Source: Brevundimonas bullata (GTDB lineage Bacteria; Pseudomonadota; Alphaproteobacteria; Caulobacterales; Caulobacteraceae). From it: a stretch of DNA of 64,000 nucleotides. Location: positions 124,001-188,000 of the forward strand of contig NZ_QLLC01000001.1 of the NCBI RefSeq assembly GCF_003350205.1, in the 5' to 3' direction. Of this stretch, positions 1-64,000 are shown one piece after another. The position numbers and the translations under genes are program-made. The stretch's first letter is position 1. Each line of letters opens with the position of its first letter. The notes under the pieces were generated by a model. The model was not told the origin of the DNA, did no database searches, and was given only the letters and a program-made list of their open reading frames with translations.

Positions 1-1
1 C

Positions 2-136
2 CACGTCTATGCAAGAACCTCGATTTACCCCGGTCCCAACATAGAATTTTACCAGATACCGGACCGGATTCTCGATAAACTCGGCTTTAACGACACAACT
101 CAACCTTACTCATCTGCGGCTGAGCACGCAGGATGA
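2..136 (+). CDS. C-terminal end of a gene upstream of the restriction subunit, probably a type III Mod DNA methyltransferase (partial)
   Basis: An open frame enters from the left edge of the window and stops at TGA 134-136. It gives about 44 residues, ending in a serine/alanine-rich tail. The stop overlaps the ATG of the next gene (ATGA), which means tight translational coupling. Type III restriction subunits are normally co-transcribed directly after their Mod methyltransferase, so the position suggests Mod. The visible tail carries no diagnostic methyltransferase motif, so the identity is inference from context. Confidence 0.5.
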   Translation, partial: HVYARTSIYPGPNIEFYQIPDRILDKLGFNDTTQPYSSAAEHAG

Positions 137-2487
137 CAAGCATTATAGAACTTCTGCCGTTCCAAGTTCGAGCCTCTCAGCAGATCGTAAACCGTTACCT
201 GAAGCTGACGGAGGACCCCAAGCGTCCCTCCGTTCACAAAGGATGGGACGTTCCCTACTACCAAGCACTCGCGGCGCTGACAGGCGCAGGGAAAACACCG
301 ATCCTTGCCGACGCCATCTCTCAGATGCGTGCGACTACGCCAGTTGCCCCTATCGTCCTGTGGATTTCAAAGGCTAAGGCAGTCGTTGGTCAGACTTATG
401 GAAACTTCGAGCCCGGCGGCAAATACAGCCACCTGATCGAAGCCTATGAGGTGGTCTACCTCGCGGAACTTACGCCTGAGCGCATCGCGGATTCCAGCAC
501 AGCCTTCGTGGCTCTCACCACGGTGGGCACCTTCAATCAGAAGGATAAGAGCGGTGGCACTCTCAGCGTCCACAAGACAGATGATGATGCTGGCGACGGC
601 TCTCTTTGGGGCACTTTAACGGCAAGGCTTGGAACGGACGGCAAACGTAGGCCGCTCTTCGTTGTCTACGACGAGGGGCACAATCTCTCGGACCAGCAAA
701 CCGAATTGCTGCTCGAACTTGAACCAGACGCCATCCTCGTCGCGAGCGCGACGATGCGAACACCGGGTCGCCTCGGCAAGTTGATCGAGCGCCTCAAAGA
801 AGTCGGTTGGTCCGATCTCGCGCAGGACGACGACAAAACGGACGTGAAACCCTGCCTTGTCACCGCCGTAAGCAGCAAGGCTGTGGTTGATGCGGAGCTT
901 GTGAAGCAGCAAGTCGTAATCGGCGCGTCCACGTCCATTATGGAGACGATGATCGACTCTCTGATCGAGTCGATGGAAACCGCGACGGAGAAGGCCGAGC
1001 TTCTGCAAGCAGGTTTCTTGCCAAAGGCCATCTACGTCTGCCGCACCAACATCAATCAGGACGATGGTTCGACAGATGTGGTGTCGCGACCGTTCGTGGA
1101 GCGCAAGGCACCTCCGATTCTGATATGGCGCTATTTGGTGGAGCAGAAGGGCGTAAATCCGTCCGAGATCGCGGTCTACTGCGACCTGAAGCTGGATCGC
1201 ACCGCCCATCCGCCGCCGCCTGATTTCAAGCTGTTCTCAGGCGGAGAGCAGGACTTTGCCGTCTTCTCGGCGGGCAACTACCGCCATGTGATCTTCAACC
1301 TGAGCCTTCAGGAGGGTTGGGACGATCCTGCGTGCTGTTTCGCTTACATCGACAAGTCGATGGGCTCCGGCGTGCAGGTCGAGCAAGTCATCGGACGTGT
1401 GCTTCGCCAGCCGGGGGCGAAGCATTACGCCGACGCCGACCTCAACACGGCGACTTTCTTCATCCGCGTCGATGACAAGCAAGAGTTCCCTAAAATTCTG
1501 AGCATGGTTCAGGCCAAGCTTGGGGCCGAAATGCCGGAAGTGAAGGTCGAGGGTTTCAGTGACCCCAAAGACCGCCAGCGCGCCCGCCAAGACGCCAAGA
1601 AGGTTCGCACTGTCCCCGAAATCCATATCGACGCGAGCGAGGCCCTCGGCCCGCTTGCAGACCGCTTGAGCGAGGTCCACGACTATCGTCCCGACAAGGT
1701 GAACACCGCTGGCAAGGGAGAGATGGTGCGGGCCGTTCAGGAAATCGGCACGGGCCAGAAGCCCGACGTGCAGCCGGTTGAGACGCCCCACTCGAACCGC
1801 GTCACAGCCCGCTGGATCGTAAGGCGAGGGATGCAATCGCTATATCCCGAGGCTGCAAAAGCCATTGATTGGGCTGACGGTAGGTTCGACGCCTTCATTG
1901 AGATCACCAGCCCGGCGGCGGCGGCGCTGAGGCAGGATGCTGAGCAACTCGCACTCGCTTACGTCAAGAACAGTGAACTCGTCTTCGAAGAGGAAAACCC
2001 GTTCACGGTTGGTCCGGTCCTCGTAAATCCGGCGAAGGCCAAGCCATACGCGAACGCTCTCCACAGCGCGTATGACCTCAATCCGTTGGAGCACCAGATT
2101 GCGGAGGCGCTGGACGCCACCAAGCTCGACTGGGTGCGAAACCCGGTGAATGGCGGGTTCGCCATCCCCTTGCTCGATATCGGCGACAAGCGCCGCTTCT
2201 TCCCTGATTTTCTCGTTTGGAAGGACGACCTGATCTTCGCCATCGACCCGAAAGGCGGACACATTCTTGCGGGGGATGCGGGCAAGAAGATCATGAACAT
2301 ACAAGGGGATAAGGGAGAGCGGAAGCTCCTCGTGCGGTTCATCAGCGAAGGGAGATTCAATGATGACCTTCAGAAGCTTGGGTCCAATGGCCTGACTGTT
2401 TTCTCGGCGGTTAAGTCTACAGGGAAGATCAGAGCCAAGGCGGTGAACGATGCGAAGGAGGCTGTTGAAGTCGCTCTTAAATCGTAG
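133..2487 (+). CDS. Type III restriction enzyme Res-like subunit (SF2 helicase plus nuclease domain)
   Basis: The 784-residue protein is a superfamily 2 helicase/translocase with a C-terminal nuclease domain. Visible motifs are Walker A TGAGKT near residue 50, the DEGH box near 180, motif III SAT near 205, and a motif VI-like stretch QVIGRVLRQPG near 420. Near residues 690-708 PDFLVW is followed by IDPKGG, which matches the PD...(D/E)xK active-site pattern. Type III Res subunits cut DNA after ATP-driven translocation, in complex with Mod. The start overlaps the preceding stop as ATGA. It is somewhat shorter than EcoP15I Res (about 970 aa). A stand-alone DEAD/DEAH nuclease of another defence system is the alternative. 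It lies in the mobile island and reads away from its left side. Confidence 0.75.
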   Translation: MTSIIELLPFQVRASQQIVNRYLKLTEDPKRPSVHKGWDVPYYQALAALTGAGKTPILADAISQMRATTPVAPIVLWISKAKAVVGQTYGNFEPGGKYSHLIEAYEVVYLAELTPERIADSSTAFVALTTVGTFNQKDKSGGTLSVHKTDDDAGDGSLWGTLTARLGTDGKRRPLFVVYDEGHNLSDQQTELLLELEPDAILVASATMRTPGRLGKLIERLKEVGWSDLAQDDDKTDVKPCLVTAVSSKAVVDAELVKQQVVIGASTSIMETMIDSLIESMETATEKAELLQAGFLPKAIYVCRTNINQDDGSTDVVSRPFVERKAPPILIWRYLVEQKGVNPSEIAVYCDLKLDRTAHPPPPDFKLFSGGEQDFAVFSAGNYRHVIFNLSLQEGWDDPACCFAYIDKSMGSGVQVEQVIGRVLRQPGAKHYADADLNTATFFIRVDDKQEFPKILSMVQAKLGAEMPEVKVEGFSDPKDRQRARQDAKKVRTVPEIHIDASEALGPLADRLSEVHDYRPDKVNTAGKGEMVRAVQEIGTGQKPDVQPVETPHSNRVTARWIVRRGMQSLYPEAAKAIDWADGRFDAFIEITSPAAAALRQDAEQLALAYVKNSELVFEEENPFTVGPVLVNPAKAKPYANALHSAYDLNPLEHQIAEALDATKLDWVRNPVNGGFAIPLLDIGDKRRFFPDFLVWKDDLIFAIDPKGGHILAGDAGKKIMNIQGDKGERKLLVRFISEGRFNDDLQKLGSNGLTVFSAVKSTGKIRAKAVNDAKEAVEVALKS

Positions 2488-2510
2488 TCTTTTCGCCGAT
2501 AATGGAGCGG

Positions 2511-3503
2511 TCAGCCCCACTCCAACTCTCCCGTGAACCGCCTGTAGCTTTTCCAGCCGTCCCCGCCGCCAGCCTCGGTGATGCGCGGAATGCCGAGCGC
2601 GTCGCACTTCGCTTCCACCTCAGCGATCAAGGCCAGCGCGACGGGCCCATTGCGAGGTCCGTGAACGTCGCGAAACATCCAAGCCGCCCCGAGCGAAAGC
2701 GGACGAAACTCGACGAGAAGCTGGGTTTGATACTCAGCTATCGCCAGCTTCCCCGCCGCCACTTCGGAAAGTCGGTGGGAGATGCAGTTCCGATATCGAA
2801 GCCCTGCCTCCAGAAGGTCTCGCGTTGTCGAGAGCGGTCTTAGGTCGTTGTCGCCAACAGGAACTGGGTTCACCGGCAGACGATCCGCCCGGCGGATGAA
2901 GCGGTCGAGCAAGCGCGGCAACGTCGATGTGGGGCGCATCTGCGCGATAGCCTCCGCTACCGTCTCGTCAGACGCGCGCGAGCAGACCGACTGCACGAAC
3001 TCCACGGCCGCGTTGAACGTGGTCGCCTCAGCGCCGGTATCGAGCCGTTCGAGCGTATGGGTGTGATGCCAGCGCGGGTCGAGGGATGACAGGACTTCGA
3101 GCTTGCGCCGCGTGATCCGCCCCGCTCCGCGCAAGGCATCGGCCGCCCGGACATCGTTGCGCGCGAGCATCTGGAAGATGGCGAGATAGTCGGCCCGTCG
3201 GTCCAGCGGTCGCTCACCGATGCGTTCGAGCAGCCCCGGAAGACCCTCGGGGACATCACCAAAGGTCATGCGGAGGATGTCCGCGACGCGACCGTGGCGG
3301 ACGACTTCGGCGAACGACATCGGGAGGAGGTCTTCGCTCACGTCGAAAACTCCGGCCTTTACCTCATACGCTGCCAGCGCTGCGAGGATCGCTTGCCGAC
3401 GCGCAGGGGCGGCCGTGAGCACGCGCGACAGGATGCCGGGCACTTCGTCGTCGAGCTTCACCAAAGCGGCCGTGGCCCACCCCAGCAGCCCTCCCTCACG
3501 CAT
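2511..3503 (-). CDS. Hypothetical protein with a weak PcfJ-like C-terminal region
   Basis: The 330-residue protein is of unknown function. The longer frame runs to 3644, but the start at 3503 (ATGCGTGA) overlaps the stop of the upstream gene by 8 bases and is the natural coupled start; the extra N-terminal 47 residues are arginine-rich shadow sequence. A stretch near residues 235-260 (TTRDLLEAG...RYRNCIS...KLAIAEY) resembles the 'L...G..l.hCv..Y....G' pattern of PcfJ-like proteins of mobile elements, but this is a weak eye match. It forms a two-gene unit with 3496-3870 and converges on the restriction gene with only 23 bases between them. Confidence 0.6.
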   Translation of the reverse strand: MREGGLLGWATAALVKLDDEVPGILSRVLTAAPARRQAILAALAAYEVKAGVFDVSEDLLPMSFAEVVRHGRVADILRMTFGDVPEGLPGLLERIGERPLDRRADYLAIFQMLARNDVRAADALRGAGRITRRKLEVLSSLDPRWHHTHTLERLDTGAEATTFNAAVEFVQSVCSRASDETVAEAIAQMRPTSTLPRLLDRFIRRADRLPVNPVPVGDNDLRPLSTTRDLLEAGLRYRNCISHRLSEVAAGKLAIAEYQTQLLVEFRPLSLGAAWMFRDVHGPRNGPVALALIAEVEAKCDALGIPRITEAGGGDGWKSYRRFTGELEWG

Positions 3504-3870
3504 TGAAGCGCTCCCATGGGAAGCGGCCTTGACCTTGAGCGTTCGGCGCAGTCTGGAAGGCAACCCAGCGCCACTTCCGCGTCTCGCCCGGCGTCGTGGC
3601 ATGGTCGAATACGATGCGCTGCGGCGCGTTGGTAAGGTCCGCAAGGATCGCCTTGATTGCGATGGCCTCGGGGACCACGACGGGGACGGTGATTTCCCCG
3701 GCAGCTTCCGCCGGAGGGCTGATGAACAGCCACTCTGTCGTGCTGATCCATTGGTGAGGACCGGCGACGGCGTTCATGAAGAGTTCGAGTTCGAGACCGT
3801 CGATCTCGCCCGCCTCGTCAGCGACGGCGCGGACAGCCAGACATCGCAGCGGGGCTTCTTCCGGTGCCAT
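3496..3870 (-). CDS. Hypothetical protein, first gene of a two-gene unit
   Basis: The 124-residue soluble protein has no family I recognise. It has an acidic N-terminal third and a C-terminus ending WVAFQTAP...FPWERFNA. The start is well supported by an AGGAGG Shine-Dalgarno five bases upstream, and that site lies inside a 7-bp inverted repeat (3873-3894). Its stop overlaps the start of the 330-aa gene by 8 bases, so the two proteins are probably made together. No transmembrane segment or signal peptide is apparent. Confidence 0.6.
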   Translation of the reverse strand: MAPEEAPLRCLAVRAVADEAGEIDGLELELFMNAVAGPHQWISTTEWLFISPPAEAAGEITVPVVVPEAIAIKAILADLTNAPQRIVFDHATTPGETRKWRWVAFQTAPNAQGQGRFPWERFNA

Positions 3871-3872
3871 TC

Positions 3873-3894
3873 AACCTCCTATTTTGTGGAGGTT
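3873..3894 (-). promoter_or_regulatory. Inverted repeat enclosing the ribosome binding site of the 124-aa gene
   Basis: On the minus strand AACCTCC and GGAGGTT form a perfect 7-bp stem with an 8-base loop, and the 3' arm contains the AGGAGG Shine-Dalgarno of the gene starting at 3870. The hairpin would hide the ribosome binding site in the mRNA. It may be translational self-control or chance pairing of an SD with a CCTCC; the sequence alone does not decide. Confidence 0.4.
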
Positions 3895-3999
3895 TCAGCG
3901 TCTCATGCAAATTCAGCCCGTCAACCAGATCGGGGACGATGTAGGCGGTCTCTCTCGACCGTTAGGAGGTCGTTTCCCTGACCGTGGTGAACTCTGGCC

Positions 4000-4542
4000 A
4001 TGAGAAGGGGATCGAATGTCACGCGCTTCCGCCGCTGGCCGAAAGGTCGGGCCAAGGGGTCGAACGCGAAGTTCGTGGGCACCGTTATCGTCGTCGCGGG
4101 GGCGGCCTTCCTCGCCACGCTGATGTGGCCTCGTTCCGCCGATGTGGTGTCGGCCCGCGACGGCGGCGATCCGGTCTCGGCTCAAGACACGAGTTGGGCC
4201 TACGACTTCGCGTGTGAAGTGGCCTTTGTGAACGACGGCGACACCCTCCGATGTGAGGCCGGGACGCGGGTTCGGCTCCACGCCATCTCTGCGAGAGAGA
4301 CGGACGGATCGTGCTCGCCGGGACATCCATGTCCGACTGCATCTGCGTCGATGAGCACAGCGGCTTTGACCCAACTCGCCGGTCGCCGGATCACCTGCCT
4401 CCAGACTGGCACCAGCTACGAGCGCGTCACTGCGATCTGCCGAAACGCCTCCGGCGTGGAGATCAACTGCGCCATGGTGGAGCGCGGGGCGGCGGTTGTG
4501 TGGGAACGCTTCAACCGGCAACATCCCATCTGCATGAGCTAA
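4000..4542 (+). CDS. Membrane-anchored or secreted thermonuclease-like (SNase-fold) protein, cysteine-rich
   Basis: The 180-residue protein has a basic N-terminus, one hydrophobic segment (about residues 26-43) and then an SNase-like domain: FVNDGDTLRC, VRLHAISARE, SPGHPCP, YERVTAIC and a terminal HPIC. The DGDT and RLxxxxARE stretches fit the calcium/catalytic region of staphylococcal-nuclease-type domains. Eight cysteines occur in the exported part, as expected for a disulfide-rich periplasmic protein. A chromosomal relative at 57878-58342 shares the same domain and all eight cysteines. Nuclease activity is plausible but not proved: the arginine equivalent to SNase R87 cannot be placed with certainty. 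The next gene follows 10 bases downstream. Confidence 0.7.
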   Translation: MRRGSNVTRFRRWPKGRAKGSNAKFVGTVIVVAGAAFLATLMWPRSADVVSARDGGDPVSAQDTSWAYDFACEVAFVNDGDTLRCEAGTRVRLHAISARETDGSCSPGHPCPTASASMSTAALTQLAGRRITCLQTGTSYERVTAICRNASGVEINCAMVERGAAVVWERFNRQHPICMS

Positions 4543-4552
4543 GGAGGTGACC

Positions 4553-4981
4553 ATGTTCGGATCGAGGGGGAGGAAGGCCATCGAGCAAAATAGCGTCGCT
4601 GTGCTTGAAGGCTTTCACAACACGGTCGAGGACGATCTCGGAGAAATAAGTGATCGCGACGCGACGATCATGTTCGCCGGATGGCTGCATTACAGCATCG
4701 CCTTATTGGTTCAGTCTGGGCAACTAAAAGTCGGCGAGATTCCCGCCGCGCTCCAAGCTGGCGCATTGGCTGTCCGTTCAGCCGCCCCGGATCACGGGTT
4801 GGGTCATTCCTACATCGAGGTCGCGCAGAACAGAATCTTCGAAGCCATGCGTGAAGCCAATGGATCGCCGATATGGCCTTTTCTCTACCACGCTGCTGCG
4901 AGTGAAGACCTCCGAGTTTCCGAGGCAGCGTTTGCTGGAGCCTTAATGCGTGAGACCGAAGCCGTGGCGAGAATGCGATAG
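4553..4981 (+). CDS. Hypothetical protein
   Basis: The 142-residue soluble protein is mostly helical by composition and unrecognised. A strong Shine-Dalgarno (AAGGAGG, 4541-4547) sits five bases before ATG 4553, which is preferred over the GTG at 4547 that lies inside the SD. The gene starts 10 bases after the nuclease-like gene and is probably co-transcribed with it. The middle part (MFAGWLHYSIALLVQSGQ) is moderately hydrophobic but too short of charge-free length to be a clear membrane segment. Confidence 0.6.
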   Translation: MFGSRGRKAIEQNSVAVLEGFHNTVEDDLGEISDRDATIMFAGWLHYSIALLVQSGQLKVGEIPAALQAGALAVRSAAPDHGLGHSYIEVAQNRIFEAMREANGSPIWPFLYHAAASEDLRVSEAAFAGALMRETEAVARMR

Positions 4982-5058
4982 TCGAGACTACCGTTTGACA
5001 GATGGTGTCAGCGTAAGATGGACCATCGGCGACGGGCAAGCTTCCGCCGGGATATCCT

Positions 5059-5706
5059 TCACGTCAGTTTGTGTGTGATTTTGGAGTATGCCTCGCCCCA
5101 AACTGCGGGAATGCGCGCCCACTCTTCCGGTCTGGAGGCGCGCACCAAGGGGGAGTTGTGAAGTGAGTGCCGGATAATCACACCAGTTCCCTCCAGTAGT
5201 GGTTCGGCCCGTGCAGCCTTCTTTCCGACAAGGACGACGACCTCGATGTCAGGCAGCAACTTCATCAGGTTTCGCACTTCCGCAACCCCCTCGATAAGCT
5301 CCTGCCGCGTAATCTTCCGCGTGCCGTTCCAGCCGGGCACCACATTCCACATCAGGGTGTCATCTCTTGGAATTCCAGCCGCTTGCATGAAAAGGAAGGT
5401 GGCCTCCGCAGTGGGGTCGTCGTTGTCCCTGCTGATGAAGCCAGAGCCGACCCGTCCTGATCGAGATGTCGATGTCATCGGGCCGGGCTTCTCCTTGAGG
5501 AACAGGATGCGAGAACGGATGCCGCCATCCAGCGGGTCGAAGTCTGGCACTTCAATGTTGTGTCGGACGCGGAGGTCGGCGGCGAACTTGGCGAGCGGCA
5601 TGATGTGCGGAAGATCGAGCATGGCTCGTCGAACCGCCCGCGCTTCAGGATCGCGCATCGAGCGCGGCAGGGTCGGCGGCTCGATGTTCTCAACAGGCTG
5701 ACGCAT
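5059..5706 (-). CDS. Uracil-DNA glycosylase superfamily-like protein
   Basis: The 215-residue protein has the shape of a uracil-DNA glycosylase superfamily member. FLKEKPGP stands where the family has its GEAPG motif, then GSGFISRDND and WNVVPGW follow, VVLVGKKA matches the usual late beta-strand, and HNSPLVR matches the HPSPL motif. UDG-family enzymes remove uracil or other damaged bases to leave abasic sites. The residues differ enough from the classic motifs that substrate and activity are open. Start ATG 5706 is chosen over 5739 because GGAG lies 7 bases upstream. It is divergent from 5765-6223 with 58 bases between. Confidence 0.6.
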   Translation of the reverse strand: MRQPVENIEPPTLPRSMRDPEARAVRRAMLDLPHIMPLAKFAADLRVRHNIEVPDFDPLDGGIRSRILFLKEKPGPMTSTSRSGRVGSGFISRDNDDPTAEATFLFMQAAGIPRDDTLMWNVVPGWNGTRKITRQELIEGVAEVRNLMKLLPDIEVVVLVGKKAARAEPLLEGTGVIIRHSLHNSPLVRASRPEEWARIPAVWGEAYSKITHKLT

Positions 5707-5764
5707 ACTCGCTCCACATCGCTGACCAGCGAATAGCATTGGCGAGCACTCGCGAGGAATTCAC

Positions 5765-6223
5765 ATGACAATCGAACTGCGCGAGCGATTGGTCTCGACG
5801 GCTCTCGAATGGCAACGGCGTTTCGGCGTTGCACCGTCGATAACTTCCGCAATCTCGGAGTATGACGCAGCCGTGCTGGTCGGTGTGCCCATGAACAAGC
5901 TGGCTGAAGCAATCGGCGACGCGAGCGCGGTTCGAAAAGGGTTCGACTTTGTGTGGGAAGGCAAACGCTACCAAGTCAAAGCCAATCGACCCAGCGGCCG
6001 TCGTGGATCAACTGTGACGAAATGCGCGAAGGCTTCAAACTACGATTTCGACGTGCTGATCTGGCTGCTTTACGATCCACATTACGTCATTCAGGAAGCG
6101 TGGCGTTGGGACGCGGCGGATTACCGATCCATATGTGGTCCACTTGTGCATGTCCGTCCGCAGCATATGCGTCAGGGCACTCCCATGATGTTCGGCCACA
6201 TCAATCAGCGCGCCACCTTTTGA
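5765..6223 (+). CDS. Hypothetical protein with a probable PD-(D/E)XK-type nuclease core
   Basis: The 152-residue protein has a core GFDFVWEGKRYQVKANRP...NYDFDVLIWLLYDP that looks like a small restriction-endonuclease-like fold: D...xQVKxxR in place of the (D/E)xK strand, followed by a strand with a conserved aspartate. Similar short proteins with 'VQVK..R' cores occur as stand-alone nucleases in islands. No DNA-binding domain is obvious beyond a helical N-terminus containing a VGVPMNKLAEAIG stretch. It is divergently paired with the glycosylase-like gene. Function is inference from the motif only. Confidence 0.5.
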   Translation: MTIELRERLVSTALEWQRRFGVAPSITSAISEYDAAVLVGVPMNKLAEAIGDASAVRKGFDFVWEGKRYQVKANRPSGRRGSTVTKCAKASNYDFDVLIWLLYDPHYVIQEAWRWDAADYRSICGPLVHVRPQHMRQGTPMMFGHINQRATF

Positions 6224-6247
6224 GGCACGGCTCATCCCCCCGCCAAC

Positions 6248-6511
6248 TCACTTCACCTCATTCCCCGCCAGACCGAAGCCGCCTCCGATCAGACTGCCAC
6301 CCGTCACATCGACCGTCAGCCCCAGCCGCTTACGCTGCTCCGCGTAGTGGAGGCGTGCGGTGCGAGCTTCCTCCAGCACACCGGTCATTTGGTGCGACAT
6401 GTCCTCGATCTGATCGACCAACATTTCGATGCACTTCTCCTGCACATCGAGGCGCTTCTGGGCGTCATCCAAGGCGTCCGCCAACAGTGACATGATCTCG
6501 TCCTGCGTCAT
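6248..6511 (-). CDS. Small coiled-coil hypothetical protein coupled to the P-loop ATPase
   Basis: The 87-residue protein has a long heptad-like helix (about residues 5-60) and a glycine-rich end (GGSLIGGGFGLAG). Its ATG overlaps the stop of the preceding ATPase gene by four bases (ATGA at 6508-6511), so the two are translationally coupled. The helical body suggests oligomerisation or docking to the ATPase. I do not recognise the family. Confidence 0.6.
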   Translation of the reverse strand: MTQDEIMSLLADALDDAQKRLDVQEKCIEMLVDQIEDMSHQMTGVLEEARTARLHYAEQRKRLGLTVDVTGGSLIGGGFGLAGNEVK

Positions 6512-7890
6512 CGCGCTGCCGCCTTCCGAGCACGGTAGTTAGCCGCCCGTTGAGCCGCCGTCTTCGGTGGCTTCTGGGGATCGGGCTTCGGGCCGGGCTT
6601 CGCCTTCGTGTAGGTCAGCCCGAGGTCGATGAACTCCAACGATGTGAAAAACGGAAAGCCCGCCGCCTTGAAATAGTCGGCGAGGAAAGTCGCCTGTTCC
6701 TTGTCATAGACAGTCACCGTCACCGGGCGCGCGTCGTCGGGCATGCGGAGCGACGACCGGAACACGATCTGGATCAGGTCTTCAAACTCACGATCTCGGC
6801 GCACGGCATCGTGGTCGACCAGCCCGCAGGTCATGGCGGCGAACACCTTGTTCTCCGCATCGCTGGCCTTGGCGCTGTAGAGAACCGAGCACTGGGTCAA
6901 TGACCGGTATTTGTTGGACCCGGCGATCTTCGGTGGGACCTGTTCACCCGGCAGCTTCAGGTCGCCCCGCTTCTTGTTCGCTGCCCAGTAGTGCTGCCCA
7001 GCGGTGACGTTCGTTCGAACCCAAGCGGACCATGCCTGAACGGCTCGTTGACCAGCCTCGGTCGTCTCGAAAAATGTCGAACCGGCGCGATGGTCCTCCG
7101 CGACGTATCTGATCGTCAGATCACGACCCTGCCACACAGCGTTCTGACCAATGGAAATCGGCTTCCAGATCACGCCGGGATGAAGCGACGTGCACAGCCG
7201 ATAGGTGATGAGGCTGGTAAAGCTGTTCGCGAGGATGACAGCCCGGTCGTAGACGGCCAGTTCGGTGACATCCCAGATGCTGAAGTAGGTCAGCCTCTGG
7301 CGGTGCTGGAGTTCTTCCCAAGCTTCCAGATTGATCACGGCCCCGCCCCGTTGAACCCGGTTGTGCAACGCTGCGACCGGGCGGGTGAGGTCGTCGGCAG
7401 CAAGCGCACGGGAGGAGGGTGCGTCGGCCTTCGGGAGGAGTTTGGAGTAGCCCTTGGCGAACGGCTCCAGATTGTAGGTTGCTTCCCAGAACGGTGTGGA
7501 GGCCCCGAGATCAAACGATCCCGATGTCCAGACCTTGGGGTCTTCGTCGATGATGATCGTCCAGCCGCGACCCTCGACGACCGAGTGATCCACTCTCTTG
7601 ATCGCCTCATGGGTCAAGATCAGGACGATGTGCTCTTCGTCGCTGCAACGCTCAATCATCAGCGGAAAGTCGCGGGAGACGACGTTGCCACCCTCGCTGG
7701 ACAGGGAGCGAACCGTCACCGAAGCGCCCGACTGGATGCCATTGTTGATGATGAGGCTTTGGCGGACGGCGAACTCGTCGGTGCGATCCACCGCGTAGAT
7801 GTAGCGTCCGGGCGTGCGGCCGATGTGTTCGACGGCCCATTTGGTCTTCCCAGCACCGCACCCAGCGCCGCTGTAGTAAATAGTCTGCAT
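6508..7890 (-). CDS. P-loop ATPase / superfamily 2 helicase-like protein of a mobile element
   Basis: The protein is about 460 residues from ATG 7890. Walker A is at the very N-terminus (GAGCGAGKT, residues 8-16) and a Walker B IIIDEDP lies near residue 118, so the N-terminal half is an SF2-type ATP-binding domain as in phage or plasmid helicases. A short basic C-terminal tail with repeated KP and AQRAANYRARK looks DNA-binding. No clear helicase motif VI is seen. The upstream ATG at 7938 would add 16 residues in front of the Walker A strand and is less likely. It may act in replication or transfer of the island together with its coiled-coil partner; that role is inference. Confidence 0.6.
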   Translation of the reverse strand: MQTIYYSGAGCGAGKTKWAVEHIGRTPGRYIYAVDRTDEFAVRQSLIINNGIQSGASVTVRSLSSEGGNVVSRDFPLMIERCSDEEHIVLILTHEAIKRVDHSVVEGRGWTIIIDEDPKVWTSGSFDLGASTPFWEATYNLEPFAKGYSKLLPKADAPSSRALAADDLTRPVAALHNRVQRGGAVINLEAWEELQHRQRLTYFSIWDVTELAVYDRAVILANSFTSLITYRLCTSLHPGVIWKPISIGQNAVWQGRDLTIRYVAEDHRAGSTFFETTEAGQRAVQAWSAWVRTNVTAGQHYWAANKKRGDLKLPGEQVPPKIAGSNKYRSLTQCSVLYSAKASDAENKVFAAMTCGLVDHDAVRRDREFEDLIQIVFRSSLRMPDDARPVTVTVYDKEQATFLADYFKAAGFPFFTSLEFIDLGLTYTKAKPGPKPDPQKPPKTAAQRAANYRARKAAAR

Positions 7891-8045
7891 GATGATTTGA
7901 CGTTGTTCGTAATCGCAGCCCCTATGCGTGCGACACAATCAGTATTTACCACGCAGATGATCGTGCTGACTATAAACTTCGTGACTGTCGTTTCTAAAAA
8001 TGCCCGTCACGAGCGCACCTCGTCACGTCATTAGTCTAATAGTCT

Positions 8046-8231
8046 TTAGAGGATTGGCGTGACGCGCTGGAGCGTTGCTTGATCCTCGACTGCCGAGACA
8101 TTGCGCCGCGCTATGCGCGACGGCTCCACGCCTTCGATTACGGCCTCCCGGCGAAGAGCCGCTCGTCCTATCGAAGCCTTGTCGCTGAGCCGGGAACTGG
8201 ATGGGGCCGAGGAATCCGGCTCCTCCCCCAT
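8046..8231 (-). CDS. Possible small protein (61 aa), uncertain
   Basis: A minus-strand frame encodes a hydrophilic basic protein containing SRLSDKASIGRAALRREAVIEGVEPSRIARRN, which has a protein-like composition. It lies just ahead of the ATPase gene on the same strand and begins 16 bases past the perfect hairpin. There is no Shine-Dalgarno before ATG 8231, and longer versions reach back through the hairpin. It could equally be a shadow of non-coding leader DNA. Confidence 0.25.
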   Translation of the reverse strand: MGEEPDSSAPSSSRLSDKASIGRAALRREAVIEGVEPSRIARRNVSAVEDQATLQRVTPIL

Positions 8232-8246
8232 CAAAGCGAATGCATT

Positions 8247-8287
8247 GCAACAAAGAGATCGGCCACTTCCGCCGATCTCTTTGTTGC
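8247..8287. repeat. Perfect 17-bp inverted repeat with 7-base loop
   Basis: Arms at 8247-8263 and 8271-8287 are exact reverse complements around the loop CACTTCC. No T-run follows on either strand, so it is not a textbook terminator. A second hairpin, GACGCC-ATCC-GGCGTC, follows at 8292-8307. The site is 51 bases before the ATG at 8338 and could be a regulator operator, an mRNA leader structure or a small RNA. Confidence 0.7.
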
Positions 8288-8337
8288 TGGCGACGCCATC
8301 CGGCGTCGGCACCAAATGCCTTCTTCAAGTCGGTTCA

Positions 8338-8721
8338 ATGTCGATTGGCGTGGGTCCAGATCAGTTCGTATCTCGGCTCGAAAACCCAGCCCTTCTGACG
8401 GTCGCGAAGCGGCCGGAGGGTGCGCCCGTGACGGTGCTGAAGTCTCCCAGCTTGACGCCCTTCAAGACCGATGTTGTCCTCCTCGGCATGGGAAGGCTGC
8501 TGGACAGACTAATCCAAGGCTCCCCGGCTTACGAGGTGAAGGCCGAGAACGACGGCTTCTCTCTGGTCGGCAAGCCCGACCGTCTGGACGAGTTCAGCGA
8601 TCTGGTGCATGAGGCCGTAGACCACGCGAGCGAGGACTTCGTGGTCTTCCCGACGAGCGACGGCGGTCATCGCTATAGCAGGATGTTCGTCGTGCCGCTG
8701 GACAATGGGACGATTCGATAG
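8338..8721 (+). CDS. Hypothetical protein
   Basis: The 127-residue soluble protein is unrecognised. The open frame runs back to 8101, but the first 79 residues are low-complexity shadow reading through the hairpin region, so ATG 8338 is preferred. A later ATG near 8487 (MGRLLDRLIQG) is also possible. The C-terminal half (FSLVGKPDRLDEFSDLVHEAVDH...FVVFPTSDG) has regular secondary structure by composition. It converges on the hydrolase gene with an 11-base gap. Confidence 0.5.
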   Translation: MSIGVGPDQFVSRLENPALLTVAKRPEGAPVTVLKSPSLTPFKTDVVLLGMGRLLDRLIQGSPAYEVKAENDGFSLVGKPDRLDEFSDLVHEAVDHASEDFVVFPTSDGGHRYSRMFVVPLDNGTIR

Positions 8722-8732
8722 AGCGACGCGGA

Positions 8733-9587
8733 TTACCGCTGCTCAACTACCGCCCCGCACAGTTCGATCCGCGAAGGACGAGCACGCGCTCTCGCGTCGT
8801 TCAAGGCATGCGCCCTGATGAAGGTGGCGGTGAGATCGACAAGTGCTTCGAACTGGGGATCGGCGGCTTCGACGATGAGGTTGTGATCAGCACCGCGAAC
8901 GACCACGAGGGCGCTGCCGGGCACTGAACTGTCGTCATACATCGCGCGGTGACTGCGCCAGTCGGTGACGAAGCCCTGAACGACGTCGGCATCGCCAGTC
9001 ATCATCAACACCGGCGCGGTGAGGCTCCGGTAGGTCGCGGGCGTCAGCAGCCCTTGCACCATGCCCGGACTGGAGAAAGCGACCAGAGCCTTCACGGCGG
9101 GATCAGTCTGGGGTCCAGCAGGTGTGGCCGCACCGATGGTCAACGAAGACATCAGGCTTCCGAATGAGTGACCCATGGCGACCAGAGGCAGCTCGGCGTG
9201 CGCTGCCTTGGCATAGCCGCGCGCGATGGCGAGGTCTTCGATCCGTGCTGCGAAGCTGTCTGGCCCACCCGAACCCGACAGATCACCACGAGCCAGAGCA
9301 TCGCTATGAACGGGGGCGACGACGACGAAGCCTTCTTCCGCCAAGGCTCGGATCATGCGGTCGTAGTTGGTGGGCTGGCCACCGCCACCCGCGGTGAAGA
9401 CGACGATGGCTGTAGGCTCCTCGACACCCCAGACCTTGAGTTCCAGTTCGCGCGCGCTGGAGGTGGGAAGGCGCACGACCTGCTCGCTCACCACCACGTC
9501 AGCAGGAGCGTTCGCCATCATCGAAGCGCAGCCGCCCACCAGAAGCAGCGCTGCAACGGCCCCAATCATCGTCGCGCGAATACCCAT
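8733..9587 (-). CDS. Lipoprotein alpha/beta hydrolase
   Basis: The 284-residue protein has a signal sequence ending in a lipobox (LLLVGGC, residues 13-19), so it is probably a lipid-anchored envelope protein. The nucleophile elbow GHSFGS near residue 142, a late aspartate in TGDADV and a histidine in GADHNL make a full Ser-Asp-His triad. TAGGGG before the first helix is the likely oxyanion strand. This is the dienelactone-hydrolase/PET-hydrolase-like group of serine hydrolases; the substrate is unknown. Start ATG 9587 has GGGGAAG upstream and begins a proper signal peptide, unlike the in-frame ATG at 9653. Confidence 0.75.
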   Translation of the reverse strand: MGIRATMIGAVAALLLVGGCASMMANAPADVVVSEQVVRLPTSSARELELKVWGVEEPTAIVVFTAGGGGQPTNYDRMIRALAEEGFVVVAPVHSDALARGDLSGSGGPDSFAARIEDLAIARGYAKAAHAELPLVAMGHSFGSLMSSLTIGAATPAGPQTDPAVKALVAFSSPGMVQGLLTPATYRSLTAPVLMMTGDADVVQGFVTDWRSHRAMYDDSSVPGSALVVVRGADHNLIVEAADPQFEALVDLTATFIRAHALNDARARARPSRIELCGAVVEQR

Positions 9588-9868
9588 GCTTCTTCCCCTG
9601 CCAGATCGAATGTCCCGTCTCTCTGACGGTTCGCTTTGGAGATCAACCGCCATGCCGTTCTCCTTGCTTGATTGCCGTCAAGTGCGAAACACGGTGCAGA
9701 TCGGTGGCGGGGTTTGGATGATCTCGAAAGGTATACTTCTGGCAGATGTCGATCAGTGGGTCTGGAAGCCTCTCGTTAATCATCAGATATGGATGACAGA
9801 CTCTCCGAATACCGTATCCTGAAATCTATCTCCGACAACGCGGGGCTTTCAGGGGTTTTCGGAAACGG
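9588..9868. other. 281-base gap between the hydrolase and the resolvase
   Basis: This gap separates divergent genes. A 56-codon plus-strand frame starts at ATG 9652 and ends at 9822, but it lacks a Shine-Dalgarno and its protein has no recognisable feature, so I do not call it. The last 60 bases are AT-richer than the surroundings and could hold the resolvase promoter or its res site. No clear dyad is seen. Confidence 0.4.
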
Positions 9869-10447
9869 ATGCTAATCGGATATTCGAGGTGCTCGGCTCG
9901 TGGGCAAAATCATGAGTCGCAGATCGACGCGCTGGAGCGGGCAGGGTGCGAGCGCATCTTCGTCGAGACCGCTTCCGGCACGCGCAGTGATCGGCCGCAG
10001 CTAACCGAGCTTCTCGACTTCGCCCGGCCCGGAGATACCGTGGTTGTCCTGCGGCTCGACCGTCTCGCCCGTGATGTCCGCCAAATCCTCGATCTCGTCG
10101 ATCAGTTCACCCGCCGCGATATCGGGCTGAAGTCATTGAGCGAGGCCATCGACAGCACCACCCCCAGCGGTCGGCTTGCGGTCCACACCTTGGCAGCGCT
10201 CGGACAGTATGAAGTCGAACAGAAACGTCTCGCCTGTGAAGCCGGGCGGAAGGCCGCGATTGCCCGTGGTCGTCTCGGTGGCCGCCCCAAGGCTATGGAC
10301 GAGACCAAGCTTAAAATCGCTAAGGCGCTGATGGCCGACGATCAGCTTTCGATGTCGGAGATCGCCCGTCAGGTGGGGGTGGCGCCGAGCACGTTGTATC
10401 GAACGGTGCCGGGTGGCCGTGCCGCATTGGGCCAGCCAGTCGCTTAG
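9869..10447 (+). CDS. Small serine recombinase (resolvase/invertase family)
   Basis: The 192-residue protein has the standard layout of Tn3/Hin-type recombinases. The N-terminal catalytic domain carries GYSRCS with the nucleophile serine 9, then Q...L..AGC, then LDRLARD (residues about 57-63), the long E helix, and a C-terminal helix-turn-helix MSEIARQVGVAPSTLYR. These enzymes resolve cointegrates or invert segments by double-strand cleavage at short dyads. It is intact and is a second serine recombinase next to the large integrase at 15179-16813. No transposase gene lies beside it, so it is either a resolvase of the island itself or a relic of an inserted element. Confidence 0.9.
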   Translation: MLIGYSRCSARGQNHESQIDALERAGCERIFVETASGTRSDRPQLTELLDFARPGDTVVVLRLDRLARDVRQILDLVDQFTRRDIGLKSLSEAIDSTTPSGRLAVHTLAALGQYEVEQKRLACEAGRKAAIARGRLGGRPKAMDETKLKIAKALMADDQLSMSEIARQVGVAPSTLYRTVPGGRAALGQPVA

Positions 10448-10522
10448 ACGGACGGCCATGTATCCAAAGCGTGATCGAGCGGAACTTTGGTTGATTGCCT
10501 TGTTGGTTCTGGCGACGGTCGT

Positions 10523-10753
10523 TCAGGCGGGCTTCGTAATTGCGTCTTGACTGGACTGATCTGCTGAGAGGTCTTCGACGCTGATGTCCGTCAACGGCCC
10601 GAAATAGTCTGCTGGGCCTCCCGCACGCATTACCATTGCCGCATACTTTTCGGGCCACACGGCTATGGAGGCCGCTTCCGCCGCCTCGCGCGCCGATTTA
10701 CGGGCCTTGGCAGCTTCACGGATGACGTCGAACTTTGCCTGATTCACCGTCAT
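10523..10753 (-). CDS. Small hypothetical protein
   Basis: The product is about 76 residues. It has an alanine-rich helical N-terminal half (EAAKARKSAREAAEAA) and an acidic end (VEDLSADQSSQD). A perfect AAGGAGG lies directly in front of ATG 10753 (one base gap), while GTG 10747 is seven bases from it, so the true start may be GTG two codons later. It converges on the resolvase gene. Function unknown. Confidence 0.5.
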   Translation of the reverse strand: MTVNQAKFDVIREAAKARKSAREAAEAASIAVWPEKYAAMVMRAGGPADYFGPLTDISVEDLSADQSSQDAITKPA

Positions 10754-10863
10754 ACCTCCTTGCATCCGCCTTGGTGAACCTACGCGAAAATCCTTGAGAG
10801 AATGTAGCTGACGGCTCGCTCGCCTGTGGAGATGTAATCAAACTGCTTTCCCCCCAATCAAAT

Positions 10864-10878
10864 GTTCCCCATACGTTC
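10864..10878 (+). promoter_or_regulatory. LexA (SOS) box upstream of the umuD'-umuC genes
   Basis: The sequence GTTC-CCCATAC-GTTC matches exactly the alphaproteobacterial LexA operator GTTC-N7-GTTC known from Caulobacter and Rhodobacter. It ends five bases before the ATG at 10884, so LexA bound here would block transcription of the operon start directly. This makes the pair damage-inducible through the host LexA. Confidence 0.85.
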
Positions 10879-10883
10879 TCATT

Positions 10884-11258
10884 ATGAGCGAGAGGGCATA
10901 TCGGGGCGACGAGACGACGGGCTTCCAAAGCCCGGCACAGGATCACATCGAAGGCGTGCCCGATCTCGCCGAGCTTCTGGAGCTACGGCGACCTCAGCGA
11001 TACGCAGTCAGGGTCAAGGGCGAGGGCCTTCGAAAGCGCGGCATCCACGGCGGGGACATCCTCGTGGTGACAACCGACGCCCCGCCGATCACCGGCAAGG
11101 TCTGCGTGGCCTTCCTGCATGGCGACGTGGTGCTGGCGGTGCTGATGGAGAAGGACGGCCAATGGTGGCTGGAGCCTTCGAACCAAACGCCCCAGCCCTT
11201 GTCCGACGACACCGAGGTCTGGGCCATGATCGCCGCGCTGGTTCGGACGGATGTCTGA
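10884..11258 (+). CDS. umuD: UmuD-like S24 protein lacking catalytic residues (UmuD'-like)
   Basis: The 124-residue protein aligns by eye with UmuD from its cleavage point on: GFQSPAQD matches the start of processed UmuD', and GGDILVV matches the core. The catalytic serine position (GDSM in UmuD) reads GEGL and the catalytic lysine region (TVKKL) reads VLAVL, so both Ser and Lys are gone. Only 12 residues precede the equivalent of the cleavage site, against 24 in E. coli UmuD. The protein therefore looks like a ready-made UmuD' that needs no RecA-stimulated self-cleavage. It overlaps umuC (TGATG) and is preceded by an SOS box. Family assignment is firm; the loss of activity is inference from the missing residues. 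Confidence 0.8.
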   Translation: MSERAYRGDETTGFQSPAQDHIEGVPDLAELLELRRPQRYAVRVKGEGLRKRGIHGGDILVVTTDAPPITGKVCVAFLHGDVVLAVLMEKDGQWWLEPSNQTPQPLSDDTEVWAMIAALVRTDV

Positions 11259-12499
11259 TGTTCGGCCTAATCGACGGCAACAACTTCTACGTCTCCTGCG
11301 AGCGGGCCTTTGACCCGACGCTCATTGGCAAGCCGGTGATCGTGCTGTCGAACAACGACGGCTGCGCCATAGCGCGCTCTGCCGAGAGCAAGGCCCTCGG
11401 GATCAAGATGGGTGAGGTCTGGCACCTTTCGAAGCGGAAGCCAGAGTATCGGAACGTCATCGCGAAAAGCTCGAACTACGCTTTGTATGGCGACATGAGC
11501 CGCCGCGTTTTCGAAGTTTTGTCCGACCATTTCCAGAGGGTCGAACCCTACAGCATCGACGAGATGTTCTTGGACCTGACGCAGTTCGCCCGCGTGGACT
11601 ACTGCCGCCGCGTCCGAGATAGCGTCCGCCAGATCACCAAGATTCCAACATGCATCGGCATCGGGCCGACGAAGACGCTGGCGAAGTTGGCGAACAAGCA
11701 CGCCAAGGGCGGGCCGACCGGCGTATCTGATTTCAGTGATCTCGACGCCCGCCGTCAGGGGTTTGCCGAAATGCCAATCGGCGAAATCTGGGGCGTGGGG
11801 GGCGCCAGTCAAACGAAGCTGAACAACCTCGGCATCCATACGGTCGAGCAGTTCGCAGCGCTCCCGTCCGCCAGCGTCAGGAAACTCATGACCGTCACCG
11901 GCCAGCGGACCCATGCCGAACTCAACGGCGTGTCCTGTATGCCGCTGACCCTCGCTCCCGATCAGAAGCAAACGGTGGCGGTGACGCGGATGTTCGGGCG
12001 CCCGGTTGAGACGTGGGAGGACATGCGCGAGGCACTAGCGGCCCACGCTGCACGCGCTGCGGAGAAGTGTCGCAAGCATGGGCTGGTGGCCAATGCGATG
12101 CAGGTGTTCTTCCACACGCATCCGCACAACGGCGATCCTTGGTATCATGGCCAGCGTTCGTTTGAGATCGAGCCGACTGCGGACAGTTTCGCGATCATAG
12201 GTCAGGCCGTCGCAGCGGGCCGGTCGATGTGGAAGCCCAACACGCGCTACGCCAAGGCCGGGGTGATCCTGCTGGACCTTCAGGCAGAGGCTGATGCGCC
12301 CCGCGACCTCCTGCCGACCGTCGATCCGATCAAGTCCGAGAAGCTGATGACGGCGCTGGATTCCGTGAACGCGAAGTTTGGACGGGGGACATTGCGGCCG
12401 GGCGGGATACGCCCGGTGAAGCCGTGGTCCACGCGGGCGAACAATCGGTCACCTCGATTCACGACGCGGTTCACCGAACTGATGGAAGTGCGAGCGTAG
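11258..12499 (+). CDS. umuC: Error-prone Y-family DNA polymerase UmuC-like (Pol V catalytic subunit)
   Basis: The 413-residue translesion polymerase starts with IDGNNFYVSCERAFDP, which carries the first metal-binding aspartate and the YVSCE(R) motif of UmuC. SIDEMFLDL near residue 100 holds the catalytic Asp-Glu pair, followed by IGIGPTKTLAKLANKHAK and the helix-hairpin-helix GVGGASQTKLNNLGI. The C-terminal half is the UmuC-type little finger and tail. With two UmuD' it would form Pol V and copy across lesions with mutations. ATG 11258 overlaps the stop of the umuD-like gene, so the longer frame back to 10862 is only a shadow. It is controlled by the SOS box at 10864. Confidence 0.92.
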   Translation: MFGLIDGNNFYVSCERAFDPTLIGKPVIVLSNNDGCAIARSAESKALGIKMGEVWHLSKRKPEYRNVIAKSSNYALYGDMSRRVFEVLSDHFQRVEPYSIDEMFLDLTQFARVDYCRRVRDSVRQITKIPTCIGIGPTKTLAKLANKHAKGGPTGVSDFSDLDARRQGFAEMPIGEIWGVGGASQTKLNNLGIHTVEQFAALPSASVRKLMTVTGQRTHAELNGVSCMPLTLAPDQKQTVAVTRMFGRPVETWEDMREALAAHAARAAEKCRKHGLVANAMQVFFHTHPHNGDPWYHGQRSFEIEPTADSFAIIGQAVAAGRSMWKPNTRYAKAGVILLDLQAEADAPRDLLPTVDPIKSEKLMTALDSVNAKFGRGTLRPGGIRPVKPWSTRANNRSPRFTTRFTELMEVRA

Positions 12500-12503
12500 A
12501 CCG

Positions 12504-12716
12504 CTAGACGGGGATGATCTCGGCACAGTCGTAGAGCTTGTTTTCATCGAGCCGGGGGAACAGCGCGAAGTCGCGAACCGTCATGTCCTGAAGGGACGCA
12601 ACGAACCGGTCGAACTCCTGTTCGAAACCAAGCCTCGGGTGGATCGTCCACGAGCCGTCACGCTCGCGGGAAAAGTAGACCTCACCATCTTTCTGCAAGT
12701 CGGCGAATGTAATCAT
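12504..12716 (-). CDS. Small hypothetical protein, paralogue of 13043-13258
   Basis: The 70-residue protein has the pattern MxxFxDL...HPRxxxEQEFDRFVASL...RDFALFPRL...CAEI. The same pattern (IQPRPDCEEEFDTLVAHL...RGFAIFPKM...SAEV) is in the protein at 13043-13258, so the two are clearly related although only about a third identical. It converges on umuC with a four-base gap. No known family recognised. Confidence 0.6.
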   Translation of the reverse strand: MITFADLQKDGEVYFSRERDGSWTIHPRLGFEQEFDRFVASLQDMTVRDFALFPRLDENKLYDCAEIIPV

Positions 12717-12825
12717 TCGACAATTTTAAGCGTAGCGCGAGCGCGATGCAAATATGGCAGCGCTTCGTTCCGTATTAAGATCAAGCTGCGCCAGAACCCC
12801 AAGTTCGTTTGGGGGTTGGGAGGGA

Positions 12826-13059
12826 ATGTCGTCTGAAGTAAAAAGCTTACGAGAACAATCTGTTCGCTTTCGTGCATTGTCCCGGTGGGTAACGGACGCC
12901 CAGACGCTGGCGGCTATTGAAGGGCATTGCGATGACCTAGATCGCCGTGCTGCTGGACTCGAATGTGGCGCATCTATTGCCGCCAAATCGGACGAGCCGG
13001 ACGACAACGCGGTGTCCGCGAACCTTCAGGCGGACGGCGCGATCAGTTCAGCCGCATGA
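12826..13059 (+). CDS. Small hypothetical protein between two paralogous genes
   Basis: The 77-residue protein starts at ATG 12826 after GGGAGGG. The N-terminal half is a charged helix (KSLREQSVRFRALSRWVTDAQTLAAIEGHCDDLDRRAAGLE) and the rest is acidic and alanine-rich. Its 3' end overlaps the convergent gene at 13043 by 17 bases. Similar short helical proteins in alphaproteobacterial islands are common but uncharacterised; I cannot assign a function. Confidence 0.45.
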   Translation: MSSEVKSLREQSVRFRALSRWVTDAQTLAAIEGHCDDLDRRAAGLECGASIAAKSDEPDDNAVSANLQADGAISSAA

Positions 13060-13258
13060 CCTCGGCCGACGCATAGAACCCGGCTGGCCCCATCTTCGGG
13101 AAGATGGCGAACCCGCGATCCTCAACCTCGTAGAGGTGCGCGACGAGCGTATCGAACTCTTCCTCACAGTCTGGCCGAGGTTGGATCAGGATCGCTCCTG
13201 CCAGCGGAACCACGATGTGGATGTCACTACCGGCGGCGAGATCGTCGAAAGAAACCAT
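13043..13258 (-). CDS. Small hypothetical protein, paralogue of 12504-12716
   Basis: The protein is 71 residues from ATG 13258 (a TTG three codons earlier is possible). It shares length, order of motifs and the FAIFPKM / FALFPRL signature with the product of 12504-12716, on the same strand 330 bases away. The two flank a plus-strand small gene. Function unknown; it lies directly downstream of yedK on the same strand and may be its operon partner (38-base gap). Confidence 0.55.
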   Translation of the reverse strand: MVSFDDLAAGSDIHIVVPLAGAILIQPRPDCEEEFDTLVAHLYEVEDRGFAIFPKMGPAGFYASAEVMRLN

Positions 13259-13296
13259 GGGTCGCAATATCGCAAACTGTGTTGATCGTCATCGAG

Positions 13297-13941
13297 TCAG
13301 CCGACCACGAACCGTTCTGGCCGCACCGCCGCGAACAAGTCACGAGCGTCTACGGAAGGGTTCAGCCACGCTTCCCAATTGTGCGGGTTGAGGATGACCG
13401 GCGCCCGCGTGTGATAGTCGCCCATCCATCCTTCCGATGGTCCGGTGAGGATCGTGAACGATCCGAACTCCCCCGCATCAGGAGTGATGACGCGATCCCA
13501 TAGCCCGGCGAACCATAGGAGATCGCCATCGGTCCGAGCGAAGCGGTGTTTGATCTTGGCTCCCTTACTGCCGGTCCATTCGAACCATGCGCTTGCAGGG
13601 ATGATGCAGCGGCGTTTGGCATACGCCTCACGGAAGGTGGAGGTGCCAGCGCAGGTCTCGGATCGTGCGTTGAAGGTCGAGAGCTTGAAACCGTCGTCTC
13701 TGCCCTTCTCCGTATCCTTGAGAGGCTTGCCCGACCGCCAGAAGGGCACGAGGCCCCATCGCATCCTTTCGACCACCCAGCCGTCGCTTTCCAGCCGTGC
13801 AGTGGTTTGCATGGTCGTGGGACGAACATCGTCGTCGGGCTGGAGGTTCAGGGGTGGCGTGGTGACGGGCGCGATGGTGGAGAGAGCCTCATGGATTTCG
13901 GCCCATGTGAATTTCCCGGTTGTCTCGAACCGCCCGCACAT
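13297..13941 (-). CDS. yedK: SOS response-associated peptidase YedK / HMCES-like (SRAP domain)
   Basis: The 214-residue SRAP protein starts MCGRF, so removal of Met exposes the catalytic Cys2 that forms a thiazolidine link with abasic sites. The other SRAP residues are present: NARSE near 92, WFEW near 117 and HTRAPVI near 178. YedK shields abasic sites in single-stranded DNA and prevents strand breaks. The gene starts inside the stop of the XRE regulator (TAATG), so it is co-translated with it. In the same island are a UDG-like protein, which could make abasic sites, and Pol V. Confidence 0.92.
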   Translation of the reverse strand: MCGRFETTGKFTWAEIHEALSTIAPVTTPPLNLQPDDDVRPTTMQTTARLESDGWVVERMRWGLVPFWRSGKPLKDTEKGRDDGFKLSTFNARSETCAGTSTFREAYAKRRCIIPASAWFEWTGSKGAKIKHRFARTDGDLLWFAGLWDRVITPDAGEFGSFTILTGPSEGWMGDYHTRAPVILNPHNWEAWLNPSVDARDLFAAVRPERFVVG

Positions 13942-14279
13942 TACCGCTTCACGAACTCGCGGATCATGGCGACGACCGCATCGCGTTCCGCGTCTCGAAG
14001 CTTCCCCCAGAGTTTCAGGATAGTGCGTTCAGATACGCTGCTGCCGCTTGGGTCGGGGTCATCATAGAGGTCCGCGACGCTGCACTTGAGAGCCTCGGCA
14101 ACCCTGACCATAGCAGCCGCCGACACTCGGTTGGTGCCCCGCTCATATTTCTGAACTTGCTGGAAGGTGACGCCTATTGCGTGACCAAGATCGGCCTGTG
14201 TCAGCCCGGCCTTCTCACGACGGGTGCGGACAGTCTTTCCAATTTGGAGATCGATCTCTGATGCGACGTTTGTAGGCAT
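13941..14279 (-). CDS. XRE-family transcriptional regulator
   Basis: The 112-residue protein has a Cro/CI-type helix-turn-helix (IGKTVRTRREKAGLTQADLGHAIGVTFQQVQKYERGTNRVS, about residues 12-50) followed by a short helical C-terminal domain. This layout matches alphaproteobacterial regulators of the cohort often found next to SRAP or island genes. Start ATG 14279 is chosen because the extra seven residues of the longer frame overlap a dyad (14283-14297) that could be its own operator. It is coupled to yedK by TAATG and lies 63 bases after the exonuclease gene. Confidence 0.85.
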   Translation of the reverse strand: MPTNVASEIDLQIGKTVRTRREKAGLTQADLGHAIGVTFQQVQKYERGTNRVSAAAMVRVAEALKCSVADLYDDPDPSGSSVSERTILKLWGKLRDAERDAVVAMIREFVKR

Positions 14280-14282
14280 TGT

Positions 14283-14297
14283 TCGCGTATAGCGCGA
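14283..14297. promoter_or_regulatory. Short dyad upstream of the XRE gene, possible operator
   Basis: TCGCG-TATAG-CGCGA is a perfect 5-bp inverted repeat ending three bases before the XRE start codon. Cro/CI-type regulators bind such dyads and often repress their own gene. The AT centre could also be part of a -10 box. The assignment is positional inference. Confidence 0.35.
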
Positions 14298-14342
14298 CAC
14301 TTCGGCTCAACCAATCCGCGAGTTGCGATCAGGGCCGAAGCG

Positions 14343-15077
14343 TCACGCCACGAGGAATGCAAGGTGCGGTCGTTCACTTATGCGTGCCCGAATGAACGAG
14401 GTAAGGTCAGCTTCGCTCTCCGACATCTGTTCTGGCGTGATAGCGCCACGGAAGAGTTCGTAGCGGAGCCAAACCCGGTAGGTGTTCACGACATCAGTCT
14501 CGCCGTAGTCGGCGCATTCTTGAATGCGACCTGCTCGGACGTGCTCCCAGACCTTTGAACCATCAATCCCATCGGGCTTTCCGGGCAATCCCATCATTTT
14601 GCACAGGTCATCCAGCGATGCCTTGGCGTTCGACTGGAAGCTGGCAAGTTCGTCACACAGATCGACGTGGGCCTGATCGTAGCGCTTGAAGTAGGGCCGG
14701 GAGGTCAGACCCGATGCCGCGATCCCGTTGACCATCGCCCGATATCGCAAGACAGGCAGATCGAAACCGTTTCCGTTGAAGGTGACGAGCGTCGGCCGGA
14801 GGGTGTCCACGCGGGCGGCAAAAGCCGAGATCAGATCAATCTCGGCCCGCTCCCCAATATGTGGGGCGCCGAGTGATTTGACGCGCCAGACGCCATCGAC
14901 GCGCTCGGCCACGAGGGCGGCAAGCACGGCAACCTTGTGGAGCGGAAGCTTGGGGAATTTGTCGCCAAGGATTTCGACAGCCTCATCGTCGGTGAGGGCT
15001 TCGCGGCCGTGAAGGCGGGCGAGCGTCTCCGTGCAGGGAACAGTTTCAAGGTCGAAGACGATGGCGTGCTGGCTCAA
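14343..15077 (-). CDS. 3'-5' exonuclease, DnaQ-fold, PolB-exonuclease-like
   Basis: The protein is about 244 residues. It has the DEDD exonuclease motifs: IVFDLETVP at the N-terminus (Exo I, D..E), TFNGNGFDLPVL near 114 (Exo II) and DYGETDVVNTY near 205 (Exo III, Y...D). Homologues are described as predicted exonucleases related to the exonuclease domain of family B polymerases. I chose TTG 15077 because GGAGG lies four bases before it and homologues begin right before the Exo I strand; ATG 15104 and the longer frame to 15203 are alternatives. It sits between the integrase and the XRE-yedK pair on the same strand. A proofreading or end-trimming role in repair is inference. Confidence 0.8.
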   Translation of the reverse strand: MSQHAIVFDLETVPCTETLARLHGREALTDDEAVEILGDKFPKLPLHKVAVLAALVAERVDGVWRVKSLGAPHIGERAEIDLISAFAARVDTLRPTLVTFNGNGFDLPVLRYRAMVNGIAASGLTSRPYFKRYDQAHVDLCDELASFQSNAKASLDDLCKMMGLPGKPDGIDGSKVWEHVRAGRIQECADYGETDVVNTYRVWLRYELFRGAITPEQMSESEADLTSFIRARISERPHLAFLVA

Positions 15078-15178
15078 GAGACCTCCGGGTTGGGAAGGGG
15101 GCATTGTCGCCCAAAGAATCGTTATGTCATCCAGATTTCTACTACTGCCGTCTCGCCATTTGCTCCCCCGACACGACT

Positions 15179-16813
15179 CTAAATCATCGTGGTTTTCGTC
15201 CAAGTGGCGCTCATTTCAAGTTCTTTGCGGGTGATCGGCCGCCTATCTTCGACGTCGAGTTCAGCGTAAATTTCATCGTTAACGAACCAGCCTTTGCCGT
15301 TTGACAGAATGTAGAGGCCACCTTCGACTGGCATGATCGTGTCATAGAGCGCCAAAAGAATTGCATTCGCCTTCGCCCGGTTTCGGTAGATGTCTTCGGT
15401 GTCTTCGTCGCGAAGGCTATCCATCCATTTCGCCGCCTCTTCGACCGCATCAACACCAACCATCCGGGTCTGGTGTTTCAGCATGGTCCGAAGGTCTTCG
15501 ATCAATTTGTCCAGTTTGGACGCTTCGGCTTGGCGTTCAGCCAAGCGGATGCGCGTCGAACTGACGTCCTCGCCTCGTTCGGCAGCTTCGATGGTATCAT
15601 TGAGGTTGTCGATCTTGACCTGAATGGCACGGCGAGCGGACAGCTTGTGCGTCAGGTCCGTTTGATCTGGTAGGGGTTGAGCCGCTTCCATCCGGGCTTC
15701 CATAAGGAAAACGGTCAGCCATTCTTCGACATCAGAACACAGGTAGGTCTGACGGTTGTCGCAGTTCTGTTTGCGGTTGGCCTGATAGCATCGGAAGGAT
15801 CGGACACGGGCCGAGTTCGGGTGGTTCGTGACGACGAGCGTCCCGCCGCATGCCTCACATTTACCCATCCCCATGATAAGGTTTGGGAACCGCTTCCCTC
15901 TACGACCTGCGCCTCCTCCACGTTTGTTTCGCAAGGCGATCATCGCCTGCGCGCGGTCGAAGGTCTCTTCGTCAACGACCTTCGGATAATAGTTAGGGAT
16001 CGGGTCACCGTCAGGCTGGCGAAGCATCCGCTTATGCGCGCGCTGGCTGGTTAGGGTCGGTTGATAGAACCCCATTACCGAGGGTGACCGGAGGATGGTG
16101 AGGACATAGCCTTGATGCCAGCCGTCCGATCCGGCGACGAAGGGTTCCACCTTGTTGGCGTTCAGCCGTTGGGCGATGGCCGTGATCCCAAGCCCGTCGA
16201 TGCACTCGGCGAAGATGCCCCGGATGATGTCGGCCCGGTCGCCGATCAGGTCAAAGTGCTTGGTCCGCTCGTTGAAGACGGTCCACGCCGGTCCACGGCG
16301 GGAGAGCTTCTTACCGGTTAGGCGAGCTTCCTCACGCTTCTCAGCCCAAGCCTTTGCGACTTTACGGGTCCGTTCCTTATTCTCGTTGTGGGAGTTGGAC
16401 ATCGTGAACAACGCCCGCATCAGTTCAAGGGACGTCGAGTGTTTGTGGTAAACCTCGCCATCGACCAGAGTGACGACGTTGACGCCTTTCCGAATAATCG
16501 ACGTCAGAAGGTGAAGGGCTTCGCTCTCGATCTCGCGGGTCAGTCGCGAGAATTCATCGACAAGAAGGTAATCGCCCGACCGGATGGTCCCGGCCTCTAT
16601 CATGTTCAAAAGAACGCCGAGCTTGCCCGTCTCGCGATGAAGACCGACCGACGCTGATATCCCGCGATCCACAAACGTAGGGTCAAACTCGATGTCGGGA
16701 TGCTCTTCAGCCCATTCGAGCGCCGCTGCTAACTGGCGCCGTAGACCGTCGCCCTTCAATTGCGCGCGGGTGCTGATTCGGCTGTAGGCGTAGGCTGTTG
16801 GCTTCTTAACCAT
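15179..16813 (-). CDS. Large serine recombinase (site-specific integrase of the island)
   Basis: The 544-residue protein has the full large-serine-integrase layout. The N-terminal catalytic domain has AYSRIS with nucleophile serine 14 and the DEFSRLTRE stretch (about residues 86-94). A recombinase domain covers about 165-290, and a zinc beta-ribbon has CEACGG near 320 and further cysteines near 343 and 351. A coiled-coil region covers about 370-450. Such enzymes insert and excise elements at single attP/attB sites. Its start faces the chromosome junction, where the DUF72 gene is cut in two only 40 bases away, which fits an integrase at the edge of its own element. A dyad (16816-16834) lies just upstream of the start. 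Confidence 0.95.
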   Translation of the reverse strand: MVKKPTAYAYSRISTRAQLKGDGLRRQLAAALEWAEEHPDIEFDPTFVDRGISASVGLHRETGKLGVLLNMIEAGTIRSGDYLLVDEFSRLTREIESEALHLLTSIIRKGVNVVTLVDGEVYHKHSTSLELMRALFTMSNSHNENKERTRKVAKAWAEKREEARLTGKKLSRRGPAWTVFNERTKHFDLIGDRADIIRGIFAECIDGLGITAIAQRLNANKVEPFVAGSDGWHQGYVLTILRSPSVMGFYQPTLTSQRAHKRMLRQPDGDPIPNYYPKVVDEETFDRAQAMIALRNKRGGGAGRRGKRFPNLIMGMGKCEACGGTLVVTNHPNSARVRSFRCYQANRKQNCDNRQTYLCSDVEEWLTVFLMEARMEAAQPLPDQTDLTHKLSARRAIQVKIDNLNDTIEAAERGEDVSSTRIRLAERQAEASKLDKLIEDLRTMLKHQTRMVGVDAVEEAAKWMDSLRDEDTEDIYRNRAKANAILLALYDTIMPVEGGLYILSNGKGWFVNDEIYAELDVEDRRPITRKELEMSATWTKTTMI

Positions 16814-16815
16814 AC

Positions 16816-16834
16816 TCGCTCATACCACGAGCGA
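16816..16834. repeat. Dyad next to the integrase start and the element junction
   Basis: TCGCTC and GAGCGA form a 6-bp inverted repeat around ATACCAC. It lies between the integrase ATG and the broken DUF72 gene. Attachment sites of large serine integrases are imperfect dyads of about 50 bp beside the integrase gene, so this could be an arm of the attachment site or an autoregulatory operator. The left junction is outside the window, so it cannot be tested here. Confidence 0.4.
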
Positions 16835-16839
16835 AATAA

Positions 16840-16865
16840 TAGTCATCCATGTTATGGGCACCAAG
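16840..16865. other. Probable right junction (attR/attL) of the integrated island
   Basis: Codons from ACC AAG AAG (16860 on) read as native DUF72 protein (TKKFDAEDF), while the bases before about 16,853 do not continue that protein and belong to the integrase leader. The crossover therefore lies close to 16,850-16,862. The exact two-base core cannot be fixed without the other junction. Confidence 0.55.
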
Positions 16866-17264
16866 AAGTTTGACGCCGAAGACTTCGAGGGCTTCCTCAA
16901 GCTGCTGCCCCAGGAAAAGGACGGGGTGCGGCTGCGTCACGCACTGGAAGTCCGCAACCCGACCTTCGCCTGCGAGCAATTCTATGACCTGGCGCGCCAC
17001 TACGGCGCGGCCATCGTCTATACCGTCGACGACGAGGAGCCGACTTGGCCCCAGATCGACGAGGCCACCGCTGACTTTACCTATGCCCGGCTGATGTCCA
17101 GCCGCGAGGACGAGCCGACGGGCATGACCTCCGAGGAACTGGACGCCGTCGCGGCCCAGACCCGCGCCTGGGCCGCGCGCGGCGACGTCTTCGCCTACTT
17201 CATTTCCGGGGCCAAGGTGCGGAACCCGGCGGCGGCCCAGGCGCTGATCGCAAAGCTGAAATAG
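16854..17264 (+). pseudogene. DUF72 (yecE-type) protein, C-terminal half, cut by island integration
   Basis: The 136-residue remnant matches the second half of DUF72 proteins: TKKFDAEDFEGFLKLLP, then LRHALEVRNPTF, ADFTYARLM and the C-terminal GDVFAYFISGAKVRNPAAAQALI. Complete members are about 240-300 residues with a TIM-barrel-like N-terminal half, and that half is absent here. The in-frame ATG at 16854 is probably fortuitous. The missing 5' part should lie at the other end of the island, left of the window. No function is expected of the fragment. Confidence 0.8.
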
Positions 17265-17340
17265 CCGCCGGGTCGTCTTGCGGCCCCACGGGGCGCGTCC
17301 CATCTGCGGCGCGCCTTCCCGCCGAGCTTGAGGACGTCCC

Positions 17341-18411
17341 ATGCCGATCGCCGCCCGCGCCTTCGCCGCCACCGCAGCCGACCAGCCGCTGAGCCCCTAC
17401 AGCTTCGAGCGCCGCGATCCCGGCCCGGACGACGTGGCCATCGCCATCAAATACTGCGGAGTCTGCCACTCCGACCTGCACGCGGTTCAGAACGACCTGG
17501 GCGGCTCCGTCTATCCGCTCGTGCCGGGCCATGAGATCGCGGGCGTGGTGACGGCGGTCGGCGCCCATGTCACGCGCTTCAAGGAAGGCGACCGCGTCGG
17601 CGTCGGCTGCATGGTCGACAGCTGCCGCACCTGTTCCTCCTGCCAGGGCGGTGAGGAGCAGTACTGCGTCCCCGGCATGACCCAGACCTACGGCTCGCCC
17701 GACCCCAAGGGCGCCGAGGTCGGCCAGACCATCACCCAGGGCGGCTATTCCGACCGGATCACGGTCGATCAGGCCTATGTCCTGTCCATTCCCGACAGCC
17801 TGCCGCTGGATGCCGCCGCCCCCCTGCTGTGCGCGGGCATCACCACCTACAGCCCCTTGCGCCACTGGAAGGTCGGGCCGGGGTCCAAGGTGGCGGTCGT
17901 CGGCCTGGGCGGCCTGGGTCACATGGCTGTGAAACTAGCGGTCGCCATGGGCGCCGAAGTCACCGTCCTGTCGACCTCGGACCGCAAGCGCGCCGACGCC
18001 GAGCGCATGGGCGCCAGACATTTCCTGATCAATTCCGACAAGGCCGCCATGAAGGCGGCGGCCGAGAACTTCGACCTGATCATCAACACGGTGTCAGCCA
18101 CGCACGAAATCGCCAGCCACCTGAACCTGTTGGCGCGCGACGGGACCATGGTCATGCTGGGGTTGACGACCGAGGGCCTGCCGGTCTTCGCCCTGCCCCT
18201 GCTGTGGCGTCGGCGCAGCGTCGCCGGCAGCCTGATCGGCGGCATCCGCGAGACCCAGGAGATGCTGGATTTCTGCGCCCAGCACGGCATCGTCTGCGAC
18301 ATCGAGACCATCGCCCCGCATCAGATCAACGAGGCCTATGCCCGGATGGAGAAGTCCGACGTGCGTTATCGCTTCGTCATCGACATGGCCCAGATTGACC
18401 AGGCCGCGTAA
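17341..18411 (+). CDS. Zinc-dependent NAD(P) alcohol dehydrogenase, cinnamyl-alcohol-dehydrogenase type
   Basis: The 356-residue protein is a medium-chain dehydrogenase. Catalytic zinc ligands are in GVCHSD (about 40-45) and GHEIAG (about 67-72), the structural zinc cysteines are in CRTCSSCQGGEEQYC (about 98-112), and a Rossmann motif GLGGLGHM is near 189. This pattern is that of YahK/AdhA-type enzymes that reduce a broad range of aldehydes with NADPH. GAGGACGTCCC lies before the ATG. It is the first intact chromosomal gene after the island and stands alone, with the reductase following 94 bases on. Confidence 0.88.
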   Translation: MPIAARAFAATAADQPLSPYSFERRDPGPDDVAIAIKYCGVCHSDLHAVQNDLGGSVYPLVPGHEIAGVVTAVGAHVTRFKEGDRVGVGCMVDSCRTCSSCQGGEEQYCVPGMTQTYGSPDPKGAEVGQTITQGGYSDRITVDQAYVLSIPDSLPLDAAAPLLCAGITTYSPLRHWKVGPGSKVAVVGLGGLGHMAVKLAVAMGAEVTVLSTSDRKRADAERMGARHFLINSDKAAMKAAAENFDLIINTVSATHEIASHLNLLARDGTMVMLGLTTEGLPVFALPLLWRRRSVAGSLIGGIRETQEMLDFCAQHGIVCDIETIAPHQINEAYARMEKSDVRYRFVIDMAQIDQAA

Positions 18412-18505
18412 CGGCGTCTTCTCCTGCGACGCTTGCCAAGCTAAGGCTTGTTCCAGAGGGTAAGGACGACGTTGATGGGGCGTCGTCCAATATGGGGAGC
18501 GGATC

Positions 18506-19231
18506 ATGGCGCGAGTGGCGTTGGTCACGGGTGGAACCCGGGGCATAGGCAAGGCGATCGTTCAGCGGCTGAGAGAAGACGGCATGGCCGTCGCCGCTGG
18601 TTATTCCGGCAATGATGAGGCGGCGGCCGCAACCGCGCGCGAACTGGGCGTCATGGTCATCAAGGGCAATGTCGGCTCGTTCGAAGACTGCGAGCGGGCG
18701 GTGCGGGAGGTCGAGGCCGAACTGGGCCCCATCGACACCCTGGTGAACAACGCCGGCATCACCCGCGACGGCTTCTTCCACAAGATGAGCCACGACCAGT
18801 GGTCGGACGTCATCCGGGTCAACATGGACAGCGTCTTCAACATGACGCGCCAGGTGATCAACGGCATGCGCGACCGGGGCTTCGGCCGCATCGTCAACAT
18901 CTCCTCGATCAACGGTCAGAAGGGCCAGATCGGCCAGGCCAACTATTCCGCCGCCAAGGCCGGGATGATCGGCTTCACCAAGGCGCTGGCGCTGGAAAAC
19001 GCCCGCAAGGGCGTGACCGTCAACTGCATCGCCCCCGGCTATATCGACACCGAAATGGTCGGGGCCATGGACCAGAAGGTGCTGGACAGCATCATCGCCC
19101 AGATCCCCGTCGGGCGTCTGGGCAAGGGCGAGGAAATCGCCGACATGGTGTCCTGGCTTTCGGGCGAACGTGCCGGATATGTCACAGGCTGCACCCTGTC
19201 GCTGAACGGCGGCCAGTACCTGGTTGGCTAA
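18506..19231 (+). CDS. phbB: Acetoacetyl-CoA reductase (short-chain dehydrogenase)
   Basis: The 241-residue short-chain dehydrogenase has the NADP-binding TGGTRGIG (about 8-15), NNAG (80-83), catalytic Ser in ISSINGQKGQIGQ and the YSAAK pair. The substrate-loop sequence after the serine (INGQKGQ.GQ.NYSAAKAG) is the hallmark of PhbB/PhaB, which reduces acetoacetyl-CoA to (R)-3-hydroxybutyryl-CoA for polyhydroxybutyrate. No thiolase or synthase gene lies beside it here. A FabG-like role is the alternative. Confidence 0.9.
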   Translation: MARVALVTGGTRGIGKAIVQRLREDGMAVAAGYSGNDEAAAATARELGVMVIKGNVGSFEDCERAVREVEAELGPIDTLVNNAGITRDGFFHKMSHDQWSDVIRVNMDSVFNMTRQVINGMRDRGFGRIVNISSINGQKGQIGQANYSAAKAGMIGFTKALALENARKGVTVNCIAPGYIDTEMVGAMDQKVLDSIIAQIPVGRLGKGEEIADMVSWLSGERAGYVTGCTLSLNGGQYLVG

Positions 19232-19279
19232 ATCCGCTTTGCCTAAAATCCGCCGTTCGGGCGTTCCACCACTAGTGTC

Positions 19280-20107
19280 ATGATGGCAACGGTCGAGGTT
19301 GAGGCGGAGAATCCGCCATGCTTCGCCGTCTTGGCGCCGCGCGCCAGGACGGTCGTGGGCCTGCGCCTGGACCTCGCCGCCCTGATGCTGCTGACCGCCT
19401 GTCTGGCGGCCAGTCCGGCGGCGGCGCAGCTGCGTTCCAACGCCCAGGCCGAACAAAGCCGCACCATCCGCGATCAGACCGTGACCCGCAGCGTGCCGCC
19501 CCCCGCCCGCTATGTGTCCGAGGCGGGTCAGGGCTTTGTGCTGGACCGCGCCGGGTCGCTGACCCTGCTGCGCTTTGATCGTTCGAACGAGACCTGGGCC
19601 CTGCGCCCCTCCTCGGCCCCGCGCGGCGACACCATCTATCGCAATGATGCGGGCGAACAGGTGCTGCGCGTCACGCCCTCCGGCGGCATCACCGTCTATA
19701 CCAGCCGCAACCCCGGCGGCTCGCCCGTGTCCCAGGCCGGCCCCGCCGTCAGCCTGGAGCCGACCAGCCTCGGCCCGGTGCAGATGTTCAACCTGATGAC
19801 CCGCCGCAGCGGCCTGGTCAGCGACGCCATGGGCCGGCTGATCCGCATCAACCTGTCCGGCGAGGAATCCGAGGCCCTGTGCATCGAGGCCCTGATCGTC
19901 ACCACCGACGCCGTGGTCCGCATCGCCCGCTCGCCCAGCGCCCGCCCCTTCCTGGACCGGCTGCGCAGCATCACCGTGGTCGAGGGCTCACGCGCCTCGG
20001 TCAGCTATTCCCAAGGCGACCTGCGCGTCGTGGTCGACCCCAGACGCGGCATCGCCGGCCGCCCCTCCTCCGCCCGCGTCATCCGCGCGGTGATCCCCCA
20101 GGACTGA
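19280..20107 (+). CDS. Exported protein of unknown function (DUF4908-like)
   Basis: The 275-residue protein has a signal peptide (hydrophobic core LDLAALMLLTACLAA, cleavage expected after AAA-Q near residue 50), which implies a periplasmic location. The mature part is rich in short beta strands (FVLDRAGSLTLLRFD, VLRVTPSGGITVY, LRVVVDPRRGIAGRPSSARVIR) and has one isolated cysteine. It resembles the Caulobacterales family DUF4908, but that is recall rather than a search result. The start is uncertain: ATG 19280, or a later GTG at 19352 that would give a standard-length signal peptide. Confidence 0.65.
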   Translation: MMATVEVEAENPPCFAVLAPRARTVVGLRLDLAALMLLTACLAASPAAAQLRSNAQAEQSRTIRDQTVTRSVPPPARYVSEAGQGFVLDRAGSLTLLRFDRSNETWALRPSSAPRGDTIYRNDAGEQVLRVTPSGGITVYTSRNPGGSPVSQAGPAVSLEPTSLGPVQMFNLMTRRSGLVSDAMGRLIRINLSGEESEALCIEALIVTTDAVVRIARSPSARPFLDRLRSITVVEGSRASVSYSQGDLRVVVDPRRGIAGRPSSARVIRAVIPQD

Positions 20108-20145
20108 CGGCTGGGAGCGGCGGTTGAGCGGGTCGCAGGCGCCCC

Positions 20146-20385
20146 TTAGCGGACATTAGTAGGCTTAACGCACAGCGCTTCAGCTTCTGCCAATAGTTTC
20201 CGAAGCTGCTCAATGTCAGCCTTCACTGGCTCAGTTCGAGTAGCCCGCTGGCGGATGCTTTCGAGAGCCTGATCCTTGATCGTGACGCTTGCGAAGTCGT
20301 CCCAATCCCACTCGCCGCCAGTGCCGTCGATGAAGTCTCGTAGGCACCGAGCCACTTCTTCTGGTGTGTGTTGAACTGTCCACAT
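20146..20385 (-). CDS. Small hypothetical protein
   Basis: The 79-residue acidic, helical protein (HTPEEVARCLRDFIDGTGGEWDWDDFASVTI...) is unrecognised. Start ATG 20385 (GGAGCC just before) is preferred over the longer frame to 20478, whose first 31 residues are shadow. The local base composition is lower in GC than the neighbours, which may mean recent acquisition. It converges on the DUF4908-like gene. Confidence 0.5.
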   Translation of the reverse strand: MWTVQHTPEEVARCLRDFIDGTGGEWDWDDFASVTIKDQALESIRQRATRTEPVKADIEQLRKLLAEAEALCVKPTNVR

Positions 20386-20508
20386 GGCTCCAGATTTGCA
20401 TGCGAGACGTCCGCTAACCACCCTTTGATGAACTCCGCCTCCCGTCCGGCAGTGGACATTCCCAGGCCCCGCCGCCAAGCTCCGGCTTCGTCGAGGGCGG
20501 AGGCTTCA

Positions 20509-20823
20509 ATGGCGAGTGATTTTCCGCAGGGCGTCGTCCATGACGCGGGCGACGACCTACAGGCGGCCTTGCGGGCGGAGCCGGCGGTCTTCGACCTGTG
20601 GAAGGCGCTGACGCCGCTGGGGCGCAACGAGTTCATCTGCTGGGTCGAGGACGCCAAGCAGCCCAAGACGCGCCAGCGCCGCATCGAACGCACGGTCGAG
20701 GAACTGCTGGAGGGCAAGAAGCGGCCCTGCTGCTGGGTCGGCTGCATCCACCGCACCGACAAGGCGCCCAGCCCCTGGCAGCAGGCCGTTCTGATCGACG
20801 GGAAGGCGAAGGACCGCCCCTAG
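20509..20823 (+). CDS. YdeI/OmpD-associated family protein
   Basis: The 104-residue protein contains the family signature LTPLGRNEFICWVEDAKQPKTRQRRIERTVEELLEGKKRPCCWVGCIH. Members have a 'R.E...WI..AK...TR..RI...v..L..GKR' helix pattern and are called bacteriocin-protection or YdeI-like from distant relatives; the actual role is unknown. Start ATG 20509 follows GGAGG; the open frame upstream to 20368 is shadow. It converges on nspC. Confidence 0.75.
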   Translation: MASDFPQGVVHDAGDDLQAALRAEPAVFDLWKALTPLGRNEFICWVEDAKQPKTRQRRIERTVEELLEGKKRPCCWVGCIHRTDKAPSPWQQAVLIDGKAKDRP

Positions 20824-20860
20824 TCCCTAAACAGACGGCCAAGCGGCCCGCGCGGGACGA

Positions 20861-22033
20861 TCAGGACAGGCGGTCGCGGAATTCCGTCCAGTCGAACGCT
20901 TTGACCATCCGCAGCTCGTCCGTGGCGCTGTTCCACAGGGCGATAGACGGCAGGGGGACGCCGTTGAAGGTGTTGGTCTTCACCATCGAATAGTGGGCCT
21001 GATCGAGGAAGGCCAGGCGCGTGCCGGGCACAGGGCGCTCGGCGAAGACGTAGTCGCCGATGATGTCCCCGGCCAGGCAGGACGGGCCGCCGAGGCGCAC
21101 CCTGACGCCGTCCTCGGGCTCATGCAGCATGGCCGGGCGATAGGGAGCCTCGATCACGTCCGGCATATGACAGGTGGCCGAAATGTCGGTGATGGCGATG
21201 GGCATGCCGTTGTCGAAGACGTCGAGGATCTCGCCTATCAGGATGCCGGCGTCGAGCGCCACGGCCTCGCCCGGCTCCAGATAGACCTGCACCCCGTGGC
21301 GTTCGGCGATCTGGTTCAGGAAGGCGACCAGGGCGTCGGTCTGGTAGTCGGCGCGGGTCACGTGGTGGCCGCCGCCGAGGTTCAGCCACTTCACCCCGCC
21401 CAGCAGCGGGGCCAGCTTCGGCTCCACCGCCGCCCAGATGCGGGCCAGGGGCTCGAAATCCTGTTCGCACAGGGCGTGGATATGCAGGCCGTCGACGCCC
21501 TGCATATGCTCGGGCTTCAGCTGCGACACCGGGAAACCCAGACGCGAGCAGGGCTGGGCCGGGTCGTACTTGGCGACCTCGCCCTCGGAATGTTCGGGGT
21601 TCAGCCTCAGGCCGATCTCGAAGACCTCGCCCTCGGCCCGCGCCTTGGCGATCAGGTCGGAAAAGCGCGTGACCTGATCCGGCGAGTTGAAGATGACGTG
21701 GTCGGACAGGCGCAGGATCTCAGGCAGATCCTCGGCCTTGTAGGCGGGCGAATAGGTGGTCAGTTCGCCCTTGTAGAACTGACGCGCCAGCCGCGCCTCC
21801 CACAGACCGGAGGCGCAGACGCCGTCGAGGTATTCCCCGACGACGTCCGCCAGCGACCACATGGAAAAGGCCTTGAGCGCCAGCAGGACCCGGGCATGGC
21901 CCCGGTCGCGCACGTCCTTCAGCACGGCCAGATTGCGCCGCACCGCGACCTCGTCCACCACGAAGGCGGGCGAGGCGACGCGGTTCAGATCAAAGTGAGC
22001 AAAGGCTCCGGGATCGCCGGCCTTGGTTTCCAT
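20861..22033 (-). CDS. nspC: Carboxynorspermidine/carboxyspermidine decarboxylase
   Basis: The 390-residue fold-III PLP decarboxylase has the PLP lysine in LLALKAFSMW (K54). NLGGGHHVTRADY (about 218-230) binds phosphate, and the C-terminal ATCHMPDVIEAPYRP (about 283-297) carries the Cys that completes the active site from the partner subunit. NspC decarboxylates carboxynorspermidine or carboxyspermidine, the last step of the alternative polyamine pathway. It lies 37 bases downstream of its partner dehydrogenase (22071-23276) on the same strand. Confidence 0.93.
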   Translation of the reverse strand: METKAGDPGAFAHFDLNRVASPAFVVDEVAVRRNLAVLKDVRDRGHARVLLALKAFSMWSLADVVGEYLDGVCASGLWEARLARQFYKGELTTYSPAYKAEDLPEILRLSDHVIFNSPDQVTRFSDLIAKARAEGEVFEIGLRLNPEHSEGEVAKYDPAQPCSRLGFPVSQLKPEHMQGVDGLHIHALCEQDFEPLARIWAAVEPKLAPLLGGVKWLNLGGGHHVTRADYQTDALVAFLNQIAERHGVQVYLEPGEAVALDAGILIGEILDVFDNGMPIAITDISATCHMPDVIEAPYRPAMLHEPEDGVRVRLGGPSCLAGDIIGDYVFAERPVPGTRLAFLDQAHYSMVKTNTFNGVPLPSIALWNSATDELRMVKAFDWTEFRDRLS

Positions 22034-22070
22034 GTCGTCTTTTTACTCAGGTCTCTAGAAGGCGAGCATT

Positions 22071-23276
22071 TTAGAACGCGAGAGGGGCGTCCAGCTCTTC
22101 CACGGTCCACGGCAGGCCATGCTTGTTCAGCATGTCCATGAAGGGATCGGGGTCCAGCTGCTCCATGTTGAAGACGCCTTCGCCCTTCCACGTGCCGGTC
22201 AGCATCATGGCCGCGCCGATCATGGCCGGAACGCCCGTGGTGTAGCTGACAGCCTGGTTGCCGGTTTCGGCATAGGCGGCTTCGTGGTCGCAGATGTTCT
22301 TGACGTAGAAGGTCTTCTGAACGCCGTCCTTCTCGCCCGTGGCGATGGTGCCGATGTTCGTCTTGCCCTTGGTGATCGGCCCCAGCGACGAGGGTTCCGG
22401 CAGCAGGGCCTTCAGGAACTCGATCGGGATGATCTCGCGGCCCTGGAACATCATCGGCTCGATCGAGGTCATGCCGATGTTTTCCAGCACCTCCAGGTGC
22501 TTCAGGTAGCTGTCGCCGAAGGTCATCCAGAAGCGGATACGTTTGATTTCCGGGTAGAACTTGGCCAGCGACTCCAGTTCCTCATGGTACATGAGGTACA
22601 TGTTCTTCTGACCCACGCCCTCGAAATCGAAGGCCTGCTTGTGGCTCAGGGCCGGGCCCTCGACCCACTGGCCGTTTTCCCAGTGACGCGAATTGGCGGT
22701 CACTTCGCGCAGGTTGATTTCCGGGTTGAAGTTGGTGGCGAAGGGCAGACCCGTGTCGCCGCCGTTGCAGTCCAGGATGTCGAGCGTGTCGATCCGGTCC
22801 AGCAGGTGCTTCTTGGTGTAGGTGGCGAAGACCGAGGTCACGCCGGGGTCGAAGCCCGAGCCGAGCAGCGCCATCAGGCCTGCTTCCTTGAACTTGTCCT
22901 GATAGGCCCACTGCCACTTGTATTCGAACTTGGCTTCGTCGCGCGGCTCATAGTTGGCCGTGTCGAGATAGTTGACGCCGGCGGCCAGACAGGCCTCCAT
23001 GATGGCCAGGTCCTGATAGGGCAGGGCCAGGTTGACCACGAGCGCCGGCTTGACCGACTGGATCAGGGCCGTGGTCGCGGCGACGTCGTCGGCGTCGATC
23101 TGGGCCGTGTCGATGGTCACGCCAAAGCGCGACTTCACGGATTCGGCGATGGCGTCGCACTTGGACTTCGTGCGGCTCGCCAGGGTGATATGCGAGAAAA
23201 TGTCCGCATTCATCGCCATCTTGTGGACGGCGACAGAGCTGACGCCGCCTGCACCGATAACCAGCACCCTGCTCAT
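22071..23276 (-). CDS. Carboxynorspermidine/carboxyspermidine dehydrogenase (saccharopine dehydrogenase family)
   Basis: The 401-residue enzyme starts with a Rossmann motif (VLVIGAGGVSSV, residues 4-15). It continues with the saccharopine-dehydrogenase layout: ALPYQDLAIMEACLAAGVNYLDTANYEP and GSGFDPGVTSVFATY. The enzyme joins aspartate semialdehyde to a diamine to make carboxy(nor)spermidine, the substrate of NspC encoded just downstream. The two make a complete decarboxylase-type polyamine route as in Vibrio and many alphaproteobacteria. AGGAGAAGCC precedes the ATG. Confidence 0.92.
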   Translation of the reverse strand: MSRVLVIGAGGVSSVAVHKMAMNADIFSHITLASRTKSKCDAIAESVKSRFGVTIDTAQIDADDVAATTALIQSVKPALVVNLALPYQDLAIMEACLAAGVNYLDTANYEPRDEAKFEYKWQWAYQDKFKEAGLMALLGSGFDPGVTSVFATYTKKHLLDRIDTLDILDCNGGDTGLPFATNFNPEINLREVTANSRHWENGQWVEGPALSHKQAFDFEGVGQKNMYLMYHEELESLAKFYPEIKRIRFWMTFGDSYLKHLEVLENIGMTSIEPMMFQGREIIPIEFLKALLPEPSSLGPITKGKTNIGTIATGEKDGVQKTFYVKNICDHEAAYAETGNQAVSYTTGVPAMIGAAMMLTGTWKGEGVFNMEQLDPDPFMDMLNKHGLPWTVEELDAPLAF

Positions 23277-23427
23277 GTGTGGCTTCTCCTAGAAGTCTGA
23301 AAGGCTTTGGCGACACCGCCGCCGCTATAAAGGGCGGGGCTCTTAACACGATGATGACAGGATCGCTAACGGTCGCGTGTCCCAGGGGTTGCGGCGGCGC
23401 CCCGCCCGGGCGCCCTCGCCTTGAATC

Positions 23428-24156
23428 CTAGCCCTTGAACCCGTCCTTGGCGGCGCGTCGGGCGGCGAAGTCGGCGGCGTCGGCCGCGCGCAGGAAGGGG
23501 TTGAAACGGCGCTCGGCCGCGACCGTGGTCGGCACGGTCGGCTGGCCGCGTTCGCGGGCGGCGAAGACGGCCTCGGCGTGGGCCTTCATCTCCGGTCGGT
23601 CGTCCAGGCTGAGGGCGAAGCGGGCGTTGGACGCCGTGTATTCGTGGGCGCAGTAGAGGGTGGTGGTTTCCGGCCAGGCGGCGATGCGGTTCAGGCTGTC
23701 CCACATCTGTTCCGGCGAGCCTTCGAACAGACGGCCGCAGCCCAGGGCGAAGATGACGTCGCCGACGAAGGCCAGGTCGTCCTTGATCGACCGATAGACC
23801 ACGTGACCCAGGGTGTGCCCCGGCGCGGCCGTAACCTCGAACACTGTCTCGCCCAGACGCACCAGGTCGCCGTCGACCACGACGCGGTCCAGAGGCGCGG
23901 CGCGGCGGACCTCTTCCGGGCCGACGATCTCGCAGCCGGTCTCGGCCTTCAGCCGTTCGTTGCCGCCGGTGTGGTCGGGGTGCCAGTGGGTGTTGAGGAT
24001 CAGGTCCAGCCGCCCCCAGCCGGAGACCTCGATCTCGGCCAGGACGGCCTCGGCGTCCGGCGTGTCCACGGTCGCGACCATCCCGGTCGCCTCGTCGCGG
24101 ATCAGGAAGCCGTAGTTGTCGGACAGGCAGGCGAACTGGCGCACGGTCAGGGTCAT
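23428..24156 (-). CDS. gloB: Hydroxyacylglutathione hydrolase (glyoxalase II)
   Basis: The 242-residue metallo-beta-lactamase-fold enzyme has the metal site THWHPDHTGG (residues 56-65), GHTLGHVVY near 113 and the C-terminal substrate-binding part ANARFALSLD...RPTVPTTVAAE....NPFLRA. That end, with NPFLR, is diagnostic for glyoxalase II, which hydrolyses S-lactoylglutathione in methylglyoxal detoxification. It is divergent from the methyltransferase gene at 24290, a pairing common in this group. Confidence 0.92.
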   Translation of the reverse strand: MTLTVRQFACLSDNYGFLIRDEATGMVATVDTPDAEAVLAEIEVSGWGRLDLILNTHWHPDHTGGNERLKAETGCEIVGPEEVRRAAPLDRVVVDGDLVRLGETVFEVTAAPGHTLGHVVYRSIKDDLAFVGDVIFALGCGRLFEGSPEQMWDSLNRIAAWPETTTLYCAHEYTASNARFALSLDDRPEMKAHAEAVFAARERGQPTVPTTVAAERRFNPFLRAADAADFAARRAAKDGFKG

Positions 24157-24289
24157 GGGCGCATCCTAGCAGCGAGGGCCGTCCAGGGACTATAGTAGCA
24201 ATAAGCAGCTCTGCTGCCCAAAGCCCGACCGGGCGTCGGCGATCGTTCGCCGCCCCCACGGAGCGATGAGCGCAGCGAATAGAGCGTGA

Positions 24290-25069
24290 ATGAGAAAAAT
24301 GCGCCGCAGCATCGACGATCTTCGCACCTTCTACGGCGAGCCGACCGGGGCGCTGGCGCGGCGCATGCTGGCGCGGCGGCTGGAGGACGCCTGGGGCGAG
24401 GCCGAGGGCTGCGACGTCCTGGGCCTGGGTTACGCCACGCCCTGGCTGGACGGTTTCGTCGGGGCGCGGCGCGTCATCGCCGCCATGCCGGGCGGACAGG
24501 GCGCCGAGCAATGGGCGACGGCGGGGCGCAACCGCACCCTGCTGGTGGACGAAAGACGCCTGCCCTTCGCGGCGGGCAGCTTCGACCGCATCCTTCTGGT
24601 TCACGCCCTGGAAGAGGCCGACGATCCCCTAGCCCTGCTGACCGAGGCTGTGCGGGCCCTGGCCCCCGCCGGTCGCATCATCCTGGCCACGGCGGCGCGC
24701 GGCGGGATGTGGGCGCGGGCCGAGACCACCCCCTTCGGCCATGGCCGCCCCTTTACGCGCGGCCAGCTGGAGCGGCTGGTGCGCGAGGTCGGGCTGGAGC
24801 CCTCGGCCTGGTCGCAGACCCTCTATGTCCCGCCGTGGCGGCCCCTGCTGCCGATGGCCGATGGGATCGAGCAGGTAGGGCGCTGGGTGTTTCCGGGAGC
24901 GGCGGGCCTGATCATGCTGGAGGCTGCGCGGCAGTCCTACGTCCGCATCCGGCCGCAGGGTCTGGCGCAAACGGTGCTGGCGGGACGCCCCGCCCTGACC
25001 CCCTCCCCCGCCTCGCGCGACCATGGGCCGCCCGCCCATGCTCTGGTCGGCGAAGGCAAACGGCCTTAA
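24290..25069 (+). CDS. Class I SAM-dependent methyltransferase
   Basis: The 259-residue protein has a degenerate glycine motif I (CDVLGLGYATPWL near 40-52), a motif around LLVDERRLPFAAGSFDRILLVHALE (about 84-108) and RALAPAGRIILAT (about 121-133), typical of UbiE/Methyltransf_11 proteins. The C-terminal 60 residues are a loose tail. Substrate unknown. It is divergent from gloB and overlaps the long frame of the next gene; ATG 24299 is an alternative start. Confidence 0.8.
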   Translation: MRKMRRSIDDLRTFYGEPTGALARRMLARRLEDAWGEAEGCDVLGLGYATPWLDGFVGARRVIAAMPGGQGAEQWATAGRNRTLLVDERRLPFAAGSFDRILLVHALEEADDPLALLTEAVRALAPAGRIILATAARGGMWARAETTPFGHGRPFTRGQLERLVREVGLEPSAWSQTLYVPPWRPLLPMADGIEQVGRWVFPGAAGLIMLEAARQSYVRIRPQGLAQTVLAGRPALTPSPASRDHGPPAHALVGEGKRP

Positions 25070-25079
25070 GGCGAGCCTC

Positions 25080-25577
25080 ATGCAGCGACTGATCATCATG
25101 CGTCACGCCCAGGCCGAGAAGAGCGCCCCCGGCGGCGACATCGACCGCCCCCTGTCCAAGCATGGACGCGCCGACGCCCTGGCCATGGGGAAGGCCCTGG
25201 CCGAGCGCGGCCTGCGTCCCGACACGGCCCTGGTGTCCAGCGCCCGGCGCACGCGGCAGACCTGGGATGAGGTCAGTGAAGCCATGGGCGACGTCGAGGT
25301 GCATCTGTCGCCCGCCCTCTACAACGCCTCATCGGATACGCTGCGTCGCGCGGTCGAGGCCGCCGAGGATCAGGCGGGCTGCCTGCTGCTGGTGGCGCAC
25401 AATCCGGGCGTGCATCAGCTGGCGGTCGAATACCTGATCGAGAGCGCCGCCTCGCCCGGCGTCATGGACAAGATGAGCGGCGGCTTCCCGACCGGGGCGG
25501 CGGCCATCTTCACCGTCGATGTCGCGGGACGGCCCACCTATGAAGGCTGGCTGACGCCGCACGATCTGGAAAAATGA
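25080..25577 (+). CDS. SixA-like histidine phosphatase
   Basis: The 165-residue phosphoglycerate-mutase-fold phosphatase has RHAQ with catalytic His9, the second arginine in SSARRTRQTW (about 60-69), and HNPG with the second histidine near 116. SixA-type proteins remove phosphate from phosphohistidine. ATG 25080 directly precedes the conserved MQRLIIMRHA strand, so the frame upstream to 25023 is not used. Its stop overlaps the next start by four bases. Confidence 0.85.
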   Translation: MQRLIIMRHAQAEKSAPGGDIDRPLSKHGRADALAMGKALAERGLRPDTALVSSARRTRQTWDEVSEAMGDVEVHLSPALYNASSDTLRRAVEAAEDQAGCLLLVAHNPGVHQLAVEYLIESAASPGVMDKMSGGFPTGAAAIFTVDVAGRPTYEGWLTPHDLEK

Positions 25578-25930
25578 CCGACGCCCTGCCGACCACGGCC
25601 TTCAAGATCCTGAGCCGGGCCGACTGGCGCGCGACCCTGGCCGAGGGCGCCTATGACGGCTCGCCGGTCGATCACGCCGACGGCTATATCCACCTGTCCG
25701 CCGCCGACCAGTTGGCCGTGACCGCCGCCAAGCACTATGCGGGCCAGAGCGACCTGATGCTGGTCGAGGTCGATCTCGACGCCCTCGGCGAGACCCTGAT
25801 CTGGGAGCCGTCGCGCGGCGGCGCCCTGTTCCCCCATATCTACGGCCCCCTGCCGGTCGCAGCGACGCGGGGCGCGCGCGCCCTGTCGGTGACGGACGCG
25901 GGCGAGATGATCCTGAGCGAGCTTCCATGA
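25574..25930 (+). CDS. DUF952 domain-containing protein
   Basis: The 118-residue protein carries the DUF952 signature: FKILSRADW at the start, DGYIHLSAADQLAVTAAKHY (about 37-56), LVEVDLDAL, and FPHIYGPLP near 88-96. The family has an ADP-ribosyl-transferase-like small fold, but its function is not established. It is coupled to the SixA gene upstream and to pyrD downstream by four-base overlaps, so all three are co-translated. Confidence 0.88.
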   Translation: MTDALPTTAFKILSRADWRATLAEGAYDGSPVDHADGYIHLSAADQLAVTAAKHYAGQSDLMLVEVDLDALGETLIWEPSRGGALFPHIYGPLPVAATRGARALSVTDAGEMILSELP

Positions 25931-26958
25931 GCCTGACCGACCTCGGCGCTGTCATCCTGCGCCAGATGGACCCTGAGACGGCGCACCGCCTGGCCATCCG
26001 CGCCCTTCAGGTTGCGCCCCTGCCCGCGCCCGGCGCCGATGATCCGATCCTGAAGACCCGCATCGCCGGTTTGGAGATGGCCAACCCGGTCGGTCTGGCG
26101 GCGGGGCTCGACAAGAACGGCGAGGCCCTGGACGGCCTGTCGCGGCTCGGCTTCGGCGCCGTGGAATGCGGCTCGGTCACGCCGCGCGCGCAACCGGGAA
26201 ACCCCAAGCCGCGCCTGTTCCGCCTGTCCGAAGACCGGGCCATCATCAATCGCATGGGCTTCAACAACGAGGGGCTGGAGCCCTTCGCCGCGCGTCTGGC
26301 CCATCGTCCGAAGCGCACGGCCATCGGCGCCAATCTGGGGGCCAACAAGGACACCGAGGACAAGGCGGCCGACTATGTCGCGGGTCTGCGTCGTCTGGCG
26401 GGTCTGGCCGACTATTTCACCATCAACATCTCCTCGCCCAATACGCCGGGCCTGCGCGCCCTTCAGGGCCGCGAGGCGCTGGACGACCTGTTGGGCCGCA
26501 TCCATGAGGCCCGCCCGACCGATGGCGCGCCGGTCTTCCTGAAGATCGCGCCCGACCTGATCGGCGAAGAGATCGGCATGATCGTCGAGGCCTCGCTGGC
26601 CCACCGGATCGACGCCCTGATCGTGTCCAACACGACGCTGGAACGCCCCTCCACGCTGAAGTCCAGCCATGCGAACGAAGCCGGGGGTCTGTCGGGCGCG
26701 CCGCTGAAACCCTTCGCGCAAAAAGCTCTGGAAGCCGCCGCCGAGGCCGCCGCCGGGCGTCTGCCCCTGATCGCGGTGGGCGGCATCGAGAGCGGCGCGG
26801 ACGCCTATGCCCGCATCCGCGCGGGCGCCAGTGCGGTGCAGATCTATTCCGCCCTCATCTATGACGGCCCCGGCCTGGTCGGCGCCATCAAGCGCGACCT
26901 GGCCGCCCGCCTGCGCGCCGAGGGCTTTGCCCATATTTCCGAAGCCGTCGGCCGTTGA
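25927..26958 (+). CDS. pyrD: Dihydroorotate dehydrogenase (quinone), class 2
   Basis: The 343-residue membrane-associated flavoenzyme of pyrimidine synthesis oxidises dihydroorotate with quinone. The N-terminal helical extension typical of class 2 is present; FMN-binding and catalytic segments are GLAAGLDKNGEAL (about 57-69), INISSPNTPGLR with the catalytic serine (about 167-178), IVSNTTLERP and AVGGIESGADAYARI. It is the last gene of the SixA-DUF952-pyrD unit. Confidence 0.95.
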   Translation: MSLTDLGAVILRQMDPETAHRLAIRALQVAPLPAPGADDPILKTRIAGLEMANPVGLAAGLDKNGEALDGLSRLGFGAVECGSVTPRAQPGNPKPRLFRLSEDRAIINRMGFNNEGLEPFAARLAHRPKRTAIGANLGANKDTEDKAADYVAGLRRLAGLADYFTINISSPNTPGLRALQGREALDDLLGRIHEARPTDGAPVFLKIAPDLIGEEIGMIVEASLAHRIDALIVSNTTLERPSTLKSSHANEAGGLSGAPLKPFAQKALEAAAEAAAGRLPLIAVGGIESGADAYARIRAGASAVQIYSALIYDGPGLVGAIKRDLAARLRAEGFAHISEAVGR

Positions 26959-27024
26959 CGGAGCATTAGGGCAAGCCGCTGCATCATCGGTCCGATAGGC
27001 GAATTCGCCTGCTCGGAAAGTCGC

Positions 27025-28950
27025 ATGACGCAGATCGCCGCCGACGCCCAAGCCATCTGGGCGCCCGCTATCCGACAACGCCGCAAGGCCATGTTGCAGC
27101 GCCTCGTCATGGGCGCCGCCACCGCCCTGGTGTTCAGCCCCATGCTGGGCTGGCGCTTCAGCGCGACCTGGATGGCGATGTACGTCCTGATCCAGTTTCT
27201 AGAGGCCGAGGTCTTCGCCCCCGTCGTCGCGGGCCGCGTCCAGGCGCCGACCGGATGGCGCGGGGTCTATGGCGATCTGGTGCTGATCCTGAACGCGGGC
27301 TTCTTTGGCGTCATCGCCATTCCGCTCTGGATCGTCGGCGGTCCGATGGGCGGCATCGCCAGCGCCGTGCTCTTGTCTGCGGGGATGATCAACTCGGTGA
27401 TCATGTCGGCGGGCTCCATGCGGATCTTCGCCTGCACCGTCCTGCCCCAGTTGGCGATCTTCGCCCTGACGCCGCTGTTCATGGCCCAGATGGGCGCCCC
27501 GCCCCATGTCGTCACCGCCGTGGCGGTCGGCATCCTGTCCTACACCGTCTTCTGCCTGAACACGCGGCGGACCCTGTTCCGCGCCAATCGCGCCGAGACC
27601 ACGGCTCGCCTTGAGGCCGATCGCAAGCACAAGGAAATCGAGACGGCCATGGCAAGCCGCAGCGCCTTCCTGGCCGCCGTCGCTCATGACCTGCGCACCC
27701 CGATCAGCGCCATCCTGACCGGCGCCGAGGAACTGGATCGCGGCGTCAAGTCCGGCGCGGCGCGTCCGCAGGTGGCCCTGATCACCGACGCCGGTCTGAT
27801 GATGAAGGAACTGCTCGACGACCTGCTGGATCACGCCCGGCTGGACGCCGGACGGATGAGCATCGAGAGCCGCGACTTCGACCTGCGCAACCTGCTGTCC
27901 CAGACCGCCCGCCTGTGGGCTGGCCCGGCCCGCGCCAAGGGGCTGCGCCTGCGGCTGGAGGGCGCCCGCACCCTGCCCCAGATGGTGCGCGGCGACGCCA
28001 TGCGCCTGCGTCAGGTGCTGAACAACCTGATCTCCAACGCCATGAAGTTCACCGACGACGGGGCCATCACCCTGCGCCTGAACGCCTGGCCGGACGAGGA
28101 CGGCGCCCATGTCCTGCTGATCGACATCGAGGACACCGGAGCCGGGATGACGCCCGAGCAGCTCGTTCGCCTGTTCACGCCCTTCGACCAGACGACCGAG
28201 GGGGTCGCCGCCCGCTTCGGCGGATCAGGCCTGGGCCTGGCCATCAGTCGCGACCTGATCGAGTTGATGGGCGGTCGCCTGACGGTGCGCAGCACGCCGG
28301 GCCAGGGATCGGTCTTCACCCTGTCGGTCATCCTGCCGCGCGGCGCCGAGGGCGAGGCCTCGCCTCCCGGCCTGGAGCCCGGGGCCCGCGCCACGATCAC
28401 CCGCGCCCTGGCCCGGCCCGTCATCACCGCGCCAAGACCTGAGCCAAAAGTCGCGCTAGAGCCTGCGCTGGAGCCCGCACCAGCGCCCGAGACGGCGGCG
28501 ACGATGGAAGTCGAGCTGTCAGAGAACGAACCCACCGAGTCGCCGCTGCGCGTTCTGGTCGTCGACGACCACGCCATCAACCGCCGCGCCATCCAGTTGA
28601 TCCTGCAATCCCTCGACTGCGAAATCGCCATGGCCGAGGACGGTCTGGCGGCGCTGGAGGCCTGTGAGCGGGCCCAGTTCGACGTCGTCTTCATGGACGT
28701 GCGGATGCCGGAGCTGGATGGGCGCGAGACCACGCGCCGCCTGCGCGCCGGGGGCGGGCTGAACGCCGCCGTTCCGGTCATCGCCGTCACCGCCGACACC
28801 GCGCCCGAGGACATCGCCGCCTGCACCGCCGCCGGGATGAACTATTTCGTGTCCAAGCCGCTGACGCCCGGATCGCTGCTCGGCGCCCTGTCCCAGGTGC
28901 TGGAGGAAGCGGCGGCGGCGGCCGAGGCGGCGCAGAGCGCAGCGGCCTGA
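27025..28950 (+). CDS. Hybrid sensor histidine kinase with C-terminal receiver domain
   Basis: The 641-residue membrane protein has hydrophobic segments at residues about 26-60, 85-120 and 130-178 (likely six helices). These are followed by a HisKA domain with the phospho-accepting histidine 221 in AVAHDLRTP, an ATPase domain (NNLISNAMKFTDDG, DTGAGM, GGSGLGLAIS) and a Pro/Ala-rich linker. A receiver domain has phosphorylatable aspartate 558 in FMDVRMP and the lysine in SKPLT. There is no periplasmic sensor domain of note. The last 109 bases overlap the 3' end of the antisense vsr gene. Target unknown; no response regulator lies beside it. Confidence 0.92.
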   Translation: MTQIAADAQAIWAPAIRQRRKAMLQRLVMGAATALVFSPMLGWRFSATWMAMYVLIQFLEAEVFAPVVAGRVQAPTGWRGVYGDLVLILNAGFFGVIAIPLWIVGGPMGGIASAVLLSAGMINSVIMSAGSMRIFACTVLPQLAIFALTPLFMAQMGAPPHVVTAVAVGILSYTVFCLNTRRTLFRANRAETTARLEADRKHKEIETAMASRSAFLAAVAHDLRTPISAILTGAEELDRGVKSGAARPQVALITDAGLMMKELLDDLLDHARLDAGRMSIESRDFDLRNLLSQTARLWAGPARAKGLRLRLEGARTLPQMVRGDAMRLRQVLNNLISNAMKFTDDGAITLRLNAWPDEDGAHVLLIDIEDTGAGMTPEQLVRLFTPFDQTTEGVAARFGGSGLGLAISRDLIELMGGRLTVRSTPGQGSVFTLSVILPRGAEGEASPPGLEPGARATITRALARPVITAPRPEPKVALEPALEPAPAPETAATMEVELSENEPTESPLRVLVVDDHAINRRAIQLILQSLDCEIAMAEDGLAALEACERAQFDVVFMDVRMPELDGRETTRRLRAGGGLNAAVPVIAVTADTAPEDIAACTAAGMNYFVSKPLTPGSLLGALSQVLEEAAAAAEAAQSAAA

Positions 28951-29354
28951 CCCCGAACCTGCGCGACCAGTTCCTCGGCGAAGCCCGACTGACGCAACTG
29001 GCACTCCCATACCGTCAGCACCCGCCAGCCCCCGACGGTCAGCTCCGCCGCGACCCGCGAATCGCGAGCGCGGTTGCGGTCGATCTTGGCGATCCAGTAG
29101 TCGGCGTTGGCCTGAGGCTTGCGCGCCCCGCGCGGGCAGTCGTGGCCGTGCCAGAAACAGCCGTGGACGAAGAGAGCGACCTTGCGTCCCTTCATCACCA
29201 CGTCGGGCCGTCCGGGCAGGCCGCAGCCGCCCAGACGGTAGCCGATCCCGGCGGCGGGCAGCATCCGCCGGACCTTCCATTCGGGCGCGGTGTCGCGCCC
29301 CTTCACCCGGCGCATGACCGCGCTGCGTTTTTCCGGGGTGAAGACGTCTGTCAT
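28842..29354 (-). CDS. vsr: Very short patch repair endonuclease (Vsr)
   Basis: The 170-residue nuclease has the Vsr core RPDVVMKGRKVALFVHGCFWHGHDC (about residues 49-73), containing the catalytic aspartate and the zinc-site histidine/cysteine residues. The N-terminal RSAVMRRVKGRDTAPE is also typical. Vsr nicks 5' to T:G mismatches that arise from deamination of 5-methylcytosine. Known members end near residue 140; the last 30 residues here (Ala/Ser-rich) are read antisense through the kinase gene. No dcm-type cytosine methyltransferase is in the window. Confidence 0.88.
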   Translation of the reverse strand: MTDVFTPEKRSAVMRRVKGRDTAPEWKVRRMLPAAGIGYRLGGCGLPGRPDVVMKGRKVALFVHGCFWHGHDCPRGARKPQANADYWIAKIDRNRARDSRVAAELTVGGWRVLTVWECQLRQSGFAEELVAQVRGQAAALCAASAAAAASSSTWDRAPSSDPGVSGLDTK

Positions 29355-29377
29355 GGTTCAGCCCATGACAGACAGAA

Positions 29378-29866
29378 TCAGAGCTGGGCCAACAGGTGCT
29401 CGGCCGAGGACACCTTGAACTCGCCGCCCTGCTCGATGTTCAGCTGATCGACCACGCCGTCCTTGACCAGCATCGAGTAGCGCTGCGAACGCTCGCCCAT
29501 GCCGAAGCCCTTGGCGTCCAACGCCAGGCCGACCGCGCGGGTGAAGTCGCCGTTGCCGTCGGCCAGCATGACCACGTCGTCCGTGCCGTTCAGGTCATTG
29601 GCCTGGGCCCAGGCGCCCATGACGAAGGCGTCGTTGACCGACAGGCAGGCGACGGTGTCCACGCCCTTGGCGGCCAGGTCGGCGCGGTTGTCGACATAGC
29701 CCGGCAGGTGGCGCGCCGAGCAGGTCGGGGTGAAGGCGCCGGGGACGGCGAACAGGGCCACGGTCTTGCCCGCGAACAGCTCGCTGGTTGTGACCGGCTT
29801 GGGGCCGTCGGCAGTCATGGTGGTCAGGGTCGCGTCGGGAATACGGTCGCCGATCTGGATGGTCAT
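29378..29866 (-). CDS. Peroxiredoxin (AHP/Prx5 type)
   Basis: The 162-residue thiol peroxidase has the Prx5 signature PGAFTPTCS with peroxidatic Cys49, the arginine needed for catalysis in the RSQRYSMLV stretch near residue 127, and no second conserved cysteine, as in one-cysteine or atypical members. It reduces hydrogen or organic peroxides with glutathione/glutaredoxin or thioredoxin. It is the gene after vsr on the same strand but is probably expressed on its own. Confidence 0.93.
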   Translation of the reverse strand: MTIQIGDRIPDATLTTMTADGPKPVTTSELFAGKTVALFAVPGAFTPTCSARHLPGYVDNRADLAAKGVDTVACLSVNDAFVMGAWAQANDLNGTDDVVMLADGNGDFTRAVGLALDAKGFGMGERSQRYSMLVKDGVVDQLNIEQGGEFKVSSAEHLLAQL

Positions 29867-30004
29867 GCAGGGTCTCCGGGCTGAAGGGCCCGGGGAATCC
29901 GGGCGGCGTTCGAATTGTCAGATAGAGACGGGAAGAAGGATCGCCAAGCGCCCTTCGTTCCCTCGCGCCTTGCGTCGCGGCGCTCGCCGCCCGATGATAG
30001 GAAA

Positions 30005-30574
30005 ATGACCGCCTTCTCCTCCCTGACCGGGCGTCTTCTGGTGGCCATGCCGGGCATAGACGACGACCGTTTCCGCCACGCCGTCATCCTGATCTGCGCC
30101 CACGACGACGAGCACGCCATGGGCCTGCGGCTGGACCAGCCGGCGCCCGGCGTCACCCTGTCCGAGGTGCTGAAGAAGCTGGATACGCCCGTCTCGGAGG
30201 CCATGGCGGATCGGGCGGTTCTGATCGGCGGGCCGGTCGAGCGCGAGCGCGGTTTTGTCCTGCATACCGACGACTGGACCAATGGCGAGGTCACGCTGAG
30301 CTTCGGCGACGGCCTGGCCCTGACCGGCACCCGCGACGCCCTGACCGCCATGAGCGACGCCGAGGACGGTCCCGCCCAGTCGATCCTGCTGCTGGGCTAC
30401 GCCGGCTGGGGCGAGGGGCAGCTGGAGGAAGAACTCGGCGAAAACGTCTGGCTGACCGCCGACGCCGATCCCGCGCTGATCTTCGACGCCGACTACACGA
30501 CCAAGTGGGCGCGCGCCCTGGCCGGCCTGGGCGTCGACGCCGCCCGCCTGTCGGCGCAAAGCGGACGGGCGTAA
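30005..30574 (+). CDS. YqgE/AlgH family protein
   Basis: The 189-residue protein matches the UPF0301 (YqgE/AlgH) family: LTGRLLVAMPGIDDDRFRHAVILICAHDDEHAMGLRLD at the start, IGGPVERERGFVLH near 78, and LLLGYAGWGEGQLEEELGENVWLTADA near 127. Its biochemical role is unknown. ATG 30005 is taken because homologues begin just before this strand; the frame back to 29915 is shadow of the peroxiredoxin leader. The palindromic repeat follows directly. Confidence 0.9.
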   Translation: MTAFSSLTGRLLVAMPGIDDDRFRHAVILICAHDDEHAMGLRLDQPAPGVTLSEVLKKLDTPVSEAMADRAVLIGGPVERERGFVLHTDDWTNGEVTLSFGDGLALTGTRDALTAMSDAEDGPAQSILLLGYAGWGEGQLEEELGENVWLTADADPALIFDADYTTKWARALAGLGVDAARLSAQSGRA

Positions 30575-30579
30575 CCCCC

Positions 30580-30778
30580 CCCTCTCCTGGTGGGAGAGGG
30601 CTTGAGCGCACGAGAGCGTCAGCGAGCGTTCTTGCGCGAAAGGGTGAGGGTCGTCGGCAACCGTCGGCGCAAGCCGCCGCACCACGGCTCTCGCCTACTT
30701 GAAGGGTAGCCCCTCACCCTTTCGCCTAACCAATCGCTTCGCTCTTGGAGGCTCAAGCCCTCTCCCGCCGGGAGAGGG
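30580..30778. repeat. Palindromic dispersed repeat, copy 1
   Basis: This intergenic element of about 200 bases between convergent genes has a short hairpin CCCTCTCC-GGGAGAGGG at each end. Inside, CGAAAGGGTGAGGG near 30,640 is mirrored by CCCTCACCCTTTCG near 30,710, so the whole unit can fold back on itself. The right end (caatcgcttcgctcttggag, then gctcaagccctctccc) recurs almost unchanged at the end of copy 2. It probably acts as a bidirectional terminator for YqgE and pdeA. Confidence 0.85.
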
Positions 30779-30789
30779 AAGGCGGACAC

Positions 30790-32457
30790 CTACGCCGACC
30801 GCGCCTTGATCGGCGCCGATCCGTCGGCCAGAGACTCGTTCAGATAGACCTCGGCCTCCTGGGCCGGCAGGGCGGGCGCATAGCCGAAGCCCTGGCCGTA
30901 GTGGCAGCTCGCCTCCAGCAACAGCCCCGCCAGTTCGGCGTTCTCGACCCCCTCGGCCACGACTTCCAGCGACAGGTCACGGCCCAGGTTGACGACCGAC
31001 TTGACGATCTTGGCCGAGCCCTCGTCCTTGTTCATCGTCAGAACGAAGTAGCGGTCGATCTTCAGCGTGTCGAAAGGCAGGCGCGCCAGATAGGACAGGG
31101 ACGAGAAGCCGGTGCCGAAGTCGTCCAGCGCCAGGCTGGCCCCCGCTTCGCGCAGCTTCGTCAGCACCTCGGCGGCGTGCGCGGTGTCGCGCATGATATC
31201 GCCCTCGGTGACTTCCAGCTTCAGCGCGCCGCGCGGCAGGCCGGTCTCCTGGATGATGCGGGCCACGTCCTCGACCAGATGATCGCGCTCGATCTCGCCG
31301 ACCGACAGGTTGACGCTGCAGAACAGCTTGCCCGCGCCGGGGTGGCGATGCAGCCACTCGGCCAGCTGACGCGCCGCCTGGGTCATCATCAGCAGACCCA
31401 GTTCGTTCATCAGGCCCATTTCGTCGGCCAGGGTCAAAAAGTCGTCGGGCGGCACCAGGCCGCGCTGAGGGTGACGCCAGCGCACCAGGGCCTCGAACCC
31501 GGCCACCGCCCCGGTCTTCAGGTTGACGATGGGCTGGTAGAAGGGCTCGATCTCGCCGCGCACGAAGGCGTTGCGCAGGTCCGATTCCAGCGCCAGCCGC
31601 GACAGGCTGTCGGTTTCCAGCGCCCGGCCATAGGCCGCCGCCCCGCCGCGCCCCGCCGTCTTGGCCTGTTCCACCGCCAGTTCGACCCGGCGCAACAGCT
31701 CGGCGGGGTCGGGCGCGTCCGGTCCGCCCTCGGCGGCGACAGCGCCGATGGAGACGGTCGGATAGATGTCGAAGCCCGCCACGCGCAGCGGCTGTTCCAG
31801 CGCCTCGCGCACGCGTTCGCTGGCGCTGGTGGCGCTGCGCCGGGTCAGGACGGCGAACTCGTCCTCGCCGATTCGGGCGGGCGAGCAGTCCTTGGAAAAG
31901 GCCCCGGCCAGCCGCGATCCGAGGGCCGACAGCACCAGATCGGCCCGCTCATGGCCCAGGGCCTCGTTCAGGCGGCGCAGACGATCGACGTCGGCCACCA
32001 CCAGTTCATAATCCCCCGGCTGGGCTAGGGTCTCGGCCACGCGGACCAGGAAGGTACGGCGATCCAGCAGGCCGGTCAGGGTGTCGCGATCAGCCCCGGC
32101 GAACTTGGTCTCCAGCGCCACGACGCCCGCCGCGCGCAGGCCGTCCTCCAGCCAGACGCCGCGCCACAGGCAGGTCTCGCAGCCGCGCATCCGCAGGCGC
32201 ACAGCGATCTCGGTCCCCTCTGCCTGGGGCTTGAGCAGGCGGTCGGCCAGGGCGCGGTCCTGAGGCATGGCCAGGGCGGCGAAGGCGGCGCCCGAACACT
32301 CCGGCGCCAGCGGCCCGAGGCCCAGCGCGCGGGTTGCCCCGGTAAAGCGGATCTGGTCGTCGGCGGGGGTCCAGATCCACAGGGCGGCGTCGGCGGCGGC
32401 CAGCGCCTCGATCGCCGTCGTCGGGTCCCAGGCCAGCGCTCTGGATCGTGTGTTCAA
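30790..32457 (-). CDS. pdeA: PdeA-like cyclic di-GMP phosphodiesterase (PAS-GEDEF-EAL)
   Basis: The 555-residue protein has an N-terminal PAS-like sensor region (about 1-115), a GGDEF domain whose active site reads GEDEF (residues 197-201), and an EAL domain with intact EAL (322-324), DDFGTGFSS and the catalytic lysine/glutamate stretches (KIDRYF, EGVE). Length and GEDEF match Caulobacter PdeA (CC3396), in which the altered GGDEF domain binds GTP and activates c-di-GMP hydrolysis and the protein is degraded by ClpXP through CpdR. I choose the TTG at 32457 because it overlaps the GNAT stop as TTGA with AGGAA before it; the ATG at 32544 lies deep inside the upstream gene. Confidence 0.85.
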   Translation of the reverse strand: MNTRSRALAWDPTTAIEALAAADAALWIWTPADDQIRFTGATRALGLGPLAPECSGAAFAALAMPQDRALADRLLKPQAEGTEIAVRLRMRGCETCLWRGVWLEDGLRAAGVVALETKFAGADRDTLTGLLDRRTFLVRVAETLAQPGDYELVVADVDRLRRLNEALGHERADLVLSALGSRLAGAFSKDCSPARIGEDEFAVLTRRSATSASERVREALEQPLRVAGFDIYPTVSIGAVAAEGGPDAPDPAELLRRVELAVEQAKTAGRGGAAAYGRALETDSLSRLALESDLRNAFVRGEIEPFYQPIVNLKTGAVAGFEALVRWRHPQRGLVPPDDFLTLADEMGLMNELGLLMMTQAARQLAEWLHRHPGAGKLFCSVNLSVGEIERDHLVEDVARIIQETGLPRGALKLEVTEGDIMRDTAHAAEVLTKLREAGASLALDDFGTGFSSLSYLARLPFDTLKIDRYFVLTMNKDEGSAKIVKSVVNLGRDLSLEVVAEGVENAELAGLLLEASCHYGQGFGYAPALPAQEAEVYLNESLADGSAPIKARSA

Positions 32458-33077
32458 AGCGTTTCCTGGGTGTAAGAACTGGACGCTGCCGGGTCCGGGA
32501 CGAACTCGTCCCTGATGACGCCGAACAGCAGATGATCTGCCCATACGCCGTTAATTTTCAAATAAGCTTTGGCCAGTCCCTCATGGCGAAAGCCCGCCTT
32601 TTCCAGAACCCGGCGCGAGGCGTGGTTGGTCGGCACGCAGGCCGCCTCGATGCGGTGCAGCTTCAGCGCCCCAAAGGCGAAGTCCAGCATGGTGCGCGCC
32701 GACGCCGTGCCCACGCCCTGCCCGGCATAAGGCTGGCCGATCCAGTAGCCCAGGGTTCCGGTCTCGGCCACGCCGCGCCGGATGTTGGACAGGGTGATGG
32801 CCCCCATCAGCCGCTCTTCGTCGGGATCAAAGATGAACAGAGGCCAGGCCGTGCCCAGCTCCATCTCGCGGGCATAGACGCCGAGACGCCGTCGAAAGGC
32901 CGCGCGGGTCAGGTCGTCCTCGGCCCAGGCCGGCTCCCACGGCTGCAGATAGTCGCGCGACCCGCCGCGCAACTCGGCCCATTCGGCGTGATCGGACGGG
33001 CGCGGCGGACGCAGCAAGACCCCCTGTCCGCGCAGGACGGGTCCGGTCGCCTCGGCCATCCAGTCGAACAGGGCCAT
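32454..33077 (-). CDS. GNAT N-acetyltransferase, RimJ-like
   Basis: The 207-residue acetyltransferase has the RimJ/RimL layout: VLLRPPRPSDHAEWAELR at the start, GYWIGQPYAGQGVGTASARTMLDFAF with the acetyl-CoA loop (about 111-136), and ACVPTNHASRRVLEKAGF (about 145-162). RimJ acetylates the N-terminus of ribosomal protein S5, but many members act on other targets. Its stop overlaps the TTG start of the phosphodiesterase gene, so the two are co-translated. Confidence 0.85.
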   Translation of the reverse strand: MALFDWMAEATGPVLRGQGVLLRPPRPSDHAEWAELRGGSRDYLQPWEPAWAEDDLTRAAFRRRLGVYAREMELGTAWPLFIFDPDEERLMGAITLSNIRRGVAETGTLGYWIGQPYAGQGVGTASARTMLDFAFGALKLHRIEAACVPTNHASRRVLEKAGFRHEGLAKAYLKINGVWADHLLFGVIRDEFVPDPAASSSYTQETL

Positions 33078-33119
33078 GCCGGCAGATTACCGAGATGCGC
33101 CGCCGACGCCAGCCACGAC

Positions 33120-34388
33120 TTAGCGGTTGGCCAGACGCGCGGTGAAGGCCGCGCCTGCGGGCGCCGCCGCCTTGGGGCCCAGGACCGCCGTAGCCGAGCG
33201 CCCGGCTTCGACCATGGACCGGCCCACGGCCCGCAGGTCGTCGCTGGTCTGGGCCAGGATGCGGGCGGCGCTGTCTTCCGACGAGACCGGCGCGCCGAAG
33301 ATCAGGGTCTGGGCGGCGTTGCGGCCCGCGCGGCTGGCGGGGCTTTCGTCGGCCATCCACAGGGTGGCGTTCAGCACGGCCTTGGCGCGCGACAGTTCGG
33401 CGTCGGTCGGGCCCTTCTCGGCCAGATCCAGCAGCTCGGCGGCGCTGACCTCGGCCAGTTCCACCGCGCGGTCGGCGGCGGCCCCGGCGTAGACGCCCAG
33501 CAGCCCGGCGTCCTCATAGGCTTCCTGATAGGCGTCGATGGCGTAGGCCAGGCCCCGGTCCTCGCGCGCGCTCTGGAAAAGGCGCGAGGCCATGCCGCCG
33601 CCGAGGATTTCGGTGAACAGACGCAGGGCCGGGAGGCGCGGGTCCAGCGCCCCCATGGTCGGCAACTGGAAGACCAGGTTGGCCTGTTCGATCTTGCGCG
33701 TCAGCTTGGCCTCGCCGCCGACGAAGACGGCGGAAGCGAGCGGGGCCAGCGGCGTCGCCGCCTCCTGCCCGAACCAGCGCTCGGCCAGGGCCAGCAGTTC
33801 GTTCTCGTCCACCGCGCCGGACACGGCGACGACCATGCGGTCGGGGGAATAGAGCCGGGCGCGCCAGTCGGCCACGGCGGCGCGGTCAGCGGCCTTCAGG
33901 CTGTCGACGGTGCCCAGAATGGGCCGACCCAGGGCCTGACCGGCATAGGCGCGCGTCTGGGCCATTTCGAAAACGTGGTCGTCGGGGGTGTCGAAGGCCT
34001 CGGCGATCTCCTGGGCCACGACGTCCTTCTCGCGGACGATCTCGGCAGGATCGAGCGTGGGGCGGAAGACCAGGTCCGAGACGATCTGCATGGCCAGAGG
34101 CAGGGAGCCGTGCAGGGCGCGGATCTCGAAGCTGGTGCGCTCATAGCCGGTGGCGGCGTTGATCGAGCCGCCCTCGGCCTCGATGCGTTCGACGATGTCG
34201 CGCGCGCCCATGTCGCCGGCGCCCTTGAACACCAGATGCTCCAGCAGGTGCGACCAGCCGGAGCGGGCCTCGTCCTCCATCCGCGCCCCGCCGCGCACGG
34301 CGACGGTCAAGGCGAAGGTCCGCAGACCGGGCATGGGGTCGCAGACGACGCGGACGCCGTTGGACAGGGTGTGAAGGCGAGCAGTCAG
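33120..34388 (-). CDS. M16 family zinc peptidase (processing-peptidase-like), probable CTG start
   Basis: The protein is about 422 residues. The inverted zinc motif HLLEH and the downstream glutamate (EKDVVAQEIAE) show an active pitrilysin-type M16 peptidase similar to mitochondrial processing peptidase beta. Homologues begin with a strand like LHTLSNGVRVVCDPMPG; here it is encoded upstream of the first in-frame ATG (34334). No ATG, GTG or TTG precedes it before the frame enters surf1. CTG 34388 overlaps the surf1 stop as CTGA with AAGGA nine bases earlier, so I take it as the start. Starting at ATG 34334 would remove the first strand of the fold. Confidence 0.85.
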   Translation of the reverse strand: MTARLHTLSNGVRVVCDPMPGLRTFALTVAVRGGARMEDEARSGWSHLLEHLVFKGAGDMGARDIVERIEAEGGSINAATGYERTSFEIRALHGSLPLAMQIVSDLVFRPTLDPAEIVREKDVVAQEIAEAFDTPDDHVFEMAQTRAYAGQALGRPILGTVDSLKAADRAAVADWRARLYSPDRMVVAVSGAVDENELLALAERWFGQEAATPLAPLASAVFVGGEAKLTRKIEQANLVFQLPTMGALDPRLPALRLFTEILGGGMASRLFQSAREDRGLAYAIDAYQEAYEDAGLLGVYAGAAADRAVELAEVSAAELLDLAEKGPTDAELSRAKAVLNATLWMADESPASRAGRNAAQTLIFGAPVSSEDSAARILAQTSDDLRAVGRSMVEAGRSATAVLGPKAAAPAGAAFTARLANR

Positions 34389-35113
34389 GATTCTATGTCC
34401 TTGCGGGTCATGCGGCGGCGCAGCAGCACCCCGTAGAAGGCGATCAGGGCGACGGCGAGACCGAACCAGGTCAGGGCGTACCCCAGGTGGTTGTTCGTAA
34501 AGGCGGCGGGCGGCGCCGAGGGCCTCAGCGCGGCCCAGTCGGGATTGGTCGAGGTCGTGGCGAAGACGGTGAAGGGCGAGGTCGGCCCCTCGACCTTCAA
34601 GGCGCGGGCCATGGCCTCAGCGTCGCGGCCGTAGAAGCGGCCCTCGGCGGGCGGCGGGGTCAGGGCGCTGGGGGCCGGGGCGCGGCGCAGGACGCCGGTG
34701 ATGACCACAGGCATGGTGTCGTCGGCGTTCACCGTGGGTCGGGCCGAGATGTCGGCGGAGACGAAGCCGCGATCGACCAGGACGGGAGCGCCCTCAGTTC
34801 CTTCAGGGCGGCAGGCCGAAACCAGACGAACACCCGCGTCGCTGTTCTCGATGGATTGCAGTTCGACATAGGGCGCCGCCGCCAGACCGCGGCAGGTCAG
34901 GATCACGCGGCGGAACTCGGGGTTCTCAAGCTTCAGCGCCTCGGCCAGCGACAGGGGCGGCTGGCCCGCAGCGGCCTCGGCGCCGTCGATCAGGCCTTCC
35001 TTCCACTGCATCCGCTGCACCTGCCAGACGCCGAGCGCCAGCAGGACGCCCAACAGGGCGACGGCGAGGACGGTCAGGACGATGGGGAAACGGGGGCGGG
35101 GGGCAGTCGTCAT
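34385..35113 (-). CDS. SURF1 family cytochrome oxidase assembly protein
   Basis: The 242-residue inner-membrane protein has one transmembrane segment near the N-terminus (FPIVLTVLAVALLGVLLALGVW) and one at the C-terminus (LGYALTWFGLAVALIAFYGVLL), the two-helix plan of SURF1/Shy1. LGVWQVQRMQWKEGLI and NNHLGYALTWF are family signatures. SURF1 helps insert heme a into subunit I. It ends a run of oxidase assembly genes; its ATG overlaps the stop of the DUF983 gene by four bases. Confidence 0.93.
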   Translation of the reverse strand: MTTAPRPRFPIVLTVLAVALLGVLLALGVWQVQRMQWKEGLIDGAEAAAGQPPLSLAEALKLENPEFRRVILTCRGLAAAPYVELQSIENSDAGVRLVSACRPEGTEGAPVLVDRGFVSADISARPTVNADDTMPVVITGVLRRAPAPSALTPPPAEGRFYGRDAEAMARALKVEGPTSPFTVFATTSTNPDWAALRPSAPPAAFTNNHLGYALTWFGLAVALIAFYGVLLRRRMTRKDIES

Positions 35114-35520
35114 TTCGGGTCTCGGGTTCGCAGCATCTGCAAGGCGGTCATCAGCCCCTTGCCCGGCCGCATCAGGCCCAGCGCCAGGGCGGCGACCAGC
35201 GGCAGCCAGATGATCAGGTGCAGCCAGATGGGGGGATGCCAGGCGATCTCGACCGCCAGGGCCGAGAAGCCGACGATGAAGCCGGCGATCTGCATGATGA
35301 AGGTGGCGGCGCCGTCGCCGGTCTCGACCGAGGCGAGGTCGTAGCCGCAGGTTTCACAGACGGGGCGGACCTTAAGGAAGCCCTGGAACAGACGCCCCTG
35401 CCCGCAGTTCGGACAACGTCCCCTGAGACCGGCGCGAACGGCCTGCCCGCCAAGCAAATCGGCGCGGGACTGTTCGTCCCGCGCCGTTTGAAGTGCAGAG
35501 GCTGACTCGCTCAGCTTCAC
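35110..35520 (-). CDS. DUF983 zinc-ribbon membrane protein
   Basis: The 136-residue protein has a zinc ribbon CPNCGQGRLFQGFLKVRPVCETCG (about 36-59) followed by two transmembrane helices (about 73-92 and 97-115), the DUF983 arrangement. These genes sit between ctaE and surf1 in many alphaproteobacteria and are presumed to assist oxidase assembly, without direct evidence. It overlaps ctaE and surf1 by four bases on each side. Confidence 0.88.
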   Translation of the reverse strand: MKLSESASALQTARDEQSRADLLGGQAVRAGLRGRCPNCGQGRLFQGFLKVRPVCETCGYDLASVETGDGAATFIMQIAGFIVGFSALAVEIAWHPPIWLHLIIWLPLVAALALGLMRPGKGLMTALQMLRTRDPK

Positions 35521-36395
35521 CCGAAGGTGACGTAGACGAAGGCGAACAGGAACAGCCAGACCACGTCCACGAAGTGCCAGTACCAGGCGGCGGCTTCGAA
35601 ACCGAAGTGCTTCTGAGGGCTCATCTGACCCATCTGCAGACGCAGCAGGCAGACGGCCAGGAAGATGGTGCCGATCAGGACGTGGAAGCCGTGGAAGCCC
35701 GTGGTCAGGAAGAAGACCGAACCATAGAGACCCGACTGGGCGGCCGCTTCGTTGAAGAAGTAGCCCTCGTGCAGGATGTGCTGGTACTCGTAGGCCTGAA
35801 CGCCGGTGAAGATCACGCCCAGCAGGACGGTGATCAGCAGACCCGTCTTGGCGGCCTTGCGGTCGCCGACTTGCAGCGCATGGTGCGCCCAGGTCACGGT
35901 CGTGCCCGACAGCAGCAGGATGACGGTGTTCAGCAGCGGCAGGCCCCAGGGGTCCAGCAGCTCCACGCCCTTGGGCGGCCAGGTCTTCCAGGCGGCGGCC
36001 GTATCCATCCAGTTGCCGACTTCCGGCGTCAGGGCGCGCGATTCATTGAAGATCGCCATGTCGAAGAACATCCAGAAGAAGGCGACGAAGAACATCACCT
36101 CCGAGGCGATGAACAGGATCATGCCGTAGCGCAGGCCGATCGAGACGACCGGGGTGTGATCGCCCTTCTGGCTTTCCTTGATGACGTCCGACCACCAGCC
36201 GTACATGGCGAACAGCACGCCCGCCAGACCGGCGAAGAACAGCCACTTGGTGCCCTCGGGCAGACCGAACAGGCCCTTCATCCACATGACCGCGCCGACG
36301 AACATGACCACGGAGGCCATGGACGAGATCAGCGGCCACGGGCTCGGGTCCACCAGGTGGTAGTCGTGATGCGGTTTAGCGTGCGCGTCGGCCAT
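35517..36395 (-). CDS. ctaE: Cytochrome c oxidase subunit III
   Basis: The 292-residue membrane protein has seven helices. HHDYHLVDPSPWPLISSM at the N-terminus, SEVMFFVAFFWMFF with the conserved glutamate, TGFHGFHVLIGTIFL and the C-terminal WYWHFVDVVWLFLF are subunit III hallmarks. It supports the aa3 oxidase core. ATG 36395 is used; the longer frame to 36650 is read antisense-like through ctaG. It shares four bases with the DUF983 gene. Confidence 0.95.
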   Translation of the reverse strand: MADAHAKPHHDYHLVDPSPWPLISSMASVVMFVGAVMWMKGLFGLPEGTKWLFFAGLAGVLFAMYGWWSDVIKESQKGDHTPVVSIGLRYGMILFIASEVMFFVAFFWMFFDMAIFNESRALTPEVGNWMDTAAAWKTWPPKGVELLDPWGLPLLNTVILLLSGTTVTWAHHALQVGDRKAAKTGLLITVLLGVIFTGVQAYEYQHILHEGYFFNEAAAQSGLYGSVFFLTTGFHGFHVLIGTIFLAVCLLRLQMGQMSPQKHFGFEAAAWYWHFVDVVWLFLFAFVYVTFG

Positions 36396-36451
36396 TCCAG
36401 GGGTCTCTGAATTAAGGCGAGAGATCGTTATATCAGGGGCTATAGCGTCCG

Positions 36452-37018
36452 CTATCCGGCTTTGCCAGTAGCGGATTGGCCGGAAGCGGCCTGGGCGAAG
36501 CCTTTGGTCGGGAAGAAGGTGTAGCTGAGGGTGATTTCCCGCACGCCCTTGGACTCCGCGTCCGTCGCCATCTCGGGCGCGACGAAGTACTGGACGGGGA
36601 ATTCCTTGGTCTCGCCCGGACCGATTTCCTGCCCCTCGAAGCAGAAGCACTGCAGCTTCTGGAAGTAGGGCCCCGCGCGTTCCGGCACGACATTATAGGC
36701 CGCCGTAGCGTGGATCGGCTGGTCCGAGGTGTTGGTCACTTTGAAATAGGCCATGCCCGTCTCGCCGATTCGCACCCGCTGGCTGACCTGCTCGGCCTTG
36801 AAGTCCATCGGCAGGTTGCGGACGTTGGTGTCGAACCGGATCAGGACGCTCTGGTCCAGGATCTCGGTCGGCGCCGCCTCGGCCTTCTTCACCGTGCCGT
36901 CAAAGCCCGTGACCTGACAGAAGAGGCGGTAAAGCGGCACGGCGGCGAAGGCCGCGCCGGTCATGCCCATGACCACAGCCGCGCAGATCAGCGCGACGAG
37001 GTTCTTGCGGTCCTTCAC
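36452..37018 (-). CDS. ctaG: Cytochrome c oxidase assembly protein CtaG/Cox11
   Basis: The 188-residue protein has one N-terminal transmembrane helix and a periplasmic beta domain containing the copper-binding CFCFEGQEI (about 128-136) and YRLFCQVTGFDGT (about 31-43). Cox11 delivers copper to the CuB site of subunit I. The start overlaps the stop of the small CoxF-like gene by four bases (ATGA). Confidence 0.95.
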   Translation of the reverse strand: MKDRKNLVALICAAVVMGMTGAAFAAVPLYRLFCQVTGFDGTVKKAEAAPTEILDQSVLIRFDTNVRNLPMDFKAEQVSQRVRIGETGMAYFKVTNTSDQPIHATAAYNVVPERAGPYFQKLQCFCFEGQEIGPGETKEFPVQYFVAPEMATDAESKGVREITLSYTFFPTKGFAQAASGQSATGKAG

Positions 37019-37269
37019 GGCGTCGGCTCCGAGACCGGCGCCTCCGGGGCCGCCACAGCGGCGGGCAGAGCGGGATCAGCGCGCTCGACCGTGCCCAGCG
37101 CCGCCGCCTCGGCCGCCTTGCGGGCCTCGGTGTTGCGCTGAAGGTTCACCACGGTGACGATGAAGACCAAGACGATGAAGCCGACCAGGCCCAGGGCGAT
37201 CGCCACGTTGCGGCGCTTGCGCGCGCGCACTTGTTCGTCGGTCAGTTTGATGAAGTTAGGACGGGTCAC
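37015..37269 (-). CDS. Small membrane protein between ctaB and ctaG (CoxF-like)
   Basis: The 84-residue protein has a basic N-terminus (RARKRRN), one transmembrane helix (VAIALGLVGFIVLVFIVTVV) and an Ala/Pro-rich tail. A protein of this size and layout sits at this place in most alphaproteobacterial oxidase operons and is often called CoxF. Overlaps ctaG by four bases and lies four bases after ctaB. Its function is not known to me. Confidence 0.8.
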   Translation of the reverse strand: MTRPNFIKLTDEQVRARKRRNVAIALGLVGFIVLVFIVTVVNLQRNTEARKAAEAAALGTVERADPALPAAVAAPEAPVSEPTP

Positions 37270-37273
37270 GCGG

Positions 37274-38242
37274 TCAGGCTCCCAGGCCCGGCAGCTGCTC
37301 GACCAGCAAGGCCGAGAACAGCGCCATCAGATACAGGATGGAGAAGGCGAACAGGTTCCGGGCCGGTTTGGCCTCGGCGCGGACGTCGTACAATGCGGCC
37401 TCTCGCCCCACCGCCTCGGCCTTGTCCGGCTGGTCGCCCGCACGCGAGCGCCACAGGCGAAACGCCAGGGTCAGGAAAAAGAGCCCCCCGGCGACCGACA
37501 CCGCCAGATAGACGACGCCGCCGAGACCCAGGAAGGCCGGGGCGATGGCCACGGGCACGAAGATCAGTGTGTAGATCAGGATCTGCAGACGCGTCGACTT
37601 GGTCCCGCGCGCCACCGGCATCATCGGGATGCCCGCCTTGGCGTAGTCGCCGGCAGAATAGAGAGCCAGGGCCCAGGAGTGCGGCGGGGTCCACAGGAAG
37701 ATGATCAGGAACAGCAGCCAGGCCTGCCACGGCGCGTCGCCCGTCACGGCCGCCCAGCCGATGACCGGCGGGAAGGCGCCGGCGGCGCCGCCGATGACGA
37801 TGTTCTGGGGCGTCCGGCGCTTGAGCAACAGGGTGTAGAAGCCGGCGTAATAGACGATGGTCAGGGCCAGCAGGCCGCCGGCCAGCCAGTTGGTCGTCAT
37901 GCCCAGCAGCATGACCGAGAAGATCGACAGGACGACGCCGAAGGCCATGGCGTCGTTCTTGCGGATGCGGCCCGCCGCGACGGGGCGTCCGCGCGTCCGG
38001 CGCATCAGGGCGTCGGTTTCGCCCTCCAGCGCCATGTTCAGGGCGCCCGCGGCCCCTGCCCCCACGGCGATGCAGAGGACGGCGATGGCGGCCAGCAGCA
38101 GGTTGGGATGCCCCGGCGCCACGACCAGTCCGGTCACGGCTGTGAAGACCACCAGCGACATGACGCGCGGCTTCAGCAGCTGGAAGTAGTCTTCCGGCTG
38201 GGCGGTGGTGACGAGCGGAGCTTGGCGGTCGGTCATGGTCAT
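37274..38242 (-). CDS. ctaB: Protoheme IX farnesyltransferase (heme O synthase)
   Basis: The 322-residue UbiA-type prenyltransferase has nine hydrophobic segments. The aspartate-rich substrate sites are NMALEGETDALMRRTRGRP (about 68-86) and the second loop YSAGDYAKAGIPMMP (about 204-218). It converts heme b to heme o for the aa3 oxidase. The start is ATG 38242 or ATG 38236. A hairpin with a T-run (38253-38284) separates it from ctaD. Confidence 0.93.
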   Translation of the reverse strand: MTMTDRQAPLVTTAQPEDYFQLLKPRVMSLVVFTAVTGLVVAPGHPNLLLAAIAVLCIAVGAGAAGALNMALEGETDALMRRTRGRPVAAGRIRKNDAMAFGVVLSIFSVMLLGMTTNWLAGGLLALTIVYYAGFYTLLLKRRTPQNIVIGGAAGAFPPVIGWAAVTGDAPWQAWLLFLIIFLWTPPHSWALALYSAGDYAKAGIPMMPVARGTKSTRLQILIYTLIFVPVAIAPAFLGLGGVVYLAVSVAGGLFFLTLAFRLWRSRAGDQPDKAEAVGREAALYDVRAEAKPARNLFAFSILYLMALFSALLVEQLPGLGA

Positions 38243-38252
38243 AAAAAGCCAA

Positions 38253-38284
38253 AGGCCGCCCTTCCGGTAGCGAAAGGGCGGCCT
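38253..38284 (-). terminator. Hairpin between ctaD and ctaB, internal terminator or attenuator
   Basis: Arms AGGCCGCCCTT and AAGGGCGGCCT form a perfect 11-bp stem with a 10-base loop. Reading the minus strand a T-run follows after a few bases (38243-38247). It is placed after the ctaD stop, so it can reduce transcription into the assembly genes relative to the two structural subunits. Confidence 0.7.
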
Positions 38285-38306
38285 CTCTAGGGTTATCCGG
38301 GTCGGA

Positions 38307-40942
<2,636 letters not shown>

Positions 40943-41135
40943 TCGAGTCCTCATAAACCGTTTCGCAGCCGATACTTGCGAGCAATTCGCAAACACCCCC
41001 GGGCCCTGGACGGACCTCGGCGTTTCAGGGCCGGTCCTTATCGGCTCGGGTAGCGCTTGCCAAGCGATCAAGACGCGCAAGTGACGGCATGAGGCAAAAG
41101 TTCGGCGGATTAATTCGCTGTCATGTACCGACAGC

Positions 41136-41160
41136 TACCTTGCACCACACGATACCTTGC
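41136..41160 (+). promoter_or_regulatory. Direct repeat upstream of the PadR gene
   Basis: TACCTTGC occurs at 41136-41143 and again at 41153-41160, 17 bases start to start, and is followed by GATACC. It lies 33 bases before the PadR start codon. PadR regulators coupled to DUF1700 genes usually control their own operon, so this is a candidate operator or promoter element. Inference from position and repetition. Confidence 0.4.
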
Positions 41161-41192
41161 GATACCCATTCGTCATCACCGAAGGGAACGCC

Positions 41193-41627
41193 ATGCCCGA
41201 CTCCATCGACATCCAACTGAAGAAAGGCGTGCTGGGATTGTGCGTGCTGGCCCTGCTGGCCCGCGACGACAGCTACGCCTACGAGATCGCCAGCCGCCTG
41301 TCCGACGCCATCGGCATGGGGGAAGGCACCATCTATCCGCTGATGCGCCGCATGCAGACGGACGGCCTGGTCGAGACCTATCTGGTCGAGTCCACCAGCG
41401 GCCCGTCACGCAAATACTATCGGCTGACCACCGCCGGGCGCGCCGCCCTGGAAGGCCAGACCGCCGAATGGCGAGCCTTCGCCCAGGCCGTCGACGCCCT
41501 GGTGGCCAACACCGCGCCGCACAGCGACGCCATTGCGGCGGGCGCGCCGGTCGAACCCGCCGCCCTTGCCGCTCCGGCCGCCCTGGCCGACCCATCCGCA
41601 GACGCTCAACGGGGAGCTGAACAATGA
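41193..41627 (+). CDS. PadR family transcriptional regulator
   Basis: The 144-residue regulator has the PadR winged-helix: QLKKGVLGLCVLALLARDDSYAYEIASRLSDAIGMGEGTIYPLMRRMQTDGLVET, then SGPSRKYYRLTTAGRAAL. The last 40 residues are Ala-rich and poorly ordered. ATG 41193 is chosen over 41157 because the conserved helix begins just after it. It overlaps the next gene by four bases (ATGA) and should repress the operon with its DUF1700 partner. Confidence 0.9.
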   Translation: MPDSIDIQLKKGVLGLCVLALLARDDSYAYEIASRLSDAIGMGEGTIYPLMRRMQTDGLVETYLVESTSGPSRKYYRLTTAGRAALEGQTAEWRAFAQAVDALVANTAPHSDAIAAGAPVEPAALAAPAALADPSADAQRGAEQ

Positions 41628-42196
41628 ACCGCGCCGAATTCCTGGCCCGCCTGCAACGCGGCCTGGTCGGGCTGCCGACCACGACGGCGAACGACATCGT
41701 CGCCGACTATGAAAGCCACTTCGCCGACGGGCTCGCCGCCGGCCGCACCGAGGCTCAGGTCGCCGAGGCCCTGGGCGATCCCGATCGTCTGGCCCGCGAA
41801 CTGAAGGCCGAGGCCAGCGCCAAGCGCTGGGGACAGGAACAGACCGCCTCCTCGGCCGCCGGGGCCATCTTCGGCATCCTGGGCCTGGGCGCCATCGACA
41901 TCCTGATCCTGCTGCCCATCGCCCTGCCGGTGTTCGGCACGGTGCTGTCGCTGCTGATCGCCGGGGTTGCGGTCTTCGTGGCCGGCGGCGCCGTCCTGGT
42001 GGTCGGCCCCTTCATCGGCGTGCCGGGCGGCGCCCTGGCGGCGGCCCTGCTGGGCGTCGGCCTGATGGGCCTGGGCCTGTTCATGGGCGGCCTGATGGCC
42101 CTGCTGACCAAGTGGCTGATCGACGCCACCGTCTGGTACGCCCGCCTGCACTACCGCGTGGTCAAGCCCGCGCTCGAACCCCAATCGCAAGCCTGA
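41624..42196 (+). CDS. DUF1700 family membrane protein (HAAS-type signalling partner)
   Basis: The 190-residue protein has an N-terminal helical module (MNRAEFLARLQRGLVGLPTTTANDIVADYESHFADGLAAGRTE...EALGDPDRLAREL) characteristic of DUF1700/HAAS proteins, followed by three or four hydrophobic segments (about 80-160). In many bacteria such proteins are encoded right after PadR regulators and are thought to pass envelope signals to them. Here the gene is coupled to padR by overlap. Confidence 0.85.
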   Translation: MNRAEFLARLQRGLVGLPTTTANDIVADYESHFADGLAAGRTEAQVAEALGDPDRLARELKAEASAKRWGQEQTASSAAGAIFGILGLGAIDILILLPIALPVFGTVLSLLIAGVAVFVAGGAVLVVGPFIGVPGGALAAALLGVGLMGLGLFMGGLMALLTKWLIDATVWYARLHYRVVKPALEPQSQA

Positions 42197-42220
42197 TCCG
42201 GTTCTGAGGGAGGAACTGAC

Positions 42221-43000
42221 ATGATCCGCAATCTACTCATCATCTCCGGCGCCGGTCTGATCCTGGCCATCGTCGGCATCGGCGGCGCCTTTGCTGTGGG
42301 CGGCCGCGACCTGGCCCGCCAGGACTGGACCTGGGTCGTCACCGACGACGACGCCGGCGACGACAGCTTCAAGGTCGAGCGCGGCGCCGTCTCGCCCGAC
42401 ATCACCCGCACCCTCGCCTGGACCGGCGACCAGCGGCTGGCCATCAACCTGCCCGCCGACATCACCTACGACCAGCAGGCCGACGAGCCCGGCATCACCA
42501 TCATCGGCCCCAAGACCGTCGTGGACCGCGTCCGCTTCTCCAACGGCCGCCTGACGATGGACGACGCCCCGCGCGGCGACCGCAGCTACATCCGCTGGAC
42601 CCGCACGGGCATCCACGGCTGGAGCGAGACCGACGTGCTGAAGGTCATCATCAAGGCCCCCTCGGTGAAGGCCTTCGACCTGTCGGGCCCGACCGAGCTG
42701 AACATCCGCGGCTATGACCAGCCCGCGCTGGACCTGACCCTGACCGGCAGCTCCGAGGTTCGCGCCCAGGGCAAGACCGAGGCCGTGACCCTGGACATCT
42801 CCGGCTCCGGCAACGCCGAACTGGAAGAGCTGTTCGTCACCGACGCCAAACTGCGCGTCAGCGGCAGCGGCGACGCCGAGGTCGGCCCGACCGGCAAGGC
42901 CGAGGTCGACGTCTCGGGCAGCGGCTCGGTCCGTCTGACGCGCCGTCCGGCCCAGCTGCGCCAGGACATCAGCGGCTCGGGCGACGTCACCCAGGACTGA
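42221..43000 (+). CDS. DUF2807 (GIN-domain) exported protein
   Basis: The 259-residue protein has an N-terminal hydrophobic segment (LLIISGAGLILAIVGIGGAFAV) and then a beta-helix-like domain. Repeats of the form DISGSGNAEL, RVSGSGDAEV and DVSGSGSVRL, DISGSGDV in the last 80 residues are the DUF2807 signature. It is last in the padR-DUF1700-DUF2807 operon; related operons respond to envelope stress. AGGGAGGAACTGAC precedes the ATG. The precise role is unknown. Confidence 0.85.
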   Translation: MIRNLLIISGAGLILAIVGIGGAFAVGGRDLARQDWTWVVTDDDAGDDSFKVERGAVSPDITRTLAWTGDQRLAINLPADITYDQQADEPGITIIGPKTVVDRVRFSNGRLTMDDAPRGDRSYIRWTRTGIHGWSETDVLKVIIKAPSVKAFDLSGPTELNIRGYDQPALDLTLTGSSEVRAQGKTEAVTLDISGSGNAELEELFVTDAKLRVSGSGDAEVGPTGKAEVDVSGSGSVRLTRRPAQLRQDISGSGDVTQD

Positions 43001-43012
43001 TCGCCGCCTCTT

Positions 43013-43236
43013 CCCTCTCCCGACGGGAGAGGGAGTGAGCGCACGAGAGCGGAGCGAGCGTCCTAGCGCGAAAGGGTGAGGGTCGACCACGTCAGTCGGC
43101 CTTGGCCGCAGCGCGGCGGCTCACGCCGACATCACCCGAGAACCCTCACCCTTTGGCTGCGCCGCGCCGCCCTTCGGGTCGCCTGTTCCAATCGCTTCGC
43201 TCTTGGAGGCTCAAGCCCTCTCCCATCAGGAGAGGG
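43013..43236. repeat. Palindromic dispersed repeat, copy 2
   Basis: The element is about 224 bases and begins and ends with the CCCTCTCC/GGAGAGGG hairpins. It contains gcgcacgagagcg, gcgcgaaagggtgaggg and the mirrored ccctcaccctttgg, then caatcgcttcgctcttggag as in copy 1. The middle 90 bases differ from copy 1, so the ends are conserved and the centre is not. It fills the gap between DUF2807 and tldD. Confidence 0.85.
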
Positions 43237-43242
43237 TTTTTT
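43216..43242 (+). terminator. Rho-independent terminator at the right end of repeat copy 2
   Basis: CCCTCTCC-CATCA-GGAGAGGG is an 8-bp GC-rich hairpin followed by TTTTTT. It ends transcription coming from the PadR operon. It coincides with the end hairpin of the dispersed repeat, which suggests that the repeat ends double as terminators. Confidence 0.7.
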
Positions 43243-43286
43243 GCTGCCCCCGTGACGCCGGCCCCCGCAGCCCCTATCTAGCCTGC

Positions 43287-44717
43287 ATGAGCACCGCCGC
43301 CTCCCCCTCCCCCATCCTCGACGCCGCGGGCGTGGCCCCTGACGAGGCCCTGTCCATTTTGCAGACGGCCCTGGCCGGCGCCGACGACGGCGAACTGTTT
43401 CTGGAAAAGACCGAGAGCGAATCCCTCGTCTTTGACGACGGGCGGCTGAAGGGCGCGTCTTACGACGCCGTCGAGGGCTTCGGCCTGCGCGTCGTGGCGG
43501 GCGAGACCGCCGGCTACGCCCACGCCAACGAGATTTCCGCCGCCGCCATCCGCCGCGCCGCCGACAGCGCTTCGCTGGCCAAGCGCGGCTATTCCGGCCA
43601 CGCCGCCGAGGCCCCGCGCGCCACCAATCAAAAGCTCTATGACGAGGTCGATCCCCTCGCCTCGCCCGGCTTCTCGGACAAGATCGAACTGCTGTCGGAA
43701 ATCGACGCCTGGGCCCGCGCCCGCGACCCGCGCGTGGTTCAGGTCTCGGCCTCCATCGTCGGCGAGCGTCGCACGGTCGAGATCCTGCGCGCCGACGGGC
43801 GGCTGCTCAGCGACGTGAGGCCCCTGGTCCGCGTCAACGTCTCGGTCACGGTCGAGCGCGACGGCAAGCGCGAGAGCGCCTCGGCCGGCGCCGGCGGCCG
43901 CGCCGGCTTCGAGGCCTGGCTCGCGCCCGACCGCTGGCAGGGCCAGATCGACGAGGCCCTGCGCCAGGCCCTGGTCAACCTCGACGCCATCGACTGCCCG
44001 GCGGGCGAGATGGACGTGGTCCTCGGCGCCGGCTGGCCCGGCGTCCTGCTGCACGAGGCCGTCGGCCACGGCTTCGAGGGCGACTTCCACAGGAAGGGCT
44101 CCTCGGTCTTCAGCGGCAAGATGGGGCAGCGCGTGGCCGCACCGGGCGTCACGGTCGTGGACGACGGCTCCATCGCCGGACGTCGCGGCTCGCTGTCATT
44201 CGACGACGAAGGCACCCCCACCTCGCGCACCGTCCTGATCGAGGACGGCATCATGGTCGGCCTGATGCACGACCGCCTGTCGGCGCGTCAGCTGGGCGCG
44301 ACGGCCACCGGCAACGGCCGGCGTCAGTCCTTCGCCCACATGCCCATGCCGCGCATGACCAACACCTTCATGGAGGGCGGCAAGGACTCGAAGGCCGACA
44401 TGATCGCCTCGACCAAGCGCGGCCTCTACGCCGCCAACTTCGGCGGCGGCCAGGTGGACATCACCAACGGCAAGTTCGTCTTCCAGTGCACCGAGGCCTA
44501 TCTGATCGAGGACGGCAAGATCACCGCCCCGGTGCGCGGCGCCACCCTGATCGGCGACGGGGCCACGGCCCTGACCCATATCCAGATGGTCGGCGACGAC
44601 TTCGCCTTCGATCCCGGCGTCGGCGTCTGCGGCAAGGCCGGCCAGGGCGTCCCCGTCGGCATCGGCCAGCCCAGCCTCAAGATCGGCGGCCTGACGGTGG
44701 GCGGCACGGCGGTCTAG
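43287..44717 (+). CDS. tldD: Metalloprotease TldD
   Basis: The 476-residue protein has the TldD zinc motif HEAVGHGFEGD (residues about 255-265) and the family segments FDDGRLKGASYDAVEGFGLRVV and GNGRRQSFAHMPMPRMTNT, with the third ligand cysteine in ...GVCGKAGQGVPVGIGQP. TldD works with TldE/PmbA to degrade unfolded peptides and to mature modified peptides. No tldE gene is in the window. ATG 43287 follows the dispersed repeat; the frame back to 43203 reads through the repeat. Confidence 0.95.
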   Translation: MSTAASPSPILDAAGVAPDEALSILQTALAGADDGELFLEKTESESLVFDDGRLKGASYDAVEGFGLRVVAGETAGYAHANEISAAAIRRAADSASLAKRGYSGHAAEAPRATNQKLYDEVDPLASPGFSDKIELLSEIDAWARARDPRVVQVSASIVGERRTVEILRADGRLLSDVRPLVRVNVSVTVERDGKRESASAGAGGRAGFEAWLAPDRWQGQIDEALRQALVNLDAIDCPAGEMDVVLGAGWPGVLLHEAVGHGFEGDFHRKGSSVFSGKMGQRVAAPGVTVVDDGSIAGRRGSLSFDDEGTPTSRTVLIEDGIMVGLMHDRLSARQLGATATGNGRRQSFAHMPMPRMTNTFMEGGKDSKADMIASTKRGLYAANFGGGQVDITNGKFVFQCTEAYLIEDGKITAPVRGATLIGDGATALTHIQMVGDDFAFDPGVGVCGKAGQGVPVGIGQPSLKIGGLTVGGTAV

Positions 44718-44930
44718 GGGTCAAAAGACAGAACGAGCGCCGGACAGGACAATAAAGCAAGAACCAAGCGCCTTGCCGGTCTTCTCGGCACAAACAAGCC
44801 AGCGACAACGTCGTTTTCAGAATTGTTTGTGAACCAATCCTGGCCAGCCCCGTATATTGGCCATGCCTAGCCTGTCGCCCTCAGCCCTTTTCGCCCTTGG
44901 CCTTCGCTTTAGCGGTCCGGCGAGGGGGCA

Positions 44931-45098
44931 ATGAGCTACTATCGCCTGCGGGCCTTGCGCGCCAAGGAGTCGGCGTATTCCAGGGATTGCGAGGAGGAGC
45001 GGCTGCATCTTCTTCGCCTCGCCTGTCTTTACGAGCAGAACGCCAGACTGGAAGACCGCGCACGCCGTCAACACTTGCGCCGTCCTTCCGCAAGATGA
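44931..45098 (+). CDS. Small hypothetical protein (55 aa)
   Basis: A short frame starts at ATG 44931 behind GAGGGGG (five-base spacing). It encodes a charged helical protein beginning MSYYRLRALRAKESAYSRDC and ending in an Arg-rich tail. It has no transmembrane segment. The protein-like composition and good ribosome site support it, but there is no family recognition. An overlapping 69-codon frame in another phase has no ribosome site and is rejected. Confidence 0.45.
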   Translation: MSYYRLRALRAKESAYSRDCEEERLHLLRLACLYEQNARLEDRARRQHLRRPSAR

Positions 45099-45134
45099 TC
45101 GCCTGATCAGGACGGCCCGCCCCAGACGACGCTA

Positions 45135-46130
45135 TTATCGCGAAGAGGTCAGGCCTGACGATCCCACAGCGACACGGTCCGCCTTCCACGCCGGTCCCTC
45201 GATCTCGTAGCCCTGAGCCGCCAGCCCATCCAGCACGCCGTCCGGCTCGGCCAGGACCCGCAGTTGGGCCACAGCCATGGTCACGCCCGGCTCGCCCAGG
45301 GCCGTCTGCACGGCCTCGGCCCACTGACGGCGCAGCAGGGGCGCGATCTCGGGGTCGCCCCAGGGCCAACACAGGCCCAGCGCCTGCTCCAGCGGCTGGG
45401 CCATGACCTCGGGCACGCGCCGGGCGCGCCAGTCGCTGATGCGGATGGCGGCGCCCTCCGGCCCGGCCTCGGCCGCGGCCAGGGCGCGCTCGAGGCAGGT
45501 CGCATAGGTCGCGGGCGGCGCCGTGATCAGGCTGTCGACGATCTCGTCGCCGCGCACCGTGCCGACCGGGCGCACCGGAATGCGGGCGTCGCGCGCCGCC
45601 TTCTTGATGATGTCCGCGGCCGTGCGGGTCCGCCCCCGCTCATAGCCCGCATGGTCGCTCATCAGGTCCATGCTCAGGATCATCAGGCTGTTGGTGCGCC
45701 AGCTGTCGTTCTTCTGATCCGCCATCACCGTCTCCAGCCGCGCCTGAACCTCGGGAGCTAGATAGTCGGCGGTCGTCGTCCCGCGCGGCAGGGTGGCCAC
45801 CGTGCGGATGCGCCAGATCAGGCGCAGCACGTCGGCGACGGAGGCGCGGCCTTCTTGCGGAAACAGGATGCGCTGCGAACGCCGTGTCGCCGCCTCCAGC
45901 GCCTCGGGCCGCCACTCGACGTCGCGCGGCACGCCGCTGATGGCGCCGACCAGGATCAGGGTGCTGTCGCCGCGCTTCACTTCCCAGATCGGCGCCTCGG
46001 TGCGGCGGGCGCTGACGACGATCTCGTCCACCGTGGTCACGGGCATGGCCGACGCATCCTGAGCCTGCGCGGGCGCGCCCAGTGACAGGCCAAGAACAAG
46101 AGCTGAAACAGCAAGGATACGAAGGGTCAT
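45135..46130 (-). CDS. TraB/GumN family exported protein
   Basis: The 331-residue protein has a signal peptide (LRILAVSALVLGLSLGAPAQAQ) and then the TraB/GumN layout: APIWEVKRGDSTLILVGAISGVPRDVEWRPEALEAA at the start of the mature part and the glutamate/arginine-rich C-terminus. GxxH is replaced by GAIS in this copy, so the putative metallopeptidase-type histidine of the family is missing and activity is doubtful. Divergent from the TonB receptor gene. Confidence 0.75.
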   Translation of the reverse strand: MTLRILAVSALVLGLSLGAPAQAQDASAMPVTTVDEIVVSARRTEAPIWEVKRGDSTLILVGAISGVPRDVEWRPEALEAATRRSQRILFPQEGRASVADVLRLIWRIRTVATLPRGTTTADYLAPEVQARLETVMADQKNDSWRTNSLMILSMDLMSDHAGYERGRTRTAADIIKKAARDARIPVRPVGTVRGDEIVDSLITAPPATYATCLERALAAAEAGPEGAAIRISDWRARRVPEVMAQPLEQALGLCWPWGDPEIAPLLRRQWAEAVQTALGEPGVTMAVAQLRVLAEPDGVLDGLAAQGYEIEGPAWKADRVAVGSSGLTSSR

Positions 46131-46280
46131 GTCTGCTGGCGTAACAGTATCTAACCAGACTGTAATCTGACTAATCGGTAATGCTGTCCGCGATTTAATC
46201 CACCTGTCAGGCTTGTAACTGGAGACTTGCACCGCCCCCCGCCAAACCTCTCGCCACGACCGAGGGAGAGGGACGACGCC

Positions 46281-48323
46281 ATGACCAAGACCATTCTACT
46301 GGCCACCACCGCCGCACTGGCGTTCGCCGCCGCCGCGCCGGCTTTCGCCGAAACCGCGCCGACGGCCCCGCGCCAGACCGCCGAGGCCAGCGATCAGGGC
46401 GTCCTGGTCTTCGCCCCCGACTTCTTCAGGGACGCCCGCCCCAACACCGCCCTGGACATGGTCAACCGCGTGCCCGGCTTCTCGGTCAACGACGGCGACG
46501 GCGCTCGGGGCTTTGAAGGCGCGGTCGGCAACATCCTGATCAACGGCGCGCGCCCGGCGTCCAAGAACGACACCGGCTCCAACGTCCTGGGCCGCACCGT
46601 CGCCACCCAGGTCGAGCGCATCGAACTAGTCCGCGGCGGCGCCCCCGGCATCGACATGCAGGGCTATTCGGTCGTCGCCAACGTCATCCTGAAGACTACC
46701 TCCAGCCGCGAACACGTCCTGACCGCCAACGCCAACCTGTTCGAGGGCGGCCAAGACCTGTTCGGCGGCACCTATCAGTTCACCGCCCGCGAAGGCGACC
46801 GGACCTGGGGCGTGACCCTGGGCGACGGCATCTCCATGAGCGACTCCAACGGCGCCGGGCCGGTCGTGCGCGTCGACGCCAACGGAAACGTCCTGCGCAC
46901 CGAGCAATACTACAACGACGGCTACGGTGGCGGGAACTCGATCCGGGGCAACTATTCCAGCCCCTTCATGGGCGGCAAGATCGACCTGACGGCCCGGTAC
47001 GGCGTCAATGACTGGCACAACATCAACCGTCAGACCGCCCCCGATGTGCTGCGCGAGAGCTACTATGACAACGACAGCAAAAGCGGCGAAGTCGGCGTCG
47101 TCTATACGCGCCCGCTGAACGAAAAGCTGAAGCTCGAAACCCGCTTCATCCATGAGTTCGAGGACTTCGACAATCTGTCGACATCGCGCGAGCGCGACGG
47201 CGCCCTCATCAGCCCCGAGAAGCTGTTCAGCGCCAACGGAGAGGGCTCCGAAACCATCCTGCGCGGCCTGATCCGTTACGAGCGGTCGCCGGCCATGGAC
47301 TTCGAGGCGGGCGGCGAGGTCGCCTACAATATGCTGGAGACCGTTCAGGCCTATTCGGTCGGCGGCGTGGCCGTGCCCCTGCCCTCCGCCTCGGTCAAGG
47401 TCGAGGAAACGCGCGGCGAACTGTTCGGCAAGGCCACCTGGCGCATCAATCCCAAGTGGAGCCTGGAAAGCGGCCTGCGGCTGGAATCCTCGACCATCAG
47501 CCAGTCGGGCGACGCCTCGCAGGAAAAGAGCTTCTTCTTCGCCAAGCCGCGCCTGCTGGCGACCTGGACCCCGATGGCCAACACCCAGGTGCGCGCCCGC
47601 TTCGAACGCACCGTGGGCCAGCTGGACTTCGACGACTTCGCCGCCTCGGCCGAGTTCGCCGACGAGAACGTCTTCGGCGGCAATGTGAACCTGTCGCCGG
47701 AATCGCGCTGGGTCAGCGAACTGACCTTCGAGAAGCGCTTCTGGGGCGAGGGCATCGTCAGCCTGGGTCTGCGCCACGACGAGATCACCGACGCCATCGA
47801 CGTGATCCCGCTGGACGGCGGCTATGCGGCGGTCGGCAACATCGGCGACGGCACGCTGGACCAACTGGCCCTGAACGTGACGATCCCCACCGACAAGCTG
47901 GGCCTCTCGGGCGGCAAGTTCGGCTTCCGCAACACCTGGAACAAGACCGAAGTCACCGACCCCACCACCGGCGAGAAGCGCCCCATCTCGAACGTCCGCG
48001 CCTCTCAGGCCGTTATCACCTTCGAGCAGGACATCACCTCGATGAAGCTGCAATGGGGCGGCGCCTGGATTCCGCTGCTGGGCCAGAAAGGCTACCAGCC
48101 GGATCAGATCTCGGGCTGGCGCGGCACGGACTATTACGAGCTGTGGGCCGAGTACAAGCCGACCCCAACCCTGTCGATCCGCGGCCAGGTCAACATCTGG
48201 AATGACTTCAACGTCGAGCGCGTCGTCTTCGCCGACCGCGTCACGCGCCCCGTCTCCTATGTCGAGAACCGTTTCATCGACCCGCGCACCTTCTGGCAGA
48301 TCCGCGTGCGCAAGACCTTCTGA
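46281..48323 (+). CDS. TonB-dependent outer-membrane receptor
   Basis: The 680-residue protein has a signal peptide (ATTAALAFAAAAPAFA), a plug domain with the DMVNRVPGFSV...GARGFEGAVGNILINGARPASK...VERIELVRGGAPGIDMQG pattern, and a long beta-barrel ending in ...FWQIRVRKTF with a terminal Phe. It transports an unidentified substrate across the outer membrane with TonB energy. GGGAGAGGG precedes the ATG at 46281; the frame to 46227 is leader. No regulator or substrate enzyme stands beside it, so the substrate cannot be named. Confidence 0.9.
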   Translation: MTKTILLATTAALAFAAAAPAFAETAPTAPRQTAEASDQGVLVFAPDFFRDARPNTALDMVNRVPGFSVNDGDGARGFEGAVGNILINGARPASKNDTGSNVLGRTVATQVERIELVRGGAPGIDMQGYSVVANVILKTTSSREHVLTANANLFEGGQDLFGGTYQFTAREGDRTWGVTLGDGISMSDSNGAGPVVRVDANGNVLRTEQYYNDGYGGGNSIRGNYSSPFMGGKIDLTARYGVNDWHNINRQTAPDVLRESYYDNDSKSGEVGVVYTRPLNEKLKLETRFIHEFEDFDNLSTSRERDGALISPEKLFSANGEGSETILRGLIRYERSPAMDFEAGGEVAYNMLETVQAYSVGGVAVPLPSASVKVEETRGELFGKATWRINPKWSLESGLRLESSTISQSGDASQEKSFFFAKPRLLATWTPMANTQVRARFERTVGQLDFDDFAASAEFADENVFGGNVNLSPESRWVSELTFEKRFWGEGIVSLGLRHDEITDAIDVIPLDGGYAAVGNIGDGTLDQLALNVTIPTDKLGLSGGKFGFRNTWNKTEVTDPTTGEKRPISNVRASQAVITFEQDITSMKLQWGGAWIPLLGQKGYQPDQISGWRGTDYYELWAEYKPTPTLSIRGQVNIWNDFNVERVVFADRVTRPVSYVENRFIDPRTFWQIRVRKTF

Positions 48324-48399
48324 GGATCAATGACAAGACCCCCCGCCCTGTTCGGCCCCATACGAACAGGACCAAGGGGGCCTCCCCGGAACAACTGAA

Positions 48400-48431
48400 A
48401 AGGGCGGCGCCTCCTGCGAGACGCCGCCCTT
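48400..48431. terminator. Bidirectional terminator between the TonB receptor and POT transporter genes
   Basis: AAGGGCGGCG and CGCCGCCCTT form a perfect 10-bp stem with a 12-base loop, between two convergent genes. CATTTT follows on the plus strand and TTTTCAG-type bases precede on the other, so it can serve both. Confidence 0.75.
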
Positions 48432-48458
48432 CATTTTGGCTCAAAGGCTGTCAGGCGA

Positions 48459-50240
48459 TCAGTGGACGCCCGCCATGCCCTTCTTCAGCAGCGGCGACAG
48501 CACCAGCAGCACCACGCCGACGACGACGCCGGTCCAGCCGATGGTCCCGAAGATCGAACCATAGGTCTGCAGCGCCAGCTCCGGGCTGGTGACGACGCCC
48601 GCGACCGTGGCGGTCGAGGTCGCCTGGGCGATGAAGCCGGCGGCGATGTGGGCCACCGAGCTGGACAGGAACCAGACGCCCATCATCAGACCCACCACGC
48701 GATCCACCGACAGCTTGGTGATCATCGACAGCCCCACCGGCGACAGGCAGAGCTCGCCCATCGTGTGCAGGAAGTAGGTCAGGAACAGGAAGAGCAGCGG
48801 CACGCGGAAGTCCACGTTGGCCTGCGTCGCCGACGCCCAGGTCAGCAGCAGGAAGCCGGCGCCGACCAGGACCAGGGCGAAGGAGAACTTGACCGGGGTC
48901 GAGGGCTCCATGTTGCGCTTGCCCAGCCAGACCCACAGGGCGGCGATGATCGGGCCGCCGATGACGATGATGCCCGGGTTGAACATCTGGGTCATTGGCG
49001 CATTGAACCACGTCGGCATGGCCGTCGACTGGTCCGCGAACAGGGTCAGCGACGAACCGGCCTGTTCGAACAGGGCCCAGAACAGGACCGAGAAGAAGAT
49101 CAGGGTCAGGGCGACCAGCATGCGCGTGCGCTCGGAGCCGCGCAGCTTGAACAGGACGTAGCCGACCACCGAGGCGAAGATGACGCCGGCCAGCCAGGGC
49201 AGGGCCGTCTCGATGATGTGGTGACGCTGCATCAGCAGCCAGACCGGGAAGACCGTGACCAGGCCGCCGATCCAGAAGATGGCTTCGAACGGCAGGCCGA
49301 AGACCTTGCGGGTCTTGAGCATTTCCGGCTGCGGCGGGCCGCCGCGACCTTCCAGCCAGCTCTGGCCGAGGATGAAGGTGATCAGGCCCAGGGTCATGCC
49401 GATGCCGGCCAGACCGAAGCCATAGGCCCAGCCGTACTTGATGCCGAGGTAGGAACAGGCCGCCGTGGCCAGGACCGAACCCAGGTTGATGCCGACGTAG
49501 AAGATGGTGAAGCCGCCGTCGCGACGGGGATCATTCTCTTCGTACAGGGCGCCGACGACCGTCGAGATATTGGCCTTCAGGAAGCCGACGCCGACGATGA
49601 TCAGCGACAGGGCGAAGAACAGGACCGGCTCCCCAAAGCCGAGGTCCCGAACGGTTTCCAGCTTGTAGCCTTCCGTGGCCGTGAAGGCCGGGAAGCCGCC
49701 CGCCGCCGGGGCTACGGCCGGAGCCGCCGCATCCGCCGCCATCGCCGCCGCCGGCTCGGCGCCGACCTTGGAAATGCCTTCCGGCGTAATCGTGATCTGG
49801 GTCCGCTCATCGCCGTTGACGGCGAAGATGGCGCGGTTCTGATCGCGACCCTCGACCTGAAGCTCATAGGTCGTGGCGCCGATGGTCAGGTTTTCACGCC
49901 CGCCCGTGCCCTCGAAGGCCATCATGAAGTGACCGGCGACCAGCAGGACCGCGCCGATGATGACCGCCTTGCGCGAGCCCAGATACTTGTCGGCGATCAT
50001 GCCGCCGATGACCGGCATCAGGTAAACCAGCGCCGCATAGGCGGCGTAGATGCCTTGCGCCTCTTTCGGGCCGAACAGGAAGTGCTGGGTCAGGTAGAGG
50101 ACCAGCAGAGCCCGCATGCCGTAGTAGGAAAAGCGTTCCCACATCTCTGTGAGGAACAGGACCACCAGCCCCCGCGGGTGTCCAAGAAACGTCTTGCGAG
50201 GCGTCGCCGACAGCGCGCCCCCCCCATCCGTCGTGCTCAA
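48459..50240 (-). CDS. POT/PTR family proton-dependent oligopeptide transporter
   Basis: The 593-residue membrane protein has the POT signature HPRGLVVLFLTEMWERFSYYGMRALLVLYL (ExxER region) at residues about 21-50 and the second motif FTIFYVGINLGSVLA near 240. It has about fourteen hydrophobic segments. An insertion of about 90 residues (residues about 110-195) after the third helix is unusual for the E. coli DtpA type but is known in alphaproteobacterial and gammaproteobacterial POTs. It imports di- and tripeptides with protons. Confidence 0.92.
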   Translation of the reverse strand: MSTTDGGGALSATPRKTFLGHPRGLVVLFLTEMWERFSYYGMRALLVLYLTQHFLFGPKEAQGIYAAYAALVYLMPVIGGMIADKYLGSRKAVIIGAVLLVAGHFMMAFEGTGGRENLTIGATTYELQVEGRDQNRAIFAVNGDERTQITITPEGISKVGAEPAAAMAADAAAPAVAPAAGGFPAFTATEGYKLETVRDLGFGEPVLFFALSLIIVGVGFLKANISTVVGALYEENDPRRDGGFTIFYVGINLGSVLATAACSYLGIKYGWAYGFGLAGIGMTLGLITFILGQSWLEGRGGPPQPEMLKTRKVFGLPFEAIFWIGGLVTVFPVWLLMQRHHIIETALPWLAGVIFASVVGYVLFKLRGSERTRMLVALTLIFFSVLFWALFEQAGSSLTLFADQSTAMPTWFNAPMTQMFNPGIIVIGGPIIAALWVWLGKRNMEPSTPVKFSFALVLVGAGFLLLTWASATQANVDFRVPLLFLFLTYFLHTMGELCLSPVGLSMITKLSVDRVVGLMMGVWFLSSSVAHIAAGFIAQATSTATVAGVVTSPELALQTYGSIFGTIGWTGVVVGVVLLVLSPLLKKGMAGVH

Positions 50241-50448
50241 CGGCGTTCTCCCAAATGCTACGCCCTGACTGGCGCATTAAGGCCGCAGAAACAGCACGAC
50301 CGGCCCGTTGTAACAAGCGTTAACGCGCCGCGACTTTGCCTCAGTTGCAGTTCCGCACGTCTTAGGGTTGATTTTACACTTGGCTCGCAACTTGCTTGGG
50401 GTGCAGCCAGGGCCGCCCGGCGCCCTGAATCGGGAAGGACGGACAGCG

Positions 50449-51597
50449 GTGATCACGCGGCCTTTTCAACTGACCGATGTGCCCGAGGTGAACCGCCTGC
50501 ATCAGCAGGTCGGCTGGCACGCCCGCTCGCTTGAGGGGTGGCGCTGGCTGGCGGCCAATCCGGCGCGGCCGTCGCCCCAGGCGCCGCTGGGCTGGGTGAT
50601 CGCGGACGACGAGGGGCGGGCCGCCGCCTTCGTCGGCAACTTCATCCAGAGGTTCTGGCTGATGGACCGCCCCGTCCTGGGCGCCAGCGGCTTTTCCATC
50701 ATTGTTCCGCCCGCCCAGCGCGGCGCCGCGCCGCGCCTGATCCGCACCCTGATGCGCCAGGCCGACGGCGACTTTCGGTACACGCTGAACGCCAATCCCA
50801 AGGCGGCCCGCCTCTATCCCCGCATGGGCCTCAGCCCCTGCCCCGAGCGCGGGCATGACGTGAAGCTGGCCTGGATCATCGACCCTGTGACCTGCGGCTG
50901 GGGACGGCTGCTTCGCAACGCCGTGGAGCGCTCGCCCGGTCTCGCCGGCCGTCTGGGCGAGCGGCTGATGCCGCGCAACGCCGAGCAAATCGGCGCGCAG
51001 CCGCTTCATTCCCTGCCCCTCCCGCCCGGAATCCATTGGATCAGCGACCTGTCGGACACCTCGAGCCTGGCGGCCTTCTGGGGCGAACTGCGCTGCCAGG
51101 GCCGACTGGTCGCGGACCGCAGCCCCGCAACCCTGCGCTGGCGCATGGCGGACCCGGAGCTGACCGTGGCCCCCTTGTTGCTGGGCTGCGAGCAGGACGG
51201 CTGTCTGGTCGGCTACGCCCAGGCCGTCTTGAGCAAGGGCAGCCCCATCGAAGCGCCCGCCCTGGAAGTCGTCGATCTGATCGCCCTGGACCGGGCCCCG
51301 CACGCGGCCTCGGCGCTGATCAAGGCCGTGCTGCGTCTGGCGCCGCGCCTGGGCGTCGCCCGCGTGCGCCTCCAGGTGGTGAACGGCGCCCTGCTGGACG
51401 CCCTGGGTCCGCTGGCGCGCAGCGCGCGGCGAGAAGGCGGCTGGGGCCACTGCCACGCCCATTTCGATCCAGAGCTTGAAGATGCGGGGCGCGACTGGCG
51501 ACCCACGCCCTACGACGGCGACTACGCCTTCTGCCTTCGCCCCCTGCCGATCGGCCGGCGCGTCCCGTCGACAGAAACCGTTCGCGACGCCGCCTGA
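50449..51597 (+). CDS. GNAT-domain protein, probable acyltransferase
   Basis: The 382-residue protein has a first domain (about 1-130) with a GNAT-like fold: ITRPFQLTDVPEVNRLHQQVGW, then VLGASGFSIIVPPAQRGAAPRLIRTLMRQADGDF. A second half (about 190-370) repeats a weaker acetyltransferase-like pattern. Such proteins are found in polysaccharide and surface-layer gene sets of Caulobacterales. GTG 50449 follows GGGAAGGACGGACAGC; ATG 50368 would add 27 residues without family support. Substrate unknown. Confidence 0.6.
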   Translation: MITRPFQLTDVPEVNRLHQQVGWHARSLEGWRWLAANPARPSPQAPLGWVIADDEGRAAAFVGNFIQRFWLMDRPVLGASGFSIIVPPAQRGAAPRLIRTLMRQADGDFRYTLNANPKAARLYPRMGLSPCPERGHDVKLAWIIDPVTCGWGRLLRNAVERSPGLAGRLGERLMPRNAEQIGAQPLHSLPLPPGIHWISDLSDTSSLAAFWGELRCQGRLVADRSPATLRWRMADPELTVAPLLLGCEQDGCLVGYAQAVLSKGSPIEAPALEVVDLIALDRAPHAASALIKAVLRLAPRLGVARVRLQVVNGALLDALGPLARSARREGGWGHCHAHFDPELEDAGRDWRPTPYDGDYAFCLRPLPIGRRVPSTETVRDAA

Positions 51598-51613
51598 AGG
51601 GCCATGGCGACCT

Positions 51614-52018
51614 TTAGGGGCGCGCCTTCAACTCGTCGCGGATCTCGGCCAGCAGGACCTCGGTGGCGGTTGGACCGGCCGCTTCCGGGGTCTGTTCACG
51701 GCGCAGCTTGTTGATGCCCTTGACCAGCAGGAAGACCACGAAGGCCACGATCAGGAACTGGATCAGGGTGTTGATGAAGGCGCCGTACTGGATAGCCACC
51801 TTCTCGACCGCCTCGGTGGCCGGATTTTCGGGCACCAGGACCCATTCCAGCTTGGAGAAGTCCACCCGCCCCAGCAGCAGGCCGATCGGCGGCATGATGA
51901 TCTGATCGACCAGGCTGGTGACGATCTTGCCGAACGAAGCCCCGATGATGACGCCGACCGCCAGATCGACGACGTTGCCGCGCGCGGCGAATTCACGAAA
52001 CTCGGTCAGCAGGCTCAT
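51614..52018 (-). CDS. mscL: Large-conductance mechanosensitive channel
   Basis: The 134-residue pentameric channel subunit has the N-terminal amphipathic helix and the first transmembrane helix ([38 protein letters not shown]), the periplasmic loop and the second helix [20 protein letters not shown]. It opens under membrane tension to protect against osmotic downshock. Confidence 0.96.
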
Positions 52019-52033
52019 TCTTCAGTCTTTCGT

Positions 52034-52324
52034 TCAGGCGTCGCCCGAAGCGTTCAGGCGTTCGCGAAGTTCCTTGCCGCTCTTGAAAAAGGGCACGGCC
52101 TTGGCGGGCACTTCCACCGTCTCGCCGGTGCGGGGATTGCGGCCGACGCGCGCCGGACGGCTGCGCACCGAAAAGGCGCCGAAGCCCCGCAGTTCGACCC
52201 GTCCGCCATCGGACAAGGCCTCCGTCATCTGCCCCAGGATGACGTTGACGACCCGCTCCACCTCGGCGTGCGTGAGGTGGATATTCTCGGCCGCCAGCTT
52301 CTCGATCAGTTCAGACTTGATCAT
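52034..52324 (-). CDS. ihfB: Integration host factor subunit beta
   Basis: The 96-residue DNA-bending protein has the beta-arm sequence [31 protein letters not shown], diagnostic for the IHF/HU family, and [26 protein letters not shown] at the N-terminus, typical for IhfB. It acts in replication, transcription and site-specific recombination. It is downstream of rpsA on the same strand, as in most proteobacteria. Confidence 0.95.
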
Positions 52325-52488
52325 TCAGGCCCCCGCCCGTGGCTGTTTCAGATGCAGTCGCTTCCGTTCAGGTCCGCACCCTAACCGCCTGACGCCACAG
52401 GAATAAAGAGGGCGCGTCAGATTAAGAGCGATTCTCAAAGGCTAGCCTCGCCATTGGTCAGCCTTCTGGCCCGACGCGCAAGAAAAAA

Positions 52489-52512
52489 GGCGGCTGGATT
52501 GCTCCAGCCGCC
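52489..52512 (-). terminator. Rho-independent terminator after rpsA
   Basis: GGCGGCTGGA and TCCAGCCGCC form a perfect 10-bp stem with a TTGC loop. On the minus strand, the coding strand of rpsA, the hairpin is followed by TTTTTT. It ends rpsA transcription before ihfB, so ihfB probably has its own promoter or depends on read-through. Confidence 0.9.
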
Positions 52513-52536
52513 CCATTTTCTGGTCGATTTGGACGA

Positions 52537-54240
<1,704 letters not shown>

Positions 54241-54448
54241 ATAGCTCTGGGGTTATGGCGCGCGACCGAATGGCCCCGCACGGGTGGATAAACAGGGAAA
54301 GGGAAAGTCAGGTCGTCAGGACGCGAGGCCGGCGCAAGAGGCGCAAACAAATAAAGCCAGAGCGCCCGCGGAAGCCGAGGTCAGGAGCGTTGGATTTGTC
54401 CAGCGAGGTCTCTATGCCTTCCCTAACGCATCGCTGCTTGAGGGAATT

Positions 54449-55099
54449 CTAGACCCCGGCCCGGACTCGCGCCGCCTCGACGATACGGCGGGCCGCATCG
54501 AAGGCCGCTTCTATACCCAGATCGGTCGTATCCAGCAAGACCGCGTCGTCGGCCTGAACCATCGGCGCGGAATCCCGGCCGGAATCCCGCTCGTCGCGAC
54601 GGCGAATGTCTTCCAGCATATCATTGAAGGCGATGTCCTGGCCCCGCGCCGTCAGCTGCTTCCAGCGGCGTTCGGCGCGAACCTCGGGGGTGGCGGTGAC
54701 ATAGAGCTTAGCTGCGGCGTCGGGCGCGATGACCGTGCCGATGTCGCGCCCGTCCAGAACGGCGCCGCCGGGCTGGCCGGCGAAGTCCTGTTGCAGCTTC
54801 AGCAGGGCGGCGCGCACGCCCGGATGGCTGGCGACCCGACTGGCCGCCTCACCCGCGTCCCGCTCGGTCAGACGCGGATTGTCCGACAGGCCGCCAAGAT
54901 CCAGCGAGCGGGCCGCCGCTTCGGCCGCCTCGGCGTCGCCCAGGTCCTGCCCCGCGTCCAGCACCGCCAGGCCCACGGCGCGATACAGCAGGCCCGTATC
55001 CAGATGCGGCAGGCCGTAATGGGCCGCCAGACGCGCGGCGATGGTGCCCTTGCCCGAGGCGGCGGGGCCGTCGACGGCGATGACGAGCGCTTGGGTCAG
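54449..55099 (-). CDS. cmk: Cytidylate kinase, probable CTG start
   Basis: The 216-residue kinase phosphorylates CMP/dCMP. The P-loop DGPAASGKGT is near residues 10-19, followed by DTGLLYRAVG, GRDIGTVIAPDA near 120 and the RRDERDSGR lid near 163. The first in-frame ATG/GTG/TTG is GTG 54976, which would remove the P-loop and could not be active. Between the last upstream stop codon and the P-loop there is no standard start; CTG 55099 (CTGACCCAAGCG) overlaps the stop of the upstream gene as CTGA and gives the normal family length, so I take it as the start. Confidence 0.9.
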   Translation of the reverse strand: MTQALVIAVDGPAASGKGTIAARLAAHYGLPHLDTGLLYRAVGLAVLDAGQDLGDAEAAEAAARSLDLGGLSDNPRLTERDAGEAASRVASHPGVRAALLKLQQDFAGQPGGAVLDGRDIGTVIAPDAAAKLYVTATPEVRAERRWKQLTARGQDIAFNDMLEDIRRRDERDSGRDSAPMVQADDAVLLDTTDLGIEAAFDAARRIVEAARVRAGV

Positions 55100-55383
55100 G
55101 AGTTTGTCTTTCTTGTCACGTCACGAAGGGCGATCAGCAGGCAGAAGACCGCGAAGCCGCCCCCGACCAGAACCGAGACCCCGTAGAAGCCGCTCAGGCC
55201 CCAGAAGACAAGCGGCTTGTCGCTGAGGGCGACGTCCGGCCCCTTGCCGTGCAGCAGGATTCCCACCTGCCAGCTGCGCCACAGGAAGCGCGCGCCCTCA
55301 AAACTGCACCAGCCCATGAAGCCGGCGGCGAGGACGAACTGAAGCCAGGACCAGAGCCCGGACCTCTTTCGCGCCTCAGCCAC
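55096..55383 (-). CDS. Small two-helix membrane protein of unknown function
   Basis: The 95-residue protein has two hydrophobic helices (about residues 10-32 and 60-88) with a short charged tail ending KTNS. It is coupled to aroA upstream (8-base overlap) and to cmk downstream (CTGA), so it is part of the aroA-cmk operon. I do not recognise the family. Confidence 0.65.
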
Positions 55384-56704
55384 GGCCGTCGCCGATGTCC
55401 GCGCCCAGCCCGTTCATCAGCGCGACGAAGCCGGGGAAGCTGGTGGCGATCATTTCCGGGTCCAGCACCGAGACCGGCGCTTCGGCGGCCAGGCCGAGGA
55501 TCAGGTGGCTCATGGCGATGCGGTGATCATGGGCGGTGGCGACGGTCGCTCCGCTCTTCACCTGACCACCAGTGACGATGAAGCCCTCGGCCTCCTCCTC
55601 CACTGCAACGCCGCAGGCGCTGAGGCCCGCGACCATCAGGGCGATGCGGTCGCTTTCCTTGACCCGCATCTCGCCTATGCCGCGCATGACGGTGCGGCCC
55701 TCGGCATAGGCGGCGACCGCCGACAGGATCGGGTATTCGTCGATCATCGAGGCGGCGCGGTCTTCCGGCACCACCACGCCCTTGAGCGCCGAATAGCGGG
55801 CGGTGATGTCGCCGACGTCCTCGCCGCCACTGAGGCGGCGATTGGAGATCGTCAGGTCGGCGCCCATCTCGATCCAGGTGTCGAACAGGCCCGTGCGCAG
55901 CGGGTTCAGCATGACGCCCTCGACCGTGACTTCCGAACCCGGAACGATCAGGGCCGCCGCCAGGGGGAAGGCCGCCGACGACGGATCGCCCGGCACGGCC
56001 ACGGCGGTTCCGGTCAGTTTCTGCCCGCCCTTGAGGCGAATACGCCAGCCCTCGCCCTCCTCGGTTACGTCCACCGTCGCCCCGAAGGCCCGCAGCATCC
56101 GCTCGGTGTGGTCGCGGCTCTTTTCCGGCTCGACCACGACGGTCTCGCCGGTCGCGTTCAGCCCGGCCAGCAGGATGGCCGACTTGATCTGGGCCGAGGC
56201 CACCGTCTGCACATAGTCTATGCCCTTCAGACCCCCGCCGTGCAGGGTCAGGGGCACCCGATCCTCGGCGCCGTTCCAGTCGAACCGCGCGCCCATGTCG
56301 GCCAGGGGCCCGGCGACGCGCTTCATCGGCCGCTTTCTCAGCGAGGCGTCGCCGTCGAAGGTCGCGCTCAGATCATAGCCGGCGGCGGCCCCCATCAGCA
56401 GACGCACGCCGGTCCCAGCGTTGCCGCAGTCGATCACGACGCCAGGGCTGCCAAAGCCGCCGTTGCCTGTCACCCGCCAGCGACCCTCGCCCAGCTGTTC
56501 GACGGTCGCGCCAAAGGCCTCGACCGCCCGCGCCGTAGCCAGGATGTCGTCGCCTTCCAGCAGGCCCTCGATCTCGGTCACGCCTTCGGCCATGCCGCCG
56601 AAGATGAGCGAGCGGTGCGACATGGATTTGTCGCCTGGCGCGCGGATGGCGCCCTGTAAAGAAACGGAAACGGGACGCGCAGTCAGGGTCGAAGGGGCAG
56701 TCAC
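55376..56704 (-). CDS. aroA: 3-phosphoshikimate 1-carboxyvinyltransferase (EPSP synthase)
   Basis: The 442-residue shikimate-pathway enzyme has the PEP/shikimate-binding motifs [10 protein letters not shown] (residues about 22-31), [16 protein letters not shown] (about 93-108) and [15 protein letters not shown] (about 347-361), as in bacterial AroA. It makes EPSP for aromatic amino acid synthesis. First gene of the aroA-(small)-cmk-rpsA cluster. Confidence 0.96.
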
Positions 56705-56834
56705 CTGGCCAAAAACTCCGATTGTTCAGGAAACGCCGCGCTGGCGCGGAGAAGAAGGCTTTTGACAGCGGCCCCCTTGGGTGGCAAGGGAGCCGGCCTA
56801 ATTCCGAAATTCAACTCCTGCCGAAGGTAATCCC

Positions 56835-57302
56835 GTGGCCAAACCCGAACTGGGCCAAAAGCAGGTCTGCCCGAACTGCCAGGCCAAATTCTACGACCTG
56901 AACCGCCGTCCGGCGCACTGCCCCAAGTGCGACGCCGAGTTCGATCCGCTTGAGGAAGCTCTGCGCAACCGCCGCGTTCGCGGCCGCACCGGCCCCGGCT
57001 TCGCCGCGGACGACGAGGCCGAGGATCAAGTGGTCGACAAGGCGAAGGACGCCGATGACGAGGACGAGGAGAGCGAACCCTCGACCCCCGAAATCGACGA
57101 GGAAGGCCACGAGCCGATCCTGACCCCCGACGACGACGACGACGCTGAGCCCAGCGCCGACGACGCCGGCATGGGCGCCGCTGACGGCGACGACGAAGAC
57201 GCCCTGGCCGACGACGATGACGACTCGGTGCCCTTCATCGAGGACGAAGACGACGACAGCCTCGACGACGACATCGTCAAGCCGTCGCGCGACGACGACT
57301 AG
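56835..57302 (+). CDS. FYDLN-acid family protein (TIGR02300)
   Basis: The 155-residue protein has a short zinc-binding N-terminus (CPNCQAKFYDLNRRPAHCPKCDAEF, about 12-36) that includes the FYDLN signature, then a strongly acidic, Asp/Glu-rich tail of about 110 residues. The family is restricted to alphaproteobacteria and has no established function. It stands alone, divergent from aroA with about 130 bases between. Confidence 0.9.
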   Translation: MAKPELGQKQVCPNCQAKFYDLNRRPAHCPKCDAEFDPLEEALRNRRVRGRTGPGFAADDEAEDQVVDKAKDADDEDEESEPSTPEIDEEGHEPILTPDDDDDAEPSADDAGMGAADGDDEDALADDDDDSVPFIEDEDDDSLDDDIVKPSRDDD

Positions 57303-57364
57303 AGCGAAATCGGTCTGGGCGCTGCGCGTCCCGACCCAGATCTTTCGCTCCAGCATAATGCAGC

Positions 57365-57424
57365 GAGCCTGATTCACGGCATCGGAGGAAGCGCGCCGCG
57401 CTTCCTCCTCAACCGATCAGGCTC
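57365..57424. other. Nested inverted repeats downstream of the FYDLN gene
   Basis: The inner stem GGAGGAAGCGC-GCC-GCGCTTCCTCC is a perfect 11-bp hairpin (57384-57408). The outer arms GAGCCTGAT (57365-57373) and ATCAGGCTC (57416-57424) are also exact complements. The whole folds into one long stem with internal loops. No T-run follows, so a terminator is possible but not typical; a small RNA or a transcript end structure are alternatives. Confidence 0.6.
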
Positions 57425-57473
57425 GACGACCAACGGTCGGAAAAATAAGCGGAAAAAAAGTTGTCAGAGCGGC

Positions 57474-57502
57474 TTGATCTCTCAAAAGGCCTGACATAGT
57501 TT
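57474..57502 (+). promoter_or_regulatory. Candidate promoter for the tRNA-Ala genes
   Basis: TTGATC (57474-57479) and TAGTTT (57497-57502) are separated by 17 bases, at the right distance from the first tRNA (57553). Match to the consensus is only moderate, so this is a tentative call. Confidence 0.3.
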
Positions 57503-57552
57503 CCGCCCCTCGCTGGGGACCACAATCTCCGGCGAGGCCGACCGAAAGGTTC

Positions 57553-57628
<76 letters not shown>

Positions 57629-57630
57629 TC

Positions 57631-57661
57631 GAAGGCCTCGCGGACATCCCGCGGGGCCTTC
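57631..57661 (+). terminator. Terminator hairpin after tRNA-Ala copy 1
   Basis: GAAGGCCTCGCGG pairs with CCGCGGGGCCTTC (13 bp, one G-U) around ACATC, right after the tRNA 3' end. There is little T-run afterwards. The same hairpin design follows copy 2. Confidence 0.65.
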
Positions 57662-57708
57662 GTCCATTCTACCCCGGTCCGCCGGGCCATACCCAGGCCG
57701 CAAGGCAC

Positions 57709-57784
<76 letters not shown>

Positions 57785-57786
57785 TC

Positions 57787-57817
57787 AAAGGCCTCGCGGA
57801 ACCCCCGCGGGGCCTTT
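57787..57817 (+). terminator. Terminator hairpin after tRNA-Ala copy 2
   Basis: AAAGGCCTCGCGG pairs with CCGCGGGGCCTTT (13 bp, one G-U) around AACCC, just after the second tRNA. It differs from the first hairpin by the end bases and loop only, and is followed by GTCCATTTC. Confidence 0.7.
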
Positions 57818-57877
57818 GTCCATTTCAGCGCCCGGTGACGCCGCATTAACCGACGCCCCTCTAGTCCCGGCGTCAGT

Positions 57878-58342
57878 ATGCGTTTCCAGACCTTCGCCGC
57901 CGCCCTTGTCCTGATCGTGCTGCTGGCCGTCTGGCTGAACGGCGGCGCGCTCGACGACCGGCTCGCGGCCGCGCCTTCACCCGCGACGCCGCCCGCCGAG
58001 GCCGACCTGTCGTGCCGGGTCGCCTATGTCCACGACGGCGACAGCCTGAGATGCCAGGACGGCGCCCGTATCCGCCTGCACGCGGTCGCGGCGCGCGAGA
58101 AGGACGAGACCTGCTCGCCCGGCCACCCCTGCCCCGCCGCCTCGGCCGTTTCGGCCACCCGGATGCTGAAACGTCTGACCGAGGGCCGGGACCTGGCCTG
58201 CCGCACCACCGGCCGCAGCTACGACCGCGTCACCGCCATCTGCTGGACGCCGGAGGGGACAGAGGTCAACTGCGCCATGATCCGCAGCGGCACGACCGTC
58301 ATCTGGCCCCGCTACAACCGCGAGACGCCGATCTGCGCCTGA
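57878..58342 (+). CDS. Exported thermonuclease-like (SNase-fold) protein, cysteine-rich
   Basis: The 154-residue protein has a short N-terminal hydrophobic segment (TFAAALVLIVLLAVWLNGG) and the domain YVHDGDSLRC, IRLHAVAARE, CSPGHPCPAA, YDRVTAICW and a final TPIC. It has the same eight cysteines and order of motifs as the island protein at 4000-4542. This is the core-chromosome copy of the pair. It is probably periplasmic and disulfide-stabilised. Nuclease activity is plausible from the DGDS...RLxxxxARE stretch but is not proved. Confidence 0.75.
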   Translation: MRFQTFAAALVLIVLLAVWLNGGALDDRLAAAPSPATPPAEADLSCRVAYVHDGDSLRCQDGARIRLHAVAAREKDETCSPGHPCPAASAVSATRMLKRLTEGRDLACRTTGRSYDRVTAICWTPEGTEVNCAMIRSGTTVIWPRYNRETPICA

Positions 58343-58434
58343 GGCCGCCGAGGGCCGAGCGGCGCCGGACTGCCCTTTTTCGAGGATAGGGCGTATGGAA
58401 GCCGCCATATTTCCATTCAGAGGCACTATCGCCC

Positions 58435-59430
58435 GTGAGCTCATCGCAATCCCCGGCCCCGCTGGCCGCCTCCTCCGCCGAGGACAAGACCAAGACCCGC
58501 GCCATCGTCCCCGTGTCGATGCAGGGCTATGACGCCGACTTCCAGGCCTTCTCCGACGCCCTCGGCGCCTCGTTCGCCCGCTACGGCTTCGCCGTCATCG
58601 CCGACCACGGTCTGGACCAGGCGACCATCGACGCCGCCCTCGCCGACGCCAAGGCCTTCTTCGCCCTGCCCGAAGACGTGAAGCGCCAGTATCACCAGCC
58701 CGGCACGGGCGGCGCGCGCGGCCTGACCCCCTTCGGCGTCGAAGCCGCCAAGGGCGCCGCCGCCGTGGACCTGAAGGAGTTCTGGCACGTCGGCCGCGAA
58801 CTGCCCGAGGGCCATCCCTATCGCCAATACATGCGCGACAACGTCTGGCCGACCGAGATCGAGGGCTTCCAGGCCCACCTCTATGGGATGTTCGAAGCCC
58901 TGGATCAGCTGGGCCGCAAGATCCTCAAGGCCATCGCCCGCTACATGAAGCTGGGCGACGACTATTTCGAGGACAAGGTCCAACTGGGCAACAGCGTCCT
59001 GCGCATGCTGCACTATCCGCCGGTCCCCGCCGATGCGCCCGGCGTGCGCGCCGGCGCCCATGAGGACATCAACGTCATCACCCTGCTGCTGGGCGCCGAA
59101 GAAGCCGGGCTGCAGTTGAAGGACGCCGACGGCGAATGGCTGGACATCGCCCCGCCGCCGGGCGCCCTGGTGGTCAACATCGGCGACATGCTGCAGCGCC
59201 TGGTCAACCACGTCCTGCCGTCGACGACGCACCGCGTGGTCAATCCCGCGCCTGAGCGTCGCGGCTTCGCCCGCTACTCGACGCCCTTCTTCCTGCACTT
59301 CAACCCGGACTTCCCGATCAAGACCCTGCCCTCGACCATCACCCCGGAAAACCCGGACCGCTACGCCGGCAAGACCATCCTGGCCGAGGACTTCCTGATG
59401 GAGCGCCTCAAGGAAATCCGCCTGATCTAG
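58435..59430 (+). CDS. 2-oxoglutarate/Fe(II)-dependent oxygenase, isopenicillin N synthase-like
   Basis: The 331-residue protein is of the IPNS/DIOX family. The iron ligands are in HEDINVI (His and Asp, about residues 210-216) and the distal HRVVNP histidine (about 266), and 2-oxoglutarate contacts are in RYSTPFFLHFNPD (about 277-289). The N-terminal half has the characteristic GFAVIADHGLD...KAFFALPEDVKRQY and GARGLTPFG. Start GTG 58435; no ATG is closer. Substrate unknown: plant-type hormone-like or modified amino acid substrates are possible. Terminator at 59458. Confidence 0.88.
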   Translation: MSSSQSPAPLAASSAEDKTKTRAIVPVSMQGYDADFQAFSDALGASFARYGFAVIADHGLDQATIDAALADAKAFFALPEDVKRQYHQPGTGGARGLTPFGVEAAKGAAAVDLKEFWHVGRELPEGHPYRQYMRDNVWPTEIEGFQAHLYGMFEALDQLGRKILKAIARYMKLGDDYFEDKVQLGNSVLRMLHYPPVPADAPGVRAGAHEDINVITLLLGAEEAGLQLKDADGEWLDIAPPPGALVVNIGDMLQRLVNHVLPSTTHRVVNPAPERRGFARYSTPFFLHFNPDFPIKTLPSTITPENPDRYAGKTILAEDFLMERLKEIRLI

Positions 59431-59457
59431 GCGGAAGACGCATCCCCAGAACAAGGA

Positions 59458-59490
59458 AAGGGCCGACGGAGCGATCCGCCGGCCCTTTTT
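59458..59490. terminator. Terminator between the oxygenase and the Tad-type gene
   Basis: AAGGGCCGACGGA and TCCGCCGGCCCTT form a 13-base stem with one internal mismatch and a GCGA loop. TTT continues the T-run on the plus strand and AAA precedes on the minus strand, so it can end both convergent genes. Confidence 0.75.
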
Positions 59491-59511
59491 GCTGGTCCGC
59501 CTGTCGCCGCG

Positions 59512-61428
59512 TCAGCGTGCGATGCGCAGCCGGGTGATGTCGCGGCCAATGGCCTGGAAAGCCTCGGACAGGTCTGTGTTCTTGTTCGGCGTAAAGGCGT
59601 GAGCCGCGCTCGTCGCGCATGCCCCCATGACCTCGCGCGCGGTGTCGATGCCATTTCCGCCCGTGGCGGTGCTCAGATTGAAGCCGACAGTATAGACAAC
59701 GACGCCTTCCTTCTTCATCGCATCGCACAGGGCCACAGATTGCGCGAAGGGCGTGCCGTTCGGTGCGCTGCAATTGATCTGATAATTGGTGTTGCCCGCC
59801 CCATTGGTCGGCGCATCCTTGGAAATCACCCCCTGACAATAGGGGTTGTTGAACTCGCCATCCGTCATCAGAACGACCGCCTTCAAGGTCTTGGAAGGCT
59901 CGTAGACGTTTGGCGCGCTCGCCGCCGGCCAAATAGAGCTAAAGTTCGGCGACACCGCATACCAGCCCCATTCGATGCCGATCTGACCCGCCGTGGAGCC
60001 GACCGCTTGATAGGCGTCGATAAGGTCGTTCAGCCCTGTGACCCCATTCTTGGTTTCGGCCAAGTGCGTAAGGGGCGTAACCTGGTTGGTCAGGCAACGA
60101 TTGTCGGAGTGAGGATAGTTACGACCGACCCAGTTGTTCGAGTCAGGCGTACGATCAGTTGGGACCAGATCTCCGCTCGCGTTCTTAACGGTCCACAGGC
60201 GTTCGCTGACGCAGGTGCTGGATGGGAGCATTCTCACCGCCGTCGTGCTGTTCCGACCGATAAAATACCGCTCCCGACAGCCGTCATAGCCGCACTGAAC
60301 CGCACCTCCGCCACTGTAGGTTGATTGGTCCGGCCCTCTAAGGCCGACGCTGAACTGATGCTCTGAAATCTTGGCGACTTGGAAATAGGCGCCGTTGAGA
60401 GTGGTCATGCCCCGGACGCCAGAGATCTTCACCCAATCACCGGTTGAGAGGGTATGGTTTTCGGAAGTGACGACCACTTCGCAGGTCGTCGTCCAGCAAC
60501 GACGAACTGTGCCGCTATTCTTGCTTCCGCCCCCAGAATAGCTGGAGAGCTGGAACGTATTGCCGCTCACAGACGACACCCGATGAATACGATTGTTCAG
60601 CCCGTAGGAGGCGTTGCTGACGTCGCTGATCCACACGTAATCGTTCACCGCTAAGCCGTGATTGCTCGCGGTAAAGACGCCCGACGAGATTTGCGAAATC
60701 GACTTAGCCGGGTCTGCCCAACCAACAGCGCTGATGTCCGTGGTTCCTTTCAGCGGTCCGCGCACGCTGTTAGCGTAGTTGCCCAGGTTGACGCCCATCG
60801 AGTAGGGCACGAGAGCGACTCGAGTAGTAAAGGGAGACTGCTCTTTCTGAACCACGATGGCGACCAACTCCTTGGCGGCCTTCTTCAGGCTGGTGAGCGC
60901 CGAACCTGCCATCGAACCGGTGATGTCCAGAACCAGCGCCACCTCGACGTTGCGCGACGCGCGCAAGACTTCAGAGGAGCTGCCGACCGGCAGGCGATCG
61001 TCCATCAGGGTCCCGTAGGGCGGCAGGACGATGTTGGCGACCAGCACCTTCACCTGAACCTTCGCCGTGGCGATGATGGTGTTTCCATCCAGCCTGAAGT
61101 TCGCGGAGTCCCGAAGCAACTTGCCGTTCTCGTCCGTCTCGAAATAGGAAGGCATATTGGCCTTCAGCGCGGCCAGGCCAGCCTTGTTGAGATCAGCGTC
61201 TTCGGTGAACGGGGTCCGGGCGGCGGCCAGGGCGGCGGCGTCCAGGGCGTCCTGCAGATTAGCCCTGACCTTTGACGCCTGGTGGATGTCGATGGCGCCC
61301 AGGGTGATCATCAGCAGCACCGGCAGGGCCAGGGCGAACATCATCGCCACATTGCCGCGCGTGCCTGCCATGAAGCGCGCCGCGAAGCGACGCGTCGCAC
61401 CCGTCAGTCGGCTCAAACCGTTCTTCAC
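59512..61428 (-). CDS. TadG-like pilus assembly protein with von Willebrand A domain and an inserted tandem repeat
   Basis: The 638-residue protein has an N-terminal TadE/TadG-like membrane helix (RGNVAMMFALALPVLLMITLGAID, residues about 24-47), with the helix-rich region to about 150. The vWA domain has MIDAS-like DITGS (residues 168-172), and a late vWA strand reads LKAVVLMTDGEFN near 530. Between about residues 248 and 390 lie two repeats of about 65 residues (HGLAVNDYVWISDV...SGGG... and HTLSTGDWVKISGV...SGGG...), each with nearby Cys pairs and a beta-rich look, similar in style to E1-FCCH-type repeats of phage tail proteins. Tad pili need TadG for assembly; the inserted module is unusual. 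No other tad gene is in the window. Confidence 0.75.
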   Translation of the reverse strand: MKNGLSRLTGATRRFAARFMAGTRGNVAMMFALALPVLLMITLGAIDIHQASKVRANLQDALDAAALAAARTPFTEDADLNKAGLAALKANMPSYFETDENGKLLRDSANFRLDGNTIIATAKVQVKVLVANIVLPPYGTLMDDRLPVGSSSEVLRASRNVEVALVLDITGSMAGSALTSLKKAAKELVAIVVQKEQSPFTTRVALVPYSMGVNLGNYANSVRGPLKGTTDISAVGWADPAKSISQISSGVFTASNHGLAVNDYVWISDVSNASYGLNNRIHRVSSVSGNTFQLSSYSGGGSKNSGTVRRCWTTTCEVVVTSENHTLSTGDWVKISGVRGMTTLNGAYFQVAKISEHQFSVGLRGPDQSTYSGGGAVQCGYDGCRERYFIGRNSTTAVRMLPSSTCVSERLWTVKNASGDLVPTDRTPDSNNWVGRNYPHSDNRCLTNQVTPLTHLAETKNGVTGLNDLIDAYQAVGSTAGQIGIEWGWYAVSPNFSSIWPAASAPNVYEPSKTLKAVVLMTDGEFNNPYCQGVISKDAPTNGAGNTNYQINCSAPNGTPFAQSVALCDAMKKEGVVVYTVGFNLSTATGGNGIDTAREVMGACATSAAHAFTPNKNTDLSEAFQAIGRDITRLRIAR

Positions 61429-61552
61429 CGTGTCGGCCCCACCTGGAATCGTCGGCGGACGCAGGTCCGCATTTCGGCGAACCGTGACGGATTTCGGTTA
61501 AGGGATGCCTCTACGGCGACGGTTAACGCCGCCTTAGAGCGAATATCAGGCC

Positions 61553-62257
61553 CTAGCGATCAACGCAGGCGTCCAGCCCCTGCTGACGCACCGTGCCCAT
61601 GGCGGCCTGGATGCGGCTGGCCCGACGGCGGACATAGGGGCCGGGATCGGCGGCCCGATAACGGCGCGGGCTGGGCAGGATGGCGGCCAGGCGAGCGGCC
61701 TCGCGCGCCGTCAGGTTCTCGGCGCTCTTGTTGAACCAGTGACGCGAGGCGGCCTCGGCGCCATAGACGCCCGGCGCCCATTCGGCGACGTTCAGATACA
61801 TCTCCATGATCCGCCGCTTGCCCCAGACGGCCTCGATCAGGCCGGTGTAGCCGACCTCCAGACCCTTCCTCACCCAGTCGCGGCTGGGCCAGAGGAAGAC
61901 GTTCTTGGCCGTCTGCTGGCTGATGGTTGAGGCGCCGCGCCGCTTGTCCGAGCCGCGCTGTTCGGCGCGTTCGTTGGCCTCCATCGCCTTCTGGATGGCC
62001 TCGACGTCAAAGCCGTGGTGCTGACAGAAGCGCGCGTCCTCGGCGGCGATCACCGCCTCGACCAGACGCGGCGAGATATGGTCCAGCGAGCGCCAGCGAT
62101 AGTCCATGCCCTGCCCCGCCGCCGCCTGCTGGATCATCAGGATGGTGAACAGCGGCGGCACGAAGCGATGCAGCACCACCCCGCCGATCGGGATCAGAGC
62201 CAGGATCAGCAGCAGGGTCAGCAGCGGGCGCCGCTTGCGGGTCTTCGCACGGGTCAT
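61553..62257 (-). CDS. mtgA: Monofunctional biosynthetic peptidoglycan transglycosylase
   Basis: The 234-residue GT51 enzyme has an N-terminal membrane helix (RPLLTLLLILALIPIGGVVL) and the transglycosylase motifs EDARFCQHHGFD (catalytic Glu, about 73-84), RGASTISQQTAKNVFLWPSRDWVRKGLE (about 106-133), and KRRIMEMYLNVAEW near 146-159. It polymerises lipid II into glycan strands at the inner membrane and lacks a transpeptidase domain. Confidence 0.94.
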   Translation of the reverse strand: MTRAKTRKRRPLLTLLLILALIPIGGVVLHRFVPPLFTILMIQQAAAGQGMDYRWRSLDHISPRLVEAVIAAEDARFCQHHGFDVEAIQKAMEANERAEQRGSDKRRGASTISQQTAKNVFLWPSRDWVRKGLEVGYTGLIEAVWGKRRIMEMYLNVAEWAPGVYGAEAASRHWFNKSAENLTAREAARLAAILPSPRRYRAADPGPYVRRRASRIQAAMGTVRQQGLDACVDR

Positions 62258-62297
62258 GCCGCCATCCTGCCGGGCTCAAGCGTCAGCGCAAGCGAGA

Positions 62298-63263
62298 TTA
62301 CAGCGAGACCACGCCCGCCTGACCGTCTTCGTCGGCCCAGGCGATGCGGGCCGAACCCGCGCTCATGGCCAGGGCGACGATGGGCGCGCCCTTGTCTTCC
62401 TTGATGAAAGCCAGCCCCTGCCCCGCCGGATCGGCCCACCAGACCCGGCCGTCTTCCAGACCTGCGGCCAGTCGCCCATGCTGTTCGGCGGCGGCGACGT
62501 GGGCGATCAGGGTCGTCTCGTCAAAGCCGATCTCGGTCGCCTCGCGCCCCATCGGGCCATTGGCGCCGATGAAGGGCCACAACACCACGCCCTGCGCCCC
62601 CGAGGTCGCCAGCAGCTGACCCTTGGCCATGAAGGCGAAGCTCTTCACCTTGGTCGGATAGCCGCCCATCCGCATGTTCTTCTGATCCTTCAGCCGCCAG
62701 CCGTGCAGTTGCGCGTCCTGCATCGAGGTGACGACGAAGGCGCCGTCGGGCGAGAAGGCCACCGCCAGGTGCGACCCGGCCCAGGCCAGCTTGACCGGCT
62801 GCTGCTGCTCGATGCGCGCGTACCACAGGGCCGCCCCGCCATAGGTGGCGGTGGCGATGCGCCGTCCCTTGGGGTCAAAGGCCACGCCAGATACGGTGCG
62901 TTCGTGCTGAAAGTCGCGGCGGAAGCTCACGTCCTTCACATCGATCACCGACAGGGTGCGCCCCGCGGAAAAGGCGATCAGGCCGGAGGCCGGCGAGGCG
63001 GCGATGGAATCGATCCATTGACCCTTGGCGGTGGCCAGCAGCACGGCCTCGCCCTCGCGGCTCCACACCACCTTGCCGTCGTCGCCGCCGGTGACGACGC
63101 CCTCGCCCGAGGGGTGGACGGCGGCGCACAGGATGGCGCCGTCATGGACCTCGCTGCGGGCGCCGTTCTCGAACCGCACCGAGCCGTCGCCCAGGGCGAA
63201 GATCGCGCCCGTCTTGTCGAACAGGGCGGCGGTGACCTGGGCGTCGAAGGAGAAGGCAGTCAT
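62298..63263 (-). CDS. WD40-like repeat protein
   Basis: The 321-residue soluble protein is predicted as a beta-propeller. Repeats of the type GDGSVRFENG..EVHDGAILCAAVHPSGEGVVTGGDDGKVVW, then FSAGRTLSVIDVKD, IATATYGGAALW, HLAVAFSPDGAFVVTSMQDAQLHGWRL give about seven blades. WD40 proteins are usually scaffolds; the partner is unknown. It is on the opposite strand from the next gene (63360), with about 96 bases between. Confidence 0.85.
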   Translation of the reverse strand: MTAFSFDAQVTAALFDKTGAIFALGDGSVRFENGARSEVHDGAILCAAVHPSGEGVVTGGDDGKVVWSREGEAVLLATAKGQWIDSIAASPASGLIAFSAGRTLSVIDVKDVSFRRDFQHERTVSGVAFDPKGRRIATATYGGAALWYARIEQQQPVKLAWAGSHLAVAFSPDGAFVVTSMQDAQLHGWRLKDQKNMRMGGYPTKVKSFAFMAKGQLLATSGAQGVVLWPFIGANGPMGREATEIGFDETTLIAHVAAAEQHGRLAAGLEDGRVWWADPAGQGLAFIKEDKGAPIVALAMSAGSARIAWADEDGQAGVVSL

Positions 63264-63359
63264 GTCGGCTCGCAGGCAGAGAGAAAAGTCAGACGCGCCT
63301 CATAGCGCCCCGCGTCGCGTCTGTCGCGCGCTGGCCGACGCGGGCCTATAGAGTTCCCC

Positions 63360-64000
63360 ATGACCCTGCTGCTCATTCCCGGCTTCATGGCCGACGCGAC
63401 CCTGTGGGACGCCCTGACCGCCGACCTGGCCCCGTTCGGGCCGCTGGTCGCGACCGACCTGAGCCGCGGCGAAGACATCGAGAGCATGGCCGCCGCCCTC
63501 CTCAGCGACGCGCCCGACACCTTCATCGCCGTCGGCTTTTCCATGGGCGGCTATGTGGCGCGCGAACTGGCGCGGATCGCGCCGGAGCGGGTCAGCGCCC
63601 TCATCCTGATCGCCACTTCGGCGCGCGGCGACACCGAAGAGCTGATCCGCCAGCGCCGCTCCGCCTTGAAGGCGGCGCCAAAGTCATTCAAGGGCTTGAG
63701 CCGCCCGGCCATCGTCTCGTCCCTGCATCCCGATCTGGCGACCGACGAGGCCATGATCACCCGCGTCCGCGACATGGGCCTGAGGCTCGGCGGCGAGGTC
63801 TTCCATCGCCAGTCAGCCATGGCCCGCGCCGGCGACCTGGACCGACTGGACGAGATCACCCAGCCGACCCTGATCATCGCCGCCGACGCCGACCGCCTGC
63901 GCGGGCCGGATGAGGCCGAGGAACTGCATCGAGGCATCGCCGGCTCGACGCTGGTTCATATCCCCGACAGCGGCCACATGATCCCGCTGGAACAGCCCAA
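63360..64000 (+). CDS. Alpha/beta hydrolase, 3' end outside the window
   Basis: At least 213 residues are visible. TLLLIPGFMADATLWDAL gives the oxyanion region, GFSMGGYVA (about 60-68) the nucleophile serine, a late PTLIIAADADRL strand the aspartate, and SGHMIPLEQP the catalytic histidine. This is the family around esterases and bioH-like hydrolases; substrate unknown. The gene runs off the right edge of the window. Confidence 0.85.
   Translation, partial: MTLLLIPGFMADATLWDALTADLAPFGPLVATDLSRGEDIESMAAALLSDAPDTFIAVGFSMGGYVARELARIAPERVSALILIATSARGDTEELIRQRRSALKAAPKSFKGLSRPAIVSSLHPDLATDEAMITRVRDMGLRLGGEVFHRQSAMARAGDLDRLDEITQPTLIIAADADRLRGPDEAEELHRGIAGSTLVHIPDSGHMIPLEQP

Follow-up and report, generated by a model that had tools for sequence, protein, structure and literature searches.

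A serine-integrase island of Brevundimonas bullata carrying a restriction-modification system together with exonuclease, SRAP and Pol V genes

Many mobile elements carry umuDC, an operon whose role in plasmids is called unclear in the study that found umu-like operons bordering the anti-defence islands of leading regions (Samuel et al. 2024, PMC11541004). SRAP genes are known to adjoin UmuCD genes (Aravind et al. 2013, PMC3765255); the term "exonuclease" is absent from the text of that paper. The island described here shares with the leading-region islands a stand-alone methyltransferase and umuDC at the island border, but it is chromosomal, has a serine integrase and no recognised oriT or relaxase, and carries a full restriction-modification (R-M) system instead of anti-restriction proteins (PMC11541004). 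Compared with the UmuCD-SRAP neighbourhoods (PMC3765255), it adds a PF10108 exonuclease, an XRE regulator, an integrase and a non-cleavable UmuD'. A literature search returned nothing pertinent on SRAP in leading regions and no description of a DUF72-site serine-integrase island of this kind.

Boundaries and gene content of the element

The window, that is, the whole stretch of B. bullata DNA that was analysed (64,000 nucleotides), contains at positions 1..16856 the right 73% of an integrated element of 23,159 bp. The left end of the element lies at about window coordinate -6305 (contig C1:117695), 6.3 kb left of the window, and the right end at 16856. A preliminary description had placed the island at 1-16860, which is nearly correct on the right but not on the left, where the element extends beyond coordinate 1. 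The element is bounded by the core ATG at both junctions, and the attB sequence is CAGTTCATGGGCACC. The insertion interrupts a DUF72 gene, whose 5' half (C1:117353-117703) covers positions 1-90 of the DUF72 profile and whose 3' half covers positions 94-216; in 14 relatives with empty sites the gene is intact and in a single frame. The large serine recombinase (LSR) exhibits Resolvase, Recombinase and Zn_ribbon_recom domains, the zinc ribbon scoring slightly below the cut-off. Elements at exactly the same attB base are present in two further Brevundimonas species, G151 (B. huaxiensis) and G312, with LSRs 47-48% identical to that of the island; both sister elements carry the SRAP, Pol V and exonuclease genes, that of G312 being complete and that of G151 cut by a contig end. 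At the level of DNA comparison, the LSR is shown to insert the island into one position of the DUF72 gene, which bears out the earlier view of a mobile element. Among the family-matched island genes (several have no family) there is no relaxase, mating-pair/secretion or phage structural gene. The features in window coordinates are:

1..16856, no strand: right part of the element; split DUF72 gene, core ATG at both junctions
1..136, +: 3' end of mod, type III R-M methyltransferase (start C1:122130, left of the window); L004:16130-18136, N6_N4_Mtase 1.5e-34, PADLOC MTase_III 2e-70
133..2487, +: type III R-M Res subunit, 784 aa; ResIII 3.9e-6, PADLOC REase_III 5.3e-7; overlaps the mod stop
2511..3503, -: pcfJ-like conserved protein, 330 aa; named by resemblance, no Pfam match
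3496..3870, -: h124, which partners pcfJ and is conserved, as is its leader (-35-like box, Shine-Dalgarno hairpin)
4000..4542, +: SNase-like protein; hydrophobic segment at the N terminus, substitution of one catalytic Asp
4547..4981, +: hypothetical protein, 144 aa; ORF only, no family match
5059..5706, -: uracil-DNA-glycosylase (UDG)-superfamily glycosylase-like protein, 215 aa, accessory; Pfam and fold match
5765..6223, +: small possible PD-(D/E)XK nuclease, 152 aa, divergent to the UDG; PADLOC mREase_II 1.3e-5
6248..6511, -: h87, small protein partnering the ATPase; identity of 82-91% in G168 and G151
6508..7890, -: P-loop SF2-helicase-like ATPase; related to phrog_2467
8101..8721, +: h206, conserved hypothetical protein
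8733..9653, -: alpha/beta hydrolase (cargo); Hydrolase_4 1.2e-11
9869..10447, +: small serine resolvase/invertase; present at 96-98% identity in sister elements
10864..10878, +: SOS (LexA) box GTTC-N7-GTTC, conserved before umuD
10884..11258, +: UmuD'-like subunit; cleavage site and catalytic Ser/Lys absent
11258..12499, +: UmuC, Pol V catalytic subunit; IMS and DUF4113
12504..12716, -: h70, small protein, paralogue of h74 (34% identity)
13043..13258, -: h74, small conserved protein
13297..13941, -: SRAP (YedK/HMCES family); Cys2, Asn, Glu and His motifs
13941..14300, -: XRE regulator; overlaps SRAP at stop and start
14343..15077, -: PF10108 3'-5' exonuclease (exo); DEDD-type acids
15179..16813, -: LSR (integrase)
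16854..16856, no strand: right junction core ATG (attR), from junction comparison
16854..17264, +: 3' half of the DUF72 gene, intact in relatives

The largest cargo of the island is restriction-modification. The 6.3 kb left of the window hold a triple DNA methyltransferase gene and most of the type III mod gene; mod adjoins res, each with the domains of its own family, the res match being weak (PADLOC 5.3e-7). Both the type III system and the triple methyltransferase had been missed in the preliminary description. The R-M slot is occupied by a type III system in this island, G312 and G168, and by a type IIG system in G228, which shows that R-M types are swapped between elements around a conserved damage-tolerance gene set. 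The island thus comprises a conserved frame and exchangeable cargo, and the frame includes the integrase-side LSR-exo-XRE-SRAP cluster, the LexA-controlled UmuD'C and the stand-alone multi-domain methyltransferase.

Of 131 Brevundimonas genomes, 14 encode the pcfJ-like protein with an identity of about 50% or higher. The UDG, the 152-aa nuclease and the hydrolase are sporadic genes. Two earlier assignments stay weak. The "SNase-like" protein has no Pfam match, matches phrog families of unknown function only, and has an incomplete catalytic Asp/Arg/Asp/Glu/Arg set, with the second Asp replaced by Ser or Ala in six of six island homologues; the 152-aa PD-(D/E)XK candidate was named from its PADLOC match (1.3e-5), which is to a methyl-directed restriction enzyme, had no homologue in the other loci compared and was seen in this element alone. 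The P-loop ATPase is firmer, with Walker A (GCGAGKT) and Walker B (IIDEDP) motifs; across species it gave only two named matches in 84,980 genomes and one viral contig, at 33%, and its AlphaFold model (pLDDT 51) was discarded. It was ruled out as the defining gene of the element family because the sister element of G312 lacks it.

The exonuclease, SRAP and UmuD'C genes

Family profiles confirm the umuD'-umuC, SRAP and exonuclease genes named earlier. The SRAP protein (family match 2.1e-45) begins with MCGRF (Cys2) and contains the FNAR (Asn), FEW (Glu) and HTRAP (His) motifs. The exo gene encodes a PolB-type 3'-5' exonuclease (PF10108, 1.5e-54) with DEDD-type acids, and it and the SRAP gene follow immediately after the integrase gene in the same orientation. 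UmuC is a Y-family polymerase with IMS (5.8e-34), IMS_HHH, IMS_C and DUF4113 domains; its gene adjoins umuD and is found at 75% identity or more in 11 of 131 Brevundimonas genomes.

All four close SRAP relatives in Brevundimonas adjoin exo and umuC, and exo, SRAP and umuCD are neighbours in this order in the present island (G000), G151 and G312, with a remnant in G314. Across the 131 genomes SRAP co-occurs with umuC (P = 9e-6) and with exo (P = 2.5e-4), P values that are optimistic for a sample of related genomes. At seven of ten loci in the genus, the distance between exo and an LSR is no more than about 1.3 kb, and exo accompanies serine integrases also in loci without umuDC. Often umuDC is found with h124-pcfJ and without SRAP or exo, as in G078, G189 and G195; the triad is therefore not obligate. 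As judged from gene order and co-occurrence, exo, SRAP and UmuD'C are a real module, travelling together beyond chance. Accidental accretion in a defence island, which the sporadic UDG, nuclease and hydrolase would fit, is a most improbable origin of the grouping, given that the order of exo, SRAP and umuCD is kept at a single attB in three species, and also in a remnant, and that co-occurrence P values are 1e-5 to 3e-4.

Plasmid-borne umuDC homologues commonly give their hosts tolerance to UV and mutagens. Pol V, SRAP and exo may similarly be host-benefit cargo without a role in establishment, as proposed for plasmid mucAB and rulAB, and the presence of umuDC in several different islands is consistent with such a function. 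However, the position of SRAP and exo immediately downstream of the integrase, and the proximity of exo to serine integrases even where umuDC is missing, argue against it, and this explanation is possible but rather doubtful.

The SOS box reported before umuD, GTTCCCCATACGTTC (10864-10878), ends 5 bp before the umuD ATG, and a perfect box occupies the same place in 11 of 13 umuD homologues. It is convincing because of this position and conservation and not because of the number of SOS-type boxes in the window, four against 1.9 expected, which does not stand out clearly from chance. That SOS controls the whole island was rejected: the boxes found at 3772 and 5930 are internal to coding genes and at chance level, and none precedes LSR, exo, XRE or SRAP. 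Regulation shared between that cluster and umuDC is therefore not supported. The UmuD-like protein (Peptidase_S24, 3.7e-13) starts 11 residues before the cleavage point, and its alignment to solved UmuD begins at the cleavage point of the latter. The self-cleavage residues (Cys-Gly site, Ser60, Lys97) are lost, with Thr-Gly, Gly and a residue other than Lys in ten of ten aligned homologues. The island protein is predicted to be in the UmuD' form already and, lacking these residues, to need no processing.

The UDG-like gene

The UDG assignment withstood closer analysis, with a Pfam match (PF03167, E 2.2e-5, score 25.0 against a gathering cut-off of 24.3) and an AlphaFold model for which the top PDB matches (E 8.6e-6) are UDGs without exception. 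A sequence profile searched against the PDB gave nothing below 0.04, so that matches came from the fold search alone. The motif residues E72, F90, N121 and H183 are conserved, and the predicted base-reading residue, Asn121, the position of which was inferred from spacing, is as in uracil-specific family 4 enzymes. No UDG homologue was found in phage records.

The preliminary description had proposed one portable damage-tolerance or mutator pathway, in which abasic sites produced by the UDG are capped by SRAP and bypassed by Pol V. All three are indeed encoded within 9 kb here, the SRAP has its active-site motifs and UmuD'C looks intact. Moreover, on a Cupriavidus plasmid the gene of a 49%-identical UDG is about 5 kb away from one of the SRAP family and 10 kb away from that of an error-prone polymerase. 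The co-occurrence check in the genus nevertheless separated the UDG from exo, SRAP and UmuD'C, which go together. The UDG is present in six of 131 Brevundimonas genomes, shares a genome with SRAP in one of the six (P = 0.25), and is found at one locus with SRAP or umuC nowhere but in this island. It is absent from the sequence seen of G312 (complete) and G151 (cut by a contig end), both of which keep the triad, and regulation shared with SRAP, Pol V or the rest of the island was looked for and not found. The pathway is thus highly improbable. The UDG was also dismissed as a backbone gene, since it occurs in six of 131 genomes and in variable contexts. Its distribution identifies it as an accessory passenger outside the exo/SRAP/Pol V module, and foreign or modified DNA, or uracil in DNA, is a more likely target for it than an initiating role ahead of SRAP and Pol V is.

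An anti-phage glycosylase resembling Brig1-3, which would remove a modified phage base so that replication stops, has a substantial though less than even chance of being correct, and is compatible with the explanation preferred below. Relatives outside the genus are frequently located close to restriction or other defence genes; UDG relatives of 48-57% identity adjoin a type I R-M operon (L076), a methyltransferase/helicase/GIY-YIG set, an ADP-ribosylglycohydrolase with SIR2 and DUF87, or a sirtuin-like gene with a serine recombinase; ADP-ribosylglycohydrolase neighbours have been described for Brig1 and Brig3 (PMC11078745, PMC13160076). The Brevundimonas UDG is, in addition, tied to the R-M-bearing h124-pcfJ island frame (P = 0.001, 131 genomes). 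In contrast, the predicted base-reading residue Asn121 is of the uracil-specific type, against Glu147 in Brig1 and residue 127 in the 5hmC pocket of Brig3; more distant relatives adjoin metabolic genes, no defence gene is visible next to the close relatives in L011 and G084, and the UDG has no PADLOC match. The clade is a candidate base-excision defence with a putative uracil/thymine-type pocket.

Proposed role and comparison with known systems

The explanation that we moderately favour is that of an island with restriction genes in which the Pol V/SRAP/exo set aids survival of the element when it is damaged on entry and in SOS-stressed hosts, the UDG being accessory and perhaps an anti-phage glycosylase. 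The methyltransferase would shield the entering element from host restriction, and entry damage, which is assumed, or single strands would trigger SOS. LexA would then leave its box and UmuD'C would be made in active form, with no RecA-assisted cleavage, allowing Pol V to copy past lesions on element and host DNA. SRAP may cap abasic sites in single strands, and the exonuclease may trim or proofread 3' ends. Once integrated, the island would presumably repay its host with a restriction system. A narrower proposal, speculative and on present evidence unlikely, is that integrase-linked exo, SRAP and pre-processed Pol V are co-adapted to each other as a single module by which serine-integrase islands become established, in which exo edits or trims for Pol V, SRAP caps abasic sites, damaged incoming element DNA is rescued and host mutation is briefly raised on entry. 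The family of elements is small, bounded and site-specific, with a constant Pol V/SRAP/exo frame and changing restriction cargo. Natural presence/absence pairs and empty attB sites make entry repair, host tolerance and mutation supply testable against one another.

Like other serine-integrase islands, the element has an LSR at one end, a short core and an attB reused by related elements; it differs in its exchangeable R-M slot and Pol V/SRAP/exo frame, and transfer and phage structural genes were not recognised. The best structural matches of the UDG model are UdgX and family 4 UDGs (TM about 0.5-0.6, 17-22% identity). The covalent His of the UdgX KRRIH loop would presumably correspond to Thr131 (GTRKIT) in the island UDG. 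Brig1 and Brig3 (PMC11078745, PMC13160076), compared through their descriptions and not their sequences, share the UDG fold and, with some relatives of the island UDG, the ADP-ribosylglycohydrolase and a defence-island neighbourhood, whereas the island UDG has Asn at the inferred base-reading position. The Pol V operons of plasmids and ICEs (mucAB, rumAB, rulAB) are likewise mobile and LexA-controlled; the island UmuD differs from theirs in already having the UmuD' form, without the self-cleavage residues.

Extent and gene content of the element

The large serine recombinase (LSR, the integrase) adjoins one part of a split DUF72 gene, its 3' half, which covers profile positions 94-216. The 5' half (profile positions 1-90) is located 23 kb further left, at C1:117353-117703, in the 3.4 Mb host genome, where C1:124001-188000 constitutes the window. 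When joined, the two halves align in a single frame and over their full length with one undivided gene in each of 14 Brevundimonas relatives, whose uninterrupted DNA reads CAGTTCATGGGCACC or nearly so. At the left junction CAGTTCATG abuts ACATG, and at the right junction GTTATG abuts GGCACC. The split gene, its intact copies in relatives and both junction sequences thus define an element of 23,159 bp, bounded by core ATGs at C1:117695 and C1:140854. The island of the preliminary description stands, with two weak labels and with borders that required correction, as only the right 73% of the element falls inside the window. Its lower GC content (~57-63% vs 64-72% to the right) fits acquired DNA, as expected.

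Members of the element and other features
Left of the window: MarR-like regulator; 137-aa partner protein; type III methyltransferase mod
C1:118580-121303 (L004:12580-15303), left of the window: 907-aa methyltransferase fusion (two N6/N4 domains, one C5 domain)
Within the window: res; h124-pcfJ pair (pcfJ named by resemblance); SNase-like protein; uracil-DNA-glycosylase-like protein (UDG); small possible nuclease; P-loop protein; hydrolase; resolvase; umuD'-umuC (Pol V); YedK/HMCES-family protein (SRAP); XRE regulator; PF10108 3'-5' exonuclease (exo); LSR
Window 6508-7890: the P-loop protein, large, with SF2-like motifs
Window 15179-16813, minus strand: the LSR
Window 57553-57784: tandem pair of tRNA-Ala(ggc) genes

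No cognate nuclease adjoins the 907-aa methyltransferase fusion, relatives of which are present in several sister elements. The P-loop protein is related to phage family phrog_2467 (no assigned function) and diverges fast between elements, with 22-53% identity to several.

Related elements and linkage among the genes

Of the named species that also carry these genes, Brevundimonas huaxiensis and B. vesicularis are the closest. A second species (G312) harbors a complete element between two DUF72 halves, inserted at the same base, which encodes an LSR, a multi-domain methyltransferase, a 956-aa helicase (SNF2-type on sequence grounds), type III mod and res, pcfJ, h124, an SNase-like protein, a resolvase, umuD, umuC, SRAP and exo. 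The B. huaxiensis element, seen up to the contig end directly after h87, runs DUF72 half, LSR, exo, SRAP, umuC, umuD, resolvase, h206, ATPase, h87. A remnant in G314 retains exo-XRE-SRAP-h74-partial umuC at 92-97% identity. In B. vesicularis and others, umuDC or h124-pcfJ parts occur alongside other restriction-modification (R-M) systems. These are of type IIG or of type III, the latter accompanied either by a UvrD-type helicase similar to GajB or by a DrmD-like one.

Among 131 Brevundimonas genomes (identity cut-offs: umuC ≥75%, SRAP ≥70%, exo ≥60%) there are 14 carriers of pcfJ, 11 of umuC, 10 of exo and 6 each of UDG and SRAP. Co-occurrence was assessed with hypergeometric tests, whose P values are a guide only, since the genomes are related rather than independent. 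SRAP accompanies umuC in 5/6 genomes (P = 9e-6) and exo in 4/6 (P = 2.5e-4). pcfJ is found with umuC in 7 genomes (P = 8e-6) and with UDG in 4/6 (P = 1e-3). UDG occurs with umuC in two genomes (P = 0.08), in one of them on a different contig, and with SRAP in one (P = 0.25). The counts therefore define two linkage groups, exo-SRAP-umuD'C and h124-pcfJ(-UDG), which overlap in umuC; UDG belongs to the latter. Co-travel of SRAP, Pol V and the exonuclease in a mobile element is thereby upheld, and exact synteny at one attB is a stronger argument for it than the P values. The proposed single abasic-site pathway, from UDG through SRAP to Pol V, is not supported.

Five further Brevundimonas loci (L092-L096, in G334, G002, G282, G222 and G335) carry exo genes 60-64% identical to that of the island. 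Since all five have a different LSR (26-31% identical) at ~0.4-1.1 kb, exo seems to accompany serine integrases in Brevundimonas; a limited literature search found no published description of this association. The insertion site is a DUF72 gene in one (L096) and a radC-like gene in two. A 155-aa partner accompanies exo in at least four of these loci. In the G581 locus (L102:1446-2710), the gene directly after a PF10108 exonuclease belongs to the SNase family and has its usual GIDAPE motif; exo and an SNase-like gene are likewise both present in the island.

Regulation and active sites

A perfect GTTC-N7-GTTC box, or its reverse complement, directly precedes umuD in 11 of 13 homologues. The alignment of the island UmuD to solved UmuD begins at residue 24-25, the cleavage point. 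All 10 homologues compared have Thr-Gly for Cys-Gly, Gly for Ser60 and no Lys97, relative to the E. coli UmuD sequence, which is consistent with the PDB alignment. The island UmuD is, by its sequence, a natural UmuD'. The active-site motifs of SRAP and the acidic motifs of exo (DLET, GFDLPVL, ETDVVNTY) are kept. The minus-strand run LSR, exo, XRE, SRAP, h74 has gaps of ~100 bp or less, with XRE and SRAP overlapping, and is probably co-transcribed.

The leader upstream of h124 (window 3871-3935) is strongly conserved among 13 homologous leaders. It has a TTGACG box ~50-55 bp upstream, in addition to a CCTCC...GGAGG hairpin in which the Shine-Dalgarno sequence would be masked; in one homologue compensatory changes (CTTCC/GGAAG) preserve the stem. 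The hairpin suggests translational control of h124-pcfJ.

The UDG-like protein and comparison with known systems

The AlphaFold model of UDG (pLDDT 83) best matches UdgX and family 4 UDGs, and the EKPGP motif, F90, W120-N121 and H183 are conserved. Judged by spacing, Asn121 would be the base-reading residue, as it is in uracil enzymes, whereas Brig1 and Brig3 have other residues at this position, for modified cytosine (PMC11078745, PMC13160076). Close relatives adjoin a type I R-M operon, a methyltransferase-helicase-GIY-YIG set, or an ADP-ribosylglycohydrolase with SIR2; other close relatives are without a defence neighbour, and more distant ones adjoin metabolic genes. A defence role is plausible. 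On Paracoccus pPZ02 (L010:10966-12621), a relative lies immediately downstream of an ADP-ribosylglycohydrolase gene with SIR2/DUF87 genes nearby, an arrangement resembling the published Brig3-BapA (PMC13160076).

Mobile umuDC (PMC11541004) and SRAP-umuDC neighbourhoods (PMC3765255) are already known. The present element extends this theme as an island with a serine integrase, whose R-M slot is exchangeable and which combines a predicted non-cleavable UmuD' with a linked exonuclease.

Follow-up and report, generated by a model that had tools for sequence, protein, structure and literature searches.

The window analysed here, a stretch of 64,000 nucleotides from Brevundimonas bullata (contig NZ_QLLC01000001.1), contains a gene for a CpaL/TadG-like minor pilin with a vWA domain, and its features and conserved neighbours are collected in Table 1.

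Table 1. The cpaL-like gene, the parts of its product and the conserved neighbours, with positions in the window.
Feature	Position	Strand	Basis
Gene (GTG start) for a CpaL/TadG-like vWA minor pilin of 638 aa	59512..61428	-	Pfam Tad, E1_FCCH, VWA, TadE; AF2 model pLDDT 90.6
Pilin-like module, residues 22-160, Tad domain 25-71	60949..61365	-	PF13400 2.6e-10; model helix 23-71
vWA first part, residues 161-222	60763..60948	-	PF00092
MIDAS DITGS, residues 168-172	60913-60927	-	D168 and S172 invariant in 77 proteins (best 80 of 274 places)
FCCH module 1, residues 249-311	60496..60684	-	Module profile 57.4 bits; Pfam E1_FCCH
CxxxxC hairpin between modules, C311/C316	60481..60498	-	Between model strands 306-311 and 317-322
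FCCH module 2, residues 316-379	60292..60483	-	Module profile 79.7 bits; Pfam stretch 320-378
Second CxxxxC hairpin, C379/C384	60277..60294	-	Cys conservation in two-module proteins
vWA second part, residues 400-638, MIDAS T479 and D523	59515..60231	-	Fold match to Mfa5 pilus tip 6tnj, Z 21.6
Head stretch (residues 162-621) judged by comparison to be exchanged	59566..60945	-	Identity profile of 34 swapped pairs; silent sites
Conserved tail at the C-terminus (residues 622-638), where the exchanged stretch has its 3' edge	59515..59565	-	Swapped pairs 0.88 identical here
2OG-Fe(II) oxygenase, conserved neighbour	58435..59430	+	Synteny
Transglycosylase (mtgA-like), conserved neighbour	61553..62257	-	Synteny
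WD40-repeat protein, conserved neighbour	62298..63263	-	Synteny

The N-terminus of the protein is that of a Tad/TadE-type pilin, with both PF13400 and PF07811 over the Pfam cut-offs, in agreement with the earlier note, which had called it a Tad-type protein from the letters of the DNA. In the sequence alignment the MIDAS is complete, with D168, T170 and S172 before the insert and T479 and D523 after it. The full-length AF2 model (77 sequences; pLDDT 90.6, pTM 0.78, insert blocks at 84-98) likewise has the vWA fold split around the insert, and the earlier claim that the repeats interrupt this fold is thereby confirmed. The model resembles the vWA domains of the pilus-tip adhesins Mfa5 (6tnj, Z 21.6), RrgA (2ww8, 18.8), SpaC (6m3y, 18.5), GBS104 and PilB, with Z from 17.5 to 21.6 for the group. 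Some of these adhesins carry inserted arms in the vWA domain.

The gene is an orphan, located on contig C1 of the 85-contig assembly, while the matches to Flp pilins are on contigs C78 and C8. Its neighbours encode an EPSP synthase, the 2OG oxygenase, the transglycosylase, the WD40 protein and a hydrolase, which is not a phage gene context. In Brevundimonas this protein corresponds to the minor pilin CpaL/TadG, expected at the tip of the Tad pilus; its incorporation there would follow from the position predicted for CpaL in the accessible parts of two papers (PMC12607857, PMC13170226). Among the homologues, four have an open frame that extends upstream by about 100 to 270 residues more than usual, reflecting either extended N-termini or merely open upstream frames. 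Elsewhere in the window, two tandem tRNA-Ala(GGC) genes on the plus strand (57553-57628 and 57709-57784) account for a repeated ORF translation at 57553-57784.

The insert, residues 245-390, consists of two related beta modules of 63 and 64 residues, delimited with a module profile built in this analysis. Aligned with each other the modules score 69, compared with 14.3 +/- 5.6 and a maximum of 46 for shuffled sequences (n = 2000). Both have a [GN]DxVxISxV core and SGGG, and each is closed by a CxxxxC pair (C311/C316 and C379/C384), so that the two tandem beta-rich repeats with a GD.V.ISxV-type core, SGGG and a Cys pair that had been described from the letters are indeed present. Among two-module proteins from the best 80 of 274 places, the first Cys pair occurs in 59/59 and the second in 58/59, and disulfides may form at both, judging by the spacing of the Cys across the turn between strands. 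In Pfam the insert matches E1_FCCH (PF16190) with 66.3 bits in two stretches, where the curated cut-off is 29.5. A PDB sequence search returned UBA6 (E 0.005) and UBA1 (E 0.054), both weak. The insert modelled alone (pLDDT 90.7, pTM 0.85) matches the fold of the UBA6 FCCH domain (7pvn, Z 12.5, rmsd 1.3 A, 76 residues, 30% identity), the tail tube of phage T1 (9l0f, Z 9.7) and the endosialidase of phage phi92 (4hiz, Z 8.0). In Pfam and NCBIfam only Tad, TadE, VWA and FCCH are over cut-off, with no ubiquitin E1 adenylation or catalytic domain around FCCH, and the NCBIfam Ube1 model scores 17.4 bits against a cut-off of 750. No second copy of the insert was found elsewhere in the genome of the window, the single place being the cpaL-like gene. 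FCCH is a common beta module without a single function.

The earlier note had proposed a survey of homologues for the insert, and within Brevundimonas the insert is frequent and also absent at some loci. Our locus set covers 120 of 131 congeners and 121 loci, one genome (G104) contributing twice and eleven congeners lying outside the set; 98 loci have two modules, three have one and 20 have none, so that the insert is present in 101/121. PF16190 was detected in 101/131 congeners (81 over cut-off) and in 108/299 genomes sampled from the family, belonging to 4/22 genera. Beyond Brevundimonas the insert occurs in Caulobacter, Devosia and Hyphomonadaceae, and the module pair is seen in several further alphaproteobacterial families. 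For wider comparison we named 78 loci from the best 80 of 274 places, and aligned 76 of them with the window protein after dropping the fragments L162 and L174. By Pfam, Tad is present in 77/77 of these aligned proteins, E1_FCCH in 66/77 and VWA in 59/77. Seven have no module, nine have one, 59 have two, one has three and one has four (n = 77), shares that are not population frequencies because the loci come from the best 80 of 274 places. The proteins with three and four modules (L146 and L176) are from alphaproteobacterial metagenome assemblies. Two modules are retained in most Caulobacterales examined. Mapped on a tree built from the vWA and pilin parts, the number of modules requires 12 changes; the trees in this work are quick searches with many open forks.

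Empty-site homologues were found in Caulobacter ginsengisoli, Bosea, Hyphomicrobium and others, where a loop of 39 to 46 residues takes the position of the insert; several of them also have a CxxxxC pair. The FCCH-free loci examined in Brevundimonas (L262, L263, L264 and others) are of a different kind, with an unrelated insert of about 105-125 residues at the FCCH site that bears the motif GCxExRPxPxDIRDTxP..MFVPYFxPDxPD, and for which no Pfam match was found in the three alleles examined.

Among 24 two-module Brevundimonas proteins, mean identity is 0.60 for the pilin part, 0.63 and 0.54 for the two vWA parts, and 0.41 and 0.40 for the modules; among the 59 two-module proteins from the best 80 of 274 places, the corresponding values are 0.37, 0.60 and 0.49, and again 0.41 and 0.40. 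Therefore, divergence of the modules within the genus is already at the between-family level. Insert identity correlates with vWA identity at 0.45 and 0.63, values that are not decisive.

The gene order WD40 - transglycosylase - cpaL - 2OG oxygenase is widely kept in Brevundimonas, including at loci with one-module alleles, and the FCCH-free alleles examined retain WD40 and transglycosylase. Pairwise comparison covered 99 loci with at least two of the three neighbours (4775 pairs). Between close species the neighbour genes are about 96% identical, and the vWA+FCCH head is either conserved or replaced: in the 97 pairs with neighbour identity of at least 0.95, insert identity is below 0.50 in 34 and at least 0.65 in 63, with no pair between. 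When pairs were picked on two neighbours, the third neighbour was below 0.85 in 0/93, 0/108 and 0/87. The 34 swapped pairs, which involve 29 locus labels, are not independent, since disjoint close pairs give 6 swapped out of 21. Averaged over swapped pairs, identity is 0.65-0.90 along the pilin part; the insert has 0.29-0.43, the second vWA part has 0.41-0.67 as far as residue 621, and the final 17 residues have 0.88. The pilin part itself has a median of 0.82 (range 0.69-0.94) and is thus also lowered, indicating that the 5' junction is not sharp everywhere.

At four-fold sites, swapped pairs are 0.832 identical in the flanks, 0.637 in the pilin part, 0.468 in the first vWA part, 0.394 in the insert and 0.389 in the second vWA part, compared with 0.622, 0.508 and 0.478 for flanks, insert and second vWA part of 60 random distant pairs. 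Silent sites in swapped heads are therefore no better conserved than in distant pairs, and the pattern is one of replacement of DNA, not only of selection on the protein. Diversifying selection on amino acids alone is rejected for these pairs, as the silent sites are equally divergent. In conserved pairs the silent sites of the head are at 0.65-0.71 and those of the flanks at 0.836, so that gradual divergence adds to replacement.

Individual heads also bear on the direction of exchange. The window's head differs from the heads of both nearest relatives and is most like that of a lineage further away: judged by flanks, the nearest relatives are G009 (0.966) and G032 (0.960), with insert identities of 0.41 and 0.39, whereas the more distant G056 (flanks 0.885) reaches 0.68 in the insert and 0.76 in the second vWA part, and G013 (flanks 0.883) reaches 0.68 in the insert. 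At the DNA level, the flanks of the window share 89-98% identity with B. bullata L177, which is identical to G009 at the cpaL locus, beginning at the transglycosylase, and 93-95% within the oxygenase; in the insert the figure falls to 46-52%. Further, G027 and G004 have flanks at 0.874 and head parts at 0.96, 0.85 and 0.92, whereas G027 and its nearest relative G026 have flanks at 0.968 and the same head parts at 0.63, 0.33 (insert) and 0.57. Since the heads of G027 and G004 are about as alike as, or more alike than, their flanks, this case points to movement between lineages. G112 has a pilin part like those of its neighbours (0.79-0.82) and a head closest to that of G105, and a two-module head is present in G090, which groups inside a clade whose other alleles are FCCH-free. 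Mapping 16 allele classes on the flank tree takes 23 changes, where the minimum is 15.

Tandem cpaL copies, mostly with similar pilin parts and different heads, were seen in several Brevundimonas genomes (L125, L266, L273, L276, L281, L338 and L340). In the genus-set loci, four FCCH tandem pairs with two full-length copies each have pilin identities of 0.82-0.85 and insert identities of 0.37-0.46; in other tandem pairs, some truncated or FCCH-free, the values are 0.74-0.96 and 0.36-0.84.

The kinship with phage tail proteins noticed earlier is real: the insert matches PHROGs phrog_584, a major tail protein (1.9e-11), among viral proteins it best matches a Caudovirales protein that contains FCCH (E 2.7e-6), and common ancestry of the CpaL and phage modules is clear. 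Scanning viral contigs with the window insert alone confirmed 0/19 candidates, while a search with the module alignment gave 383 relatives, of which the best 80 were fetched. In these best 80 of 383, ORFs with modules are mostly 550 to 1035 residues long with one to four modules, the nearest phage module is 0.68 identical to a CpaL module, and the nearest other module is viral for 9/126 CpaL modules. Phage records name such proteins tail tubular protein B, phage stabilization protein, tail protein or FCCH protein. These matches, and the composition of the insert, could suggest recent capture from a phage tail gene. Its GC content is 56.6%, against 64.7% in the pilin part, 60.1-60.2% in the vWA parts and 65.5% in the window, and its GC3 of 0.692 is below the value of 0.773 +/- 0.033 that codon usage in the remaining gene predicts (p ~0.011). 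The lower GC reported by the earlier note is therefore genuine, but it is modest, and the drop extends across the whole head rather than being confined to the insert. Further, the CxxxxC pair is found in 113/134 CpaL modules and in 0/102 viral modules from the best 80 of 383, and against the same viral set the window modules are closer to CpaL modules (nearest 0.59 and 0.70) than to phage modules (0.48 and 0.50). A module tree, which retained 73/102 viral and 126/134 CpaL modules after removal of viral modules below 55 residues, CpaL modules below 50 residues and near-copies at an identity of at least 0.8, does not reject a single CpaL clade (p-AU 0.961), although its 65 columns give little resolution. 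With two modules in 98/121 Brevundimonas loci and in several other alphaproteobacterial families as well, the insert is an old feature rather than one lately gained from a phage, and we regard recent capture as very improbable. The interpretation given in the earlier note is partly supported: a protein of the Tad apparatus does carry an inserted pair of modules akin to those of phage tails, in a head with signs of exchange, but capture from a phage in recent times is not supported, and what moves between Tad tips is the vWA+FCCH head as a whole.

If heads were sorted within lineages and not transferred between species, through gene conversion between tandem cpaL copies or their differential loss, close relatives could also come to differ in this way, and copies with different heads on similar pilin parts do exist, as in the two adjacent copies of L125. 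However, most swapped genomes, including that of the window, have a single match genome-wide, the G027 and G004 heads (0.85-0.96) are matched with flanks at only 0.87, and the FCCH head of G090 sits inside an FCCH-free allele clade, all of which makes this account unlikely. On another reading, the insert might act as a passive spacer or stabilise the fold without taking part in recognition, and would vary because constraint on it is relaxed. Such a role would suit a common beta module that has no single function, and the range of 0-4 copies among loci from the best 80 of 274 places implies that the insert is dispensable in some lineages. But relaxed constraint on the protein cannot give replaced silent sites, two copies are retained in most Caulobacterales examined, and the Cys pairs are kept; a passive element therefore seems rather improbable to us.

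Taken together, we hypothesize that the protein is an exchangeable Tad tip head on a pilin-like anchor, with the FCCH arm as its most variable part, a reading to which we assign a probability of roughly 0.66; the architecture, the fold, the ladder of copy numbers and the head replacement in it were established by computation. The pilin-like anchor carries the vWA head with its MIDAS, and a loop of the head holds two tandem FCCH modules, each closed by CxxxxC, that are stackable from 0 to 4 copies at one site. In this model, recombination in Brevundimonas exchanges the whole head (about residues 162-621) while keeping the neighbours and preserving the pilin part and the final 17 residues better than the head, and some genomes have two tandem copies with different heads. 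The FCCH pair may act as an exposed arm, with a putative binding function, that sets what the tip touches, so that head exchange could let a lineage change its surface specificity or escape pilus-directed phages while the pilus machine is kept. More tentatively, and with rather less than even odds, cpaL might be a single-locus tip-switching system, in which heads that differ in their FCCH arms, or that bear an unrelated insert, circulate among Brevundimonas by recombination at the conserved ends of the gene, pilin and tail, with tandem copies as a store of alternative tips and with pilus-directed phages or surfaces selecting the switches. Through head exchange these bacteria may alter their attachment targets or the phages able to bind them, and since the exchange takes place between close species, selection on pilus tips becomes directly testable with natural alleles.

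Among known systems, the insert is like E1_FCCH (PF16190) of UBA1/UBA6 and of phage tail proteins in sequence profile and fold, but differs from E1_FCCH proteins in having no E1 context, in its tandem copies and in being inserted in a vWA domain, and the viral modules (best 80 of 383) lack the CxxxxC pair. The closest protein is CpaL of Caulobacter crescentus (CCNA_0199), described in the accessible text of a 2025 paper as a pilin and vWA protein with two tandem beta-rich domains and proposed as the Tad pilus mechanosensor, whose deletion alters phiCbK sensitivity and surface sensing (PMC12607857). Both proteins have a pilin-like N-terminus, a MIDAS vWA domain split by two beta-rich domains, and an orphan gene outside the pilus cluster (PMC12607857). 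The exposed, adhesive or sensing role suggested for the insert by the earlier note would fit this published work on CpaL. For the C. vibrioides homologue (L112), Pfam reports Tad and FCCH domains (93.7 bits for FCCH); the protein has two modules, and a 2OG oxygenase is encoded beside its gene. The beta-rich region is thus already known, whereas in the accessible text of that paper no strong Dali match is reported for it, the terms FCCH and ubiquitin are absent, and no head exchange is described (PMC12607857); new here are the FCCH naming and the head-exchange behaviour. With this name, the unexplained part of CpaL acquires a fold, a control in the empty-site homologues, and natural variants carrying 0-4 copies. 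Our literature searches found no paper for E1_FCCH by name or for FCCH with pilus, no pilus topic, judging by titles, for FCCH with phage or tail, and no paper on Brevundimonas Tad pilus recombination or hypervariable Tad minor pilins.

The Kil/TadG tips of Myxococcus xanthus are similar in placing a TadG-like minor pilin with a modular C-terminal domain at the Tad tip, but there the variety comes from several minor pilin complexes per genome, and the term FCCH is absent from the accessible text (PMC12075869). The nearest precedent for an exchanged vWA tip is ComC of Acinetobacter baumannii, described in the accessible text as a vWA tip adhesin with an insertion, at a locus replaced by recombination, and compared there to an interchangeable tool head (PMC10374093). 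ComC belongs to a type IVa pilus, has a finger insert and lies in a seven-gene T4aP recombination block, whereas here the pilus is of the Tad type, the insert is FCCH and exchange occurs inside one gene (PMC10374093). The interchangeable-head idea from the type IVa pili of Acinetobacter would thereby extend to Tad pili.
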